Shown here in pieces: positions 1-64,000 of a DNA stretch of 64,000 nt. The stretch is from Salminus brasiliensis. Taxonomy: Eukaryota > Chordata > Actinopteri > Characiformes > Bryconidae. Under the pieces are notes generated by a model. That model worked only from the letters and a program-made list of their open reading frames with translations. It was not told the origin of the DNA and made no database searches. The stretch is from positions 23,999,925 through 24,063,924 of the forward strand of contig NC_132878.1 of assembly GCF_030463535.1 (NCBI RefSeq), in the 5' to 3' direction. The translations under genes were made by a program, and so were the position numbers. Position 1 is the stretch's first letter. Every line of letters begins with the position of its first letter.

Positions 1-119
1 TAGAAACCCTTTCAATTTTATGTGAATTAGAATAAATATTTGCATGTACATCCTAAAAGGCAGCAGTGTTCATTTAGTCAGTGAATGATCAAGGTGCACG
101 TGCATCACCATGCGGGTTG

Positions 120-600
120 GTCGCGTTGTTTCACAGTCCTGAAGTTTGTAGACGATTCTACGGTCATTAGACTCATCCAGGATGGCAGTGTGTCTGCAAA
201 TTGACAGGAGCTTGAACGGCTGGTGCTCTGGTGCAGCTTGGAGCTGATCAAGCTCATGCTCAGACTGACAGTACAGAACCTTGTGTGCTAAGACTGTCAG
301 ACACAGGAGGTTTCTATCTTCATGTCCTCACCCTCATAAATAGCTGATCAGTAAGATCACCTGCTAGAACACAACTACACCTGTTCCCTTCCGATAATTA
401 TTACACCTTGCTTCACATCAATTACACTGTTCACACACCACGCATACTTTATATTGTGTATTTCTGTCTGTTAATATTTTGTACATTGTCTGTATATTAT
501 TGTCCTTGTATGGGATATTCTGCGTATTGTTCATTTAGTGTGTGGGTACTGTGTATACTGAATACGGTGTCATAGACACTGAGGGATCCTAGACTATTTA
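120..600 (+). mobile_element. Decayed LINE (L2/Rex-like) 3' end with reverse-transcriptase fragment
   Basis: Reading the + strand from about 139 gives LKFVDDSTVIRLIQDG, then a stop, then QELERLVLWCSLELIKL. FVDDST is the catalytic-loop box of non-LTR reverse transcriptases and the following LVLWC segment is typical of fish L2/Rex-type elements. The sequence to about 560 is T/G-rich, like the 3' UTR of such elements. The in-frame stop and missing 5' part show a dead copy. The exact LINE clade is an inference. Confidence 0.6.
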
Positions 601-721
601 AAAGAACGTTCATTCATCTGCAGAACATCTCTAAAATATCAGACTAGGATGACGATCAGACGCTGCATTCCAGATTTATATGTTAGAGTATATCTAAATT
701 ATGTTTCATTTTTTAAAAATA

Positions 722-727
722 TTTATT
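722..727 (-). terminator. Candidate polyadenylation signal of odad2
   Basis: AATAAA on the minus strand about 370 nt downstream of the odad2 stop codon, beyond the 35-bp minisatellite. It is the only plain hexamer I see between the stop and the LINE remnant, apart from one overlapping the stop region near 1096. Confidence 0.4.
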
Positions 728-842
728 CTTCTGAAAAGATCAAGAAATTCAGAGTAAATCTTAGATTATCTATACTGGTCGTGTACTTGTCCAGTATCGT
801 AGTGGCCTAGGTTCGAATCCTGTCTCTCTTGGATCCTGTCAC

Positions 843-1087
843 CAGCTCCACAGTAACAGATGTGGACAGGAACTCTGCAGCTCCACAGTAACAGATGTGG
901 ACAGGAACTCTGCAGCTCCACAGTAACAGATGGAGACGGGAACTCTGCAGCTCTATAGGAACAGATGGAGACGGGAACTCTGCAGCTCCACAGTAACAGA
1001 TGGAGACGGGAACTCTGCAGCTCCATAGAAACAGATGGAGACAGGAACTCTGCAGCTCCATAGAAACAGATGGAGATGGGAATGCTG
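843..1087. repeat. 35-bp minisatellite, 7 copies, in the ODAD2 3' UTR
   Basis: Seven head-to-tail units start at 843, 878, 913, 948, 983, 1018 and 1053, each beginning CAGCTCCA or a close variant and ending GGAACTCTG. Because 35 is not a multiple of 3, several open frames run through it as artefacts. It ends 11 bp before the ODAD2 stop codon (read on the minus strand), so it must lie in that gene's 3' UTR. The only nearby polyadenylation signal I see (AATAAA on minus, 722-727) is on its far side. Confidence 0.9.
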
Positions 1088-1097
1088 ACATTTCTGT

Positions 1098-4000
1098 TTA
1101 TTTGAAATACTTGGCCTTATCATTGGCCAGAGCAAGGAGGCGGATGTTACGCACACAGCCAGCCGCCGCCTCTTGCAGCACCTCGTCAGTGGAGCCCATC
1201 ATTACAATCAGGGGCTGTGACACAAACACACACACATACACACACACACACACACACACAAAGAAGAACATTAATGCATCAAAACTGTTCATCAGAAAAC
1301 GCTGCTATTAATCTGTTAATCTGTAAAAAGAACTGTTTTACTTAAAAGCGTCCTTTTTACTGCAGAGTTTACGGGAACATTGAAACGGAACATGTGACAG
1401 GAATGCTGTCTTGGACTTCTTTGGACTGGTTAGTATTTGTACCCAGACTTGGACTGTCCTATTATTTTGTTTTGATACTGTTTACATTTACATTCTGTCT
1501 TTTAACTGAATATTTTTACCAACAGACGCTGACCTTCACTCAAGCAGCTCATAACCAAATCACTGTGAAATCTTCTGAAATTCTTTTTTGTCCAAACTAT
1601 CACCTTAATTCTCTGATCTGCTTTGAGAGAGTTTCAGTAAGTGCTTTGAGTCTTCCACATTTGTATAAAACGTGTGAGGTGCCGGGGTCATACCTGAACC
1701 ACGCCACTTTCATGCATGGTGATGCAGTTGTTGGGGTCTCTGGAGAGCTGGTAGAGGGCCAGAGCTGTGGCTTGGTGAACTGAGGGGTCTTTTGAGCGCA
1801 GGAAGCGGACCAGAGGGGCCACAGCCCTTTCCTGCCCGAATGCCACATGGTTACTGCCCCACATGCAGCAGTGAGAAATGGCCCCTGCCAGATGCCGGCG
1901 CAACTTATCATCCTCCTGCAGCCCGAGAGAAATCAACACCCTGAGCTCAATTCGCACTCCAACCATAACATTCATTTCTCCTGCAGCTCCTGACAGGATG
2001 CTAAAACCCAGCTGCATGCTAGACCTGTGCTACACATGGAGCAGTCTTTAACATGAAGAGTTTTACTTCGTTCTCTGTGTAGAAAAACATGGACAGATGT
2101 GGAATCCTGAGACCACTAAACCAGACGATGTTTGATGTGAGTGTAGGAATTGGTAAATGAAATTGTAGTCCAGGGCTTGCTAAGACTTACTGTGTTGGTG
2201 AGGTTGGCCAGCATGGGCACCACTCTGTGCTCAGTGATGATGGCCAGGTTCTCTTTATCTGTGGCTATTCTGGCAATCACTGCACAGACACTGGCCAGCA
2301 CCTCCTTGTTCTGTGATTTTAGCAAGTCCACGATCAGCTTCAAGCCACCCATGAAGGAACGGACCATCTCCCCTGCATCCTGAAACACATCCCCAGGAAA
2401 AGTGTGCTGAAGTGATGATACATCTTTAAGAAGGACGGAACATTTGGAACAGCTATATGCATTATATTACTATGTGCAGATAGTTGATAGTGGGCTGTTT
2501 TCTAATGCAGACGTTGCATCTAGGAAGCCAAATATCACCTCTGTATTTATGCATCCTCTGCCGTGTTGCTGGTTTTAGTACTGTGCAGTAAATTTCTGTA
2601 CCTTTACATTCTCTATGCAGGGGCAGATTGCCCAAGCAGCACTGGCCTGTACTTCTGGATCTGGTTTTCTCAGCAAGGACCAGAGTAGATGCACCCCATC
2701 CAGACGATTAATGATACTGAGGACGAGAAGAGTGAGGAGAATGACAGAAACAAACAACAGTGCATGAGAGGTCACAGCAACACAAGTGCCCTCAACAATA
2801 TATAAGCGAAATGATAGGATCTCTATATTTCAGCAGGAAGAGCATTCTGGAGACTTACTATGTAGATACAGAACATAAAATATATCTAGTATATCCACTT
2901 GTTTAAGAACCACATGCTCACAGTGAGTCACTGAGCGTAAATACTCAATAAAATGACCTGGAATACAGTTCATTGTGGATTAGGCTTCCAAAACAACAAA
3001 GCCAAAGTCCCATTCTGGGAGAAGGCTTGTCTGCACTTACGCCATGTTCTCAGGCTCGGTAGCGCAGGCTCCTACAGCCCTGGTGACATTGACTAACAGG
3101 GCCAGGTTTGTTTCCCTCAGCAGGCTGACCAAGCGCGGGATGCTGCCACTTTTTCCAATGGCGATGCGGTTGGCAGGTCTTTGGGCACACTCCCCAAGAG
3201 CCCCTACCACATTGACCAGCACTTCCTCAGGCTGGGATGTTAGTAGACCCAACAAAAGCTCCAAAGCCTTATACTCCTCAAACCTGTAAGCACAAAAGCC
3301 TTAGGTGTGTCAAAGTGAGTTTTGAAGAAACAACTTTACAACTTTAAAATGGCCTGCAGGATAGTAGGAGCAAGAGGTGATGGCAGATGGACCAATAGCT
3401 TATTACACATTTTGTTGATTTATAAATATGTTATTACATATCACTATCCTTTCAGGCAGTGTTTAAGTAGCCTACAGCATCAACAATGAAAAGTACACCT
3501 ACTTTGCTACGTTCTCCATGCTGATTGAGCATTTCCAGATGGCTCCAGTGACGGCTGCAAGCAGCTGCTTGTTGTCAGTCTTGCTGAGCAGAGAGACCAG
3601 GGACTGCAGACCCGTGTACTGGCGGACCAGGTCTCGTGTCCGCTTGTCCTCCGCACACTGCCAGCAACAAACACAGCCACCTCTACGTGATTGATGCCTA
3701 GTTTAAACCATTTCCACTTCGAATAAAGTGAGAGAGAGGATGCTTGCAGCTGTAAAAGCACTTCAGCTGGCTGGAAAAGTCTACTGACTACTGACACAGC
3801 AGGAGTCTACTGCATTACCTTAAAGATGGCGCTTGCACAGTGCATCTGAAGCTCCTGGTTTTCACATTTAAGATTCTTTACCAGATCCTCAATCATGCCC
3901 TCTGTTTGTATGGCAATCCTGTAACTGCTCTGCCAAAGTAAACAAAGAAAAACTTCTCACCATCAAATCTGACGTACTTTAACTCATCCATATCCACACA

Positions 4001-7000
4001 CATCTCATCAAGAATTCAATCAGAAAAACATTTGCTGTACACATGACTGATATGACTGACAGGTTCTGTTGGAGATTAACTTCAGATCTACAGGGAGTTA
4101 TACCTCAGACGCACACTCCTGCAGGGTGCCCACCACGGGGATGAGCATGTTCTTCTGGGGGGATTTGAGCAGGCGGGCGAGCAGAGGGATTCCTCCAGCT
4201 TTGCGGATAGCCTCTTTGTTCCTGGTGCTCTTGCTGCAGCTCCAGAGTGCCAGAGCTCCACACCGGGCCACTTCCACGTCTTTCTCCTGCTCCGCACTCA
4301 GCATGGCAGAGTCGGGCACGCAATCCAGCAGCTCCACCTGCCGTAAACAAACCATAGTAGTGACTCCCTCATCCCTGTTTGGTCCCATAATACTGTACAC
4401 CAGCATGCTTTATGCTGAATTTCACAGAGCTTTACTTTCAGCAGTGATCTCCAAATGTAGCAAAGTTTAGGCTCAGTTACTGTCACTGAACAATTATAAG
4501 ATATAGAGTGGGAACTGTTGTTGGAGGTCCTGTAGATATCTGAATGTTGTTCAACTTGGGCTCTTATAATACAGTAGGAAAAACTGCAGGAAAATTCCAG
4601 TCCTCAACCATATGTATCTACACCTAGGTTCCATAGGTGTCTACACCTAGTGCAACAAGAGGTGGAACTGAAATGAAAATGCCATGAAATGCAAGGTCAG
4701 AAATCCTTAATTTGTGTCTTGGGTGAATAAAACCTTCCTAGCTGCCGCTCTCCAGAACGCAATTCTGTCTATGCTGCCAGTGTACAGAATTTATGAGTAC
4801 ATCAGTAAGAACAGCCTAATCAGAGTTTGACGTTCAAACATAAGTACCAGTGATTTCTGGCTAAATTATAAGATTAAAAACAGTGCTTTGAAATGTTCTT
4901 TATACAGCAGCACTTCCTCTTAAGCTAAGCTAATTTACATACACACATTAGCCACCGTCACTCACCAGTCTCTTGATCCCACCGTACTGACGCACTGTCC
5001 TCCGGGCTCTCTTGAACTTGGCCACATTGGCAATAGTCTCTGCAGCCAGGCATTTCAGCTCTTTATCTGGGGAGTCTAGAATGGACACTATTGTTTGCAG
5101 ACCCCCCAAGTCGACGATGGCCCGCCGGATCTGAGAGCTGCAACTGATCTCCTTCAGGATTTTCAGTGAACCAATCTGTCAGTGATGCAGAGAGTACGAG
5201 AGAGTTTTAAAGTTTGTTCTTCAGAAACTAGAGGCGAGATCAGACATGCAGACAGAATTTCAAAAGTGTGCTCCGAATGTTGTATTTAGTTCTAAAAGTA
5301 TTTTTGTAGCCTGATTTTGGGTTCATTTCATTAATTGGTTCATTTATTGGAGGGTGAATTATGATTATTATCTGAATGTGAATTATTTTAACCTTAAATT
5401 TTATTACCCTCCAAATAAATACAGAAACTTTTAGTCTTAACTTTACGGACCATTACAATGAGCTCTGAACTACTTCATAAAACCAAGGCCATATTAGTAG
5501 CACAGAATCCAGAATGTTCATATTTCCCATAGTTTGATGTTTCTGAAGGTGTGTTTAGGTTTAGCAAATCAGGAGGTGGAATCACTCACCTTACATTTGC
5601 CCTCATCAGTGTCCAGCAGGTTGATAAGTACCTCCAGACCTCCTCCATCTCTGATGGCTAGCTGACATGTCTCCTGTGCCAGGTTAAAATCTCTTATACA
5701 GCAGAGAGCAATCACTGTGGCAGTTTGGTTACCGACCTGCATACATACACACATACACACACACACACACCGACCCAAACATTTTTAACAAAATCGCTCT
5801 TTTTTTAAATACATAAATCCACATTTAGCTTAAAACTAAAATAAAACATTTCCTTTTGGACTTTTATTTTTGGAAGTTTATGGTGATCTTTAGGCTTCTG
5901 TACAGTCAAACCAACACATACCCTACATGTCCAAAAGTACCCAGACAGTTCTTCGTCTGTGTGTGTGTGTATTTGTGTGTATGCAGATACCTTCAGATAC
6001 TTGACCAGTTTCTGAATCTCCCAGTACTCAGAAGATAGATCAGTGCGGTTCTCTCCTCGTCTCTCACTCTGCTCTTCATCCTCCTCACTCTCAGATGAGC
6101 TCTCACTGAAGTCTTCATCTCCTGTTCCTCCACCTGGGCTCTTACTGGTGGAGGAACACACACACACATTATTTAAAAAAAAGTTTATTTATGGAGCAGT
6201 TTTGTAACTTTAAAGAACATCAGCCTTACAACTAATAGTGTGGAGGTTGGAGAGAGCACAGAAACATGAATTGAAGAATTTCATAGATTTTCACACAAAA
6301 TACAGCTGATTTTGGGCCACTGGAGGTAGAAAATTATGAGTATTTCACTGCTTCAACTAGAAATGTTCAAGAAGCCAGGCAAGGCTCTTTATGTGTAATC
6401 AATGCCATAGTAAACACTTACAGGTGCAAGTTATGATCACACTACTGACTCTGGGTTTCTGAGTCCTGCGTGCACTCCTCTCATTGTTTACAGGCAGGGC
6501 AGCCTTCTGCCTGTACTCTGTATATGAGTGCTATGGGAAAAGACAGACAGACTGGAGACAGCAACTGAGGGAGGTGAATTAACAGTGTCTTCCAGAAAAG
6601 ATCAGTCTCCAGTTTAGCTGTATGGGTGGTGCAGCAGCATGGTGGCTACATGGCAGCCCCACTGGTTATGTCATTCATGTCTTTTTAAGACATGTAACAA
6701 GCTGAAAAAAATCCCTGAGAAAACAAGTCTCCCTTTACAACACAGGGACTTGAGATGGTTCTGCTCACATGGGCTTGGGACTGTAGGTTCACTCAACCAA
6801 GAGAATAAGGATAAACTGTTCGGGGGGTGATGTTTGGGAGGGGGCAATTAGTACATGGAGACTCACATTTTCACTGAAGACAGGCGGTCTCGTAATGAAG
6901 ATGCATTCTTCTTGCTCTCCAACCTGAGGGTCTTTGTCTGGCTTTCTGTGGCTTTCTCACCTGCCCCACTTTTTCTTGTCTTCTTCTCAGCTTCTCTGTA

Positions 7001-9676
7001 TGAAAACAAAACACTGAAAATGAACTTCCTCTGTTTTTGGAAAGGCTGTAATATGACTGCATGTGCATAAAGGAGTTTGGATGATGCTCTTATTCAGAGT
7101 CTCTTACATTCAAATCATGTTACACAGGTGGGTGAACCCTAGTCTACCATGCAGAAGAAAGCTAAATTAAAAGTGGAAGTAGCTGGAGGTGCTCCTAAAA
7201 GAGGACAGCCTCCAATAATTATCCTCTCCCTACAATTTAATCGTCTCCTTATAAGTGTGTGGGGCAGTGGTGGCTCAGCGGTTAGAGCTCTGGGCTATTG
7301 ATGACAGGGTTGTGGGTTTAATACCCGGCCTCGGCACTGTTGGACCCTTGAGCAAGGCCCTTCACCCTCTCTGCTCCCCAAGTGCTGGAGTTGGCTGCAC
7401 ACTGGCCATAGTTCACTAGTGTGTGTGTGTGTTTACTACCACAGATGGGTAAAAAGCACAGGACACATTATGCTGTACATAGTACAGTGACAGATACAAG
7501 CACTGTTACCTTTTTATCTTTATAACGTGTGGCTGCTTATGTATGTGTGTGTCTTGTGTGTCACAGATTGGCATTTCACATGTAGGCATCAACTAACACT
7601 GGGCCCAAGGACCCTGACACTGGTTTGATGTGAACCTGTGGGTGTGTCTGCAGGAGTCTGGAATCGTCACTTACTCTTCAAGTTTGCTCCATAGCAGAGT
7701 TGGTTCTCTTAACTTCATGCTGATTGAAGTTTTCATCGCAAGCTGTTGTCTGGCTTTCTCATGCTCAGTGATCAAATCCTGTAGAGAGGTCTAAAAAGGT
7801 AAATAAGAGAAAATAATCAGATATTCATGGATCTTCTTTTGCTCTGTTCATCATTCTGTACATGAATCCAAATGTCTGTACAGGGATCATGTTAATCAAA
7901 AACAAGGACAAAACTTCCAATGAACCTCCAGGATGGATCTGAAGATTTTCTTTAAATTTCAGAAAAATATATTTTCTACCTGAGACTTTTTAAAGGTATT
8001 TATTTCTTCCACTACTCATACATCTGATTACATAATATGAAGCAGGGGAGCCTGTTTAGACGTACTGGGAAATAGTAATATATTCAGGAAATGAGTCTGA
8101 TTAATTTGAAGATGAGTTAATTAAACACTACTGGCTGTTTCCCAAACTCAAACTAAATCTTTGACTACCATTAGATATTCTTCTAATTCTAGGTTCAGGG
8201 TTAATCTGAGAAGCTAACCCTATCACATGTAAGGCAGCATTTCACAGTTTACTTTTCACAGTGGAGATTAATACACATCTATCCTGTAACTGATTTCTCT
8301 TCTTAGGAATAAAAAATAGTACCTGCTTTTTGATGCTCTCAGCAAAGTGTGGAGATTTGCTTTTGAGGAGTGTGACCAGGTCTTTGTAGAGCTCACGCTT
8401 TCTGGCATTCTCTTCTCCCTCTTGCTCGATTGCCTGTAAAAGCAAAACACAAGCAGTGTAGAACAGTGAGAAAGAGTGTATGCTGGTGCAGCACCTTCAC
8501 CATGGACCTTCAGTAGAGATGCTGAACAAACCAGAGAAAGGTCAGCAACATTGGGTGTCTCGCCACACTCATACCAGTATAAACACACAGAATATCAGAA
8601 CCTTGCTGGGTTAACATCACATAAAATTATTATTCAGTAACTGCCTGGTCTTGTTCAGTAACTACTGTAAGACTACTGTAAGACTAATAGTAAAAAGCAC
8701 TGTAAAACTACTGTTAGACTAGTGTGAGACTAGTGAGAGACTACTGTGAGATTACTGTAAAGCTACTGTAAATCTACTGTAAAACTACTGTGAGACTACT
8801 GTAAAGCTACTGTAATCCTACTGCAAAACTGCTGTGAGACTACTGTAAATCTACTGTAAAGCTACTGTAAAACTACTGTGAGACTACTCTGAGACTACTG
8901 TAAAGCTACTGTAAAGTTACTGTAAACTTACTCTAAAACTACTGTGAGACTACTGTGTTAGTTATGTAGCTTTGAGAGTCTGCAGTGCTGGTCATCCTAC
9001 AAGCCCTAAGGGTTAAGTCTTGGCTTTAAACCAGAGTAAGTGATTATAGTATTTCTCACCACATTGAGGTTGAATCCGTAAATGCTGCACGTGATGGAGA
9101 GGGGTTCTGCATCACATGGTTCAATGATGAGGCCAGCAATCTCTCCAAACTCTTGCCTCCAAGGAGGTGAACGGCAGCCATTGCTGTACTCATGATCTGT
9201 AGAGTGATCCAGAGAACTCAAGATAACGATTGTCTCTTTAAACTAAAAGGACCAATATCACTCTACACTACAGTCAATATCTTCTAACCTGAGCGTCTGA
9301 GACTCTGGATTTGAGTGAGGAAACAGGATCAGTCAGAAGGTAAGAGAGGTGTGTGTGCAGAAAACAGTCACTTTAGAGAGGCTGGAAGAGTGCAGGCCTG
9401 AAGTTTGTTGCTTTATTGAGAATGACTGATTTGGAAGGGGATATATGACCAAGCTATGCGCTACAGGCGCGACATGAAAGTAAATGTGAAAGCGAGTGAG
9501 TCACAATGAGAAAGAGATGGAGGTGAGGAAAATGAGGGTGAGGTAAAGAAGGAGGGAGAGGAATGCAGACCTGATGTGTAGCGCACTGACTTCAGCAGCC
9601 TCTTCTCTCCTGCACCACACACACTCTTCAGCATCTCAACATCAAGCTTAACAACAGCTGGACTCAGCCTGACCAT
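1098..9676 (-). CDS. odad2: Outer dynein arm docking complex subunit 2 (armadillo repeat-containing 4), 16 coding exons
   Basis: Exons on minus: 9676-9571, 9196-9060, 8433-8323, 7790-7675, 6995-6867, 6144-5991, 5736-5590, 5175-4966, 4337-4104, 3929-3819, 3657-3503, 3283-3041, 2716-2602, 2379-2191, 1915-1694, 1214-1098. All junctions are GT-AG and the phases agree through to the stop, giving 831 aa. The first ~80 residues ([11 protein letters not shown] region) and an acidic Ser/Glu stretch (about 210-235) precede a run of armadillo repeats (about 240-825), with segments such as [18 protein letters not shown] and [10 protein letters not shown] that match ODAD2/ARMC4. The protein docks outer dynein arms on axonemal doublets of motile cilia and sperm flagella. 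It is about 210 residues shorter than mammalian ODAD2, all missing at the N-terminus; the ATG lies just inside the exon after the 5' UTR intron. Introns carry a SINE, minisatellites and CA repeats. Identity is near certain; the start is less sure. Confidence 0.93.
1222..1260. repeat. CA microsatellite
   Basis: Interrupted (CA)n tract just upstream (minus-strand sense) of the last odad2 exon. On the minus strand it is a TG tract immediately before the acceptor, which may weaken or extend the polypyrimidine signal. Confidence 0.85.
5742..5770. repeat. CA microsatellite in odad2 intron
   Basis: ACACATACACACAC-type tract directly flanking the acceptor of the exon starting at 5736 (minus). Confidence 0.75.
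7258..7512 (+). mobile_element. tRNA-derived V-SINE
   Basis: Starts GGGGCAGTGGTGGCTCAG with a tRNA A-box-like GTGGCTCAGCGGTTAGAG, a degenerate B box (GGGTTTAATACCC) about 40 bp later, and then the core CCTTGAGCAAGGCCCTTCAC that is shared by vertebrate V-SINEs. It lies inside an odad2 intron. The family assignment rests on recognition of the core, not on a search. Confidence 0.75.
8655..8960. repeat. 11-bp minisatellite (CTACTGTAAAA-type), odad2 intron
   Basis: About 27 imperfect tandem copies of an 11-base unit alternating between CTACTGTAAAG, CTACTGTAAAT and CTACTGTGAGA forms. It occupies most of the intron between the exons at 9060 and 8433. Confidence 0.9.
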
Positions 9677-9679
9677 TCT

Positions 9680-9702
9680 ACACACACACAGACACAGACA
9701 CA

Positions 9703-9734
<32 letters not shown>
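9680..9734. repeat. CA microsatellite
   Basis: CACACAGACACAGACACA followed by a pure (CA)n run, immediately upstream (minus sense) of the first coding exon of odad2; the acceptor AG at 9679-9678 sits at its edge. Confidence 0.9.
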
Positions 9735-9737
<3 letters not shown>

Positions 9738-11161
9738 AATAAAATACGCATTTACAGAGCAATGTGAAAGTGGTTTAAAGAGAACAGATAAAAATATATA
9801 CCTTTAAGAACTAGTGGAACCATTGCATTTAGGAACCAGTAAATTCATTCAATTTAACAACCAGTAGAACCTCACCCAACACTCACAAGCTGTCTGGAGA
9901 GCAGAGAAACACTGTTTGGTTCATTCTTCTATTCAATCATTTCCATTTCTGTATGTTGTTGTGCTTCAGATCGTACCAGGTCCTACAAAGGGTTCTTCAA
10001 GTGGTATGTGATATGTGATATTTGAGAAGTGCCATAGAATCAAGTTTGGTTTCATAGAGAACCATGTCTGTAAGTCATGTTAAAGGTTCTTGACCCTCAC
10101 ACATCTCTTTTACAAACACAGCTCTTTAGGGTTCTTCATGAGTTGCTCAAAGAATCTTTTATTATATTTAGGAGTGTATGTGACTTCAGTGGGACTGAGG
10201 TCAGGACTCTGACGGTGGTTCTGAAATCTGGAATTTCTTCTGCTTGATTCTCTTTGACTTTGTTTTGCTGTGGTTGAGATCTCCACTCAATCAGGATCAG
10301 GTTCCCCTCTTATTTACTGTGACTTTGAGGCCAAAAACAGATCCTAGATCAGCACTAATTCAAGCAGAAATCTAATCTTTCTAAAGGGTTCACAAACATG
10401 TGTGTGATAATTTTGTCCACGTGTGAACTATGATACCTGTAATGCAGTTGTACCGCTTAAACCTCAAAGCTCAAACAATCCAGCACGTCCTCGATCCTTC
10501 TGTCTCCCAGCTCTGGTCTCAGTAGGAGATTACGCAGCAGCATGGATACAGTACTAAATTTTATTTAATTTAATGTTGTTCTAAATACTGTGAGACTATC
10601 GAGGCGTGAACAGTGAATTAGGTTGGATCATGGACTGAGTGTTTTCTTATGTTTAAGAATTAAGTGTGTGTGTATCTATTCTGCCATGGATGAAATTAAA
10701 ATCCATCCTGAAGACCTAATGTTCTCAAACCTGCTGTAAAACAGTGTCTCAGACGTCGGGCAGTGTGTTAGAATTTGATGGACCAAGACCATCAGACAGT
10801 TTTGAGACCAGTTTTGTGTGATGAGGCTTTTAGGGTCGTTAAACACTTTTCAGAGGTCTGGGTACCCTCACCACCACTGTGAGCAGCTCTGACTCTCCCC
10901 AGGTTTCTCTAGGTGGGATCATTTCACACTGAACCCCTCTGCTCTCATTACACTGTTTCAGTGTTCAGAGGTTTGAACAGGGGGGATTCCTCTGTAATGA
11001 GCAGCGCCTCCGCCTGGTTAGCTAGTGCTAGCTTGGCTGTGTAGCTCAGCTGAGCGGAGTGTCTGTTTATCGGTATCTGGCCACGTTAAGCTGTCTGTCT
11101 AACAGTCCTGCACTTCCTGATCGACTGTAATGAGATTAAACTCAGTCTGGCTGTGAATTAC
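9735..11161 (-). other. First intron of odad2, no coding exon seen
   Basis: I looked here for the N-terminal region present in mammalian ODAD2 and saw no exon with matching protein sequence. A short frame near 10,543 (minus) starting MLLRNLLL ends after about two dozen codons and has no recognisable similarity. The stretch 9,980-10,150 has GGTTCTTCA/GAACC-type motifs at both ends, as in fish non-autonomous DNA transposons (weak). Confidence 0.5.
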
Positions 11162-11300
11162 CTGATGATCCAGATGGAAGTCAGCGAGTCTCTCCGCTCT
11201 TCCAGCCGCTGCGGGTTTCTGCTGTTACGCCGTTACTATGGTGACAAACACAGGCGCATTGCTCTGGTTGCTAGGATACAGGTGAACAACCTTGAGCAGA
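11162..11300 (-). promoter_or_regulatory. odad2 non-coding first exon and promoter with RFX X-box motifs
   Basis: On the minus strand a donor (CATCAG then GTAATT) sits at 11,162/11,161. It would end a short non-coding exon, since no long frame begins with ATG upstream of it. At 11,232-11,245 GTTACTATGGTGAC fits the RFX X-box consensus RYYNYY-N2-RRNRAC exactly. A second, imperfect copy (GTTGCTAGGATAC) lies at 11,267-11,279. RFX factors with FOXJ1 drive motile-cilium genes, so the position is meaningful. The exon and TSS are inferred. Confidence 0.55.
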
Positions 11301-11401
11301 GAGGGTCAAAAAGCTTAAAGGACGCGCTGAAAAGCGAAGCGTCCAGAGAAAGTCTCAGTAAACCGAGTTTCATTTGTAGATTTACTTTACCTACATGTTA
11401 A

Positions 11402-11530
11402 TAATTCATATTATGTATAGTAACATTTAAAACTATCAGGCATTTTAAAATAACAGCATTACTAAGACTTATCTGAAAAAAATAAGATCAATGAAATTAA
11501 TAAATAATAAATTAATAAAGTAATAAAGTA
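11402..11530. other. AT-rich spacer
   Basis: A/T-rich sequence with repeated AATAAA/TAATAAAG words between the odad2 promoter and the start of LTR-like sequence. No gene seen. Confidence 0.5.
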
Positions 11531-11534
11531 ATTG

Positions 11535-12196
11535 TCCGCCTATATCAGCCCCTCGGTATCGCGCCCTCCCCTGGGGCGATTCCGAGCCTCCGCCCACAGG
11601 CCCAAATAAGGACTTCCGCCTTGTTAACGTTCATGTGTTTGGTATCGGTTCATGATTCATGTTCATTTGGTTCACGTGTCTGACCTGGATTAGGGGGGTA
11701 TTGTAGAAGCCTCGACACCGCCATTCCGTGCCGAGAGTTGTATCGTCTTGGATCTCGAGGTTTCTCGAGAGGGTTTCCGTACTGTAGCAGTGTGTCGAGG
11801 CCAGCTTCTGCTCAGAGTTCACGTTCAGGAGCAGGTCACCCTGCCCATCAAGTCATCAGCGAGGCGACCCCCGCTCACGGCCAGGAGTTACTGGCAACCC
11901 ACGTCTCAGCGAGGCGACCCCCGCTCACGGCAGCGCGCTGCGGTTCCAGGTTTGGTCGGTCTAGCCGTTCTTGCTTAGTAGCTGGTCCCCCAGCTCACAC
12001 CCCAGTCCCAGGTTCGTTTTGGGTTCGTCCTCTTGTTCGCCACGTTCATGTATTTGTGGATCACTGTCGTTCATGTGTTGCTTTTTTTTTTTTGCCTAAC
12101 TTGCCCCCCTTTGTTTATCCTATCGTGTTAATAAATCTGCTTGCTTTGACCCCGTCTCTGCGAGTGTTCATCCCTCTGTGTCTGGCCTAGCCCGCC
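11535..12196 (+). mobile_element. LTR-like segment preceding the first gag remnant (unique left edge of the array)
   Basis: GC-rich, followed by repeated GTTCATG/GGTTCACG words, a direct repeat of about 25 bp at 11,857 and 11,906, a poly-T run (12,082-12,093), then AATAAA (12,130) and the gag start. This order (U3-like, polyA signal, short R/U5, gag ATG at 12,197) fits an LTR retrotransposon 5' end. The part before the poly-T occurs once in the window; the part after it begins each repeat unit. I could not fix the LTR termini or a primer-binding site. Confidence 0.55.
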
Positions 12197-13125
12197 ATGA
12201 CAGAAGTCCCGGCCGAATTCCCCCGAACAGCGGAGATGGACGCCTTGGATCAGGCTGTTCAAGGACAAGTCTTGGGGCAGCAGGAACTCCACACCCTCCA
12301 GTGTGTTTCTGGGACCGTTGGTCGCCTGGTGCAGCAACAGACGGACCAACGGCGGTGTTTCAGCATCCCAGAGAGGGGCTCATCAAGGGCGACCTGCTGC
12401 GGGTGGATCACTGTGTGCTGGAGTTTCGCTCCTTAGCTGTGTGTGATGAGTGGAGTCACGCCGCACTGGTTGCCCTGTTCCGCAATGGGTTGAGCCCCCG
12501 TTTGCAGCGACAGTTGGTGTGCCGAGGCGAGTCCCTTGTGCTGAATGAGCTCATGGCACTTGCTCCTAGGTCGCTCTACCTCCACCAGGCCCCGGGGTGC
12601 TGGGGGGCCAGTAGCTGGTGGAGAGGGGCCGGCCTATCCCGTAGCTCCCAGTCATGTCACGCAGCCTGCAGCCACCTCCGTGATGGGACCGCCGGACAGC
12701 GAACTACTCACGCCAACATCTATGCCCGAGTTCCACGCCCCCTGGTCTACGCCCATGGTCCCTACTCCGGTGGCTGCGCCCAAAGCCTCTGCTCCTGTCC
12801 CAGCAGTGGCATCTGCGTCTACTACCAGGCAAGCAGTGCCAGCTGTCCCTGTTTCAAGGTATGGTCAAGCGGTGGTGCCTGTGACTGCCCCAAGGCGTTG
12901 GTTCCAGAGCCTGCGGCTCCTCATATCGAGGCTACCTGGGGTAGCGACCCTCACCGGCCCTCGGGTAGGCCGCAAAGGCCTCAACTCACGAGACTCTTAG
13001 TTCATGGAAGTTCAGTTTTAGTCCTTGTTTGGTTTTTGTTTAAGGTCATGGTCACGTTCAGGTTCACGGTTCCACCCCACTCATGTCTTTTTGTTTTCTC
13101 ACTTGTCTGGCCTAGCCCACCATGA
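12197..13125 (+). mobile_element. Ty3/gypsy-type gag remnant, unit 1
   Basis: The frame from 12,197 begins MTEVPAEFPRTAEMDALD and stops at 12,436. The continuation is in another frame from about 12,340, with EWSHAALVALFRNGLSP and CRGESLVLNELMALAPRS, which recalls the Gag domain of fish Ty3/gypsy elements. The frameshift and the absence of zinc knuckle, protease and reverse transcriptase make it a dead fragment. It is followed by LTR-like sequence and a second copy of the gag-start context (CTAGCCCACCATGAC, near 13,113), so the element is internally rearranged. Confidence 0.7.
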
Positions 13126-14390
13126 CTTACTTTGTTAAAAATGTCAAATCACTGATCATATATTACACTTATTATAACTTAATTATTGGTGGATTTCAGA
13201 ATCATCCACTGCTTTTTATTTACAGATCTCTATAGCACAAATAATTATTTACCCTGAAAAAAAGCACATGACTAACAGAGTAAAATCAGTTCCTTCATTT
13301 TTGTAAATCCAGATTGGTTTTATATTAATTTAATATTTATTCCAGATTATGGTGACATCATTAAAGCTTTTAGTTTAAGAGGAGTAAATAAATGCAATTT
13401 AAAGCAGTAGAGTAAATTGCTATAGGGGTGTTAGTTGTAAAATATGAGGGATGGGCTGGTTAGAAAAAAATAACAATAAAATGAGGGTAAATACAGGACT
13501 GACAGGATAATATTTCATAAATATTCACAATCATTTTATTTAATTTGTGTGTAAAACAAAGTGAAAGTTAAGGGATTAAAATCAAAGGATTATTTGGCCA
13601 TTTTGACTATTAGGGATATTTATTAGTCTTGGTAAATGAGTAAATATTTATGCATTAATAGCTGCATGGTTTTAGAGGTATTTAGATCCCTCACATATGG
13701 TCCTACAATTTAGGCCCACTTGAAGCCTCCTGGTCAAAACATCCTAACCACGGCAGACGACAGTGTGTCCCCAGTGTCCTTTTTTGAAACCTAAAATATG
13801 GTCATTCTAATTAAATGACATGTTTAAAGGAGATTTGTGTCTGTCACACCTTTATCTCCACAGCTTTACACTGTTGGAGCTCCACTCTCATCATGTGGAC
13901 AGAGAAAGCAACAGAGGTTCTTCTTTAATGGGAAATGAATCTGCAAGTTTCTGGAGAATAATACACTTTTAACACACAGTATATAACTTGTCTTACAGCA
14001 ACTCACACATGTCAACACTCTTCAGGTGTGGCTTTATTGACTGTGTGACAAGATCAGTGCTGCACAGCTTGTGTTGGAGATTTGCCTGCAGGAGCAGGCC
14101 TGGACTGGACAGAGGAGCGGGGCTCAGCCTGAGAAGAAATGTGGCTCTATGAAATCTTTAGCAAATGTCCATGAAATCAAACCCAGGATGAAATCAGATC
14201 TCATCAAAGGGGCTTTGCTATTGGTACACATGTCTATTTGCTATTTAAGTGGAAGTGAACGCACACAAGCTGGTGGAAGGCACAGTAAGCCAGCAAGAGT
14301 CAAGGAATAAAAGCATCATGTCAGACTATAAACTAATGTGAAATTTACTTAAGATCACTTTCCTCACTCTATTCTCTTCAGTACAACTTT
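13126..14390. other. Unit 1 AT-rich spacer
   Basis: About 1.25 kb with no supported gene. It holds long A/T-rich stretches and, in 13,850-14,310, a better-conserved segment of higher complexity that is repeated in the other units. Short open frames (for example MLEICLQEQAWTG at 14,071) have no matching features and shift between units. Confidence 0.5.
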
Positions 14391-14396
14391 CATTAA

Positions 14397-14670
14397 ATGT
14401 ATTGACTGTTTTTGGTACTGTTTTTCAGCACTGCACCCAGTCCAGTACCTGACACATCAGTGTGTACCACCAAAGGTTCTTTAGAGTCAGAGCTATACAG
14501 AACCAGTTCTGAGTATAAACATGCTTTAAGGTCTTTAAAAGCTGTTCTGAGCTCTGTTATCCATTTAACTCTTGGGAGTGTGTGCTCCACAAGACCCATA
14601 AAGCAGCTCACCTTCCTCTTTGTTGTAGGTGCTTGGCAAGACTTTGGCACATTAAACACCACAAGCTGTT
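14397..14670 (-). mobile_element. Retroelement pol fragment (RT thumb/RNase H), unit 1
   Basis: On minus, a frame with VKWITELRTAFKDLKACL followed by VVHTDVSGTGLGAVL matches the end of reverse transcriptase and the start of RNase H of Ty3/gypsy pol. It is antisense to the gag remnant in the same unit and downstream of the kinase gene. In this unit about 44 bp (TTTAGTTTGGTCTG...) present in other units is missing. Confidence 0.65.
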
Positions 14671-14757
14671 ACACAGTAATTATTCTACAGTTCATAATTT
14701 CTGCATGAAAGGGTTGATTGATGACAGACACATTTGTAAATAACGGAACGGTTCTAT

Positions 14758-15166
14758 TTTTATTGAGTTTTTTTAGATTACTCCTCCAGGCTCACTCCTC
14801 AAGGCTCACTCCTCTTCTGTTCCTGTAAACAACAACAACATAAACATTACAGTTATTTGGGAAAGATGTAAACATTAAGGAGGTGTTTTTGAAAAAAGTC
14901 TAAGGTAAGTGTCTAAATGAAGACCACTGGTCAGAATTAATGTGTGTATTAATGAGACTGGTTACCCACCTGACTGAAGGTCACATCGGGGGTCAATAAA
15001 AGCTGAACTGCAGTTTGTTTAATCTGAAGGGGAGCCTCAGCCTCAGCTTCCTGGTATCCTGCATCACTGTGGGCTGTGGGAGAACAGGTTCTGCTACCAC
15101 CGGCCCATGGAGCGGGACTTTCCCTTCAGAATGGAACCCATCTTTACCAGGAGCCGTGCTAGACGT
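14758..15166 (-). other. Predicted 3' UTR of TSSK copy 1 with a decayed duplicate of coding exon 4
   Basis: Ends at AATAAA (minus, 14,758-14,763). It contains a possible intron donor (CTTCAG then GTGGGTAA near 14,967). On the minus strand around 15,120-15,030 one frame reads VLPQPTVMQDTRKLRL, clearly related to VLPQPTVKQGTRRLRF at the end of coding exon 4. The (AAC)n tract at 14,827-14,840 varies in length between units. Confidence 0.5.
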
Positions 15167-17757
15167 CTACAAGGGATGAACCCTTGTCGTCTTCTTCAGG
15201 ATCTGTTGGAGGGACAAAATGACAAGGATTGACCAACTGAAACATTCCTGACAAAATATTCACAGTGATTTTATGAAATCAAATCTGGGGCTGTCACGAT
15301 CTCTCACCACTCGACTCACATACCTTAAACCGGGGGAATCTCAGCCTCCTGGTTCCCTGCTTCACTGTGGGCTGTGGCAGAACAGCTGCTGCCTCCACCT
15401 CTGGCCCACGGAGCGGGGCATCCGGAGTCCCATCATCACGTCTCTGCCCAAAAGCCGAACCAGCAGGAGCTTCTGTAGAGGCAGCAGAATGATGAACACC
15501 CTGCTGGTCAGCAGAGGAGGAGTCGTGCACCATGGAGCTCCTTGTGAAGAATTGCTTTATCCTTCTTTGAAGAGACTGAGAGGCTCTACGAATTGGAGCT
15601 ACAACATGAGTGTTAGCTGCCCTTTTAACTGCAGCACAAAGTCCACCACAGCTGAAGCAGCCGTACTCCTCCACCACAACCTCCACACTTCTGCAAGTTA
15701 CACTTGCAGCAGCTCTACTGCCGTCGTCTTCTTGGAGTGGACTGACGTCTTGAGTAGGACTGCTTCCCTCATCCTGATCATCAACGGTGATCACAACAAA
15801 CCTGCCTATTACTCTGGAGACGGTACAGAAGCAATGTGGAAAATAAGTCATCATTGATTATTTACTTATTGATAGTGATACTTATTGACAGCTCTGCACA
15901 CTGAGGGACCTTTAAGTGTGTATCCTTACAACCAGTGTTGCCAGACTGACTGTTTTAATGGAGGGAGCAGAGATGGGACAACACATGGGACAAGTAAAGC
16001 ACTTAGTAAATACATTTCTATAAAATACTGTGTAACAACAAACATACCTGACTTTCTCCAAATGCTTAATAGTGCCGGTTTGGGAGGAGTGAAGATGCTG
16101 CTGACTGATCTCCTTACAGCTCTCCTCACAGAGTTTCTTCATATTTCCAAAGACATTCTCCTGTGGAGAGCTTACAGCCTCAGCTGCAGATGACTGTGCA
16201 GCCTCGCTCATTTCACTGTTGATTAAAAAACACAAGACAAATGTAGCAGAGGAACAAACACACGTCTCTGGGTAAGTTCTAATGTTCTAATACAGAACAG
16301 GCTCTTCTGTATATATAGATATAAGCCTGCAGTCTATGATCAAATTTAATTATATTCTTTAAATCAACCTGGATCTTGATACTGGAGTTCCAGCACAGTT
16401 TACTTACTGTTCTTGCCTCGGCTGCAGCCAAGGGTGCTTAGCCACCTCTGCAACTGAAGGCCGAGAGAAGGGATTGTACTGCAGCAGATGGGAGATGAAG
16501 GCTCGGCAGGGCTCCTCCACTGTGATACCTTTTGGATACCCCAAGGGTTTGCGCTGGAGCTGTATGAGGTTACGCTCATCAGAGTCATCGAAGGGCATGG
16601 TGCCGGTGACCATGATGTAAAGAATCACCCCTAGACTCCACACATCACTCTTCTTCGGATTATAGATCTCATGCATGAGCACCTCAGGTGCAGCGTAGTG
16701 TGGAGAGTAACAAAAGGTACTGCTCAGGTCGGGTAAGCCTCTCGAGTAACGTCCAAAACCAAAGTCTGTCAGTTTGACCTGGTTATCAGCAGTCAGAAGA
16801 ACATTTTCACATTTTAGGTCTCGGTGGACAAAGTTCCTCTTGTGCAGATACACCATGGCACTGAGGAGCTGAGAAAACCACACTTTGGCCTGGTCAACCG
16901 GAATGCGACGAAGCTCCTGGGTCTTCTTCAGGAGAGTTGTTGCGGCAGGCTCCATCATGATGAACACCCGTCCAGCCCGCTTCACAATTTCATGCACCTG
17001 GACAATATGAGGGTGCTTCACTGTTCTGAGGATGCGGAGCTCCCGGCTCAGAAATTTAGAAGCAAATTCAGGTGACTTATCCCTGGGGTCTATTACTTTA
17101 ATAGCCACCTGGTTGGGGTACTTTGTAGATGTGGCCAGCTTAACCGTACCGAAACTCCCTTCACCAATGTTGTCCACCACTGTGAAGCCCAAGCTAATCA
17201 GGACTTCGTCTGATGTCATTTTCTCCTGTAGAGGGAAGGTAAAGCAGAGTTAGAAGGTTTGCCCTGTGAAGTCCTGCACTGGGAGCCGCTCCATGTACAG
17301 TTTATCTAAATGATGTAATCAGTTAATCAATAAATATCATCATCATTCTTACATCTGTCTTTCTGACGTTTCTTATGACAGCTTGTAATAAATATCTTAA
17401 ATGTAATGATTTATTTATGTTTACGGTTTTATTCTTTAAACAATCAAAAGTTCAAATGCTGAAAACGAGCCGTGAGTTAATCTCCAGTAAAAAGCAGCGA
17501 TTCTGATCAGAGGCTTCATTGAGCTTCATTTGATCCTCTGATGAAGGAGCTCTGTGCTCACAAAACACAACCCTTTAATGTGGAGAGTGAAAGACAGCGC
17601 CTCGTGCTCTAAACCCAGCTGTGGTTCTAGACTCACACACACTCATTAGCATATGTGATTTGTGGTTCAGTGTTGTTGTGATCAGTAATCAATAAATGGT
17701 ACGTACCTTGTCCTGGGTGGAAGTTGAAGCAGAAGCAGAAGCAGAACCTGTGGCCAT
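15167..17757 (-). CDS. Testis-specific serine/threonine kinase, TSSK6-like, copy 1
   Basis: Exons on minus: 17757-17707, 17225-16408, 16215-16048, 15813-15324, 15202-15167; phases agree, giving 520 aa. Residues 1-17 are a Ser/Ala/Thr leader. The whole kinase domain (about 30-288) sits in one exon: glycine loop GEGSFG (38-43), lysine in VAIK (60), alpha-C Glu 79, HRDLKCEN (151-158, catalytic Asp 153), DFG (171-173), APE (196-198). The set and the PFDDSD motif are those of the TSSK family, best TSSK6, a soluble kinase of spermatids needed for histone removal and DNA condensation. The activation segment has TFCYSPHYAAPE where TSSKs carry Gly-Ser before the Tyr. Residues 290-520 form a Ser/Arg/Ala-rich tail of unknown family with four Cys and an RRAS site. 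Mammalian TSSK6 is one exon and has no such tail. Kinase call is firm; exon 5 is less sure. Confidence 0.88.
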
Positions 17758-17882
17758 GGTTCTAATGTAAGATGGCTCTAGATAATAAGAGCCTCAATAA
17801 AAATCACACCAACGTCAATCTGAACAGAACACAACTGGACAGCTGCTGGATCCTAACTGAGCCGCTGAGGGAGACCCCCCCC

Positions 17883-17918
17883 TTTTATAGACTCTGTGAC
17901 ATCATCGATATGACGTCA
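17883..17918 (-). promoter_or_regulatory. CRE + TATA core promoter of TSSK copy 1
   Basis: Reading minus: perfect cAMP-response element TGACGTCA (17,911-17,918), a near-CRE TGATGTCA (17,897-17,904), then TATAAAA (17,883-17,889) with a G tract after it, about 126 bp before the ATG. CREM/TATA arrangement is typical of post-meiotic testis genes. Confidence 0.75.
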
Positions 17919-17939
17919 CAATGGGGGAGCAGATGTGGG

Positions 17940-18215
17940 TCACCTTTAATCATTTCTGTATTTCTACATTTATTATTTTTATATTTTTACATTTTAAAAA
18001 AGAAAATCCACATTTATTTTTTAATAAATAAATAAATGTAGAACTAAATGTCTTTAGTTTAGATTTCTACATTAATTTCTTTTTGTATTTCTATATTTAT
18101 TTATTTCAGGTTTTTTATTTCTATATTTATAATTGTTTTGTATCTTTTTCATTTCTCTTTCTATTTCATTCATTTTCTTCTACAATAATTCATTTCAGTT
18201 CGATTCCGTGTCAAA
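17940..18215. other. T-rich spacer between divergent genes, unit 1
   Basis: Low-complexity sequence built of TTTCTACATTTATT-like words on +. It separates the CRE of the kinase gene from the GC-richer start of the plus-strand small gene. No gene seen. Confidence 0.6.
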
Positions 18216-18326
18216 AAATGTCGGACCCACCTCCACCCTGTCTCCTCCCTTTCTTCCTTCACCCGCTCCCCCAGTCCTAGTCCCACAGCCCGGGGTGCCA
18301 GGTACGAAACACAGCGTGCTGCAGCC

Positions 18327-18425
18327 ATGGGAGCGTTAGATGCTGCACAACCTGAAAAGCCTCGGCATTCGTCTAAAAAGCTCCATCAGCAGAGACGGAG
18401 CAAAGCGAGAGGAAATAAAGCATAA
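18327..18425 (+). pseudogene. Truncated copy of the divergent small gene, unit 1
   Basis: Begins MGALDAAQPEKPRHSSKKLH like the intact copies in other units, but after the codons for ARGN the sequence switches at about 18,419 to DNA that in other units lies 3' of the kinase gene (CATAAAGCAG). It therefore reads only two more codons and stops. The break marks the deletion between copies 1 and 2. Confidence 0.8.
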
Positions 18426-19051
18426 AGCAGTTCACCCTACTCTTTGTTGTAGGTGCTTGGCAAGACTTTGGCACATTAAACACCACAAGCTGTTACACAG
18501 TAATTATTCTACAGTGCTGAAAGCTGAAGTGCACGCTGACTACCTAACATCCTAACCTAAACATCCTAACGTTTTTTTCATCATTTCTGCATGAAAGGGT
18601 TGATTGATGACAGACACATTTGTAAATAATGGATCGGTTCTATTTTTATTGAGTTTTTTTTAGATTACTCCTCAAGGCTCACTCCTCCAGGCTCAATCCT
18701 CTTCTGTTCCTGTAAACAACAACAACATAAACATTACAGTTATTTGGGAAAGATGTAAACATTAAGGAGGTGTTTTTGAAAAGTCTAAGGTAAGTGTCTA
18801 AATGAAGACCGCTGGTCAGAATTAATGTGTGTATTAATGAGACTGGTTACCCACCTGACTGAAGGTCACATCGGGGGTCAATAAAAGCTGAACTGTAGTT
18901 TGTTTAATCTGAAGGGGAGCCTCAGCCTCAGCTTCCTGGTATCCTGCATCACTGTGGGCTGTGGGAGAACAGGTTCTGCTACCACCGGCCCATGGAGCGG
19001 GACTTTCCCTTCAGAATGGAACCCATCTTTATCAGGAGCCGTGCTAGACGT
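18426..19051 (-). other. Predicted 3' UTR and downstream DNA of TSSK copy 2
   Basis: Corresponds to 14,600-15,166 of unit 1 plus the segment (GTGCTGAAAGC...) that unit 1 lacks. AATAAA on minus lies near 18,645. No further gene. Confidence 0.5.
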
Positions 19052-21818
19052 CTACAAGGGATGAACCCTTGTCGTCTTCTTCAGGATCTGTTGGAGGGAC
19101 AAAATGACAAGGATTGACCAACTGAAACATTCCTGACAAAATATTTACAGTGATTTTATGAAATCAAATCTGGGCTGTCACGATCTCTCACCACTCGACT
19201 CACATACCTTAAACCGGGGGAATCTCAGCCTCTTGGTTCCCTGCTTCACTGTGGGCTGTGGCAGAACAGCTGCTGCCTCCACCTCTGGCCCACGGAGCGG
19301 GGCATCCGGAGTCCCATCCTCACGTCTCTGCCCAAAAGCCGAACTAGCAGGAGCTTCTGTAGAGGCAGCAGAATGATGAACACCCTGCTGGTCGTGCACC
19401 ATGGAGCTCCTTGTGAAGAATTGCTTTATCCTTCTTCGAAGAGACTGAGAGGCTCTACGAATTGGAGCTACAACATGAGCGTTAGCTGCCCTTTTAACTG
19501 CAGCACAAAGTCCACCACAGCTGAAGCAGCCGTACTCCTCCCCCACAACCTCCACACTTCTGCAAGTTACACTTGCAGCAGCTCTACTGCCGTCGTCTTC
19601 TTGGAGTGGACTGACGTCTTGAGTAGGACTGCTTCCCTCATCCTGATCATCAACGGTGATCACAACAAACCTGCCTATTACTCTGGAGACGGTACAGAAG
19701 CAATGTGGAAAATAAGTCATCATTGATTATTTACTTATTGATAGTGATACTTATTGACAGCTCTGCACACTGAGGGACCTTTATCAGTGCTTAATCTGTA
19801 CAATACACCAAGTGTGTATCCTTAGAGCCAGTGTTACCAGACTGACTGTTTAAATGGAGGGAGCAGAGATGGGACAACACATGGGACAAGTAAAGCACTT
19901 AGTAAATACATTTCTATAAAATACTGTGTAACAACAAACATACCTGACTTTCTCCAAATGCTTAATAGTGCCGGTTTGGGAGGAGTGAAGATGCTGCTGC
20001 CTGATCTCCTTACAGCTCTCCTCACAGAGTTTCTTCATATTTCCAAAGACATTCTCCTGTGGAGAGCTTACAGCCTCAGCTGCAGATGACTGTGCAGCCT
20101 CGCTCATTTCACTGTTGATTAAAAAACACAAGACAAATGTAGCAGAGGAACAAACACACGTCTCTGGGTAAGTTCTAATGTTCTAATACAGAACAGGCTC
20201 TTCTGTATATATAGATATAAGCCTGCAGTCTATGATCAAATTTAATTATATTCTTTAAATCAACCTGGATCTTGATACTGGAGTTCCAGCACAGTTTACT
20301 TACTGTTCTTGCCTCGGCTGCAGCCAAGGGTGCTTAGCCACCTCTGCAACTGAAGGCCGAGAGAAGGGATTGTACTGCAGCAGATGGGAGATGAAGGCTC
20401 GGCAGGGCTCCTCCACTGTGATACCTTTTGGATACCCCAAGGGTTTGCGCTGGAGCTGTATGAGGTTACGCTCATCAGAGTCATCGAAGGGCATGGTGCC
20501 GGTGACCATGATGTAAAGAATCACCCCTAGACTCCACACATCACTCTTCTTCGGATTATAGATCTCATGCATGAGCACCTCAGGTGCAGCGTAGTGTGGA
20601 GAGTAACAAAAGGTACTGCTCAGGTCGGGTAAGCCTCTCGAGTAACGTCCAAAACCAAAGTCTGTCAGTTTGACCTGGTTATCAGCAGTCAGAAGAACAT
20701 TTTCACATTTTAGGTCTCGGTGGACAAAGTTCCTCTTGTGCAGATACACCATGGCACTGAGGAGCTGAGAAAACCACACTTTGGCCTGGTCAACCGGAAT
20801 GCGACGAAGCTCCTGGGTCTTCTTCAGGAGAGTTGTTGCGGCAGGCTCCATCATGATGAACACCCGTCCAGCCCGCTTCACAATTTCATGCACCTGGACA
20901 ATATGAGGGTGCTTCACTGTTCTGAGGATGCGGAGCTCCCGGCTCAGAAATTTAGAAGCAAATTCAGGTGACTTATCCCTGGGGTCTATTACTTTAATAG
21001 CCACCTGGTTGGGGTACTTTGTAGATGTGGCCAGCTTAACCGTACCGAAACTCCCTTCACCAATGTTGTCCACCACTGTGAAGCCCAAGCTAATCAGGAC
21101 TTCGTCTGATGTCATTTTCTCCTGTAGAGGGAAGGTAAAGCAGAGTTAGAAGGTTTGCTCTGTGAAGTCCTGCTGGAACAAACAGTTCATTTCATCCTGA
21201 TTAGGTTTAGATCTTTATCCTAACAGCACTTCTAATCCAAGTTCTAGCAGTTCATGAAGATTGGCTGATCTGAACAGGTGCAGCATCTCGCAGAAATATG
21301 AGTTTTCAGACCGACCCCCCCCCCCCCCCCCCCGTCTCAGACTAGAGCAGCTGATCACAGAGCCGAGTGAATCCGTTAATCAGTTAATCAATAAATATCA
21401 TCATCATTCTTACATCTGTCTTTCTGACGTTTCTTATGACAGGTTGTAATAAATATCTTAAATGTAATGATTTATTTATGTTTACGGTTTTATTCTTTAA
21501 ACAATCAAAAGTTCAAATGCTGAAAACGAGCCGCGATTTAATCTCCAGTAAAAAGGAGCAATTCTGATCAGAGGCTTCATTGAGCTTCATTTGATCCTCT
21601 GATGAAGAAGCTCTGTGCTCACAAAACACAACCCTTTAATGTGGAGAGTGAAAGACAGCGCCTTGTGCTCTAAACCCAGCTGTGGTTCTAAACTCACACA
21701 CACTCATTAGCATATGTGACTTGTGGTTCGGTGTTGTTGTGATCAGTAATCAATAAATAGTACGTACCTTGTCCTGGGTGGAAGTTGAAGCAGAAGCAGA
21801 AGCAGAACCTGTGGCCAT
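19052..21818 (-). CDS. TSSK6-like kinase, copy 2 (5-residue deletion in tail)
   Basis: Exons on minus: 21818-21768, 21121-20304, 20111-19944, 19682-19208, 19087-19052; predicted 515 aa. The kinase exon encodes a protein identical to copy 1. In exon 4, 15 nt are missing, removing SSSAD after MVHD in frame. Intron 1 (21,122-21,767) differs from copy 1: it carries a segment beginning TGGAACAAACAG and a C17-type tract (21,316-21,334) that is shared in part only with copy 7. The 3' neighbour is the truncated small gene of unit 1. Confidence 0.87.
21316..21334. repeat. Poly-C tract in intron 1 of TSSK copy 2
   Basis: A run of about 17 C, seen only in this unit. The homologous place is deleted in copy 7 and absent from the other intron type. 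Confidence 0.85.
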
Positions 21819-21949
21819 GGTTCTAATGTAAGATGGCTCTAGATAATAAGAGCCTCAATAAAAATCACACCAACGTCAATCTGAACAGAACACAACTGGA
21901 CAGCCGCTGGATCCTAACTGAGCCGCTGAGGGAGACCCCCCCCCCCCCC

Positions 21950-21985
21950 TTTTATAGACTCTGTGACATCATCGACATGACGTCA
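21950..21985 (-). promoter_or_regulatory. CRE + TATA core promoter of TSSK copy 2
   Basis: TGACGTCA at 21,978-21,985 and TATAAAA at 21,950-21,956 (minus). The G tract following the TATA box is expanded to about 14 G in this unit, against 7-8 in the others. Confidence 0.75.
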
Positions 21986-22380
21986 CAATGGGGGAGCAGA
22001 TGTGGGCCACCTTTAATCATTTCTGTATTTCTACATTTATTATTTTTATATTTTTACATTTTTAAAAAGAAAATCCACATTTAGTCATTTTTAATTTCCA
22101 AATGTCTTTAGTTTAGATTTCTACATTAATTTCTTTTTGTATTTCTATATTTATTTATTTCAGGTTTTTTATTTCTATATTTATAATTGTTTTGTATCTT
22201 TTTCATTTCTCTTTCTATTTCATTCATTTTCTTCTACAATAATTCATTTCAGTTCGATTCCGTGTCAAAAAATGTCGGACCCACCTCCACCCTGTCTCCT
22301 CCCTTTCTTCCTTCACCCGCTCCCCCAGTCCTAGTCCCACAGCCCGGGGTGCCAGGTACGAAACACAGCGTGCTGCAGCC

Positions 22381-23038
22381 ATGGGAGCGTTAGATGCTGC
22401 ACAACCTGAAAAGCCTCGGCATTCGTCTAAAAAGCTCCATGAGCAGAGACGGAGCAAAGCGAGAGGAAATACTGGCGATGCGTTTGATAGATGGAGGCAG
22501 CTTGGAGCCCAGAAGGACTTCAAGACGGACGCCGAACTGACTCCTTTTCTCCTGAACAGGTGAGCACTGACCTCCAGCTAAGCTCAGCTAACCTCAGCTA
22601 GGTCATTTATCAGCAGTGTAACACAGTTACATTAAACAGTTCATAAAATATTGAGTTTCACCAAAATGACCCCATTGTTGGTAAAAAGGGGTTCAGGACA
22701 AATGTAAATAGTCATTTATGTCTTTATAAAAAAGGTTACAATTATTTTAGGGAGCTTTTCTCCTCTTGCTGAGACATCGCTGCAGACTATGTCCCTCTGC
22801 TGCTGCCGTCCCTCCATCAGATGAGTGAGAGCTCTGAGATGGACGGTGTGTAGCTGCTGAAGTTCTTCATTAGTACATCATTGAATTGAATTGAATTCGT
22901 TATTAATTCTTTAAAACATTGTCGTAACACATTATATGAGCAGGTGGTAAATTTCTCAGAGTGTAGTTGTGCTTATAAATGCTGTTTTTATTGAATTACT
23001 AGCCTAAACTTTCTCTCTGCAGCAAAGTCGGATTATAA
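22381..23038 (+). CDS. Divergent small gene, unit 2 (predicted 64 aa, two exons)
   Basis: Exon 1 22,381-22,559 encodes MGALDAAQPEKPRHSSKKLH, a Lys/Arg-rich stretch (about 17-29) and FDRWRQLGAQKDFKTDAEL, ending at AACAG/GTGAGC. A good acceptor (CTCTCTGCAG) at 23,022 opens exon 2 (23,023-23,038), which adds SKVGL and a stop; AATAAA overlaps within a few bases (23,040-23,049). An alternative acceptor (ATTTTAG near 22,751) would end the protein after RELFSSC. The start lies 563 bp from the ATG of TSSK copy 2 on the other strand. The FxRWRxL...KTDAEL block resembles N-terminal parts of several fish proteins of unknown function, but I cannot name a family. It may be the leftover 5' end of a larger gene. 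Confidence 0.45.
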
Positions 23039-23356
23039 AAATAAATAAAGCTCTCATTTCTGCTCACTTCATTTTTTGAAATGTTCAGCTTGTGTGGTCT
23101 GAAGCCGTCTAAGACAAGAGAAGATGAACACTATAAAATCTGTCTCAGAATAAACAGAGTGGAAAGAGCCCTTGTGTCCGACTGGTTAACGGTCAAACGG
23201 TGGTCGTTACACCAGCACTAGTACTTTCTATCTCAGCTGCTTTTTTTTTTATTGCCTAACTTGCCCCCCTTTGTTTATCCTATCGTGTTAATAAATCTGC
23301 TTGCTTTGACCCCATCTCTGCGAGTGTTCATCCCTCTGTGTCTGGCCTAGCCCGCC
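23039..23356. other. Unit junction: small-gene 3' flank to poly-T to retroelement
   Basis: Sequence ending CTCAGCTGC (23,240) meets a T10 tract (23,241-23,250) and then the retroelement polyA/U5-like part. In unit 1 the same poly-T is preceded instead by LTR sequence, so this is the amplification joint. Confidence 0.75.
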
Positions 23357-24270
23357 ATGACAGAAGTCCCGGCCGAATTCCCCCGAACAGCGGAGATGGA
23401 CGCCTTGGATCAGGCTGTTCAAGGACAAGTCTTGGGGCAGCAGGAACTCCAGTGTGTTTCTGGGACCGTTGGTCGTCTGGTGCAACAACAGGCGGACCAA
23501 CGGCGGTGTTTCAGCATCCCAGAGAGGGGCTCATCAAGGGCGACCTGCTGCGGGTGGATCACTGTGCGCTGGAATTTCGCTCCTTAGCTGCGCGTGATGA
23601 GTGGAGTCACGCCGCACTGGTCGTCCTGTTCCACAACGGGTTGAGCCCCCGTTTGCAGCTACAGTTGGTGTGCCGAGGCTAGTCCCTTGTGCTGAATGAG
23701 CTCATGGCACTTGCTCCTAGGTCGCCCTACCTCCACCAGGCCCTGGGGTGCTGGGGGGCCAGTAGCTGGTGGAGAGGGGCCGGCCTATCCCGTAGCTCCC
23801 AGTCATGTCACGCAGCCTGCAGCCACCTCCGTGATGGGACCGCCGGACAGCGAACCAAGGGCGTGTGTCTACTCATGCCAACATCTATGCCCGAGTTCCA
23901 CGCCCCCTGGTCTACGCCCATGGTCCCTACTCCGGTGGCTGCGCCCAAAGCCTCTGCTCCTGTCCCAGCAGTGGCATCTGCGTCTACTACCAGGCAAGCA
24001 GTGCCAGCTGTCCCTGTTTCAAGGTATGGTCAAGCGGTGGTGCCTGTGACTGCCCCAAGGCGTTGGTTCCAGAGCCTGCGGCTCCTCATATCGAGGCTAC
24101 CTGGGGTACCGACCATCACCGGCCCCTGGGTAGGCCGCAGAGGCCTCAACTCACGAGACTCTTAGTTCATGGAAGTTCAGTTTTAGTCCTTGTTTGGTTT
24201 TTGTTCAAGGTCATGGTCACGTTCACGTTCACGGTCTTTTTGTTTTCTCACTTGTCTGGCCTAGCCCACC
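23357..24270 (+). mobile_element. gag remnant, unit 3
   Basis: Same fragment as in unit 1 but lacking the 9 nt for the HTL codons near the start (QQELQC). An extra in-frame stop interrupts the Gag-like frame after LQLVCRG near 23,682. No intact Gag. Confidence 0.7.
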
Positions 24271-25550
24271 ATGACAGCCTAAATGTTTTACTTTGTTAAA
24301 AATGTCAAATCACTGATCATATATTACACTTATTAAAACTTAATTATTGGTGGATTTCAGAATCACCCACTGCTTTTTATTTACAGATCTCTATAGCACA
24401 AATAATTATTTACCCTGAAAAAAAGCACATGACTAACAGAATAAAATCAGTTAAATCCAGATTGGTTTTATATTAATTTAATATTTATTCCAGATTATGG
24501 TGACATCATTAAAGCTTTTAGTTTAAGAGGAGTAAATAAATGCAATGTAAAGCAGTAGAGTAAATTGCTATAGGGGTGTTAGTTGTAAAATATGAGGGAT
24601 GGGCTGGTTAGAAAAAAATAACAATAAAATGAGGGTAAATACAGGACTGACAGGATAATATTTCATAAATATTCAAAATCATTTTATTTAATTTGTGTGT
24701 AAAACAAAATGAAAGTAAGGGATTAAAATTAAAGGAGATTATTTGGTCATATTGACTATTAGGGATATTTATTAGTCTTGGTAAATGAGTAAATATTTAT
24801 GCATTAATAGCTGCATGGTTTTAGAGGTATTTAGATCCCTCACATATGGTCCTACAATTTAGGCCCACTTGAAGCCTCCTGGTCAAAACATCCTAACCAC
24901 GGCAGACGACAGTGTGTCCCCAGTGTCCTTTTTTGAAACCTAAAATATGGTCATTCTAATTAAATGACATGTTTAAAGGAGATTTGTGTCTGTCACACCT
25001 TTATCTCCACAGCTTTACACTGTTGGAGCTCCACTCTCATCATGTGGACAGAGAAAGCAACAGAGGTTCTTCTTTAATGGGAAATGAATCTGCAAGTTTC
25101 TGGAGAATAATACACTTTTAACACACAGTATATAAGTTGTCTTACAGCAACTCACACATGTCAACACTCTGCAGGTGTGGCTTTATTGACTGTGTGACAA
25201 GATCAGTGCTGCACAGCTTGTGTTGGAGATTTGCCTGCAGGAGCAGGCCTGGACTGGACAGAGGAGCGGGGCTCAGCCTGAGAAGAAATGTGGCTCTATG
25301 AAATCTTTAGCAAATGTCCATGAAATCAAACCCAGGATGAAATCAGATCTCATCAAAGGGGCTTTGCTATTGGTACACATGTCTATTTGCTATTTAAGTG
25401 GGGGAAGTGTACGCACACAAGCTGGTGGAAGGCACAGTAAGCCAGCAAGAGTCAAGGAATAACAGCATCATGTCAGACTATAAACTAATGTGAAATTTAC
25501 TTAAGATCACTTTCCTCACTCTATTCTCTTCAGTACAACTTTCATTAAAT
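24271..25550. other. AT-rich spacer, unit 3
   Basis: Homologous to the unit 1 spacer with small indels. No gene seen. Confidence 0.5.
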
Positions 25551-25554
25551 GTAT

Positions 25555-25850
25555 TGACTGTTTTTGGTACTGTTTTTCAGCACTGCACCCAGTCCAGTAC
25601 CTGACGCATCAGTGTGTACCACCAAAGGTTCTTTAGAGTCAGAGCCATACAGAACCAGTTCTGAGTATAAACATGCTTTAAGGTCTTTAAAAGCTGTTCT
25701 GAGCTCTGTTATCCATTTAACTCTTGGGAGTGTGTGCTCTTTAGTTTGGTCTGTAAGGAAAGCTGAAAACTGACAGTGGTGTCCACAAGACCCATAAAGC
25801 AGTTCACCCTACTCTTTGTTGTAGGTGCTTGGCAAGACTTTGGCACATTA
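25555..25850 (-). mobile_element. pol fragment, unit 3
   Basis: Same RT/RNase H remnant as in unit 1, here with the 44-bp TTTAGTTTGGTCTG-type segment that breaks the frame. Confidence 0.55.
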
Positions 25851-26417
25851 AACACCACAAGCTGTTACACAGTAATTATTCTACAGTGCTGAAAGCTGAA
25901 GTGCACGCTGACTACCTAACATCCTAACCTAAACATCCTAACGTTTTTTTCATCATTTCTGCATGAAAGGGTTGATTGATGACAGACACATTTGTAAATA
26001 ACGGATCGGTTCTATTTTTATTGAGTTTTTTTTAGATTACTCCTCCAGGCTCACTCCTCCAGGCTCAATCCTCTTCTGTTCCTGTAAACAACAACAACAT
26101 AAACATTACAGTTATTTGGGAAAGATGTAAACATTAAGGAGGTGTTTTTGAAAAGTCTAAGGTAAGTGTCTAAATGAAGACCACTGGTCAGAATTAATGT
26201 GTGTATTAATGAGACTGGTTACCCACCTGACTGAAGGTCACATCGGGGGTCAATAAAAGCTGAACTGCAGTTTATTGAATCTGAAGGGGAGCCTCAGCTT
26301 CCTGGTATCCTGCATCACTGTGGGCTGTGGGAGAACAGGTTCTGCTACCACCGGCCCATGGAGCGGGACTTTCCCTTCAGAATGGAACCCATCTTTATCA
26401 GGAGCCATGCTAGACGT

Positions 26418-29006
26418 CTACAAGGGATGAACCCTTGTCGTCTTCTTCAGGATCTGTTGGAGGGACAAAATGACAAGGATTGACCGACTGAAACATTCCT
26501 GACAAAATATTTACAGTGATTTTATGAAATCAAATCTGGGCTGTCACGATCTCTCACCACTCAACTCACATACCTTAAACCGGGGGAATCTCAGCCTCCT
26601 GGTTCCCTGCTTCACTGCAGGCTGTGGCAGAACAGCTGCTGCCTCCACCTCTGGCCCACGGAGCGGGGCATCCGGAGTCCCATCCTCACGTCTCTGCCCA
26701 AAAGCCGAACTAGCAGGAGCTTCTGTAGAGGCAGCAGAATGATGAACACCCTGCTGGTCAGCAGAGGAGGAGTCGTGCACCATGGAGCTCCTTGTGAAGA
26801 ATTGCTTTATCCTTCTTCGAAGAGACTGAGAGGCTCTACGCATTGGAGCTACAACATGAGTGTTAGCTGCCCTTTTAACTGCAGCACAAAGTCCACCACA
26901 GCTGAAGCAGCCGTACTCCTCCCCCACAACCTCCACACTTCTGCAAGTTACACTTGCAGCAGCTCTACTGCCATCATCTTCTTGGAGTGGACTGACGTCT
27001 TGAGTAGGACTGCTTCCCTCATCCTGATCATCAACGGTGATCACAACAAACCTGCCTATTACTCTGGAGACGGTACAGAAGCAATGTGGAAAATAAGTCA
27101 TCATTGATTATTTACTTATTGATAGTGATACTTATTGACAGCTCTGCACACTGAGGGACCTTTAAGTGTGTATCCTTACAACCAGTGTTGCCAGACTGAC
27201 TGTTTTAATGGAGGGAGCAGAGATGGGACAACACATGGGACAAGTAAAGCACTTAGTAAATACATTTCTATAAAATACTGTGTAACAACAAACATACCTG
27301 ACTTTCTCCAAATGCTTAATAGTGCCGGTTTGGGAGGAGTGAAGATGCTGCTGACTGATCTCCTTACAGCTCTCCTCACAGAGTTTCTTCATATTTCCAA
27401 AGACATTCTCCTGTGGAGAGCTTACAGCCTCAGCTGCAGATGACTGTGCAGCCTCGCTCATTTCACTGTTGATTAAAAAACACAAGACAAATGTAGCAGA
27501 GGAACAAACACACGTCTCTGGGTAAGTTCTAATGTTCTAATACAGAACAGGCTCTTCTGTATATATAGATATAAGCCTGCAGTCTATGATCAAATTTAGT
27601 TATATTCTTTAAATCAACCTGGATCTTGATACTGGAGTTCCAGCACAGTTTACTTACTGTTCTTGCCTCGGCTGCAGCCAAGGGTGCTTAGCCACCTCTG
27701 CAACTGAAGGCCGAGAGAAGGGATTGTACTGCAGCAGATGGGAGATGAAGGCTCGGCAGGGCTCCTCCACTGTGATACCTTTTGGATACCCCAAGGGTTT
27801 GCGCTGGAGCTGTATGAGGTTACGCTCATCAGAGTCATCGAAGGGCATGGTGCCGGTGACCATGATGTAAAGAATCACCCCTAGACTCCACACATCACTC
27901 TTCTTCGGATTATAGATCTCATGCATGAGCACCTCAGGTGCAGCGTAGTGTGGAGAGTAACAAAAGGTACTGCTCAGGTCGGGTAAGCCTCTCGAGTAAC
28001 GTCCAAAACCAAAGTCTGTCAGTTTGACCTGGTTATCAGCAGTCAGAAGAACATTTTCACATTTTAGGTCTCGGTGGACAAAGTTCCTCTTGTGCAGATA
28101 CACCATGGCACTGAGGAGCTGAGAAAACCACACTTTGGCCTGGTCAACCGGAATGCGACGAAGCTCCTGGGTCTTCTTCAGGAGAGTTGTTGCGGCAGGC
28201 TCCATCATGATGAACACCCGTCCAGCCCGCTTCACAATTTCATGCACCTGGACAATATGAGGGTGCTTCACTGTTCTGAGGATGCGGAGCTCCCGGCTCA
28301 GAAATTTAGAAGCAAATTCAGGTGACTTATCCCTGGGGTCTATTACTTTAATAGCCACCTGGTTGGGGTACTTTGTAGATGTGGCCAGCTTAACCGTACC
28401 GAAACTCCCTTCACCAATGTTGTCCACCACTGTGAAGCCCAAGCTAATCAGGACTTCGTCTGATGTCATTTTCTCCTGTAGAGGGAAGGTAAAGCAGAGT
28501 TAGAAGGTTTGCCCTGTGAAGTCCTGCACTGGGAGCCGCTCCATGTACAGTTTATCTAAATGATGTAATCAGTTAATCAATAAATATCATCATCATTCTT
28601 ACATCTGTCTTTCTGACGTTTCTTATGACAGCTTGTAATAAATATCTTAATGTAATGATTTATTTATGTTTACGGTTTTATTCTTTAAACAATCAAAAGT
28701 TCAAATGCTGAAAACGAGCCGCGAGTTAATCTCCAGTAAAAAGCAGCGATTCTGATCAGAAGCTTCATTGAGCTTCATTTGATCCTCTGATGAAGGAGCT
28801 CTGTGCTCACAAAACACAACCCTTTAATGTGGAGAGTGAAAGACAGCGCCTCGTGCTCTAAACCCAGCTGTGGTTCTAGACTCACACACACTCATTAGCA
28901 TATGTGACTTGTGGTTCGGTGTTGTTGTGATCAGTAATCAATAAATGGTACGTACCTTGTCCTGGGTGGAAGTTGAAGCAGAAGCAGAAGCAGAACCTGT
29001 GGCCAT
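26418..29006 (-). CDS. TSSK6-like kinase, copy 3
   Basis: Exons on minus: 29006-28956, 28475-27658, 27465-27298, 27063-26574, 26453-26418; predicted 520 aa. Kinase protein identical to copies 1 and 2. The tail differs from copy 1 at a few residues (for example VGEEYG for VVEEYG, PMRRAS for PIRRAS, and FGQRRED for FGQRRDD). Intron 1 is of the copy 1 type. Confidence 0.88.
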
Positions 29007-29133
29007 GGTTCTAATGTAAGATGGCTCTAGATAATAAGAGCCTCAATAAAAATCACACCAACGTCAATCTGAACAGAACACAACTGGACAGCCGCTGGAT
29101 CCTAACTGAGCCGCTGAAGGAGACTCCCCCCCC

Positions 29134-29168
29134 TTTATAGACTCTGTGACATCATCGACATGACGTCA
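29134..29168 (-). promoter_or_regulatory. CRE + TATA core promoter of TSSK copy 3
   Basis: TGACGTCA at 29,161-29,168; TATAAA at 29,134-29,139 (minus). One T fewer in the TATA box than in copies 1, 2 and 7. Confidence 0.75.
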
Positions 29169-29563
29169 CAATGGAGGAGCAGATGTGGGTCACATTTAAT
29201 CATTTCTGTATTTCTACATTTATTATTTTTATATTTTTACATTTTTAAAAAGAAAATCCACATTTAGTCATTTTTAATTTCCAAATGTCTTTAGTTTAGA
29301 TTTCTACATTAATTTCTTTTTGTATTTCTATATTTATTTATTTCAGGTTTTTTATTTCTATATTTATAATTGTTTTGTATCTTTTTCATTTCTCTTTCTA
29401 TTTCATTCATTTTCTTCTACAATAATTCATTTCAGTTCGATTCCGTGTCAAAAAATGTCGGACCCACCTCCACCCTGTCTCCTCCCTTTCTTCCTTCACC
29501 CGCTCCCCCAGTCCTAGTCCCACAGCCCGGGGTGCCAGGTACGAAACACAGCGTGCTGCAGCC

Positions 29564-30221
29564 ATGGGAGCGTTAGATGCTGCACAACCTGAAAAGCCTC
29601 GGCATTCGTCTAAAAAGCTCCATGAGCAGAGACGGAGCAAAGCGAGAGGAAATACTGACGATGCGTTTGATAGATGGAGGCAGCTTGGAGCCCAGAAGGA
29701 CTTCAAGACGGACGCCGAACTGACTCCTTTTCTCCTGAACAGGTGAGCACTGACCTCCAGCTAAGCTCAGCTAACCTCAGCTAGGTCATTTATCAGCAGT
29801 GTAACACAGTTACATTAAACAGTTCATAAAATATTGAGTTTCACCAAAATGACCCCATTGTTGGTAAAAAAGGGTTCAGGACAAATGTAAATAGTCATTT
29901 ATGTCTTTATAAAAAAGGTTACAATTATTTTAGGGAGCTTTTCTCCTCTTGCTGAGACATCGCTGCAGACTATGTCCCTCTGCTGCTGCCGTCCCTCCAT
30001 CAGATGAGTGAGAGCTCTGAGATGGACGGTGTGTAGCTGCTGAAGTTCCTCATTAGTACATCATTGAATTGAATTGAATTCGTTATTAATTCTTTAAAAC
30101 ATTGTTGTAACACATTATATGAGCAGGTGGTAAATTTCTCAGAGTGTAGTTGTGCTTATAAATGCTGTTTTTATTGAATTACTAGCCTAAACTTTCTCTC
30201 TGCAGCAAAGTCGGATTATAA
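29564..30221 (+). CDS. Divergent small gene, unit 3
   Basis: Exons 29,564-29,742 and 30,206-30,221. Identical to the unit 2 protein except GNTDDAF instead of GNTGDAF. Same splice sites and AATAAATAAA right after the stop. Confidence 0.45.
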
Positions 30222-30538
30222 AAATAAATAAAGCTCTCATTTCTGCTCACTTCATTTTTTGAAATGTTCAGCTTGTGTGGTCTGAAGCCGTCTAAGACAA
30301 GAGAAGATGAACACTATAAAATCTGTCTCAGAATAAACAGAGTGGAAAGAGCCCTTGTGTCCGACTGGTTAACGGTCAAACGGTGGTCGTTACACCAGCA
30401 CTAGTACTTTCTATCTCAGCTGCTTTTTTTTTTTTGCCTAACTTGCCCCCCTTTTTTTATCCTATCGTGTTAATAAATCTGCTTGCTTTGACCCCGTCTC
30501 TGCGAGTGTTCATCCCTCTGTGTCTGGCCTAGCCCGCC

Positions 30539-31460
30539 ATGACAGAAGTCCCGGCCGAATTCCCCCGAACAGCGGAGATGGACGCCTTGGATCAGGCTGT
30601 TGAAGGACAAGTCTTGGGGCAGCAGGAACTCTGTGTTTCTGTGTTTCACCTGGTGCAGCAACAGGCGGACCAACGCCGGTGTTTCAGCATCCCAGAGAGG
30701 GGCTGATCAAGGGCGACCTGCTGCGGGTGGATCACTGTGCGCTGGAGTTTCGCTCCTTAGCTGTGTGTGATGAGTGGAGTCACGCCGCACTGGTTGCCCT
30801 GTTCCGCAACGGGTTGAGCCCCCGTTTGCAGCGACAGTTGGTGTGCCGAGGCGAGTCCCTTGTGCTGAATGAGCTTATGGCACTTGCTCCTAGGTCGCCC
30901 TACCTCCACCAGGCCCCGGGATGCTGGGGGGCCAGTAGCTGGTGGAGAGGGGCTGGCCTATCCCGTAGCTCCCAGTCATGTCACGCAGCCTGCAGCCACC
31001 TCCGTGATGGGACAGCCGGACAGCGAACCGAGGGCGTGTGTCTACTCACGCCAACATCTATGCCCGAGTTCCACGCCCCCTGGTCTACGCCCATGGTCCC
31101 TACTCCTGTGGCTGCGCCCAAAGCCTCTGCTCCTGTCCCAGCAGTGGCATCTGCGTCTACTACCAGGCAAGCAGTGCCAGCTGTCCCTGTTTCAAGGTAT
31201 GATCAAGCGGTGGTGCCTGTGACTGCCCCAAGGCGTTGGTTCCAGAGCCTGCGGCTCCTCATGTCGAGGCTACCTGAGGTACCGACCATCACCGGCCCCC
31301 GGGTAGGCCGCAGAGGCCTCAACTCACGAGACTCTTCAAGTTCAGTTTTAGTCCTTGTTTGGTTTTTGTTCAAGGTCATGGTCACGTTCAGGTTCACGGT
31401 TCCACCCCACTCATGTCTTTTTGTTTTCTCACTTGTCTGGCCTAGCCCACCATGACAGCC
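30539..31460 (+). mobile_element. gag remnant, unit 4
   Basis: Start region altered to QQELCVSVFHLVQQQ, a small deletion relative to units 1 and 3 that is also in units 5 and 6. A TGA replaces the TCA codon near 30,706, so the second frame opens afterwards. Dead fragment. Confidence 0.7.
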
Positions 31461-32515
31461 TAAATGTTTTACTTTGTTAAAAATGTCAAATCACTGATCA
31501 TATATTACACTTATTATAACTTAATTATTGGTGGATTTCAGAATCATCCACTGCTTTTTATTTACAGATCTCTATAGCACAAATAATTATTTACCCTGAA
31601 AAAAAGCACATGACTAACAGAGTAAAATCAGTTCCTTCATTTTTGTAAATCCAGATTGGTTTTATATTAATTTAATATTTATTCCAGATTATGGTGACAT
31701 CATTAAAGATTTTTTCAAAATCATTTTATTTAATTTGTGTGTAAAACAAAATGAAAGTGAAGGGATTAAAATCAAAGGAGATTATTTGGCCATATTGACT
31801 ATTAGGGATATTTATTAGTCTTGGTAAACGAGTAAATATTTATGCATTCATAGCTGCATGGTTTTAGAGGTATTTAGATCCCTCACATATGGTCCTACAA
31901 TTTAGGCCCACTTGAAGCCTCCTGGTCAAAACATCCTAACCACGGCAGACGACAGTGTGTCCCCAGTGTCCTTTTTTGAAACCCAAAATAGGGTCATTCT
32001 AATTAAATGACATGTTTAAAGGAGATTTGTGTCTGTCACACCTTTATCTCCACAGCTTTACACTGTTGGAGCTCCACTCTCATCATGTGGACAGAGAAAG
32101 CAACAGAGGTTCTTCTTTAATGGGAAATGAATCTGTTTCTGGAGAATAATACACTTTTAACACACAGTATATAACTTGTCTTACAGCAACTCACACATGT
32201 CAACACTCTGCAGGTGTATCTTTATTGACTGTGTGACAAGATCAGTGCTGCACAGCTTGTGTTGGAGATTGGCTTGCAGGAGCAGGCCTGGACTGGACAA
32301 TGAAATCAGATCTCATCAATGGGGCTTTGCTATTGGTACACATGTCTATTTGCTATTTAAGTGGGGGAAGTGTACGCACACAAGCTGGTGGAAGGCACAG
32401 TAAGCCAGCAAGAGTCAAGGAATAACAGCATCATGTCAGACTATAAACTAATGTGAAATTTACTCAAGATCACTTTCCTCACTCTATTCTCTTCAGTACA
32501 AACTTTCATTAAATG
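31461..32515. other. AT-rich spacer, unit 4, with an internal deletion
   Basis: About 157 bp are missing near 31,710 (CATTAAAG joins directly to TTTTTTCAAAATC), relative to units 5 and 6. This explains most of the shorter spacing of this unit. No gene seen. Confidence 0.55.
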
Positions 32516-32519
32516 TATT

Positions 32520-32830
32520 GACTGTTTTTGGTACTGTTTTTCAGCACTGCACCCAGTCCAGTACCTGACGCATCAGTGTGTACCACCAAAGGTTCTTTAG
32601 AGTCAGAGCTATACAGAACCAGTTCTGAGTATAAACATGCTTTAAGGTCTTTAAAAGCTGTTCTGAGCTCTGTTATCCATTTAACTCTTGGGAGTGTGTG
32701 CTCTTTAGTTTGGTCTGTAAGTAAAGCTGAAAACTGACAGTGGTGTCCACAAGACCCATAAAGCAGCTCACCCTACTCTTTGTTGTAGGTGCTTGGCAAG
32801 ACTTTGGCACATTAAACACCACAAGCTGTT
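32520..32830 (-). mobile_element. pol fragment, unit 4
   Basis: Same RT/RNase H remnant as unit 3, near-identical. Confidence 0.55.
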
Positions 32831-33381
32831 ACACAGTAATTATTCTACAGTGCTGAAAGCTGAAGTGCACGCTGACCACCTAACATCCTAACCTAAACAT
32901 CCTAACGTTTTTTTCATCATTTCTGCATAAAAGGGTTGATTGATGACAGACACATTTGTAAATAACGGATCGGTTCTATTTTTATTGAGTTTTTTTAGAT
33001 TACTCCTCCAGGCTCACTCCTCTTCTGTTCCTGTAAACAACAACAACAACAACAACATAAACATTACAGTTATTTGGGAAAGATGTAAACATTAAGGAGG
33101 TGTTTTTGAAAAGTCTAAGGTAAGTGTCTAAATGAAGACCACTGGTCAGAATTAATGTGTGTATTAATGAGACTGGTTACCCACCTGACCGAAGGTCACA
33201 TCGGGGGTCAATAAAAGCTGAACTGCAGTTTGTTTAATCTGAAGGGGATCCTCAGCCTCAGCTTCCTGGTATCCTGCATCACTGTGGGCTGTGGGAGAAC
33301 AGGTTCTGCTACCACCGGCCCATGGAGCGGGACTTTCCCTTCAGAATGGAACCCATCTTTATCAGGAGCCGTGCTAGACGT

Positions 33382-36001
33382 CTACAAGGGATGAACCCTT
33401 GTCGTCTTCTTCAGGATCTGTTGGAGGGACAAAATGACAAGGATTGACCAACTGAAACATTCCTGACAAAATATTTACAGTGATTTTATGACATCAAATC
33501 TGGGGCTGTCACGATCTCTCACCACTCAACTCACATACCTTAAACCGGGGGAATCTCAGCCTCCTGGTTCCCTGCTTCACTGTGGACTGTGGCAGAACAG
33601 CTGCTGCCTCCACCACTCGCCCACGGAGCGGGGCATCCGGAGTCCCATCCTCACGTCTCTGCTCAAAAGCCGAACTAGCAGGAGCTTCTGTAGAGGCAGC
33701 AGAATGATGAACACCCTGCTGGTCAGCAGAGGAGGAGTCGTGCACCATGGAGCTCCTTGTGAAGAATTGCTTTATCCTTCTTCGAAGAGAATGAGAGGCT
33801 CTACGAATTGGAGCTACAACATGAGCGTTAGCTGCCCTTTTAACTGCAGCACAAAGTCCACCACAGCTGAAGCAGCCGTACTCCTCCACCACAACCTCCA
33901 CACTTCTGCAAGTTACACTTGCAGCAGCTCTACTGCCGTCGTCTTCTTGGAGTGGACTGACGTCTTGAGTAGGACTGCTTCCCTCATCCTGATCATCAAC
34001 GGTGATCACAACAAACCTGCCTATTACTCTGGAGACGGTACAGAAGCAATGTGGAAAATAAGTCATCATTGATTATTTACTTATTGATAGTGATACTTAT
34101 TGACAGCTCTGCACACTGAGGGACCTTTATCCGTGCTTAATCTGTACAATACACCAAGTGTGTATCCTTACAACCAGTGATGCCAGACTGACTGTTTTAA
34201 TGGAGGGAGCAGAGATGGGACAACACATGGGACAAGTAAAGCACTTAGTAAATACATTTCTATAAAATACTGTGTAACAACAAACATACCTGACTTTCTC
34301 CAAATGCTTAATAGTGCCAGTTTGGGAGGAGTGAAGATGCTGTTGCCTGATCTCCTTACAGCTCTCCTCACAGAGTTTCTTCACAGTTCCGAAGACATTC
34401 TCCTGTGGAGAGCTTACAGCCTCAGCTGCAGATGACTGTGCAGCCTCGCTCATTTCACTGTTGATTAAAAAACACAAGACAAATGTAGCAGAGGAACAAA
34501 CACACGTCTCTGGGTAAGTTCTAATGTTCTAATACAGAACAGGCTCTTCTGTATATATAGATATAAGCCTGCAGTCTATGATCAAATTTAATTATATTCT
34601 TTAAATAAACCTGGATCTTGATACTGGAGTTCCAGCACAGTTTACTTACTGTTCTTGCCTCGGCTGCAGCCAAGGGTGCTTAGCCACCTCTGCAACTGAA
34701 GGCCGAGAGAAGGGATTGTACTGCAGCAGATGGGAGATGAAGGCTCGGCAGGGCTCCTCCACTGTGATACCTTTTGGATACCCCAAGGGTTTGCGCTGGA
34801 GCTGTATGAGGTTACGCTCATCAGAATCATCGAAGGGCATGGTGCCGGTGACCATGATGTAAAGAATCACCCCTAGACTCCACACATCACTCTTCTTCGG
34901 ATTATAGATCTCATGCATGAGCACCTCAGGTGCAGCGTAGTGTGGAGAGTAACAAAAGGTACTGCTCAGGTCGGGTAAGCCTCTCGAGTAACGCCCAAAA
35001 CCAAAGTCTGTCAGTTTGACCTGGTTATCAGCAGTCAGAAGAACATTTTCACATTTTAGGTCTCGGTGGACAAAGTTCCTCTTGTGCAGATACACCATGG
35101 CACTGAGGAGCTGAGAAAACCACACTTTGGCCTGGTCAACTGGAATGCGACGAAGCTCCTGGGTCTTCTTCAGAAGAGTTGTTGCGGCAGGCTCCATCAT
35201 GATGAACACCCGTCCAGCCCGCTTCACAATTTCATGCACCTGGACAATATGAGGGTGCTTCACTGTTCTGAGGATGCGGAGCTCCCGGCTCAGAAATTTA
35301 GAAGCAAATTCAGGTGACTTATCCCTGGGGTCTATTACTTTAATGGCCACCTGGTTGGGGTACTTTGTAGATGTGGCCAGCTTAACCGTACCGAAACTCC
35401 CTTCACCAATGTTGTCCACCACTGTGAAGCCCAAGCTAATCAGGACTTCGTCTGATGTCATTTTCTCCTGTAGAGGGAAGGTAAAGCAGAGTTAGAAGGT
35501 TTGCCCTGTGAAGTCCTGCACCGGGAGCCGCTCCATTTACAGTTTATCTAAATGATGTAATCAGTTAATCAATAAATATCATCATGATTCTTACATCTGT
35601 CTTTCTGGCGTTTCTTATGACAGCTTGTAATAAATATCTTAAATGTAATGATTTATTTATGTTTACGGTTTTATTCTTTAAACCATCAAAAGTTCAAATG
35701 TTAAAAAAACGAGCCGCGAGTTAATCTCCAGTAAAAAGCAGCGATTCTGATCAGAGGCTTCATTGAGCTTCATTTGATCCTCTGATGAAGGAGCTCTGTG
35801 CTCACAAAACACAACCCTTTAATGTGGAGAGTGAAAGACAGCGCCTCGTGCTCTAAACCCAGCTGTGGTTCTAGACTCACACACACTCATTAGCATATGT
35901 GACTTGTGGTTCGGTGTTGTTGTGATCAGTAATCAATAAATGGTACGTACCTTGTCCTGGGTGGAAGTTGAAGCAGAAGCAGAAGCAGAACCTGTGGCCA
36001 T
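33382..36001 (-). CDS. TSSK6-like kinase, copy 4
   Basis: Exons on minus: 36001-35951, 35467-34650, 34457-34290, 34028-33539, 33417-33382; predicted 520 aa. Kinase protein identical to copies 1-3 but the DNA differs from them at five synonymous codons. The tail carries a group of replacements shared by copies 4-6: TVKKLCEE for NMKKLCEE, FEQRRED for FGQRRED, and LRGRVVEAAA for LRGPEVEAAA. Confidence 0.88.
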
Positions 36002-36128
36002 GGTTCTAATGTAAGATGGCTCTAGATAATAAGAGCCTCAATAAAAATCACACCAACGTCAATCTGAACAGAACACAACTGGACAGCCGCTGGATCCTAA
36101 CTGAGCCGCTGAGGGAGACTCCCCCCCC

Positions 36129-36163
36129 TTTATAGACTCTGTGACATCATCGACATGACGTCA
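36129..36163 (-). promoter_or_regulatory. CRE + TATA core promoter of TSSK copy 4
   Basis: TGACGTCA at 36,156-36,163; TATAAA at 36,129-36,134 (minus). Confidence 0.75.
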
Positions 36164-36588
36164 CAATGGGGGAGCAGATGTGGGTCATCTTTAATCATTT
36201 CTGTATTTCTACATTTATTATTTTTATATTTTTACATTTTTAAAAAGAAAATCCACATTTATTTTTTAATAAATAAATAAATGTAGAACTAAATGTCTTT
36301 AGTTTAGATTTCTACATTAATTTATTTTAATTCTCCATTTCTTTTTGTATTTCTATATTTATTTATTTCAGGTTTTTTATTTCTATATTTATAATTGTTT
36401 TGTATCTTTTTCATTTCTCTTTCTATTTCATTCATTTTCTTCTACAATAATTCATTTCAGTTCGATTCCGTGTCAAAAAATGTCGGACCCACCTCCACCC
36501 TGTCTCCTCCCTTTCTTCCTTCACCCGCTCCCCCAGTCCTAGTCCCACAGCCCGGGGTGCCAGGTACGAAACACAGCGTGCTGCAGCC

Positions 36589-37246
36589 ATGGGAGCGTTA
36601 GATGCTGCACAACCTGAAAAGCCTCGGCATTCGTCTAAAAAGCTCCATGAGCAGAGACGGAGCAAAGCGAGAGGAAATACTGGCGATGCGTTTGATAGAT
36701 GGAGGCAGCTTGGAGCCCAGAAGGACTTCAAGACGGACGCCGAACTGACTCCTTTTCTCCTGAACAGGTGAGCACTGACCTCCAGCTAAGCTCAGCTAAC
36801 CTCAGCTAGGTCATTTATCAGCAGTGTAACACAGTTACATTAAACAGTTCATAAAATATTGAGTTTCACCAAAATGACCCCATTGTTGGTAAAAAGGGGT
36901 TCAGGACAAATGTAAATAGTCATTTATGTCTTTATAAAAAAGGTTACAATTATTTTAGGGAGCTTTTCTCCTCTTGCTGAGACATCGCTGCAGACTATGT
37001 CCCTCTGCTGCTGCCGTCCCTCCATCAGATGAGTGAGAGCTCTGAGATGGACGGTGTGTAGCTGCTGAAGTTCTTCATTAGTACATCATTGAATTGAATT
37101 GAATTCGTTATTAATTCTTTAAAACATTGTTGTAACACATTATATGAGCAGGTGGTAAATTTCTCAGAGTGTAGTTGTGCTTATAAATGCTGTTTTTATT
37201 GAATTACTAGCCTAAACTTTCTCTCTGCAGCAAAGTCGGATTATAA
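36589..37246 (+). CDS. Divergent small gene, unit 4
   Basis: Exons 36,589-36,767 and 37,231-37,246; protein identical to the unit 2 copy. Lies 588 bp from the ATG of TSSK copy 4; the spacer here includes an extra TTATTTTAATTCTCC segment. Confidence 0.45.
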
Positions 37247-37563
37247 AAATAAATAAAGCTCTCATTTCTGCTCACTTCATTTTTTGAAATGTTCAGCTTG
37301 TGTGGTCTGAAGCCGTCTAAGACAAGAGAAGATGAACACTATAAAATCTGTCTCAGAATAAACAGAGTGGAAAGAGCCCTTGTGTCCGACTGGTTAACGG
37401 TCAAACGGTGGTCGTTACACCAGCACTAGTACTTTCTATCTCAGCTGCTTTTTTTTTTTTGCCTAACTTGCCCCCCTTTTTTTATCCTATCGTGTTAATA
37501 AATCTGCTTGCTTTGACCCCGTCTCTGCGAGTGTTCATCCCTCTGTGTCTGGCCTAGCCCGCC

Positions 37564-38480
37564 ATGACAGAAGTCCCGGCCGAATTCCCCCGAACAGCGG
37601 AGATGGACGCCTTGGATCAGGCTGTTGAAGGACAAGTCTTGGGGCAGCAGGAACTCTGTGTTTCTGTGTTTCACCTGGTGCAGCAACAGGCGGACCAACG
37701 CCGGTGTTTCAGCATCCCAGAGAGGGGCTGATCAAGGGCGACCTGCTGCGGGTGGATCACTGTGCGCTTGAGTTTCGCTCCTTAGCTGTGTGTGATGAGT
37801 GGAGTCACGCCGCACTGGTTGCCCTGTTCCGCAACGGGTTGAGCCCCCGTTTGCAGCGACAGTTGGTGTGCCGAGGCGAGTCCCTTGTGCTGAATGAGCT
37901 TATGGCACTTGCTCCTAGGTCGCCCTACCTCCACCAGGCCCCGGGATGCTGGGGGGCCAGTAGCTGGTGGAGAGGGGCTGGCCTATCCCGTAGCTCCCAG
38001 TCATGTCACGCAGCCTGCAGCCACCTCCGTGATGGGACAGCCGGACAGCGAACCGAGGGCGTGTGTCTACTCACGCCAACATCTATGCCCGAGTTCCACG
38101 CCCCCTGGTCTACGCCCATGGTCCCTACTCCTGTGGCTGCGCCCAAAGCCTCTGCTCCTGTCCCAGCAGTGGCATCTGCGTCTACTACCAGGCAAGCAGT
38201 GCCAGCTGTCCCTGTTTCAAGGTATGATCAAGCGGTGGTGCCTGTGACTGCCCCAAGGCGTTGGTTCCAGAGCCTGCGGCTCCTCATGTCGAGGCTACCT
38301 GAGGTACCGACCATCACCGGCCCCCGGGTAGGCCGCAGAGGCCTCAACTCACGAGACTCTTCAAGTTCAGTTTTAGTCCTTGTTTGGTTTTTGTTCAAGG
38401 TCATGGTCACGTTCAGGTTCACGGTTCCACCCCACTCATGTCTTTTTGTTTTCTCACTTGTCTGGCCTAGCCCACCATGA
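37564..38480 (+). mobile_element. gag remnant, unit 5
   Basis: Nearly identical to unit 4, with the same altered start and the same TGA. Confidence 0.7.
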
Positions 38481-39695
38481 CAGCCTAAATGTTTTACTTT
38501 GTTAAAAATGTCAAATCACTGATCATATATTACACTTATTATAACTTAATTATTGGTGGATTTCAGAATCATCCACTGCTTTTTATTTACAGATCTCTAT
38601 AGCACAAATAATTATTTACCCTGAAAAAAAGCACATGACTAACAGAGTAAAATCAGTTCCTTCATTTTTGTAAATCCAGATTGGTTTTATATTAATTTAA
38701 TATTTATTCCAGATTATGGTGACATCATTAAAGCTTTTAGTTTAAGAGGAGTAAATAAATGCAATGTAAAGCAGTAGAGTAAATTGCTATAGGGGTGTTA
38801 GTTGTAAAATATGAGGGATGGGCTGGTTAGAAAAAATAACAATAAAATGAGTCAAAATACAGGACTGACAGGATAATATTTCATAAATATTCAAAATCAT
38901 TTTATTTAATTTGTGTGTAAAACAAAATGAAAGTGAAGGGATTAAAATCAAAGGAGATTATTTGGCCATATTGACTATTAGGGATATTTATTAGTCTTGG
39001 TAAACGAGTAAATATTTATGCATTCATAGCTGCATGGTTTTAGAGGTATTTAGATCCCTCACATATGGTCCTACAATTTAGGCCCACTTGAAGCCTCCTG
39101 GTCAGAACATCCTAACCACGGCAGACGACAGTGTGTCCCCAGTGTCCTTTTTTGAAACCCAAAATAGGGTCATTCTAATTAAATGACATGTTTAAAGGAG
39201 ATTTGTGTCTGTCACACCTTTATCTCCACAGCTTTACACTGTTGGAGCTCCACTCTCATCATGTGGACAGAGAAAGCAACAGAGGTTCTTTTTTAATGGG
39301 AAATGAATCTGCAAGTTTCTGGAGAATAATACACTTTTAACACACAGTATATAACTTGTCTTACAGCAACTCACACATGTCAACACTCTGCAGGTGTGGC
39401 TTTATTGACTGTGTGACAAGATCAGTGCTGCACAGCTTGTGTTGGAGATTGGCTTGCAGGAGCAGGCCTGGACTGGACAATGAAATCAGATCTCATCAAT
39501 GGGGCTTTGCTATTGGTACACATGTCTATTTGCTATTTAAGTGGGGGAAGTGTACGCACACAAGCTGGTGGAAGGCACAGTAAGCCAGCAAGAGTCAAGG
39601 AATAACAGCATCATGTCAGACTATAAACTAATGTGAAATTTACTCAAGATCACTTTCCTCACTCTATTCTCTTCAGTACAAACTTTCATTAAATG
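38481..39695. other. AT-rich spacer, unit 5
   Basis: Full-length spacer, nearly identical to unit 6. No gene seen. Confidence 0.5.
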
Positions 39696-39699
39696 TATT

Positions 39700-40010
39700 G
39701 ACTGTTTTTGGTACTGTTTTTCAGCACTGCACCCAGTCCAGTACCTGACGCATCAGTGTGTACCACCAAAGGTTCTTTAGAGTCAGAGCTATACAGAACC
39801 AGTTCTGAGTATAAACATGCTTTAAGGTCTTTAAAAGCTGTTCTGAGCTCTGTTATCCATTTAACTCTTGGGAGTGTGTGCTCTTTAGTTTGGTCTGTAA
39901 GTAAAGCTGAAAACTGACAGTGGTGTCCACAAGACCCATAAAGCAGCTCACCCTACTCTTTGTTGTAGGTGCTTGGCAAGACTTTGGCACATTAAACACC
40001 ACAAGCTGTT
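39700..40010 (-). mobile_element. pol fragment, unit 5
   Basis: Near-identical to unit 4. Confidence 0.55.
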
Positions 40011-40561
40011 ACACAGTAATTATTCTACAGTGCTGAAAGCTGAAGTGCACGCTGACTACCTAACATCCTAACCTAAACATCCTAATGTTTTTTTCATCAT
40101 TTCTGCATGAAAGGGTTGATTGATGACAGACACATTTGTAAATAACGGATCGGTTCTATTTTTATTGAGTTTTTTTAGATTACTCCTCCAGGCTCACTCC
40201 TCTTCTGTTCCTGTAAACAACAACAACAACAACAACATAAACATTACAGTTATTTGGGAAAGATGTAAACATTAAGGAGGTGTTTTTGAAAAGTCTAAGG
40301 TAAGTGTCTAAATGAAGACCACTGGTCAGAATTAATGTGTGTATTAATGAGACTGGTTACCCACCTGACTGAAGGTCACATCGGGGGTCAATAAAAGCTG
40401 AACTGCAGTTTGTTTAATCTGAAGGGGATCCTCAGCCTCAGCTTCCTGGTATCCTGCATCACTGTGGGCTGTGGGAGAACAGGTTCTGCTACCACCGGCC
40501 CATGGAGCGGGACTTTCCCTTCAGAATGGAACCCATCTTTATCAGGAGCCGTGCTAGACGT

Positions 40562-43181
40562 CTACAAGGGATGAACCCTTGTCGTCTTCTTCAGGATCTG
40601 TTGGAGGGACAAAATGACAAGGATTGACCAACTGAAACATTCCTGACAAAATATTTACAGTGATTTTATGACATCAAATCTGGGGCTGTCACGATCTCTC
40701 ACCACTCAACTCACATACCTTAAACCGGGGGAATCTCAGCCTCCTGGTTCCCTGCTTCACTGTGGACTGTGGCAGAACAGCTGCTGCCTCCACCACTCGC
40801 CCACGGAGCGGGGCATCCGGAGTCCCATCCTCACGTCTCTGCTCAAAAGCCGAACTAGCAGGAGCTTCTGTAGAGGCAGCAGAATGATGAACACCCTGCT
40901 GGTCAGCAGAGGAGGAGTCGTGCACCATGGAGCTCCTTGTGAAGAATTGCTTTATCCTTCTTCGAAGAGAATGAGAGGCTCTACGAATTGGAGCTACAAC
41001 ATGAGCGTTAGCTGCCCTTTTAACTGCAGCACAAAGTCCACCACAGCTGAAGCAGCCGTACTCCTCCCCCACAACCTCCACACTTCTGCAAGTTACACTT
41101 GCAGCAGCTCTACTGCCGTCGTCTTCTTGGAGTGGACTGACGTCTTGAGTAGGACTGCTTCCCTCATCCTGATCATCAATGGTGATCACAACAAACCTGC
41201 CTATTACTCTGGAGACGGTACAGAAGCAATGTGGAAAATAAGTCATCATTGATTATTTACTTATTGATAGTGATACTTATTGACAGCTCTGCACACTGAG
41301 GGACCTTTATCCGTGCTTAATCTGTACAATACACCAAGTGTGTATCCTTACAACCAGTGATGCCAGACTGACTGTTTTAATGGAGGGAGCAGAGATGGGA
41401 CAACACATGGGACAAGTAAAGCACTTAGTAAATACATTTCTATAAAATACTGTGTAACAACAAACATACCTGACTTTCTCCAAATGCTTAATAGTGCCAG
41501 TTTGGGAGGAGTGAAGATGCTGTTGCCTGATCTCCTTACAGCTCTCCTCACAGAGTTTCTTCACAGTTCCGAAGACATTCTCCTGTGGAGAGCTTACAGC
41601 CTCAGCTGCAGATGACTGTGCAGCCTCGCTCATTTCACTGTTGATTAAAAAACACAAGACAAATGTAGCAGAGGAACAAACACACGTCTCTGGGTAAGTT
41701 CTAATGTTCTAATGCAGAACAGGCTCTTCTGTATATATAGATATAAGCCTGCAGTCTATGATAAAATTTAATTATATTCTTTAAATCAACCTGGATCTTG
41801 ATACTGGAGTTCCAGCACAGTTTACTTACTGTTCTTGCCTCGGCTGCAGCCAAGGGTGCTTAGCCACCTCTGCAACTGAAGGCCGAGAGAAGGGATTGTA
41901 CTGCAGCAGATGGGAGATGAAGGCTCGGCAGGGCTCCTCCACTGTGATACCTTTTGGATACCCCAAGGGTTTGCGCTGGAGCTGTATGAGGTTACGCTCA
42001 TCAGAATCATCGAAGGGCATGGTGCCGGTGACCATGATGTAAAGAATCACCCCTAGACTCCACACATCACTCTTCTTCGGATTATAGATCTCATGCATGA
42101 GCACCTCAGGTGCAGCGTAGTGTGGAGAGTAACAAAAGGTACTGCTCAGGTCGGGTAAGCCTCTCGAGTAACGCCCAAAACCAAAGTCTGTCAGTTTGAC
42201 CTGGTTATCAGCAGTCAGAAGAACATTTTCACATTTTAGGTCTCGGTGGACAAAGTTCCTCTTGTGCAGATACACCATGGCACTGAGGAGCTGAGAAAAC
42301 CACACTTTGGCCTGGTCAACTGGAATGCGACGAAGCTCCTGGGTCTTCTTCAGAAGAGTTGTTGCGGCAGGCTCCATCATGATGAACACCCGTCCAGCCC
42401 GCTTCACAATTTCATGCACCTGGACAATATGAGGGTGCTTCACTGTTCTGAGGATGCGGAGCTCCCGGCTCAGAAATTTAGAAGCAAATTCAGGTGACTT
42501 ATCCCTGGGGTCTATTACTTTAATGGCCACCTGGTTGGGGTACTTTGTAGATGTGGCCAGCTTAACCGTACCGAAACTCCCTTCACCAATGTTGTCCACC
42601 ACTGTGAAGCCCAAGCTAATCAGGACTTCGTCTGATGTCATTTTCTCCTGTAGAGGGAAGGTAAAGCAGAGTTAGAAGGTTTGCCCTGTGAAGTCCTGCA
42701 CCGGGAGCCGCTCCATTTACAGTTTATCTAAATGATGTAATCAGTTAATCAATAAATATCATCATGATTCTTACATCTGTCTTTCTGGCGTTTCTTATGA
42801 CAGCTTGTAATAAATATCTTAAATGTAATGATTTATTTATGTTTACGGTTTTATTCTTTAAACCATCAAAAGTTCAAATGTTAAAAAAACGAGCCGCGAG
42901 TTAATCTCCAGTAAAAAGCAGCGATTCTGATCAGAGGCTTCATTGAGCTTCATTTGATCCTCTGATGAAGGAGCTCTGTGCTCACAAAACACAACCCTTT
43001 AATGTGGAGAGTGAAAGACAGCGCCTCGTGCTCTAAACCCAGCTGTGGTTCTAGACTCACACACACTCATTAGCATATGTGACTTGTGGTTCGGTGTTGT
43101 TGTGATCAGTAATCAATAAATGGTACGTACCTTGTCCTGGGTGGAAGTTGAAGCAGAAGCAGAAGCAGAACCTGTGGCCAT
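40562..43181 (-). CDS. TSSK6-like kinase, copy 5
   Basis: Exons on minus: 43181-43131, 42647-41830, 41637-41470, 41208-40719, 40597-40562; predicted 520 aa. All exons are exactly 7,180 bp from those of copy 4. Tail differs from copy 4 by VITIDD for VITVDD and VGEEYG for VVEEYG. Confidence 0.88.
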
Positions 43182-43308
43182 GGTTCTAATGTAAGATGGC
43201 TCTAGATAATAAGAGCCTCAATAAAAATCACACCAACGTCAATCTGAACAGAACACAACTGGACAGCCGCTGGATCCTAACTGAGCCGCTGAGGGAGACT
43301 CCCCCCCC

Positions 43309-43343
43309 TTTATAGACTCTGTGACATCATCGACATGACGTCA
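43309..43343 (-). promoter_or_regulatory. CRE + TATA core promoter of TSSK copy 5
   Basis: TGACGTCA at 43,336-43,343; TATAAA at 43,309-43,314 (minus). Confidence 0.75.
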
Positions 43344-43768
43344 CAATGGGGGAGCAGATGTGGGTCATCTTTAATCATTTCTGTATTTCTACATTTATTA
43401 TTTTTATATTTTTACATTTTTAAAAAGAAAATCCACATTTATTTTTTAATAAATAAATAAATGTAGAACTAAATGTCTTTAGTTTAGATTTCTACATTAA
43501 TTTATTTTAATTCTCCATTTCTTTTTGTATTTCTATATTTATTTATTTCAGGTTTTTTATTTCTATATTTATAATTGTTTTGTATCTTTTTCATTTCTCT
43601 TTCTATTTCATTCATTTTCTTCTACAATAATTCATTTCAGTTCGATTCCGTGTCAAAAAATGTCGGACCCACCTCCACCCTGTCTCCTCCCTTTCTTCCT
43701 TCACCCGCTCCCCCAGTCCTAGTCCCACAGCCCGGGGTGCCAGGTACGAAACACAGCGTGCTGCAGCC

Positions 43769-44426
43769 ATGGGAGCGTTAGATGCTGCACAACCTGAAAA
43801 GCCTCGGCATTCGTCTAAAAAGCTCCATGAGCAGAGACGGAGCAAAGCGAGAGGAAATACTGGCGATGCGTTTGATAGATGGAGGCAGCTTGGAGCCCAG
43901 AAGGACTTCAAGACGGACGCCGAACTGACTCCTTTTCTCCTGAACAGGTGAGCACTGACCTCCAGCTAAGCTCAGCTAACCTCAGCTAGGTCATTTATCA
44001 GCAGTGTAACACAGTTACATTAAACAGTTCATAAAATATTGAGTTTCACCAAAATGACCCCATTGTTGGTAAAAAGGGGTTCAGGACAAATGTAAATAGT
44101 CATTTATGTCTTTATAAAAAAGGTTACAATTATTTTAGGGAGCTTTTCTCCTCTTGCTGAGACATCGCTGCAGACTATGTCCCTCTGCTGCTGCCGTCCC
44201 TCCATCAGATGAGTGAGAGCTCTGAGATGGACGGTGTGTAGCTGCTGAAGTTCTTCATTAGTACATCATTGAATTGAATTGAATTCGTTATTAATTCTTT
44301 AAAACATTGTTGTAACACATTATATGAGCAGGTGGTAAATTTCTCAGAGTGTAGTTGTGCTTATAAATGCTGTTTTTATTGAATTACTAGCCTAAACTTT
44401 CTCTCTGCAGCAAAGTCGGATTATAA
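43769..44426 (+). CDS. Divergent small gene, unit 5
   Basis: Exons 43,769-43,947 and 44,411-44,426; protein identical to units 2 and 4. Confidence 0.45.
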
Positions 44427-44743
44427 AAATAAATAAAGCTCTCATTTCTGCTCACTTCATTTTTTGAAATGTTCAGCTTGTGTGGTCTGAAGCCGTCTAA
44501 GACAAGAGAAGATGAACACTATAAAATCTGTCTCAGAATAAACAGAGTGGAAAGAGCCCTTGTGTCCGACTGGTTAACGGTCAAACGGTGGTCGTTACAC
44601 CAGCACTAGTACTTTCTATCTCAGCTGCTTTTTTTTTTTTGCCTAACTTGCCCCCCTTTTTTTATCCTATCGTGTTAATAAATCTGCTTGCTTTGACCCC
44701 GTCTCTGCGAGTGTTCATCCCTCTGTGTCTGGCCTAGCCCGCC

Positions 44744-45660
44744 ATGACAGAAGTCCCGGCCGAATTCCCCCGAACAGCGGAGATGGACGCCTTGGATCAG
44801 GCTGTTGAAGGACAAGTCTTGGGGCAGCAGGAACTCTGTGTTTCTGTGTTTCACCTGGTGCAGCAACAGGCGGACCAACGCCGGTGTTTCAGCATCCCAG
44901 AGAGGGGCTGATCAAGGGCGACCTGCTGCGGGTGGATCACTGTGCGCTGGAGTTTCGCTCCTTAGCTGTGTGTGATGAGTGGAGTCACGCCGCACTGGTT
45001 GCCCTGTTCCGCAACGGGTTGAGCCCCCGTTTGCAGCGACAGTTGGTGTGCCGAGGCGAGTCCCTTGTGCTGAATGAGCTTATGGCACTTGCTCCTAGGT
45101 CGCCCTACCTCCACCAGGCCCCGGGATGCTGGGGGGCCAGTAGCTGGTGGAGAGGGGCTGGCCTATCCCGTAGCTCCCAGTCATGTCACGCAGCCTGCAG
45201 CCACCTCCGTGATGGGACAGCCGGACAGCGAACCGAGGGCGTGTGTCTACTCACGCCAACATCTATGCCCGAGTTCCACGCCCCCTGGTCTACGCCCATG
45301 GTCCCTACTCCTGTGGCTGCGCCCAAAGCCTCTGCTCCTGTCCCAGCAGTGGCATCTGCGTCTACTACCAGGCAAGCAGTGCCAGCTGTCCCTGTTTCAA
45401 GGTATGATCAAGCGGTGGTGCCTGTGACTGCCCCAAGGCGTTGGTTCCAGAGCCTGCGGCTCCTCATGTCGAGGCTACCTGAGGTACCGACCATCACCGG
45501 CCCCCGGGTAGGCCGCAGAGGCCTCAACTCACGAGACTCTTCAAGTTCAGTTTTAGTCCTTGTTTGGTTTTTGTTCAAGGTCATGGTCACGTTCAGGTTC
45601 ACGGTTCCACCCCACTCATGTCTTTTTGTTTTCTCACTTGTCTGGCCTAGCCCACCATGA
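44744..45660 (+). mobile_element. gag remnant, unit 6
   Basis: Nearly identical to unit 5. Confidence 0.7.
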
Positions 45661-46875
45661 CAGCCTAAATGTTTTACTTTGTTAAAAATGTCAAATCACT
45701 GATCATATATTACACTTATTATAACTTAATTATTGGTGGATTTCAGAATCATCCACTGCTTTTTATTTACAGATCTCTATAGCACAAATAATTATTTACC
45801 CTGAAAAAAAGCACATGACTAACAGAGTAAAATCAGTTCCTTCATTTTTGTAAATCCAGATTGGTTTTATATTAATTTAATATTTATTCCAGATTATGGT
45901 GACATCATTAAAGCTTTTAGTTTAAGAGGAGTAAATAAATGCAATGTAAAGCAGTAGAGTAAATTGCTATAGGGGTGTTAGTTGTAAAATATGAGGGATG
46001 GGCTGGTTAGAAAAAATAACAATAAAATGAGTCAAAATACAGGACTGACAGGATAATATTTCATAAATATTCAAAATCATTTTATTTAATTTGTGTGTAA
46101 AACAAAATGAAAGTGAAGGGATTAAAATCAAAGGAGATTATTTGGCCATATTGACTATTAGGGATATTTATTAGTCTTGGTAAACGAGTAAATATTTATG
46201 CATTCATAGCTGCATGGTTTTAGAGGTATTTAGATCCCTCACATATGGTCCTACAATTTAGGCCCACTTGAAGCCTCCTGGTCAAAACATCCTAACCACG
46301 GCAGACGACAGTGTGTCCCCAGTGTCCTTTTTTGAAACCCAAAATAGGGTCATTCTAATTAAATGACATGTTTAAAGGAGATTTGTGTCTGTCACACCTT
46401 TATCTCCACAGCTTTACACTGTTGGAGCTCCACTCTCATCATGTGGACAGAGAAAGCAACAGAGGTTCTTTTTTAATGGGAAATGAATCTGCAAGTTTCT
46501 GGAGAATAATACACTTTTAACACACAGTATATAACTTGTCTTACAGCAACTCACACATGTCAACACTCTGCAGGTGTGGCTTTATTGACTGTGTGACAAG
46601 ATCAGTGCTGCACAGCTTGTGTTGGAGATTGGCTTGCAGGAGCAGGCCTGGACTGGACAATGAAATCAGATCTCATCAATGGGGCTTTGCTATTGGTACA
46701 CATGTCTATTTGCTATTTAAGTGGGGGAAGTGTACGCACACAAGCTGGTGGAAGGCACAGTAAGCCAGCAAGAGTCAAGGAATAACAGCATCATGTCAGA
46801 CTATAAACTAATGTGAAATTTACTCAAGATCACTTTCCTCACTCTATTCTCTTCAGTACAAACTTTCATTAAATG
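45661..46875. other. AT-rich spacer, unit 6
   Basis: Nearly identical to unit 5. No gene seen. Confidence 0.5.
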
Positions 46876-46879
46876 TATT

Positions 46880-47190
46880 GACTGTTTTTGGTACTGTTTT
46901 TCAGCACTGCACCCAGTCCAGTACCTGACGCATCAGTGTGTACCACCAAAGGTTCTTTAGAGTCAGAGCTATACAGAACCAGTTCTGAGTATAAACATGC
47001 TTTAAGGTCTTTAAAAGCTGTTCTGAGCTCTGTTATCCATTTAACTCTTGGGAATGTGTGCTCTTTAGTTTGGTCTGTAAGTAAAGCTGAAAACTGACAG
47101 TGGTGTCCACAAGACCCATAAAGCAGCTCACCCTACTCTTTGTTGTAGGTGCTTGGCAAGACTTTGGCACATTAAACACCACAAGCTGTT
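46880..47190 (-). mobile_element. pol fragment, unit 6
   Basis: Near-identical to unit 5. One base change (GGGAATGTG for GGGAGTGTG at 47,050) is shared only with unit 7. Confidence 0.55.
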
Positions 47191-47741
47191 ACACAGTAAT
47201 TATTCTACAGTGCTGAAAGCTGAAGTGCACGCTGACCACCTAACATCCTAACCTAAACATCCTAACGTTTTTTTCATCATTTCTGCATGAAAGGGTTGAT
47301 TGATGACAGACACATTTGTAAATAACGGATCGGTTCTATTTTTATTGAGTTTTTTTAGATGAATCCTCCAGGCTCACTCCTCTTCTGTTCCTGTAAACAA
47401 CAACAACAACAACAACATAAACATTACAGTTATTTGGGAAAGATGTAAACATTAAGGAGGTGTTTTTGAAAAGTCTAAGGTAAGTGTCTAAATGAAGACC
47501 ACTGGTCAGAATTAATGTGTGTATTAATGAGACTGGTTACCCACCTGACTGAAGGTCACATCGGGGGTCAATAAAAGCTGAACTGCAGTTTGTTTAATCT
47601 GAAGGGGATCCTCAGCCTCAGCTTCCTGGTATCCTGCATCACTGTGGGCTGTGGGAGAACAGGTTCTGCTACCACCGGCCCATGGAGCGGGACTTTCCCT
47701 TCAGAATGGAACCCATCTTTATCAGGAGCCGTGCTAGACGT

Positions 47742-50361
47742 CTACAAGGGATGAACCCTTGTCGTCTTCTTCAGGATCTGTTGGAGGGACAAAATGACAA
47801 GGATTGACCAACTGAAACATTCCTGACAAAATATTTACAGTGATTTTATGACATCAAATCTGGGGCTGTCACGATCTCTCACCACTCAACTCACATACCT
47901 TAAACCGGGGGAATCTCAGCCTCCTGGTTCCCTGCTTCACTGTGGACTGTGGCAGAACAGCTGCTGCCTCCACCACTCGCCCACGGAGCGGAGCATCCGG
48001 AGTCCCATCCTCACGTCTCTGCTCAAAAGCCGAACTAGCAGGAGCTTCTGTAGAGGCAGCAGAATGATGAACACCCTGCTGGTCAGCAGAGGAGGAGTCG
48101 TGCACCATGGAGCTCCTTGTGAAGAATTGCTTTATCCTTCTTCGAAGAGAATGAGAGGCTCTACGAATTGGAGCTACAACATGAGCGTTAGCTGCCCTTT
48201 TAACTGCAGCACAAAGTCCACCACAGCTGAAGCAGCCGTACTCCTCCCCCACAACCTCCACACTTCTGCAAGTTACACTTGCAGCAGCTCTACTGCCGTC
48301 GTCTTCTTGGAGTGGACTGACGTCTTGAGTAGGACTGCTTCCCTCATCCTGATCATCAATGGTGATCACAACAAACCTGCCTATTACTCTGGAGACGGTA
48401 CAGAAGCAATGTGGAAAATAAGTCATCATTGATTATTTACTTATTGATAGTGATACTTATTGACAGCTCTGCACACTGAGGGACCTTTATCCGTGCTTAA
48501 TCTGTACAATACACCAAGTGTGTATCCTTACAACCAGTGATGCCAGACTGACTGTTTTAATGGAGGGAGCAGAGATGGGACAACACATGGGACAAGTAAA
48601 GCACTTAGTAAATACATTTCTATAAAATACTGTGTAACAACAAACATACCTGACTTTCTCCAAATGCTTAATAGTGCCAGTTTGGGAGGAGTGAAGATGC
48701 TGTTGCCTGATCTCCTTACAGCTCTCCTCACAGAGTTTCTTCACAGTTCCGAAGACATTCTCCTGTGGAGAGCTTACAGCCTCAGCTGCAGATGACTGTG
48801 CAGCCTCGCTCATTTCACTGTTGATTAAAAAACACAAGACAAATGTAGCAGAGGAACAAACACACGTCTCTGGGTAAGTTCTAATGTTCTAATACAGAAC
48901 AGGCTCTTCTGTATATATAGATATAAGCCTGCAGTCTATGATCAAATTTAATTATATTCTTTAAATAAACCTGGATCTTGATACTGGAGTTCCAGCACAG
49001 TTTACTTACTGTTCTTGCCTCGGCTGCAGCCAAGGGTGCTTAGCCACCTCTGCAACTGAAGGCCGAGAGAAGGGATTGTACTGCAGCAGATGGGAGATGA
49101 AGGCTCGGCAGGGCTCCTCCACTGTGATACCTTTTGGATACCCCAAGGGTTTGCGCTGGAGCTGTATGAGGTTACGCTCATCAGAATCATCGAAGGGCAT
49201 GGTGCCGGTGACCATGATGTAAAGAATCACCCCTAGACTCCACACATCACTCTTCTTCGGATTATAGATCTCATGCATGAGCACCTCAGGTGCAGCGTAG
49301 TGTGGAGAGTAACAAAAGGTACTGCTCAGGTCGGGTAAGCCTCTCGAGTAACGCCCAAAACCAAAGTCTGTCAGTTTGACCTGGTTATCAGCAGTCAGAA
49401 GAACATTTTCACATTTTAGGTCTCGGTGGACAAAGTTCCTCTTGTGCAGATACACCATGGCACTGAGGAGCTGAGAAAACCACACTTTGGCCTGGTCAAC
49501 TGGAATGCGACGAAGCTCCTGGGTCTTCTTCAGAAGAGTTGTTGCGGCAGGCTCCATCATGATGAACACCCGTCCAGCCCGCTTCACAATTTCATGCACC
49601 TGGACAATATGAGGGTGCTTCACTGTTCTGAGGATGCGGAGCTCCCGGCTCAGAAATTTAGAAGCAAATTCAGGTGACTTATCCCTGGGGTCTATTACTT
49701 TAATGGCCACCTGGTTGGGGTACTTTGTAGATGTGGCCAGCTTAACCGTACCGAAACTCCCTTCACCAATGTTGTCCACCACTGTGAAGCCCAAGCTAAT
49801 CAGGACTTCGTCTGATGTCATTTTCTCCTGTAGAGGGAAGGTAAAGCAGAGTTAGAAGGTTTGCCCTGTGAAGTCCTGCACCGGGAGCCGCTCCATTTAC
49901 AGTTTATCTAAATGATGTAATCAGTTAATCAATAAATATCATCATGATTCTTACATCTGTCTTTCTGGCGTTTCTTATGACAGCTTGTAATAAATATCTT
50001 AAATGTAATGATTTATTTATGTTTACGGTTTTATTCTTTAAACCATCAAAAGTTCAAATGTTAAAAAAACGAGCCGCGAGTTAATCTCCAGTAAAAAGCA
50101 GCGATTCTGATCAGAGGCTTCATTGAGCTTCATTTGATCCTCTGATGAAGGAGCTCTGTGCTCACAAAACACAACCCTTTAATGTGGAGAGTGAAAGACA
50201 GCGCCTCGTGCTCTAAACCCAGCTGTGGTTCTAGACTCACACACACTCATTAGCATATGTGACTTGTGGTTCGGTGTTGTTGTGATCAGTAATCAATAAA
50301 TGGTACGTACCTTGTCCTGGGTGGAAGTTGAAGCAGAAGCAGAAGCAGAACCTGTGGCCAT
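47742..50361 (-). CDS. TSSK6-like kinase, copy 6
   Basis: Exons on minus: 50361-50311, 49827-49010, 48817-48650, 48388-47899, 47777-47742; predicted 520 aa. Protein as copy 5 (one base differs near 47,992, which changes only the opposite-strand frame). Exactly 7,180 bp from copy 5. Confidence 0.88.
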
Positions 50362-50488
50362 GGTTCTAATGTAAGATGGCTCTAGATAATAAGAGCCTCA
50401 ATAAAAATCACACCAACGTCAATCTGAACAGAACACAACTGGACAGCCGCTGGATCCTAACTGAGCCGCTGAGGGAGACTCCCCCCCC

Positions 50489-50523
50489 TTTATAGACTCT
50501 GTGACATCATCGACATGACGTCA
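50489..50523 (-). promoter_or_regulatory. CRE + TATA core promoter of TSSK copy 6
   Basis: TGACGTCA at 50,516-50,523; TATAAA at 50,489-50,494 (minus). Confidence 0.75.
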
Positions 50524-50948
50524 CAATGGGGGAGCAGATGTGGGTCATCTTTAATCATTTCTGTATTTCTACATTTATTATTTTTATATTTTTACATTTT
50601 TAAAAAGAAAATCCACATTTATTTTTTAATAAATAAATAAATGTAGAACTAAATGTCTTTAGTTTAGATTTCTACATTAATTTATTTTAATTCTCCATTT
50701 CTTTTTGTATTTCTATATTTATTTATTTCAGGTTTTTTATTTCTATATTTATAATTGTTTTGTATCTTTTTCATTTCTCTTTCTATTTCATTCATTTTCT
50801 TCTACAATAATTCATTTCAGTTCGATTCCGTGTCAAAAAATGTCGGACCCACCTCCACCCTGTCTCCTCCCTTTCTTCCTTCACCCGCTCCCCCAGTCCT
50901 AGTCCCACAGCCCGGGGTGCCAGGTACGAAACACAGCGTGCTGCAGCC

Positions 50949-51602
50949 ATGGGAGCGTTAGATGCTGCACAACCTGAAAAGCCTCGGCATTCGTCTAAAA
51001 AGCTCCATGAGCAGAGACGGAGCAAAGCGAGAGGAAATACTGGCGATGCGTTTGATAGATGGAGGCAGCTTGGAGCCCAGAAGGACTTCAAGACGGACGC
51101 CGAACTGACTCCTTTTCTCCTGAACAGGTGAGCACTGACCTCCAGCTAAGCTCAGCTAACCTCAGCTAGGTCATTTATCAGCAGTGTAACACAGTTACAT
51201 TAACAGTTCAAATATTGAGTTTCACCAAAATGACCCCATTGTTGGTAAAAAAAGGGTTCAGGACAAATGTAAATAGTCATTTATGTCTTTATAAAAAAGG
51301 TTACAATTATTTTAGGGAGCTTTTCTCCTCTTGCTGAGACATCGCTGCAGACTATGTCCCTCTGCTGCTGCGTCCCTCCATCAGATGAGTGAGAGCTCTG
51401 AGATGGACGGTGTGTAGCTGCTGAAGTTCCTCATTAGTACATCATTGAATTGAATTGAATTCGTTATTAATTCTTTAAAACATTGTTGTAACACATTATA
51501 TGAGCAGGTGGTAAATTTCTCAGAGTGTAGTTGTGCTTATAAATGCTGTTTTTATTGAATTACTAGCCTAAACTTTCTCTCTGCAGCAAAGTCGGATTAT
51601 AA
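50949..51602 (+). CDS. Divergent small gene, unit 6 (last copy)
   Basis: Exons 50,949-51,127 and 51,587-51,602; protein identical to units 2, 4 and 5. The intron is a few bases shorter than in the others. Unit 7 has no counterpart. Confidence 0.45.
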
Positions 51603-51921
51603 AAATAAATAAAGCTCTCATTTCTGCTCACTTCATTTTTTGAAATGTTCAGCTTGTGTGGTCTGAAGCCATCTAAGACAAGAGAAGATGAACACTATAA
51701 AATCTGTCTCAGAATAAACAGAGTGGAAAGAGCCCTTGTGTCCGACTGGTTAACGGTCAAACGGTGGTCGTTACACCAGCACTAGTACTTTCTATCTCAG
51801 CTGCTTTTTTTTTTTTTTGCCTAACTTGCCCCCCTTTGTTTATCCTATCGTGTTAATAAATCTGCTTGCTTTGACCCCGTCTCTGCGAGTGTTCATCCTT
51901 CTGTGTCTGGCCTAGCCCGCC

Positions 51922-52868
51922 ATGACAGAAGTCCCGGCCGAATTCCCCCGAACAGCGGAGATGGACGCCTTGGATCAGGCTGTTCAAGGACAAGTCTTGG
52001 GGCAGCAGGAACTCCAGTGTGTTTCTTGGACCGTTGGTCGTCTGGTGCAGCAACAGGCGGACCAACGGCGGTGTTTCAGCATCCCAGAGAGGGGCTCATC
52101 AAGGGCGACCTGCTGCGGGTGGATCACTGTGCGCTGGAGTTTCGCTCCTTAGCTGTGTGTGATGAGTGGAGTCACGCCGCACTGGTTGCCCTGTTCCGCA
52201 ACGGGTTGAGCCCCCGTTTGCAGCGAGAGTTGGTGTGCCGAGGCGAGTCCCTTGTGCTGAATGAGCTCATGGCACTTGCTCCTAGGTCGCTCTACCTCCA
52301 CCAGGCCCCTGGGTGCTGGGGGGCCAGTAGCTGGTGGAGAGGGGCCGGCCTGTCCCGTAGCTCCCAGTCATGTCACGCAGCCTGCAGCCACCTCCGTGAT
52401 GGGACCGCCGGACAGTGAACCGAGGGCGTGTGTCTACTCACGCCAACATCTATGCCCGAGTTCCACGCCCCCTGGTCTACGCCCATGGTCCCTACTCCTG
52501 TGGCTGCGCCCAAAGCCTCTGCTCCTGTCCCAGCAGTGTTTAGTGGCATCTGCGTCTACTACCAGGCAAGCAGTGCCAGCTGTCCCTGTTTCAAGGTATG
52601 GCCAAGCGGTGGTGCCTGTGACTGCCCCAAGGCGTTGGTTCTAGAGCCTGCGGCTCCTCATATCGAGGCTACCTGGGGTACCGACCATCACCGGCCCCCG
52701 GGTAGGCCGCAGAGGCCTCAACTCACGAGACTCTTAGTTCATGGAAGTTCAGTTTTAGTCCTTGTTTGGTTTTTGTTCAAGGTTATGGTCACGTTCACGT
52801 TCAGGTTCACGGTTCCACCCCACTCATGTCTTTTTGTTTTCTCACTTGTCTGGCCTAGCCCACCATGA
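51922..52868 (+). mobile_element. gag remnant, unit 7
   Basis: Resembles unit 3 rather than units 4-6 at the start (QQELQCVSWTVGRLVQQQ) and keeps the TCA codon where units 4-6 have TGA. Carries an insertion (TTTAG near 52,538). Dead fragment. Confidence 0.7.
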
Positions 52869-54145
52869 CAGCCTAAATGTTTTACTTTGTTAAAAATGTC
52901 AAATCACTGATCATATATTACACTTTTATTATAACTTAATTATTGGTGGATTTCAGAATCACCCACTGCTTTTTATTTACAGATCTCTATAGCACAAATA
53001 ATTATTTACCCTGAAAAAAAGCACATGACTAACAGAATAAAATCAGTTAAATCCAGATTGGTTTTATATTAATTTAATATTTATTCCAGATTATGGTGAC
53101 ATCATTAAAGCTTTTAGTTTAAGAGGAGTAAATAAATGCAATTTAAAGCAGTAGAGTAAATTGCTACAGGGGTGTTAGTTGTAAAATATGAGGGATGGGC
53201 TGGTTAGAAAAAAATAACAATAAAATGAGGCTAAATACAGGCCTGACAGGATATTTCATAAATATTCGAAATCATTTTATTTAATTTGTGTGTAAAACAA
53301 AGTGAAAGTTAAGGGATTAAAATCAAAGGAGATTATTTGGCCATATTGACTATTAGGGATATTTATTAGTCTTGGTAAATGAGTAAATATTTATGCATTG
53401 ATAGCTGCATGGTTTTAGAGGTATTTAGATCCCTCACATATGGTCCTACAATTTAGGCCCACTTGAAGCCTCCTGGTCAAAACATCCTAACCACGGCAGA
53501 CGACAGTGTGTCCCCAGTGTCCTTTTTTGAAACCCAAAATAGGGTCATTCTAATTAAATGACATGTTTAAAGGAGATTTGTGTCTGTCACACCTTTATCT
53601 CCACAGCTTTACACTGTTGGAGCTCCACTCTCATCATGTGGACAGAGAAAGCAACAGAGGTTCTTCTTTAATGGGAAATGAATCTGCAAGTTTCTGGAGA
53701 ATAATACACTTTTAACACACAGTATATAACTTGTCTTACAGCAACTCACACATGTCAACACTCTGCAGGTGTGGCTTTATTGACTGTGTGACAAGATCAG
53801 TGCTGCACAGCTTGTGTTGGAGATTTGCCTGCAGAAGCAGACCTGGACTGGACAGAGGAGCGGGGCTCAGCCTGAGAAGAAATGTGGCTCTATGAAATCT
53901 TTAGCAAATGTCCATGAAATCAAACCCAGGATGAAATCAGATCTCATCAAAGGGGCTTTGCTATTGGTACACATGTCTATTTGCTATTTAAGTGGGGGAA
54001 GTGTACGCACACAAGCTGGTGGAAGGCACAGTAAGCCAGCAAGAGTCAAGGAATAACAGCATCATGTCAGACTATAAACTAATGTGAAATTTACTCAAGA
54101 TCACTTTCCTCACTCTATTCTCTTCAGTACAACTTTCATTAAATG
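52869..54145. other. AT-rich spacer, unit 7
   Basis: Homologous to the unit 1 and 3 spacers in its length class and carries the intact 13,850-14,310-type segment. No gene seen. Confidence 0.5.
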
Positions 54146-54149
54146 TATT

Positions 54150-54460
54150 GACTGTTTTTGGTACTGTTTTTCAGCACTGCACCCAGTCCAGTACCTGACG
54201 CATCAGTGTGTACCACCAAAGGTTCTTTAGAGTCAGAGCTATACAGAACCAGTTCTGAGTATAAACATGCTTTAAGGTCTTTAAAAGCTGTTCTGAGCTC
54301 TGTTATCCATTTAACTCTTGGGAATGTGTGCTCTTTAGTTTGGTCTGTAAGTAAAGCTGAAAACTGACAGTGGTGTCCACAAGACCCATAAAGCAGCTCA
54401 CCCTACTCTTTGTTGTAGGTGCTTGGCAAGACTTTGGCACATTAAACACCACAAGCTGTT
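54150..54460 (-). mobile_element. pol fragment, unit 7
   Basis: Near-identical to unit 6, sharing the GGGAATGTG change. Confidence 0.55.
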
Positions 54461-55008
54461 ACACAGTAATTATTCTACAGTGCTGAAAGCTGAAGTGCAC
54501 GCTGACCACCTAACATCCTAACCTAAACATCCTAACGTTTTTTTCATCATTTCTGCATGAAAGGGTTGATTGATGACAGACACATTTGTAAATAACGGAT
54601 CGGTTCTATTTTTATTGAGTTTTTTTAGATGAATCCTCCAGGCTCACTCCTCTTCTGTTCCTGTAAACAACAACAACAACAACATAAACATTACAGTTAT
54701 TTGGGAAAGATGTAAACATTAAGGAGGTGTTTTTGAAAAGTCTAAGGTAAGTGTCTAAATGAAGACCACTGGTCAGAATTAATGTGTGTATTAATGAGAC
54801 TGGTTACCCACCTGACTGAAGGTCACATCGGGGGTCAATAAAAGCTGAACTGCAGTTTGTTTAATCTGAAGGGGAGCCTCAGCCTCAGCTTCCTGGTATC
54901 CTGCATCACTGTGGGCTGTGGGAGAACAGGTTCTGCTACCACCGGCCCATGGAGCGGGACTTTCCCTTCAGAATGGAACCCATCTTTATCAGGAGCCGTG
55001 CTAGACGT

Positions 55009-57325
55009 CTACAAGGGATGAACCCTTGTCGTCTTCTTCAGCATCTGTTGGAGGGACAAAATGACAAGGATTGACCAACTGAAACATTCCTGACAAAATA
55101 TTTACAGTGATTTTATGAAATCAAATCTGGGGCTGTCACGATCTCTCACCACTCAACTCACATACCTTAAACCGGGGGAATCTCAGCCTCCTGGTTCCCT
55201 GCTTCACTGTGGGCTGTGGCAGAACAGCTGCTGCCTCCACCTCTGGCCCACGGAGCGGGGCATCCGGAGTCCCATCCTCACGTCTCTGCTCAAAAGCTGA
55301 ACTAGCAGGAGCTTCTGTAGAGGCAGCAGAATGATGAACACCCTGCTGGTCAGCAGAGGAGGAGTCGTGCACCATGGAGCTCCTTGTGAAGAATTGCTTT
55401 ATCCTTCTTCGAAGAGAATGAGAGGCTCTACGAATTGGAGCTACAACATGAGTGTTAGCTGCCCTTTTAACTGCAGCACAAAGTCCACCACAGCTGAAGC
55501 AGCCGTACTCCTCCACCACAACCTCCACACTTCTGCAAGTTACACTTGCAGCAGCTCTACTGCCGTCGTCTTCTTGGAGTGGACTGACGTCTTGAGTAGG
55601 ACTGCTTCCCTCATCCTGATCATCAACGGTGATCACAACAAACCTGCCTATTACTCTGGAGACGGTACAGAAGCAATGTGGAAAATAAGTCATCACTGAT
55701 TATTTACTTATTGATAGTGATACTTATTGACAGCTCTGCACACTGAGGGACCTTTATCCGTGCTTAATCTGTACAATACACCAAGTGTGTATCCTTAGAG
55801 CCAGTGTTGCCAGACTGACTGTTTTAATGGAGGGAGCAGAGATGGGACAACACATGGGACAAGTAAAGCACTTAGTAAATACATTTCTATAAAATACTGT
55901 GTAACAACAAACATACCTGACTTTCTCCAAATGCTTAATAGTGCCAGTTTGGGAGGAGTGAAGATGCTGCTGCCTGATCTCCTTACAGCTCTCCTCACAG
56001 AGTTTCTTCACAGTTCCGAAGACATTCTCCTGTGGAGAGCTTACAGCCTCAGCTGCAGATGACTGTGCAGCCTCGCTCATTTCACTGTTGATTAAAAAAC
56101 ACAAGACAAATGTAGCAGAGGAACAAACACACGTCTCTGGGTAAGTTCTAATGTTCTAATGCAGAACAGGCTCTTCTGTATATATAGATATAAGCCTGCA
56201 GTCTATGATAAAATTTAATTATATTCTTTAAATGAACCTGGATCTTGATACTGGAGTTCCAGCACAGTTTACTTACTGTTCTTGCCTCGGCTGCAGCCAA
56301 GGGTGCTTAGCCACCTCTGCAACTGAAGGCCGAGAGAAGGGATTGTACTGCAGCAGATGGGAGATGAAGGCTCGGCAGGGCTCCTCCACTGTGATACCTT
56401 TTGGATACCCCAAGGGTTTGCGCTGGAGCTGTATGAGGTTACGCTCATCAGAGTCATCGAAGGGCATGGTGCCGGTGACCATGATGTAAAGAATCACCCC
56501 TAGACTCCACACATCACTCTTCTTCGGATTATAGATCTCATGCATGAGCACCTCAGGTGCAGCGTAGTGTGGAGAGTAACAAAAGGTCCTGCTCAGGTCG
56601 GGTAAGCCTCTCGAGTAACGTCCAAAACCAAAGTCTGTCAGTTTGACCTGGTTATCAGCAGTCAGAAGAACATTTTCACATTTTAGGTCTCGGTGGACAA
56701 AGTTCCTCTTGTGCAGATACACCATGGCACTGAGGAGCTGAGAAAACCACACTTTGGCCTGGTCAACTGGAATGCGACGAAGCTCCTGGGTCTTCTTCAG
56801 GAGAGTTGTTGCGGCAGGCTCCATCATGATGAACACCCGTCCAGCCCGCTTCACAATTTCATGCACCTGGACAATATGAGGGTGCTTCACTGTTCTGAGG
56901 AATGCGGAGCTCCCGGCTCAGAAATTTAGAAGCAAATTCAGGTGACTTATCCCTGGGGTCTATTACTTTAATGGCCACCTGGTTGGGGTACTTTGTAGAT
57001 GTGGCCAGCTTAACCGTACCGAAACTCCCTTCACCAATGTTGTCCACCACTGTGAAGCCCAAGCTAATCAGGACTTCGTCTGATGTCATTTTCTCCTGTA
57101 GAGGGAAGGTAAAGCAGAGTTAGAAGGTTTGCTCTGTGAAGTCCTGCTGGAACAAACAGTTTATTTCATCGTGACTAACAGCACTTCTAATACAAGTTCT
57201 AGCAGTTCATGAAGATTGGCTGATCTGAACAGGTGCAGCATCTCGCAGAAATATGGAGTTTTCATGGTACGTACCTTGTCCTGGGTGGAAGTTGAAGCAG
57301 AAGCAGAAGCAGAACCTGTGGCCAT
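55009..57325 (-). pseudogene. TSSK6-like kinase, copy 7, frameshifted
   Basis: Exons on minus: 57325-57275, 57095-56277, 56084-55917, 55655-55166, 55044-55009. One extra base (GAGGAATGCGG for GAGGATGCGG, about 56,901) shifts the frame after RELRI, residue 82, before the catalytic loop; the new frame stops about 13 codons later. Downstream the kinase frame is open but has a Ser to Arg change in the activation segment (DLSRTF for DLSSTF), the only replacement seen in any kinase domain here. Exon 5 begins ATG where the others have ATC. Intron 1 is only 179 bp, from a deletion. Promoter CRE and TATA are intact. A sequencing error is the alternative to a true frameshift. Confidence 0.8.
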
Positions 57326-57451
57326 GGTTCTAATGTAAGATGGCTCTAGATAATAAGAGCCTCAATAAAAATCACACCAACGTCAATCTGAACAGAACAC
57401 AACTGGACAGCCGCTGGATCCTAACTGAGCCGCTGAGGGAGACTCCCCCCC

Positions 57452-57487
57452 TTTTATAGACTCTGTGACATCATCGACATGACGTCA
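57452..57487 (-). promoter_or_regulatory. CRE + TATA core promoter of TSSK copy 7
   Basis: TGACGTCA at 57,480-57,487; TATAAAA at 57,452-57,458 (minus). Confidence 0.7.
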
Positions 57488-57544
57488 CAATGGGGGAGCA
57501 GATGTGGGTCACCTTTAATAATTTCTGTATTTCTACATTTATTT

Positions 57545-58020
57545 TTACAATTATTTATTTCCACAATTATTTAGTTTAGATTGCTACTTTATTCTTTTCT
57601 GTATTTCTGTTTATTGCTTTTGTATTTTTTATTTTATATATTTTTATATTTCTCCATTTTCTTATGTATTTCTATATTTCCCCATTTCTGCTTTTTTATT
57701 TCTATATTTCTATTTCTTAATGTATTTATTTCTGAATTCAAAAATTTCTACATTTACTTTCATCTTTTTTTCTCATTATTTTTTTTACACTAAGTCATTT
57801 CTGTATTTCTACATTTATGTTTATCTTTTTAAACATTTATTGATTTCTGTATTGATACATTTTTATTTGTGTATTCATTTCTATATTTCTACATTTCTTT
57901 ATTTATGTACATTCGTATTTACATATGTAAATCATGGGAAGTATAGTCCAGTGCATCCACAGAGCCTGGAGGTAAACCCAGGAGTGTAACATTTAGATTT
58001 CTGCCATTATTTTTCATTTA
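57545..58020. repeat. T-rich low-complexity tract at the right end of the array
   Basis: Runs of TTTCTATATTTCTACATTT-like words resembling, but not collinear with, the spacer seen at 17,940-18,215. The similarity to the array units ends near 57,545, so this is the array edge. No gene seen. Confidence 0.6.
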
Positions 58021-58024
58021 ATTA

Positions 58025-58345
58025 TTTCTCATTTGCTGTCCTCAAATGTCAACTGAAGACCCACCTCTTTCAAGAGCACTGATACCTATTAAAGCTTCTA
58101 TTGCATTTACACTTTCCTTCTTTTCCACAGGTTTTGCATAGTTTAGTAATCTCTACACTAGCTTCTGTTGTATGAGGGTTATTGCGTGGCTTATTTCTGG
58201 CAGTGTTAGAGCACCAGTATCTAATATTCAGTGTCTAATGATACTAGCTTTGGTTACTCTGAATAACTGACTAAGCATTTTTGTAAGTTGCTCCGGATAA
58301 GAGTGTCTGCAAAATGCCACAAATATAAATGCATTTGGTAAGTGA
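58025..58345 (+). mobile_element. LINE 3' end (L2-like tail)
   Basis: Ends TTGTAAGTTGCTCCGGATAA...GTCTGCAAAATGCC, a variant of the conserved fish LINE/SINE 3' tail (TAAGTCGCTTTGGATAAAAG type). The part before it (AAGACCCACCTCTTTCAAG) matches the usual RT C-terminal codons of such elements. Truncated copy. Confidence 0.65.
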
Positions 58346-59493
58346 TCAGGAAAGCTTCTGTAAATACAACTCAACATCATCATCGTCAGTCGTTTTCTGT
58401 CATAATAAACATGGAAATCTACATAGGTGAAAGACAGTGCATCCTAAACTGGTTCAAAATTTACCATTCCTAGAATGACAGATCAGCATACAGAGTGCAA
58501 GTCACAGTACTGTACAGTCTATTGGAGAAACAGGCAGATTTCAGAAGAATAACCAAGGACTAAAGAATCCATTCTGTACACTAACCTATTATGACAAAGA
58601 CTATCAATATGTCCAATTCTTTGTGCACAGAGCTTTCTGAGATTGACTCGAGGGCCAATCCAGACAAAATAGACATTGCTATGGATTGATATGGTAGCTT
58701 TACTAACGTGAGGTAGGTTTGACTGCTACCAGTAAAATAAGAAACAGTCACAGTGGTTAGCAAAACATTTTGCTAAGAAGGGAACCTCAGTGGGGCCAGC
58801 CAGCTATGGAGTCACACAGCCAGGAAAAGCCAGTGAGAAACAACAAGCCAGCATTAACTGTCAAAACCCGGGCCAGGAGTATGCTGGTGAGCCAAGGCCT
58901 GTGCTAAGTAGGCCTGGAGAAAGCAGGCAGAGTATAGCATCATGATTACCTTCACAGTCAATCAATACCTTCCAGTGTTTTCAGTTTTCTTACCTCTTGC
59001 TCTAATTTCTTCAAGGCCATACTGCTTAGTTTCTCAGGTGAGCACATTACACATTTCTTTAATATTACATTTTTGTATGTAGTGTATGTAAATGGTGAGC
59101 ATGTAAGTGGATTAGAATGATCACAATTCTTTCATTTTTCTCATTTTAACTTTGTGAGTTTTTTTTTTCTTGATAAGGGTTTTCTTGAAATTTGAGCAAA
59201 CTGTCTTAAAACCTGTACTAATATGAACAATATGAAGGTTTAATTCCAAAACTTCCAGTTTAATACAAATATCAAATACATTCTAAAAAAAATCTGTTGG
59301 ACTTTTGAGGCTCCACTGAAGAAGCATAAAATAGCTGGCATATAGTGATTTACAACAGCAGTTAATGTACCTTACTTGTAATAAATTTCTTCATACACAG
59401 ACGGGGTACATTACAGAAATTACAGAAATTCATTACAGAAATGAACTGAAAAGTGAAATGACAGGAGATTCTTGAGATACAACAGTAGGTCCT
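58346..59493. other. Intergenic; possible transposase remnant
   Basis: No confident gene. A minus frame at 58,581-58,763 contains LSGLALESISESSVHKELD, which loosely recalls the C-terminal dimerisation block of hAT-type transposases, but it is too short to call. The rest looks like 3' flank of the next gene. Confidence 0.25.
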
Positions 59494-62400
59494 CTAAGCG
59501 TGACTGGGTCCAGCCTCCAGTTCTTTCACTAAGTAAGGCAGTTTCTTCTTGAGGATGTCATAAAATTGCACTTTCACAGCCTGTCCTCCTGAGTGGAGAT
59601 TGTCGTACAAGAGCCTCATTTGTTCCTGACATGGTTTTGCAGCTTTGATCTTATCGTACATTTCCTTGCTAATCATTTCATGGCTTCGTAAACCGTCTAG
59701 TATCTCCATTATAGAGGAAACTCTCTGAATGAGTGTTTCTCTGTGTTCATCCACAAATATAGCTCCTGAAATACAGATAAACGACACATGATAAATGAGT
59801 TTAACCTGTTACTTAAGCAAATCCATTGTGGATTTAATGTAAAAACACATAAGAGGAGGAAGTGTTTCTATGTGCCAGTATCACTTTTCCAAATTCTATT
59901 AATATAATTTTACAATCAGAAAGTCTTACGTGCTGCATCTGTTTGGAGTGTGGTTCCCTCTGTAAAATTATCACATGTGAAAAGATAAGAAATTGGCATT
60001 TAATGTTTGTTTATTCAAAAAAGTAAGAGTGTACAAAATGTAAGAACATTTACATACCTGTAAGAAAAACAAGCCGAGGCTCCCACACCACCTGTTCATT
60101 TTCATCCAACAGCCCTATTGTAGCATCCTCAGCCTCTAAGTCTATGAACACTTCAAATGTGGGATGATAGTTGGGTCCATAGTCACATTCAAATTGCTCC
60201 ACCTAGTGGAAAAACACATGAATAGAGTTTTAACCCAGACATCAAACTATTTCTGAAATATATCAACTATTTTTCCTCACAAATGGATGTTGTGTAATAA
60301 CAAGCTTTTGTGGTGAGGGAAATGGAGGACTGTAATTTACCTTTGGCTGGGATACATAAGGGTCACAGGAAGGCTTGTATTTTCTCCCAGGGGTCAATTG
60401 ACATTTAGAGCTGGTGTCAATGTATTTGCTGTGTGGATGTTTCTTCATCACCTTGAAGGACAGGAAATTCATTACAACAAGTTATACAGTTTTGCCAAAC
60501 GTATACTCAAAGAAAAACTCAGAGCTGAGTAGTCAGTATAGTGCACATGTAATTTGGACTTTCAGAGTAGAGAAATTGGACTTTCTGTGCGTTACAGTGT
60601 TTTATGTCAGCGTAACAAAAAAGGCAGCTGAAAGGTGTGAAACGTATATTGCCATATTTATGTTGCTTAAAATGGTCATTTGAAGATGCAGGTTACCTCT
60701 TCAACTGGCACATTCCTCGGCAACAAATGGATGTGTACTTTTCTCCTCCTTTGTCTGCCAGACAAGTTTTTATGGAAGAGTAATACTTGAGCACTGATGG
60801 GATTAGCTTGGAATAGATTTCTTATGAGACCAAAGAGAGAGAGACCTTGGATGCGTATGATCACATGTGTCGTCGTCACTCTAAGCGGTGAGATGATCTC
60901 TACATTACCATCTGTGAAATGTGCCACAGCCTGCTGGGCCTGATTCTTCTCTGTAAAATGTGAACAAACAGTCACTACCCCTAGTGAAAAAAATAGACTC
61001 GAATATACTAATCTACATTATGCTACAGTGCACTAAAATGTACTAGTTGCCACACTAATGATTAATGCACTTAAAGAGTGCTAAAATGCTACAATTTTTG
61101 TACGTATTATATTTTAACTGAACAGAAATAGTACACAAGCACAACTTTAATTGTGTTAGGTCTACTTAACTGTACTACAATGGAACCATTTAACTGTACT
61201 ACAAGGGAATTATACTACTAAGTAGACATCAAATATACTACTGTATACGTATAGAAACAAACATGTTTCTAATGACACATAAATGATGTTGGCAAAGTGT
61301 GTAGCTAATATTCTCACTTAACTTAATAAAGGTTGTATCAGTGGCTTATGGGGCTGTCCTGGATGATTGACCCTGAATGTTTTTTTTAAATAATAATTTG
61401 TAATAATTCGCAATTTATACACTTTTTTATTTATTAACAGTAAGATCAGACTGTATGAAGCACATGAGAAAAAAAAATGTAAAATTGTGGGTTTGTGCAC
61501 AATCGCTAGCTATGACATTTCGATGCATAGCACAACTCAACAGAACACCTGTTCAAGTTGGGGAGCATTTTTTTAAAGAAATTACCCACAGGCCCTCACC
61601 CACAGAAAATAATGTGTCAGGTGAGTCAGCAGTGAGGGAGTAGCCTGTTTAGCACTGGTATAGACCTCTGGTTAATGTTAGTTGAGGTTTACTGTAAATG
61701 CATTTGACATGAATATATACTGCAACCTAATAAAAGTATAAATTATACAATTTGCCATTGTATAACTAGTCTATGCACCCAGCTGACCTGTTTCCTGTCT
61801 GCTCTCCTTTACTCTGCATTATCTGGTAGCCACCCCATGGATCACATGCCAGTCAACCTTAGTGCTATTAATTCAAAACGATAAAACAGGGGAAAATAGA
61901 CAATTCAGGGAAAAATAGACAAAAGTATTCAAACCAAAAAGTAAAAAATGCCCATGGCCTAATATAGTTTCAGTGCATTATGTCTCTCCTCTGTCTTTAC
62001 CAATGTCCCCATCGCTGTCAGCTTTTAGCATCAGTTGTTAAAAAAGTAGAGTGAAAAAGTGTTAAAGTAGTTCATTTTTGCTTTTCTCTTTATTACAAGT
62101 TTCTCTGCACTTCATTTATGCTTTCTATCCATCTCAAAGGAGCCAACTCTGTTATTCATATATATTGAATCATATTAAAATAGTGTCCAAATATATTCCT
62201 CCTGAATGAGGCCCACAAGGGCCAGGAGGAAGTAGCATTGAAGTACTTTAAGTATTAAGAAAAAGTTTTTGTATTGTATTAATTGTATTAATGCTTAAGG
62301 ATAAACTTACCTGAAAGTATCTCACAGTGTAGGAGGTGCAGGTGACTGATTGACCCTTTGCAGTTTATATCATATAGAGGTCCTGCGGGCTGCATCTGGC

Positions 62401-62844
62401 CTAAACTATTCAAGAGATGAGTATCCCAGGAGAGTATTCTGTACAGCACCTCCCCTCTCCCCTCCATCTCAAACACAAGGCTGGTGAATTTGCATTGAAA
62501 CAGACCAGCATGCGGACACTGAAACCTGCAAAGCAAGGTCAAATATAATGTCTCAATATACTCAGCTGCTTGCCCTCATTGTTTAACACAGTGGCTCTCA
62601 ATCTAGACCAGGAAACACCAGCCAGGCAAAGCTTTTTTCCTCTTTTACAGCTTCCAAGTGTTGGTAACTGGAATAGAATAAAAAGCCTTTGTGAACTGGT
62701 TTGAAATCTGGTCTAGGTTGAAACTTGCTGGTTGAGTAAACACTGCATTAAGCTGACATATTACCTGTAGAAGGTAAGGGTACCATCCCCTAGACTGACT
62801 TTAGCCTCTTCAGGAGTGAATATGTTAGTATGTGCTGAGAGCAG
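59494..62844 (-). CDS. NLRP1-like inflammasome protein, C-terminal part (FIIND + CARD); 5' end outside window
   Basis: Exons on minus: 62844-62765, 62525-62311, 60950-60697, 60451-60341, 60202-60058, 59959-59930, 59765-59494. All are GT-AG and in frame, giving the last 368 residues. The order is a ZU5 half (FTPEEAKVSLGDG...; GRGEVLYRILSWD...GPLYDINC), a UPA half (ISAQVLLFHKNLS; YGPNYHPTFEVFI), and a CARD (FVDEHRETLIQRV to VKELEAGPSHA). Fish NLRP1 and related proteins sense pathogen activity in the cytosol. FIIND self-cleavage frees the UPA-CARD part, which assembles with ASC/caspase-1. At the expected cleavage site the sequence reads GLS instead of SFS; the upstream His of AHF lies 27 residues before the Ser. 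NACHT and LRR exons, if present, lie beyond 64,000; a CARD8-like short gene is possible. Confidence 0.85.
60951..62310 (-). other. Intron of the NLRP1-like gene
   Basis: About 1.36 kb between the ZU5 and UPA exons. A/T-rich with ACTGTACTACAA repeats near 61,150-61,260. A plus-strand frame at 61,455 has no recognisable similarity. Confidence 0.5.
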
Positions 62845-64000
62845 CTACAGTGGAGAACAACAGGTGAGGACAAAACAGAGCATTATTCCACACTCATCTT
62901 GACCTATAGCTATATTTTATATACATGTCTAATAATGTATAGTAATGTTTTTGGTATAAACATGTTTCACATGTACGGTATTTTCTTATCATTAGTGTAG
63001 TGATGGCACAATACCAACAAGGCTCTGTCTGTAGTTTATTTTATTATATGGTCTAAATACCACAGTTTTAAAGTGGACATATGATAAAAAACTCACTTTT
63101 TCAGCACTTGCCTACAAACGTACATTCTAAACATGTCTGAAATAAAACTCTCATTAGAATAAAACTCTCATTCTCATTAGGATTATACCACCCCCGGTCT
63201 AAGTAGCTCGACCCACTTTGTTTTTAAGGTGTCTGTAATTCTCATTCGAGCCAGACTTAGTGCTATGTGCAGTTGATCAGTGTTTATTAAGCACTCACTA
63301 TATCATTGATATGAGACAATAAAATATCATCATATTGCCCAGTCCTTCCTCCACCTTTCCTTAAAAGTCCTCTACTTACACACCTATCCTGCTGCTTTAA
63401 GATGCTGACGTTTCATTTGTCCATTCTTCCTCCCTGCCGCCCGGTTGACCAGGCGGTTGGCTTCTCCCCTGCCTTTCATGAATGACAGGATCTGCGAGGG
63501 TCCCAATACTTTTGTCCAAAAGTTTATACTGTATTTATAATTTCACTTATTGAATATCATCTTATCAGCACTTGGGTGTAAAATGAGAGAATAGATGTAG
63601 ATGTTTTAGAGTATTTGTTACTTTAACTCAATCAGGAAATCGGGCAATCAGGCACAATTTACAGTGTATATCACTGCCGGGGATCGCTGCTAAAATGAGA
63701 AGAGACCTGACCTCACAGCCAACTGAGTATTGTAAAGCTGCAGCATTGAAATCACTAATGTATTTCAACCACTTGCTGTGCTGTATGTTGAACTGTACAC
63801 GTAGACTTCAAGACCAGAAAGACTAGCAAATAGAAATTCGTAAAATCCCTCTGATGCAGCTCAGTTAGTATAATCGGCATGGTTGTTTTGCGTCTGTAAA
63901 GTTTACTGCTCACTTTTAAAGCTCTAGGTCATGGTTACGGATTGAGTAGCTCTGACTTTTACTAAGAGAAAACGTGAAAAGCATTATGTAAATCTCACAC
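62845..64000. other. Upstream intron/flank of the NLRP1-like gene
   Basis: No exon recognised. The phrase GGTCCCAATACTTTTGTCCA at about 63,500-63,522 is common at the ends of fish DNA transposons, suggesting a remnant there. Confidence 0.35.

Follow-up and report, generated by a model that had tools for sequence, protein, structure and literature searches.

Why should a sperm-type protein kinase stand seven times in a row beside a flagellar gene in what is probably a fish genome? The window analysed here (a stretch of 64,000 nucleotides) had originally been predicted to hold a single remarkable cluster in which a TSSK6-like kinase gene was amplified together with a divergent small gene, with dosage selection or drive in the male germ line as the suggested cause. 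What it contains reads as seven tandem copies of one five-exon TSSK6-like serine/threonine kinase gene with a long C-terminal tail. The explanation that best accommodates the evidence, and a probable one, is an expanded, selected family of spermatid kinases in which kinase and tail would make up a single gene, and of which this would be one array among many.

Comparison of the window with itself maps seven direct copies of the kinase, all on the minus strand (Table 1); the ends measured for the array (about 12079 and 57546) fit the predicted 12082 and 57545. Copies 1-6 have intact frames and identical translations of 271 amino acids, as had been anticipated. Copy 7, at the array edge, is frameshifted by a 1-bp insertion and also carries one amino-acid change. 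The unit length of ~7.18 kb that had been put forward is exact for only two of the six intervals, since the kinase spacings are 3896, 7354, 6992, 7180, 7180 and 7268 bp; unit 2 (U2) is short, with ~2.6 kb missing. Direct repeats, shared variants and partial homogenisation together constitute the pattern of a tandem array produced by unequal exchange. Searches of the window found neither tRNA nor Rfam content.

Table 1. Coordinates of the array, its kinase copies, predicted exons and promoter motifs (positions in the window)
Feature	Position	Strand	Basis or remark
Tandem array, seven TSSK6-like kinase gene units (U1-U7)	12079..57546	.	self-comparison
Copy 1 kinase	16404-17219	-	self-comparison
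Copy 1 CRE (TGACGTCA)	17911..17918	.	TATA box beside
Copy 1 exon 1 (MATGSASASASTSTQDK)	17707..17757	-	sequence-based exon model
Copy 1 exon 2, kinase domain	16408..17225	-	sequence-based exon model
Copy 1 exon 3, tail	16048..16215	-	sequence-based exon model
Copy 1 exon 4, tail	15324..15813	-	sequence-based exon model
Copy 1 exon 5, tail end with stop	15167..15202	-	sequence-based exon model
Copy 2 kinase	20300-21115	-	self-comparison
Copy 2 CRE	21978..21985	.	
Copy 2 exon 1	21768..21818	-	
Copy 2 exon 2, kinase domain	20304..21121	-	
Copy 2 tail exons 3-5	19052..20111 (19944-20111, 19208-19682, 19052-19087)	-	15-bp in-frame deletion
Copy 3 kinase	27654-28469	-	self-comparison
Copy 3 CRE	29161..29168	.	
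Copy 3 exon 1	28956..29006	-	
Copy 3 exon 2, kinase domain	27658..28475	-	
Copy 3 tail exons 3-5	26418..27465 (27298-27465, 26574-27063, 26418-26453)	-	
Copy 4 kinase	34646-35461	-	self-comparison
Copy 4 CRE	36156..36163	.	
Copy 4 exon 1	35951..36001	-	
Copy 4 exon 2, kinase domain	34650..35467	-	
Copy 4 tail exons 3-5	33382..34457 (34290-34457, 33539-34028, 33382-33417)	-	
Copy 5 kinase	41826-42641	-	self-comparison
Copy 5 CRE	43336..43343	.	
Copy 5 exon 1	43131..43181	-	
Copy 5 exon 2, kinase domain	41830..42647	-	end CA/GTAAGT, TAA = stop of unspliced ORF
Copy 5 tail exons 3-5	40562..41637 (41470-41637, 40719-41208, 40562-40597)	-	
Copy 6 kinase	49006-49821	-	self-comparison
Copy 6 CRE	50516..50523	.	
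Copy 6 exon 1	50311..50361	-	
Copy 6 exon 2, kinase domain	49010..49827	-	
Copy 6 tail exons 3-5	47742..48817 (48650-48817, 47899-48388, 47742-47777)	-	
Copy 7 kinase	56273-57089	-	self-comparison
Copy 7 CRE	57480..57487	.	
Copy 7 exon 1	57275..57325	-	
Copy 7 exon 2, kinase domain, broken	56277..57095	-	1-bp insertion
Copy 7 tail exons 3-4, open	55166..56084 (55917-56084, 55166-55655)	-	exon 5 starts 55044

The TSSK6-like identity of the kinase is confirmed by its best PDB match, TSSK6, at 304 bits vs 163 for the next kinase; other TSSKs are not among the 60 PDB matches listed. The catalytic motifs are intact (VAIK at 38, HRDLKCEN at 132, DFG at 152, APE at 177), and a structure model of the paralog L044 has its best PDB match (Foldseek rank 1, TMt 0.92) in the TSSK6 resolved within the mouse sperm doublet microtubule. 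In a tree whose only outgroup is a TSSK3 sequence, 33 family rows form one clade (99/95) beside mammalian TSSK6.

The notion of a lone cluster does not survive a search of the same assembly (1.07 Gb), which contains at least 241 TSSK6-like kinase-domain places, a few of them broken, grouped at 36 or more locations across 20 contigs. In one genome listing 19 of 239 places are identified by motif only, without a scored alignment, and 14 pattern-only sites (13 on contig C28, one on C13) are left out of the 241; the two of these 14 that were looked at gave no match at E 1e-20 and come out as broken relatives once the cut is relaxed. Mouse TSSK6 matches the 143 scored places at 50-55% identity over the full length of the kinase domain, and with this query (143 scored of 1007 candidates) no single true TSSK6 ortholog stood out apart from the expansion. 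The TSSK3 query matched the same family only, at 38-45% (143 scored of 780), in a search that could miss an intron-split TSSK. A literature search yielded no description of such a family among the matches listed. The left neighbour of the array is an exon with ODAD2 (ARMC4), a dynein-docking protein of flagella, as its best PDB match. Adjacency to a flagellar gene stands, but not its special significance: because the family occupies so many places in the genome, this neighbourhood is one of many and may carry no meaning. On the right lie FIIND and CARD exons, the CARD having as its best PDB match the zebrafish entry 4irl, whose chain carries the title "similar to vertebrate guanylate-binding protein". 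The flanking genes, together with the repeats, make a mammalian source improbable and a teleost probable.

Among copies 1-6 the kinase shows five synonymous and no amino-acid changes, copies 1-3 differing from copies 4-6 by those five bases only. It could be argued that unequal crossing over was neutral and the copies are redundant, neither dosage nor a new role having been selected. Expansion comes easily to tandem arrays that contain pieces of retroelements, edge copy 7 is broken, as are the relatives L053, L054 and L056, and the tail, which varies among copies 1-6, is weakly constrained inside the array because its dN/dS there is near 0.84 (17/469 vs 8/185 sites; indel test P 0.027). Against neutrality stand the zero nonsynonymous changes in the kinase, where its synonymous rate would predict 12.6 (P about 0.002), and the 123 of 142 scored kinases that have no stop; 17 of the other 19 are C5 exons containing a single TAA, and eight of these 17 were rescored and had no stop in a match that ended at query residue 268. 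On balance, purely neutral amplification is unlikely. Between clusters the median dN/dS is 0.36 for the kinase (36 pairs) and 0.58 for the tail (28 pairs), and indels are depleted in exons.

Dosage selection is possible because the kinase is unchanged in six copies and mouse Tssk6, according to an excerpt of one study, is needed for male fertility and dose-sensitive, heterozygotes being subfertile (PMC13066092). Drive in the male germ line would be a more speculative possibility. A more specific proposal, decidedly doubtful, is that male germ-line conflict, whether sperm competition or a driver with its suppressors, expanded the family; additional kinase and dead-kinase domains would then, if this is true, compete with the active copies. 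Some loci have two or three kinase exons followed by one tail: L036 is predicted to encode a kinase, a degenerate kinase and a tail, and L049 three kinase domains and a tail in one chain. These two architectures are the ones cited for the competing-domain reading.

The "divergent small gene" is present in every unit of the array and most likely encodes the C-terminal tail of the kinase itself. The five-exon model has an open frame in all six intact copies and predicts 520 amino acids (515 in copy 2), of which the tail would supply ~230. A two-gene unit, in which a kinase and a separate small gene were co-amplified, would account for the stop of the kinase ORF, for the ATTAAA signal that follows it and for the ATG near the start of the tail exons; an unspliced transcript using ATTAAA would yield a kinase-only protein. 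However, the TAA that ends the kinase ORF sits within a consensus splice donor, CA/GTAAGT, the kinase and tail splice sites are in frame in 6/6 intact copies, and two paralogs elsewhere (L044, L047) have kinase and tail fused in one uninterrupted ORF. The tail lies 3' of the kinase in all 20 paralog loci fetched (19 matches at E < 1e-14 and a weak one, L050, at E 0.004); in 18 of these loci the kinase ends at a donor-like GT site (GTAATT in two, GTTAGT in one), and the last peptide of the tail matches between the window copy and 6/6 paralogs looked at. Of the 150 tail exons scored genome-wide, 119 lie no more than 3.5 kb downstream of a listed kinase site on the same strand, a lower bound set by the listed sites and one that takes the C13 pattern-only site as a kinase site; some of the 31 tail exons without a listed kinase may be orphan tails. 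Splice phase, fused paralogs and co-location led to rejection of the separate small gene, which is very improbable. Two tail-exon translations of unit 1 found no match in Pfam, and in a structure model of one paralog the tail is mostly disordered, with one low-confidence basic helix.

Inflation of the copy number by misassembly or haplotype duplication is more improbable still: U4-U6 are ~99.8% alike (~0.2% difference) and have the exact 7180-bp kinase spacing in common, but the units carry private changes (22/6204 alignment columns outside the kinase in U4-U6, the truncation of U2, the frameshift of U7) and similar arrays lie on many contigs.

A CRE-TATA promoter motif lies near the presumed start site in 7/7 window copies, and the window's exact CRE sites number seven, one per copy, against a Markov-1 expectation of 0.35. 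A CRE-like site (at most one mismatch) with a TATA box occurs in 17/20 paralog loci, in one of them (L043) 2.3 kb away, compared with 1/20 for the reverse-strand control and 0/20 downstream; L033 has an exact CRE with no TATA box near, and no CRE-TATA was found in L032 and L035. In body cells, CREB too works through CRE motifs. CREM-tau, as excerpted from PMC3091680, is active in haploid spermatids and binds the CRE palindrome TGACGTCA, and in excerpts of two further reports zebrafish tssk6 marks elongated spermatids or spermatozoa (PMC12759076, PMC11607696).

The selected-family explanation can be put as a sequence of events. The copies would have arisen by unequal crossing over, U4-U6 being probably the newest three. 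With its own CRE, TATA box and first exon, each would be switched on by a CREM-type activator in post-meiotic spermatids, and its exon-2 product should be a catalytically competent kinase; by analogy with mammalian TSSK6, this kinase may work on the sperm axoneme or help to remodel spermatids. Targeting or regulation of the kinase is the probable role of the tail. Selection on amino acids, perhaps with gene conversion, would keep the array kinase uniform while the tails drift.

A sperm kinase known as a single gene in mammals appears here, within one genome, as a family with over 240 kinase-domain places, in a new predicted architecture of tail, tandem kinase exons and at least one likely dead kinase domain under a common promoter type; in this family the question why spermatid genes multiply can be put directly to the test. 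A practical corollary is that, the TAA of the splice donor being in frame, an ORF scan or gene finder may halt there and leave a short "TSSK6-like" gene with a stray "small gene" beside it.

Like mammalian TSSK6 (SSTK, testis-specific serine kinase 6), its best PDB sequence and fold match, the window gene has a full-length kinase domain. Mammalian TSSK6 is short (273 amino acids in PDB entries) and known as a single gene per genome, whereas the window gene, at its predicted length, adds an N-terminal exon and the tail, and some loci of its family multiply the kinase exon. The window copies resemble CREM-driven spermatid promoters in that a TATA box and the first exon lie close to the CRE, and differ in that the paired CRE-like/TATA layout is copied with the whole family. 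Multicopy spermatid families linked to conflict include mouse Slx/Sly and the Smok kinases of the t haplotype; these too are amplified genes with likely post-meiotic expression (predicted here), and kinases in the Smok case, but the window family is spread over 20 contigs of a probable fish genome and is not known to distort transmission. The zebrafish NLR and pim kinase families, large fish-specific expansions, share with it a very large membership, arranged as tandem clusters on several chromosomes; its members are sperm-type kinases, neither immune receptors nor pim kinases.

The stop codon that closes the kinase reading frame lies within a splice signal: the frame ends in CAAGAACAGTAAGT, so that its TAA falls inside a consensus 5' splice donor (CA|GTAAGT). 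A GTAAG donor in this phase is always a stop when unspliced, and a scan for open reading frames must truncate the gene there. In copy 5 of the array, a 192-base intron is followed by a 3' splice site that restores the frame; downstream of exon 3 come two more introns and a short last exon, and the first exon (MATGSASASASTSTQDK) adjoins the promoter motifs. This five-exon model, as read from the sequence, predicts a protein of 520 aa from five intact copies and of 515 aa from copy 2. The separate divergent small gene of the original prediction is most likely the kinase's own C-terminal tail (exons 3-5), in view of the in-frame splice sites, the fused paralogs and the position of the tail 3' of the kinase genome-wide. 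In all 20 paralog loci fetched from elsewhere in the genome the tail lies downstream of the kinase (E below 1e-14 in 19; the match at L050 is weak), and 18 of these loci have a GT donor-like site at the kinase end. The other two loci, L044 and L047, are intronless and carry kinase and tail in one open frame. All 6 paralogs inspected repeat the final peptide, [IF]LK...L before the stop. Genome-wide, 150 tail exons were scored (the best of 656 first-look candidates), and for 119 of them a listed kinase site lies on the same strand no more than 3.5 kb upstream. AlphaFold2, given a 13-row alignment for the fused L044 frame, models the kinase confidently and the tail as mostly disordered apart from a single helix spanning 357-393 (block pLDDT about 40-60). 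The tail would presumably have a role in the protein.

The array itself, delimited by self-alignment, contains the seven kinase copies originally predicted, all on the minus strand, and six of them indeed share one 271-aa translation. The predicted ~7.18-kb unit holds for only two of the kinase spacings (3896, 7354, 6992, 7180, 7180 and 7268 bp). Copies 1-3 differ from copies 4-6 at five kinase bases, all synonymous; the copy 7 kinase has one amino-acid change and a 1-bp insertion that breaks its frame. Units U4-U6 diverge from one another by ~0.2%, U1-U3 by 1.4-1.9% among themselves and by 1.6-1.9% from U4-U6, and U7, whose right end aligns poorly, by 3.8-5.3%. The units contain retroelement pieces, an RNase H-like fragment and an ORF that we read as gag-like; both are co-amplified with the units. 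A first-intron insert of ~400-450 bp is present in copies 1-6 and absent from copy 7. Because copy 2 retains some of each state, the copy 7 state may be the older. Beyond the array, a CARD has as its best PDB match 4irl, a chain named as similar to vertebrate guanylate-binding protein.

The kinase exon of copies 1-6 shows 0 nonsynonymous changes in ~582 sites and 5 synonymous changes in ~231, where 12.6 nonsynonymous changes would be expected at the synonymous rate. The tail, compared over seven copies, has 17 nonsynonymous changes in 469 sites and 8 synonymous in 185, no stop, and one 15-bp in-frame deletion; kinase (six copies) and tail (seven) differ significantly (Fisher P 0.009). The tail is depleted of indels relative to neighbouring noncoding sequence (1 indel versus an expected 5.5; P 0.027); copies 1-6 have no kinase indel, the sole kinase event being the copy 7 insertion. 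In comparisons between clusters the kinase has a median dN/dS of 0.36 (0.23-0.53 over 36 pairs), and tail exon 4 one of 0.58 (0.34-0.84 over 28 pairs). Within U1-U3 the kinase differs at 0 of 816 columns versus 88 of 2970 elsewhere (some poorly aligned), a hint of local gene conversion in addition to selection.

Each of the seven copies has a single exact TGACGTCA site (a CREM/CREB-type palindrome, CRE), with a TATA box and then exon 1 after it, and these are the only seven in the window; a first-order Markov model of the window gives a mean of 0.35 and a maximum of 2 in 40 runs. A CRE-like site with at most one mismatch, and with a TATA box no more than 75 bp away, lies upstream of the kinase in 17 of the 20 paralog loci, versus 1/20 on the reverse strand and 0/20 downstream. 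The L043 match, 2.3 kb distant, may have arisen by chance, and the tally would then be 16 loci; L033 has an exact CRE with no nearby TATA box, and L032 and L035 have no CRE-TATA pair. In L044 and L047, two exact CREs and a TATA box immediately precede the fused frame. CREM binds the CRE palindrome, and its form CREM-tau is active in haploid spermatids (PMC3091680); salmon sperm mRNAs are also reported to have CRE-like elements in their 5' regions (PMC6122464). These promoter motifs suggest spermatid expression of the family.

The predicted TSSK6-like identity is borne out: the sequence is matched best in the PDB by TSSK6 from sperm doublet microtubules, at 304 bits versus 163 for the next kinase, and the catalytic motifs of the window kinase are intact. 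Foldseek, queried with the L044 model, ranks mouse TSSK6 first. Mouse TSSK6 is 50-55% identical to the family across 143 scored places, with no single stand-out TSSK6 member among them. The 33 fish rows used form one clade (99/95) beside mammal TSSK6, a weak placement because the only outgroup, a TSSK3 sequence, is long-branched.

The assembly (1,066,335,885 bases, 103 contigs) holds at least 241 kinase-domain places, spread over 36 places on 20 contigs. Matches to the window kinase outside the window are 59-67% identical (best 142 of 1132 first-look candidates scored). The total unites this query, motif scans and three further queries, the last of which added 2 places to the other 239; of those 239, 220 were aligned and scored with this query or either of the first two further ones, and the remainder rest on motifs, five of these, on C16, being scored with the last query. 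It includes broken members (window copy 7 and L054, which has stops); two more broken relatives, L053 and L056, come from 14 motif sites excluded from it. No internal stop occurs in 123 of 142 scored kinase rows, and 17 of the 19 stop-bearing rows are C5 exons with one TAA; 8 of these, re-scored by the mouse TSSK6 query with the match ending at query residue 268, show no stop. The true family size is probably above 241, since only the best candidates were scored per search and a listed kinase is lacking for 31 of 150 tails. These orphan-looking tail exons probably mark further members left unscored by the kinase searches.

Features of the window array, its flanks and the genome-wide family
Feature	Position	Detail
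Window	C1:23999925-24063924	
Direct array	window ~12079 to 57546	
Retroelement pieces	window 12079-14668 and equivalents	
First intron, insert absent	window 57147-57265	copy 7
First intron, insert present	window 21173-21760	
FIIND/UPA and CARD exons	window 59494-61017	minus strand
Left-flank minisatellites	window 843-1076 and 8660-8956	units 35 bp and 55/11 bp; around ODAD2-like exons
Family cluster	C3:19.9-21.3 Mb	30 kinase places
Family cluster	C5:32.4-37.6 Mb	34 kinase places
Family cluster	C8:28-34 Mb	34 kinase places
Family cluster	C2:32.6-32.9 Mb	22 kinase places
Family cluster	C12:29.6 Mb	20 kinase places
Family cluster	C18:31.7-32.4 Mb	16 kinase places
Family cluster	C26:32.6-32.7 Mb	14 kinase places
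L044	C1:82.5 Mb	fused
L047	C8:31.4 Mb	fused
L036	C8:1.04 Mb	multi-kinase
L049	C12:29.6 Mb	multi-kinase
Tail exons, no listed kinase nearby	C16:20.78-20.86 Mb; C5:20.4 and 28.7 Mb; C2:9.4 and 12.2 Mb; C18:26.5 Mb	

Some loci place several kinase exons before one tail: two in L031, L036, L037 and L038, three in L049. The second domain of L036 reads HRDLTCSN and LTGFRFG at the catalytic motifs, so that its catalytic residues are lost and it is probably inactive. The exon lengths are compatible with serial splicing, and by phase proteins of two or three kinase domains are possible: in L049 the joined exons stay open for 1012 codons, covering three kinase domains and the tail, and L036 joins two kinase exons to tail exon 3, the first exon being located in neither. 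The downstream kinase exons of L036, L037, L038 and L049 have no start ATG. Mutually exclusive use of the kinase exons would also fit.

Among the literature matches listed, where coverage of subscription journals is thin, none describes a large expansion of TSSK6-like genes in a fish. One clade of five TSSK6-like sequences bears a species name that we take to be that of a cichlid fish. The abalone paper that reports this species-specific clade labels the species a gastropod (PMC6905558). A carp sex QTL includes TSSK6 (PMC4880943). Each Salminus copy is most likely a spermatid gene, and additional copies may confer a dosage benefit; by analogy, the product would most likely phosphorylate flagellar or nuclear-remodelling substrates, as mouse TSSK6 does. 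Loss of TSSK6 in the mouse is reported to cause infertility and axoneme defects, and heterozygotes are subfertile (PMC13066092).
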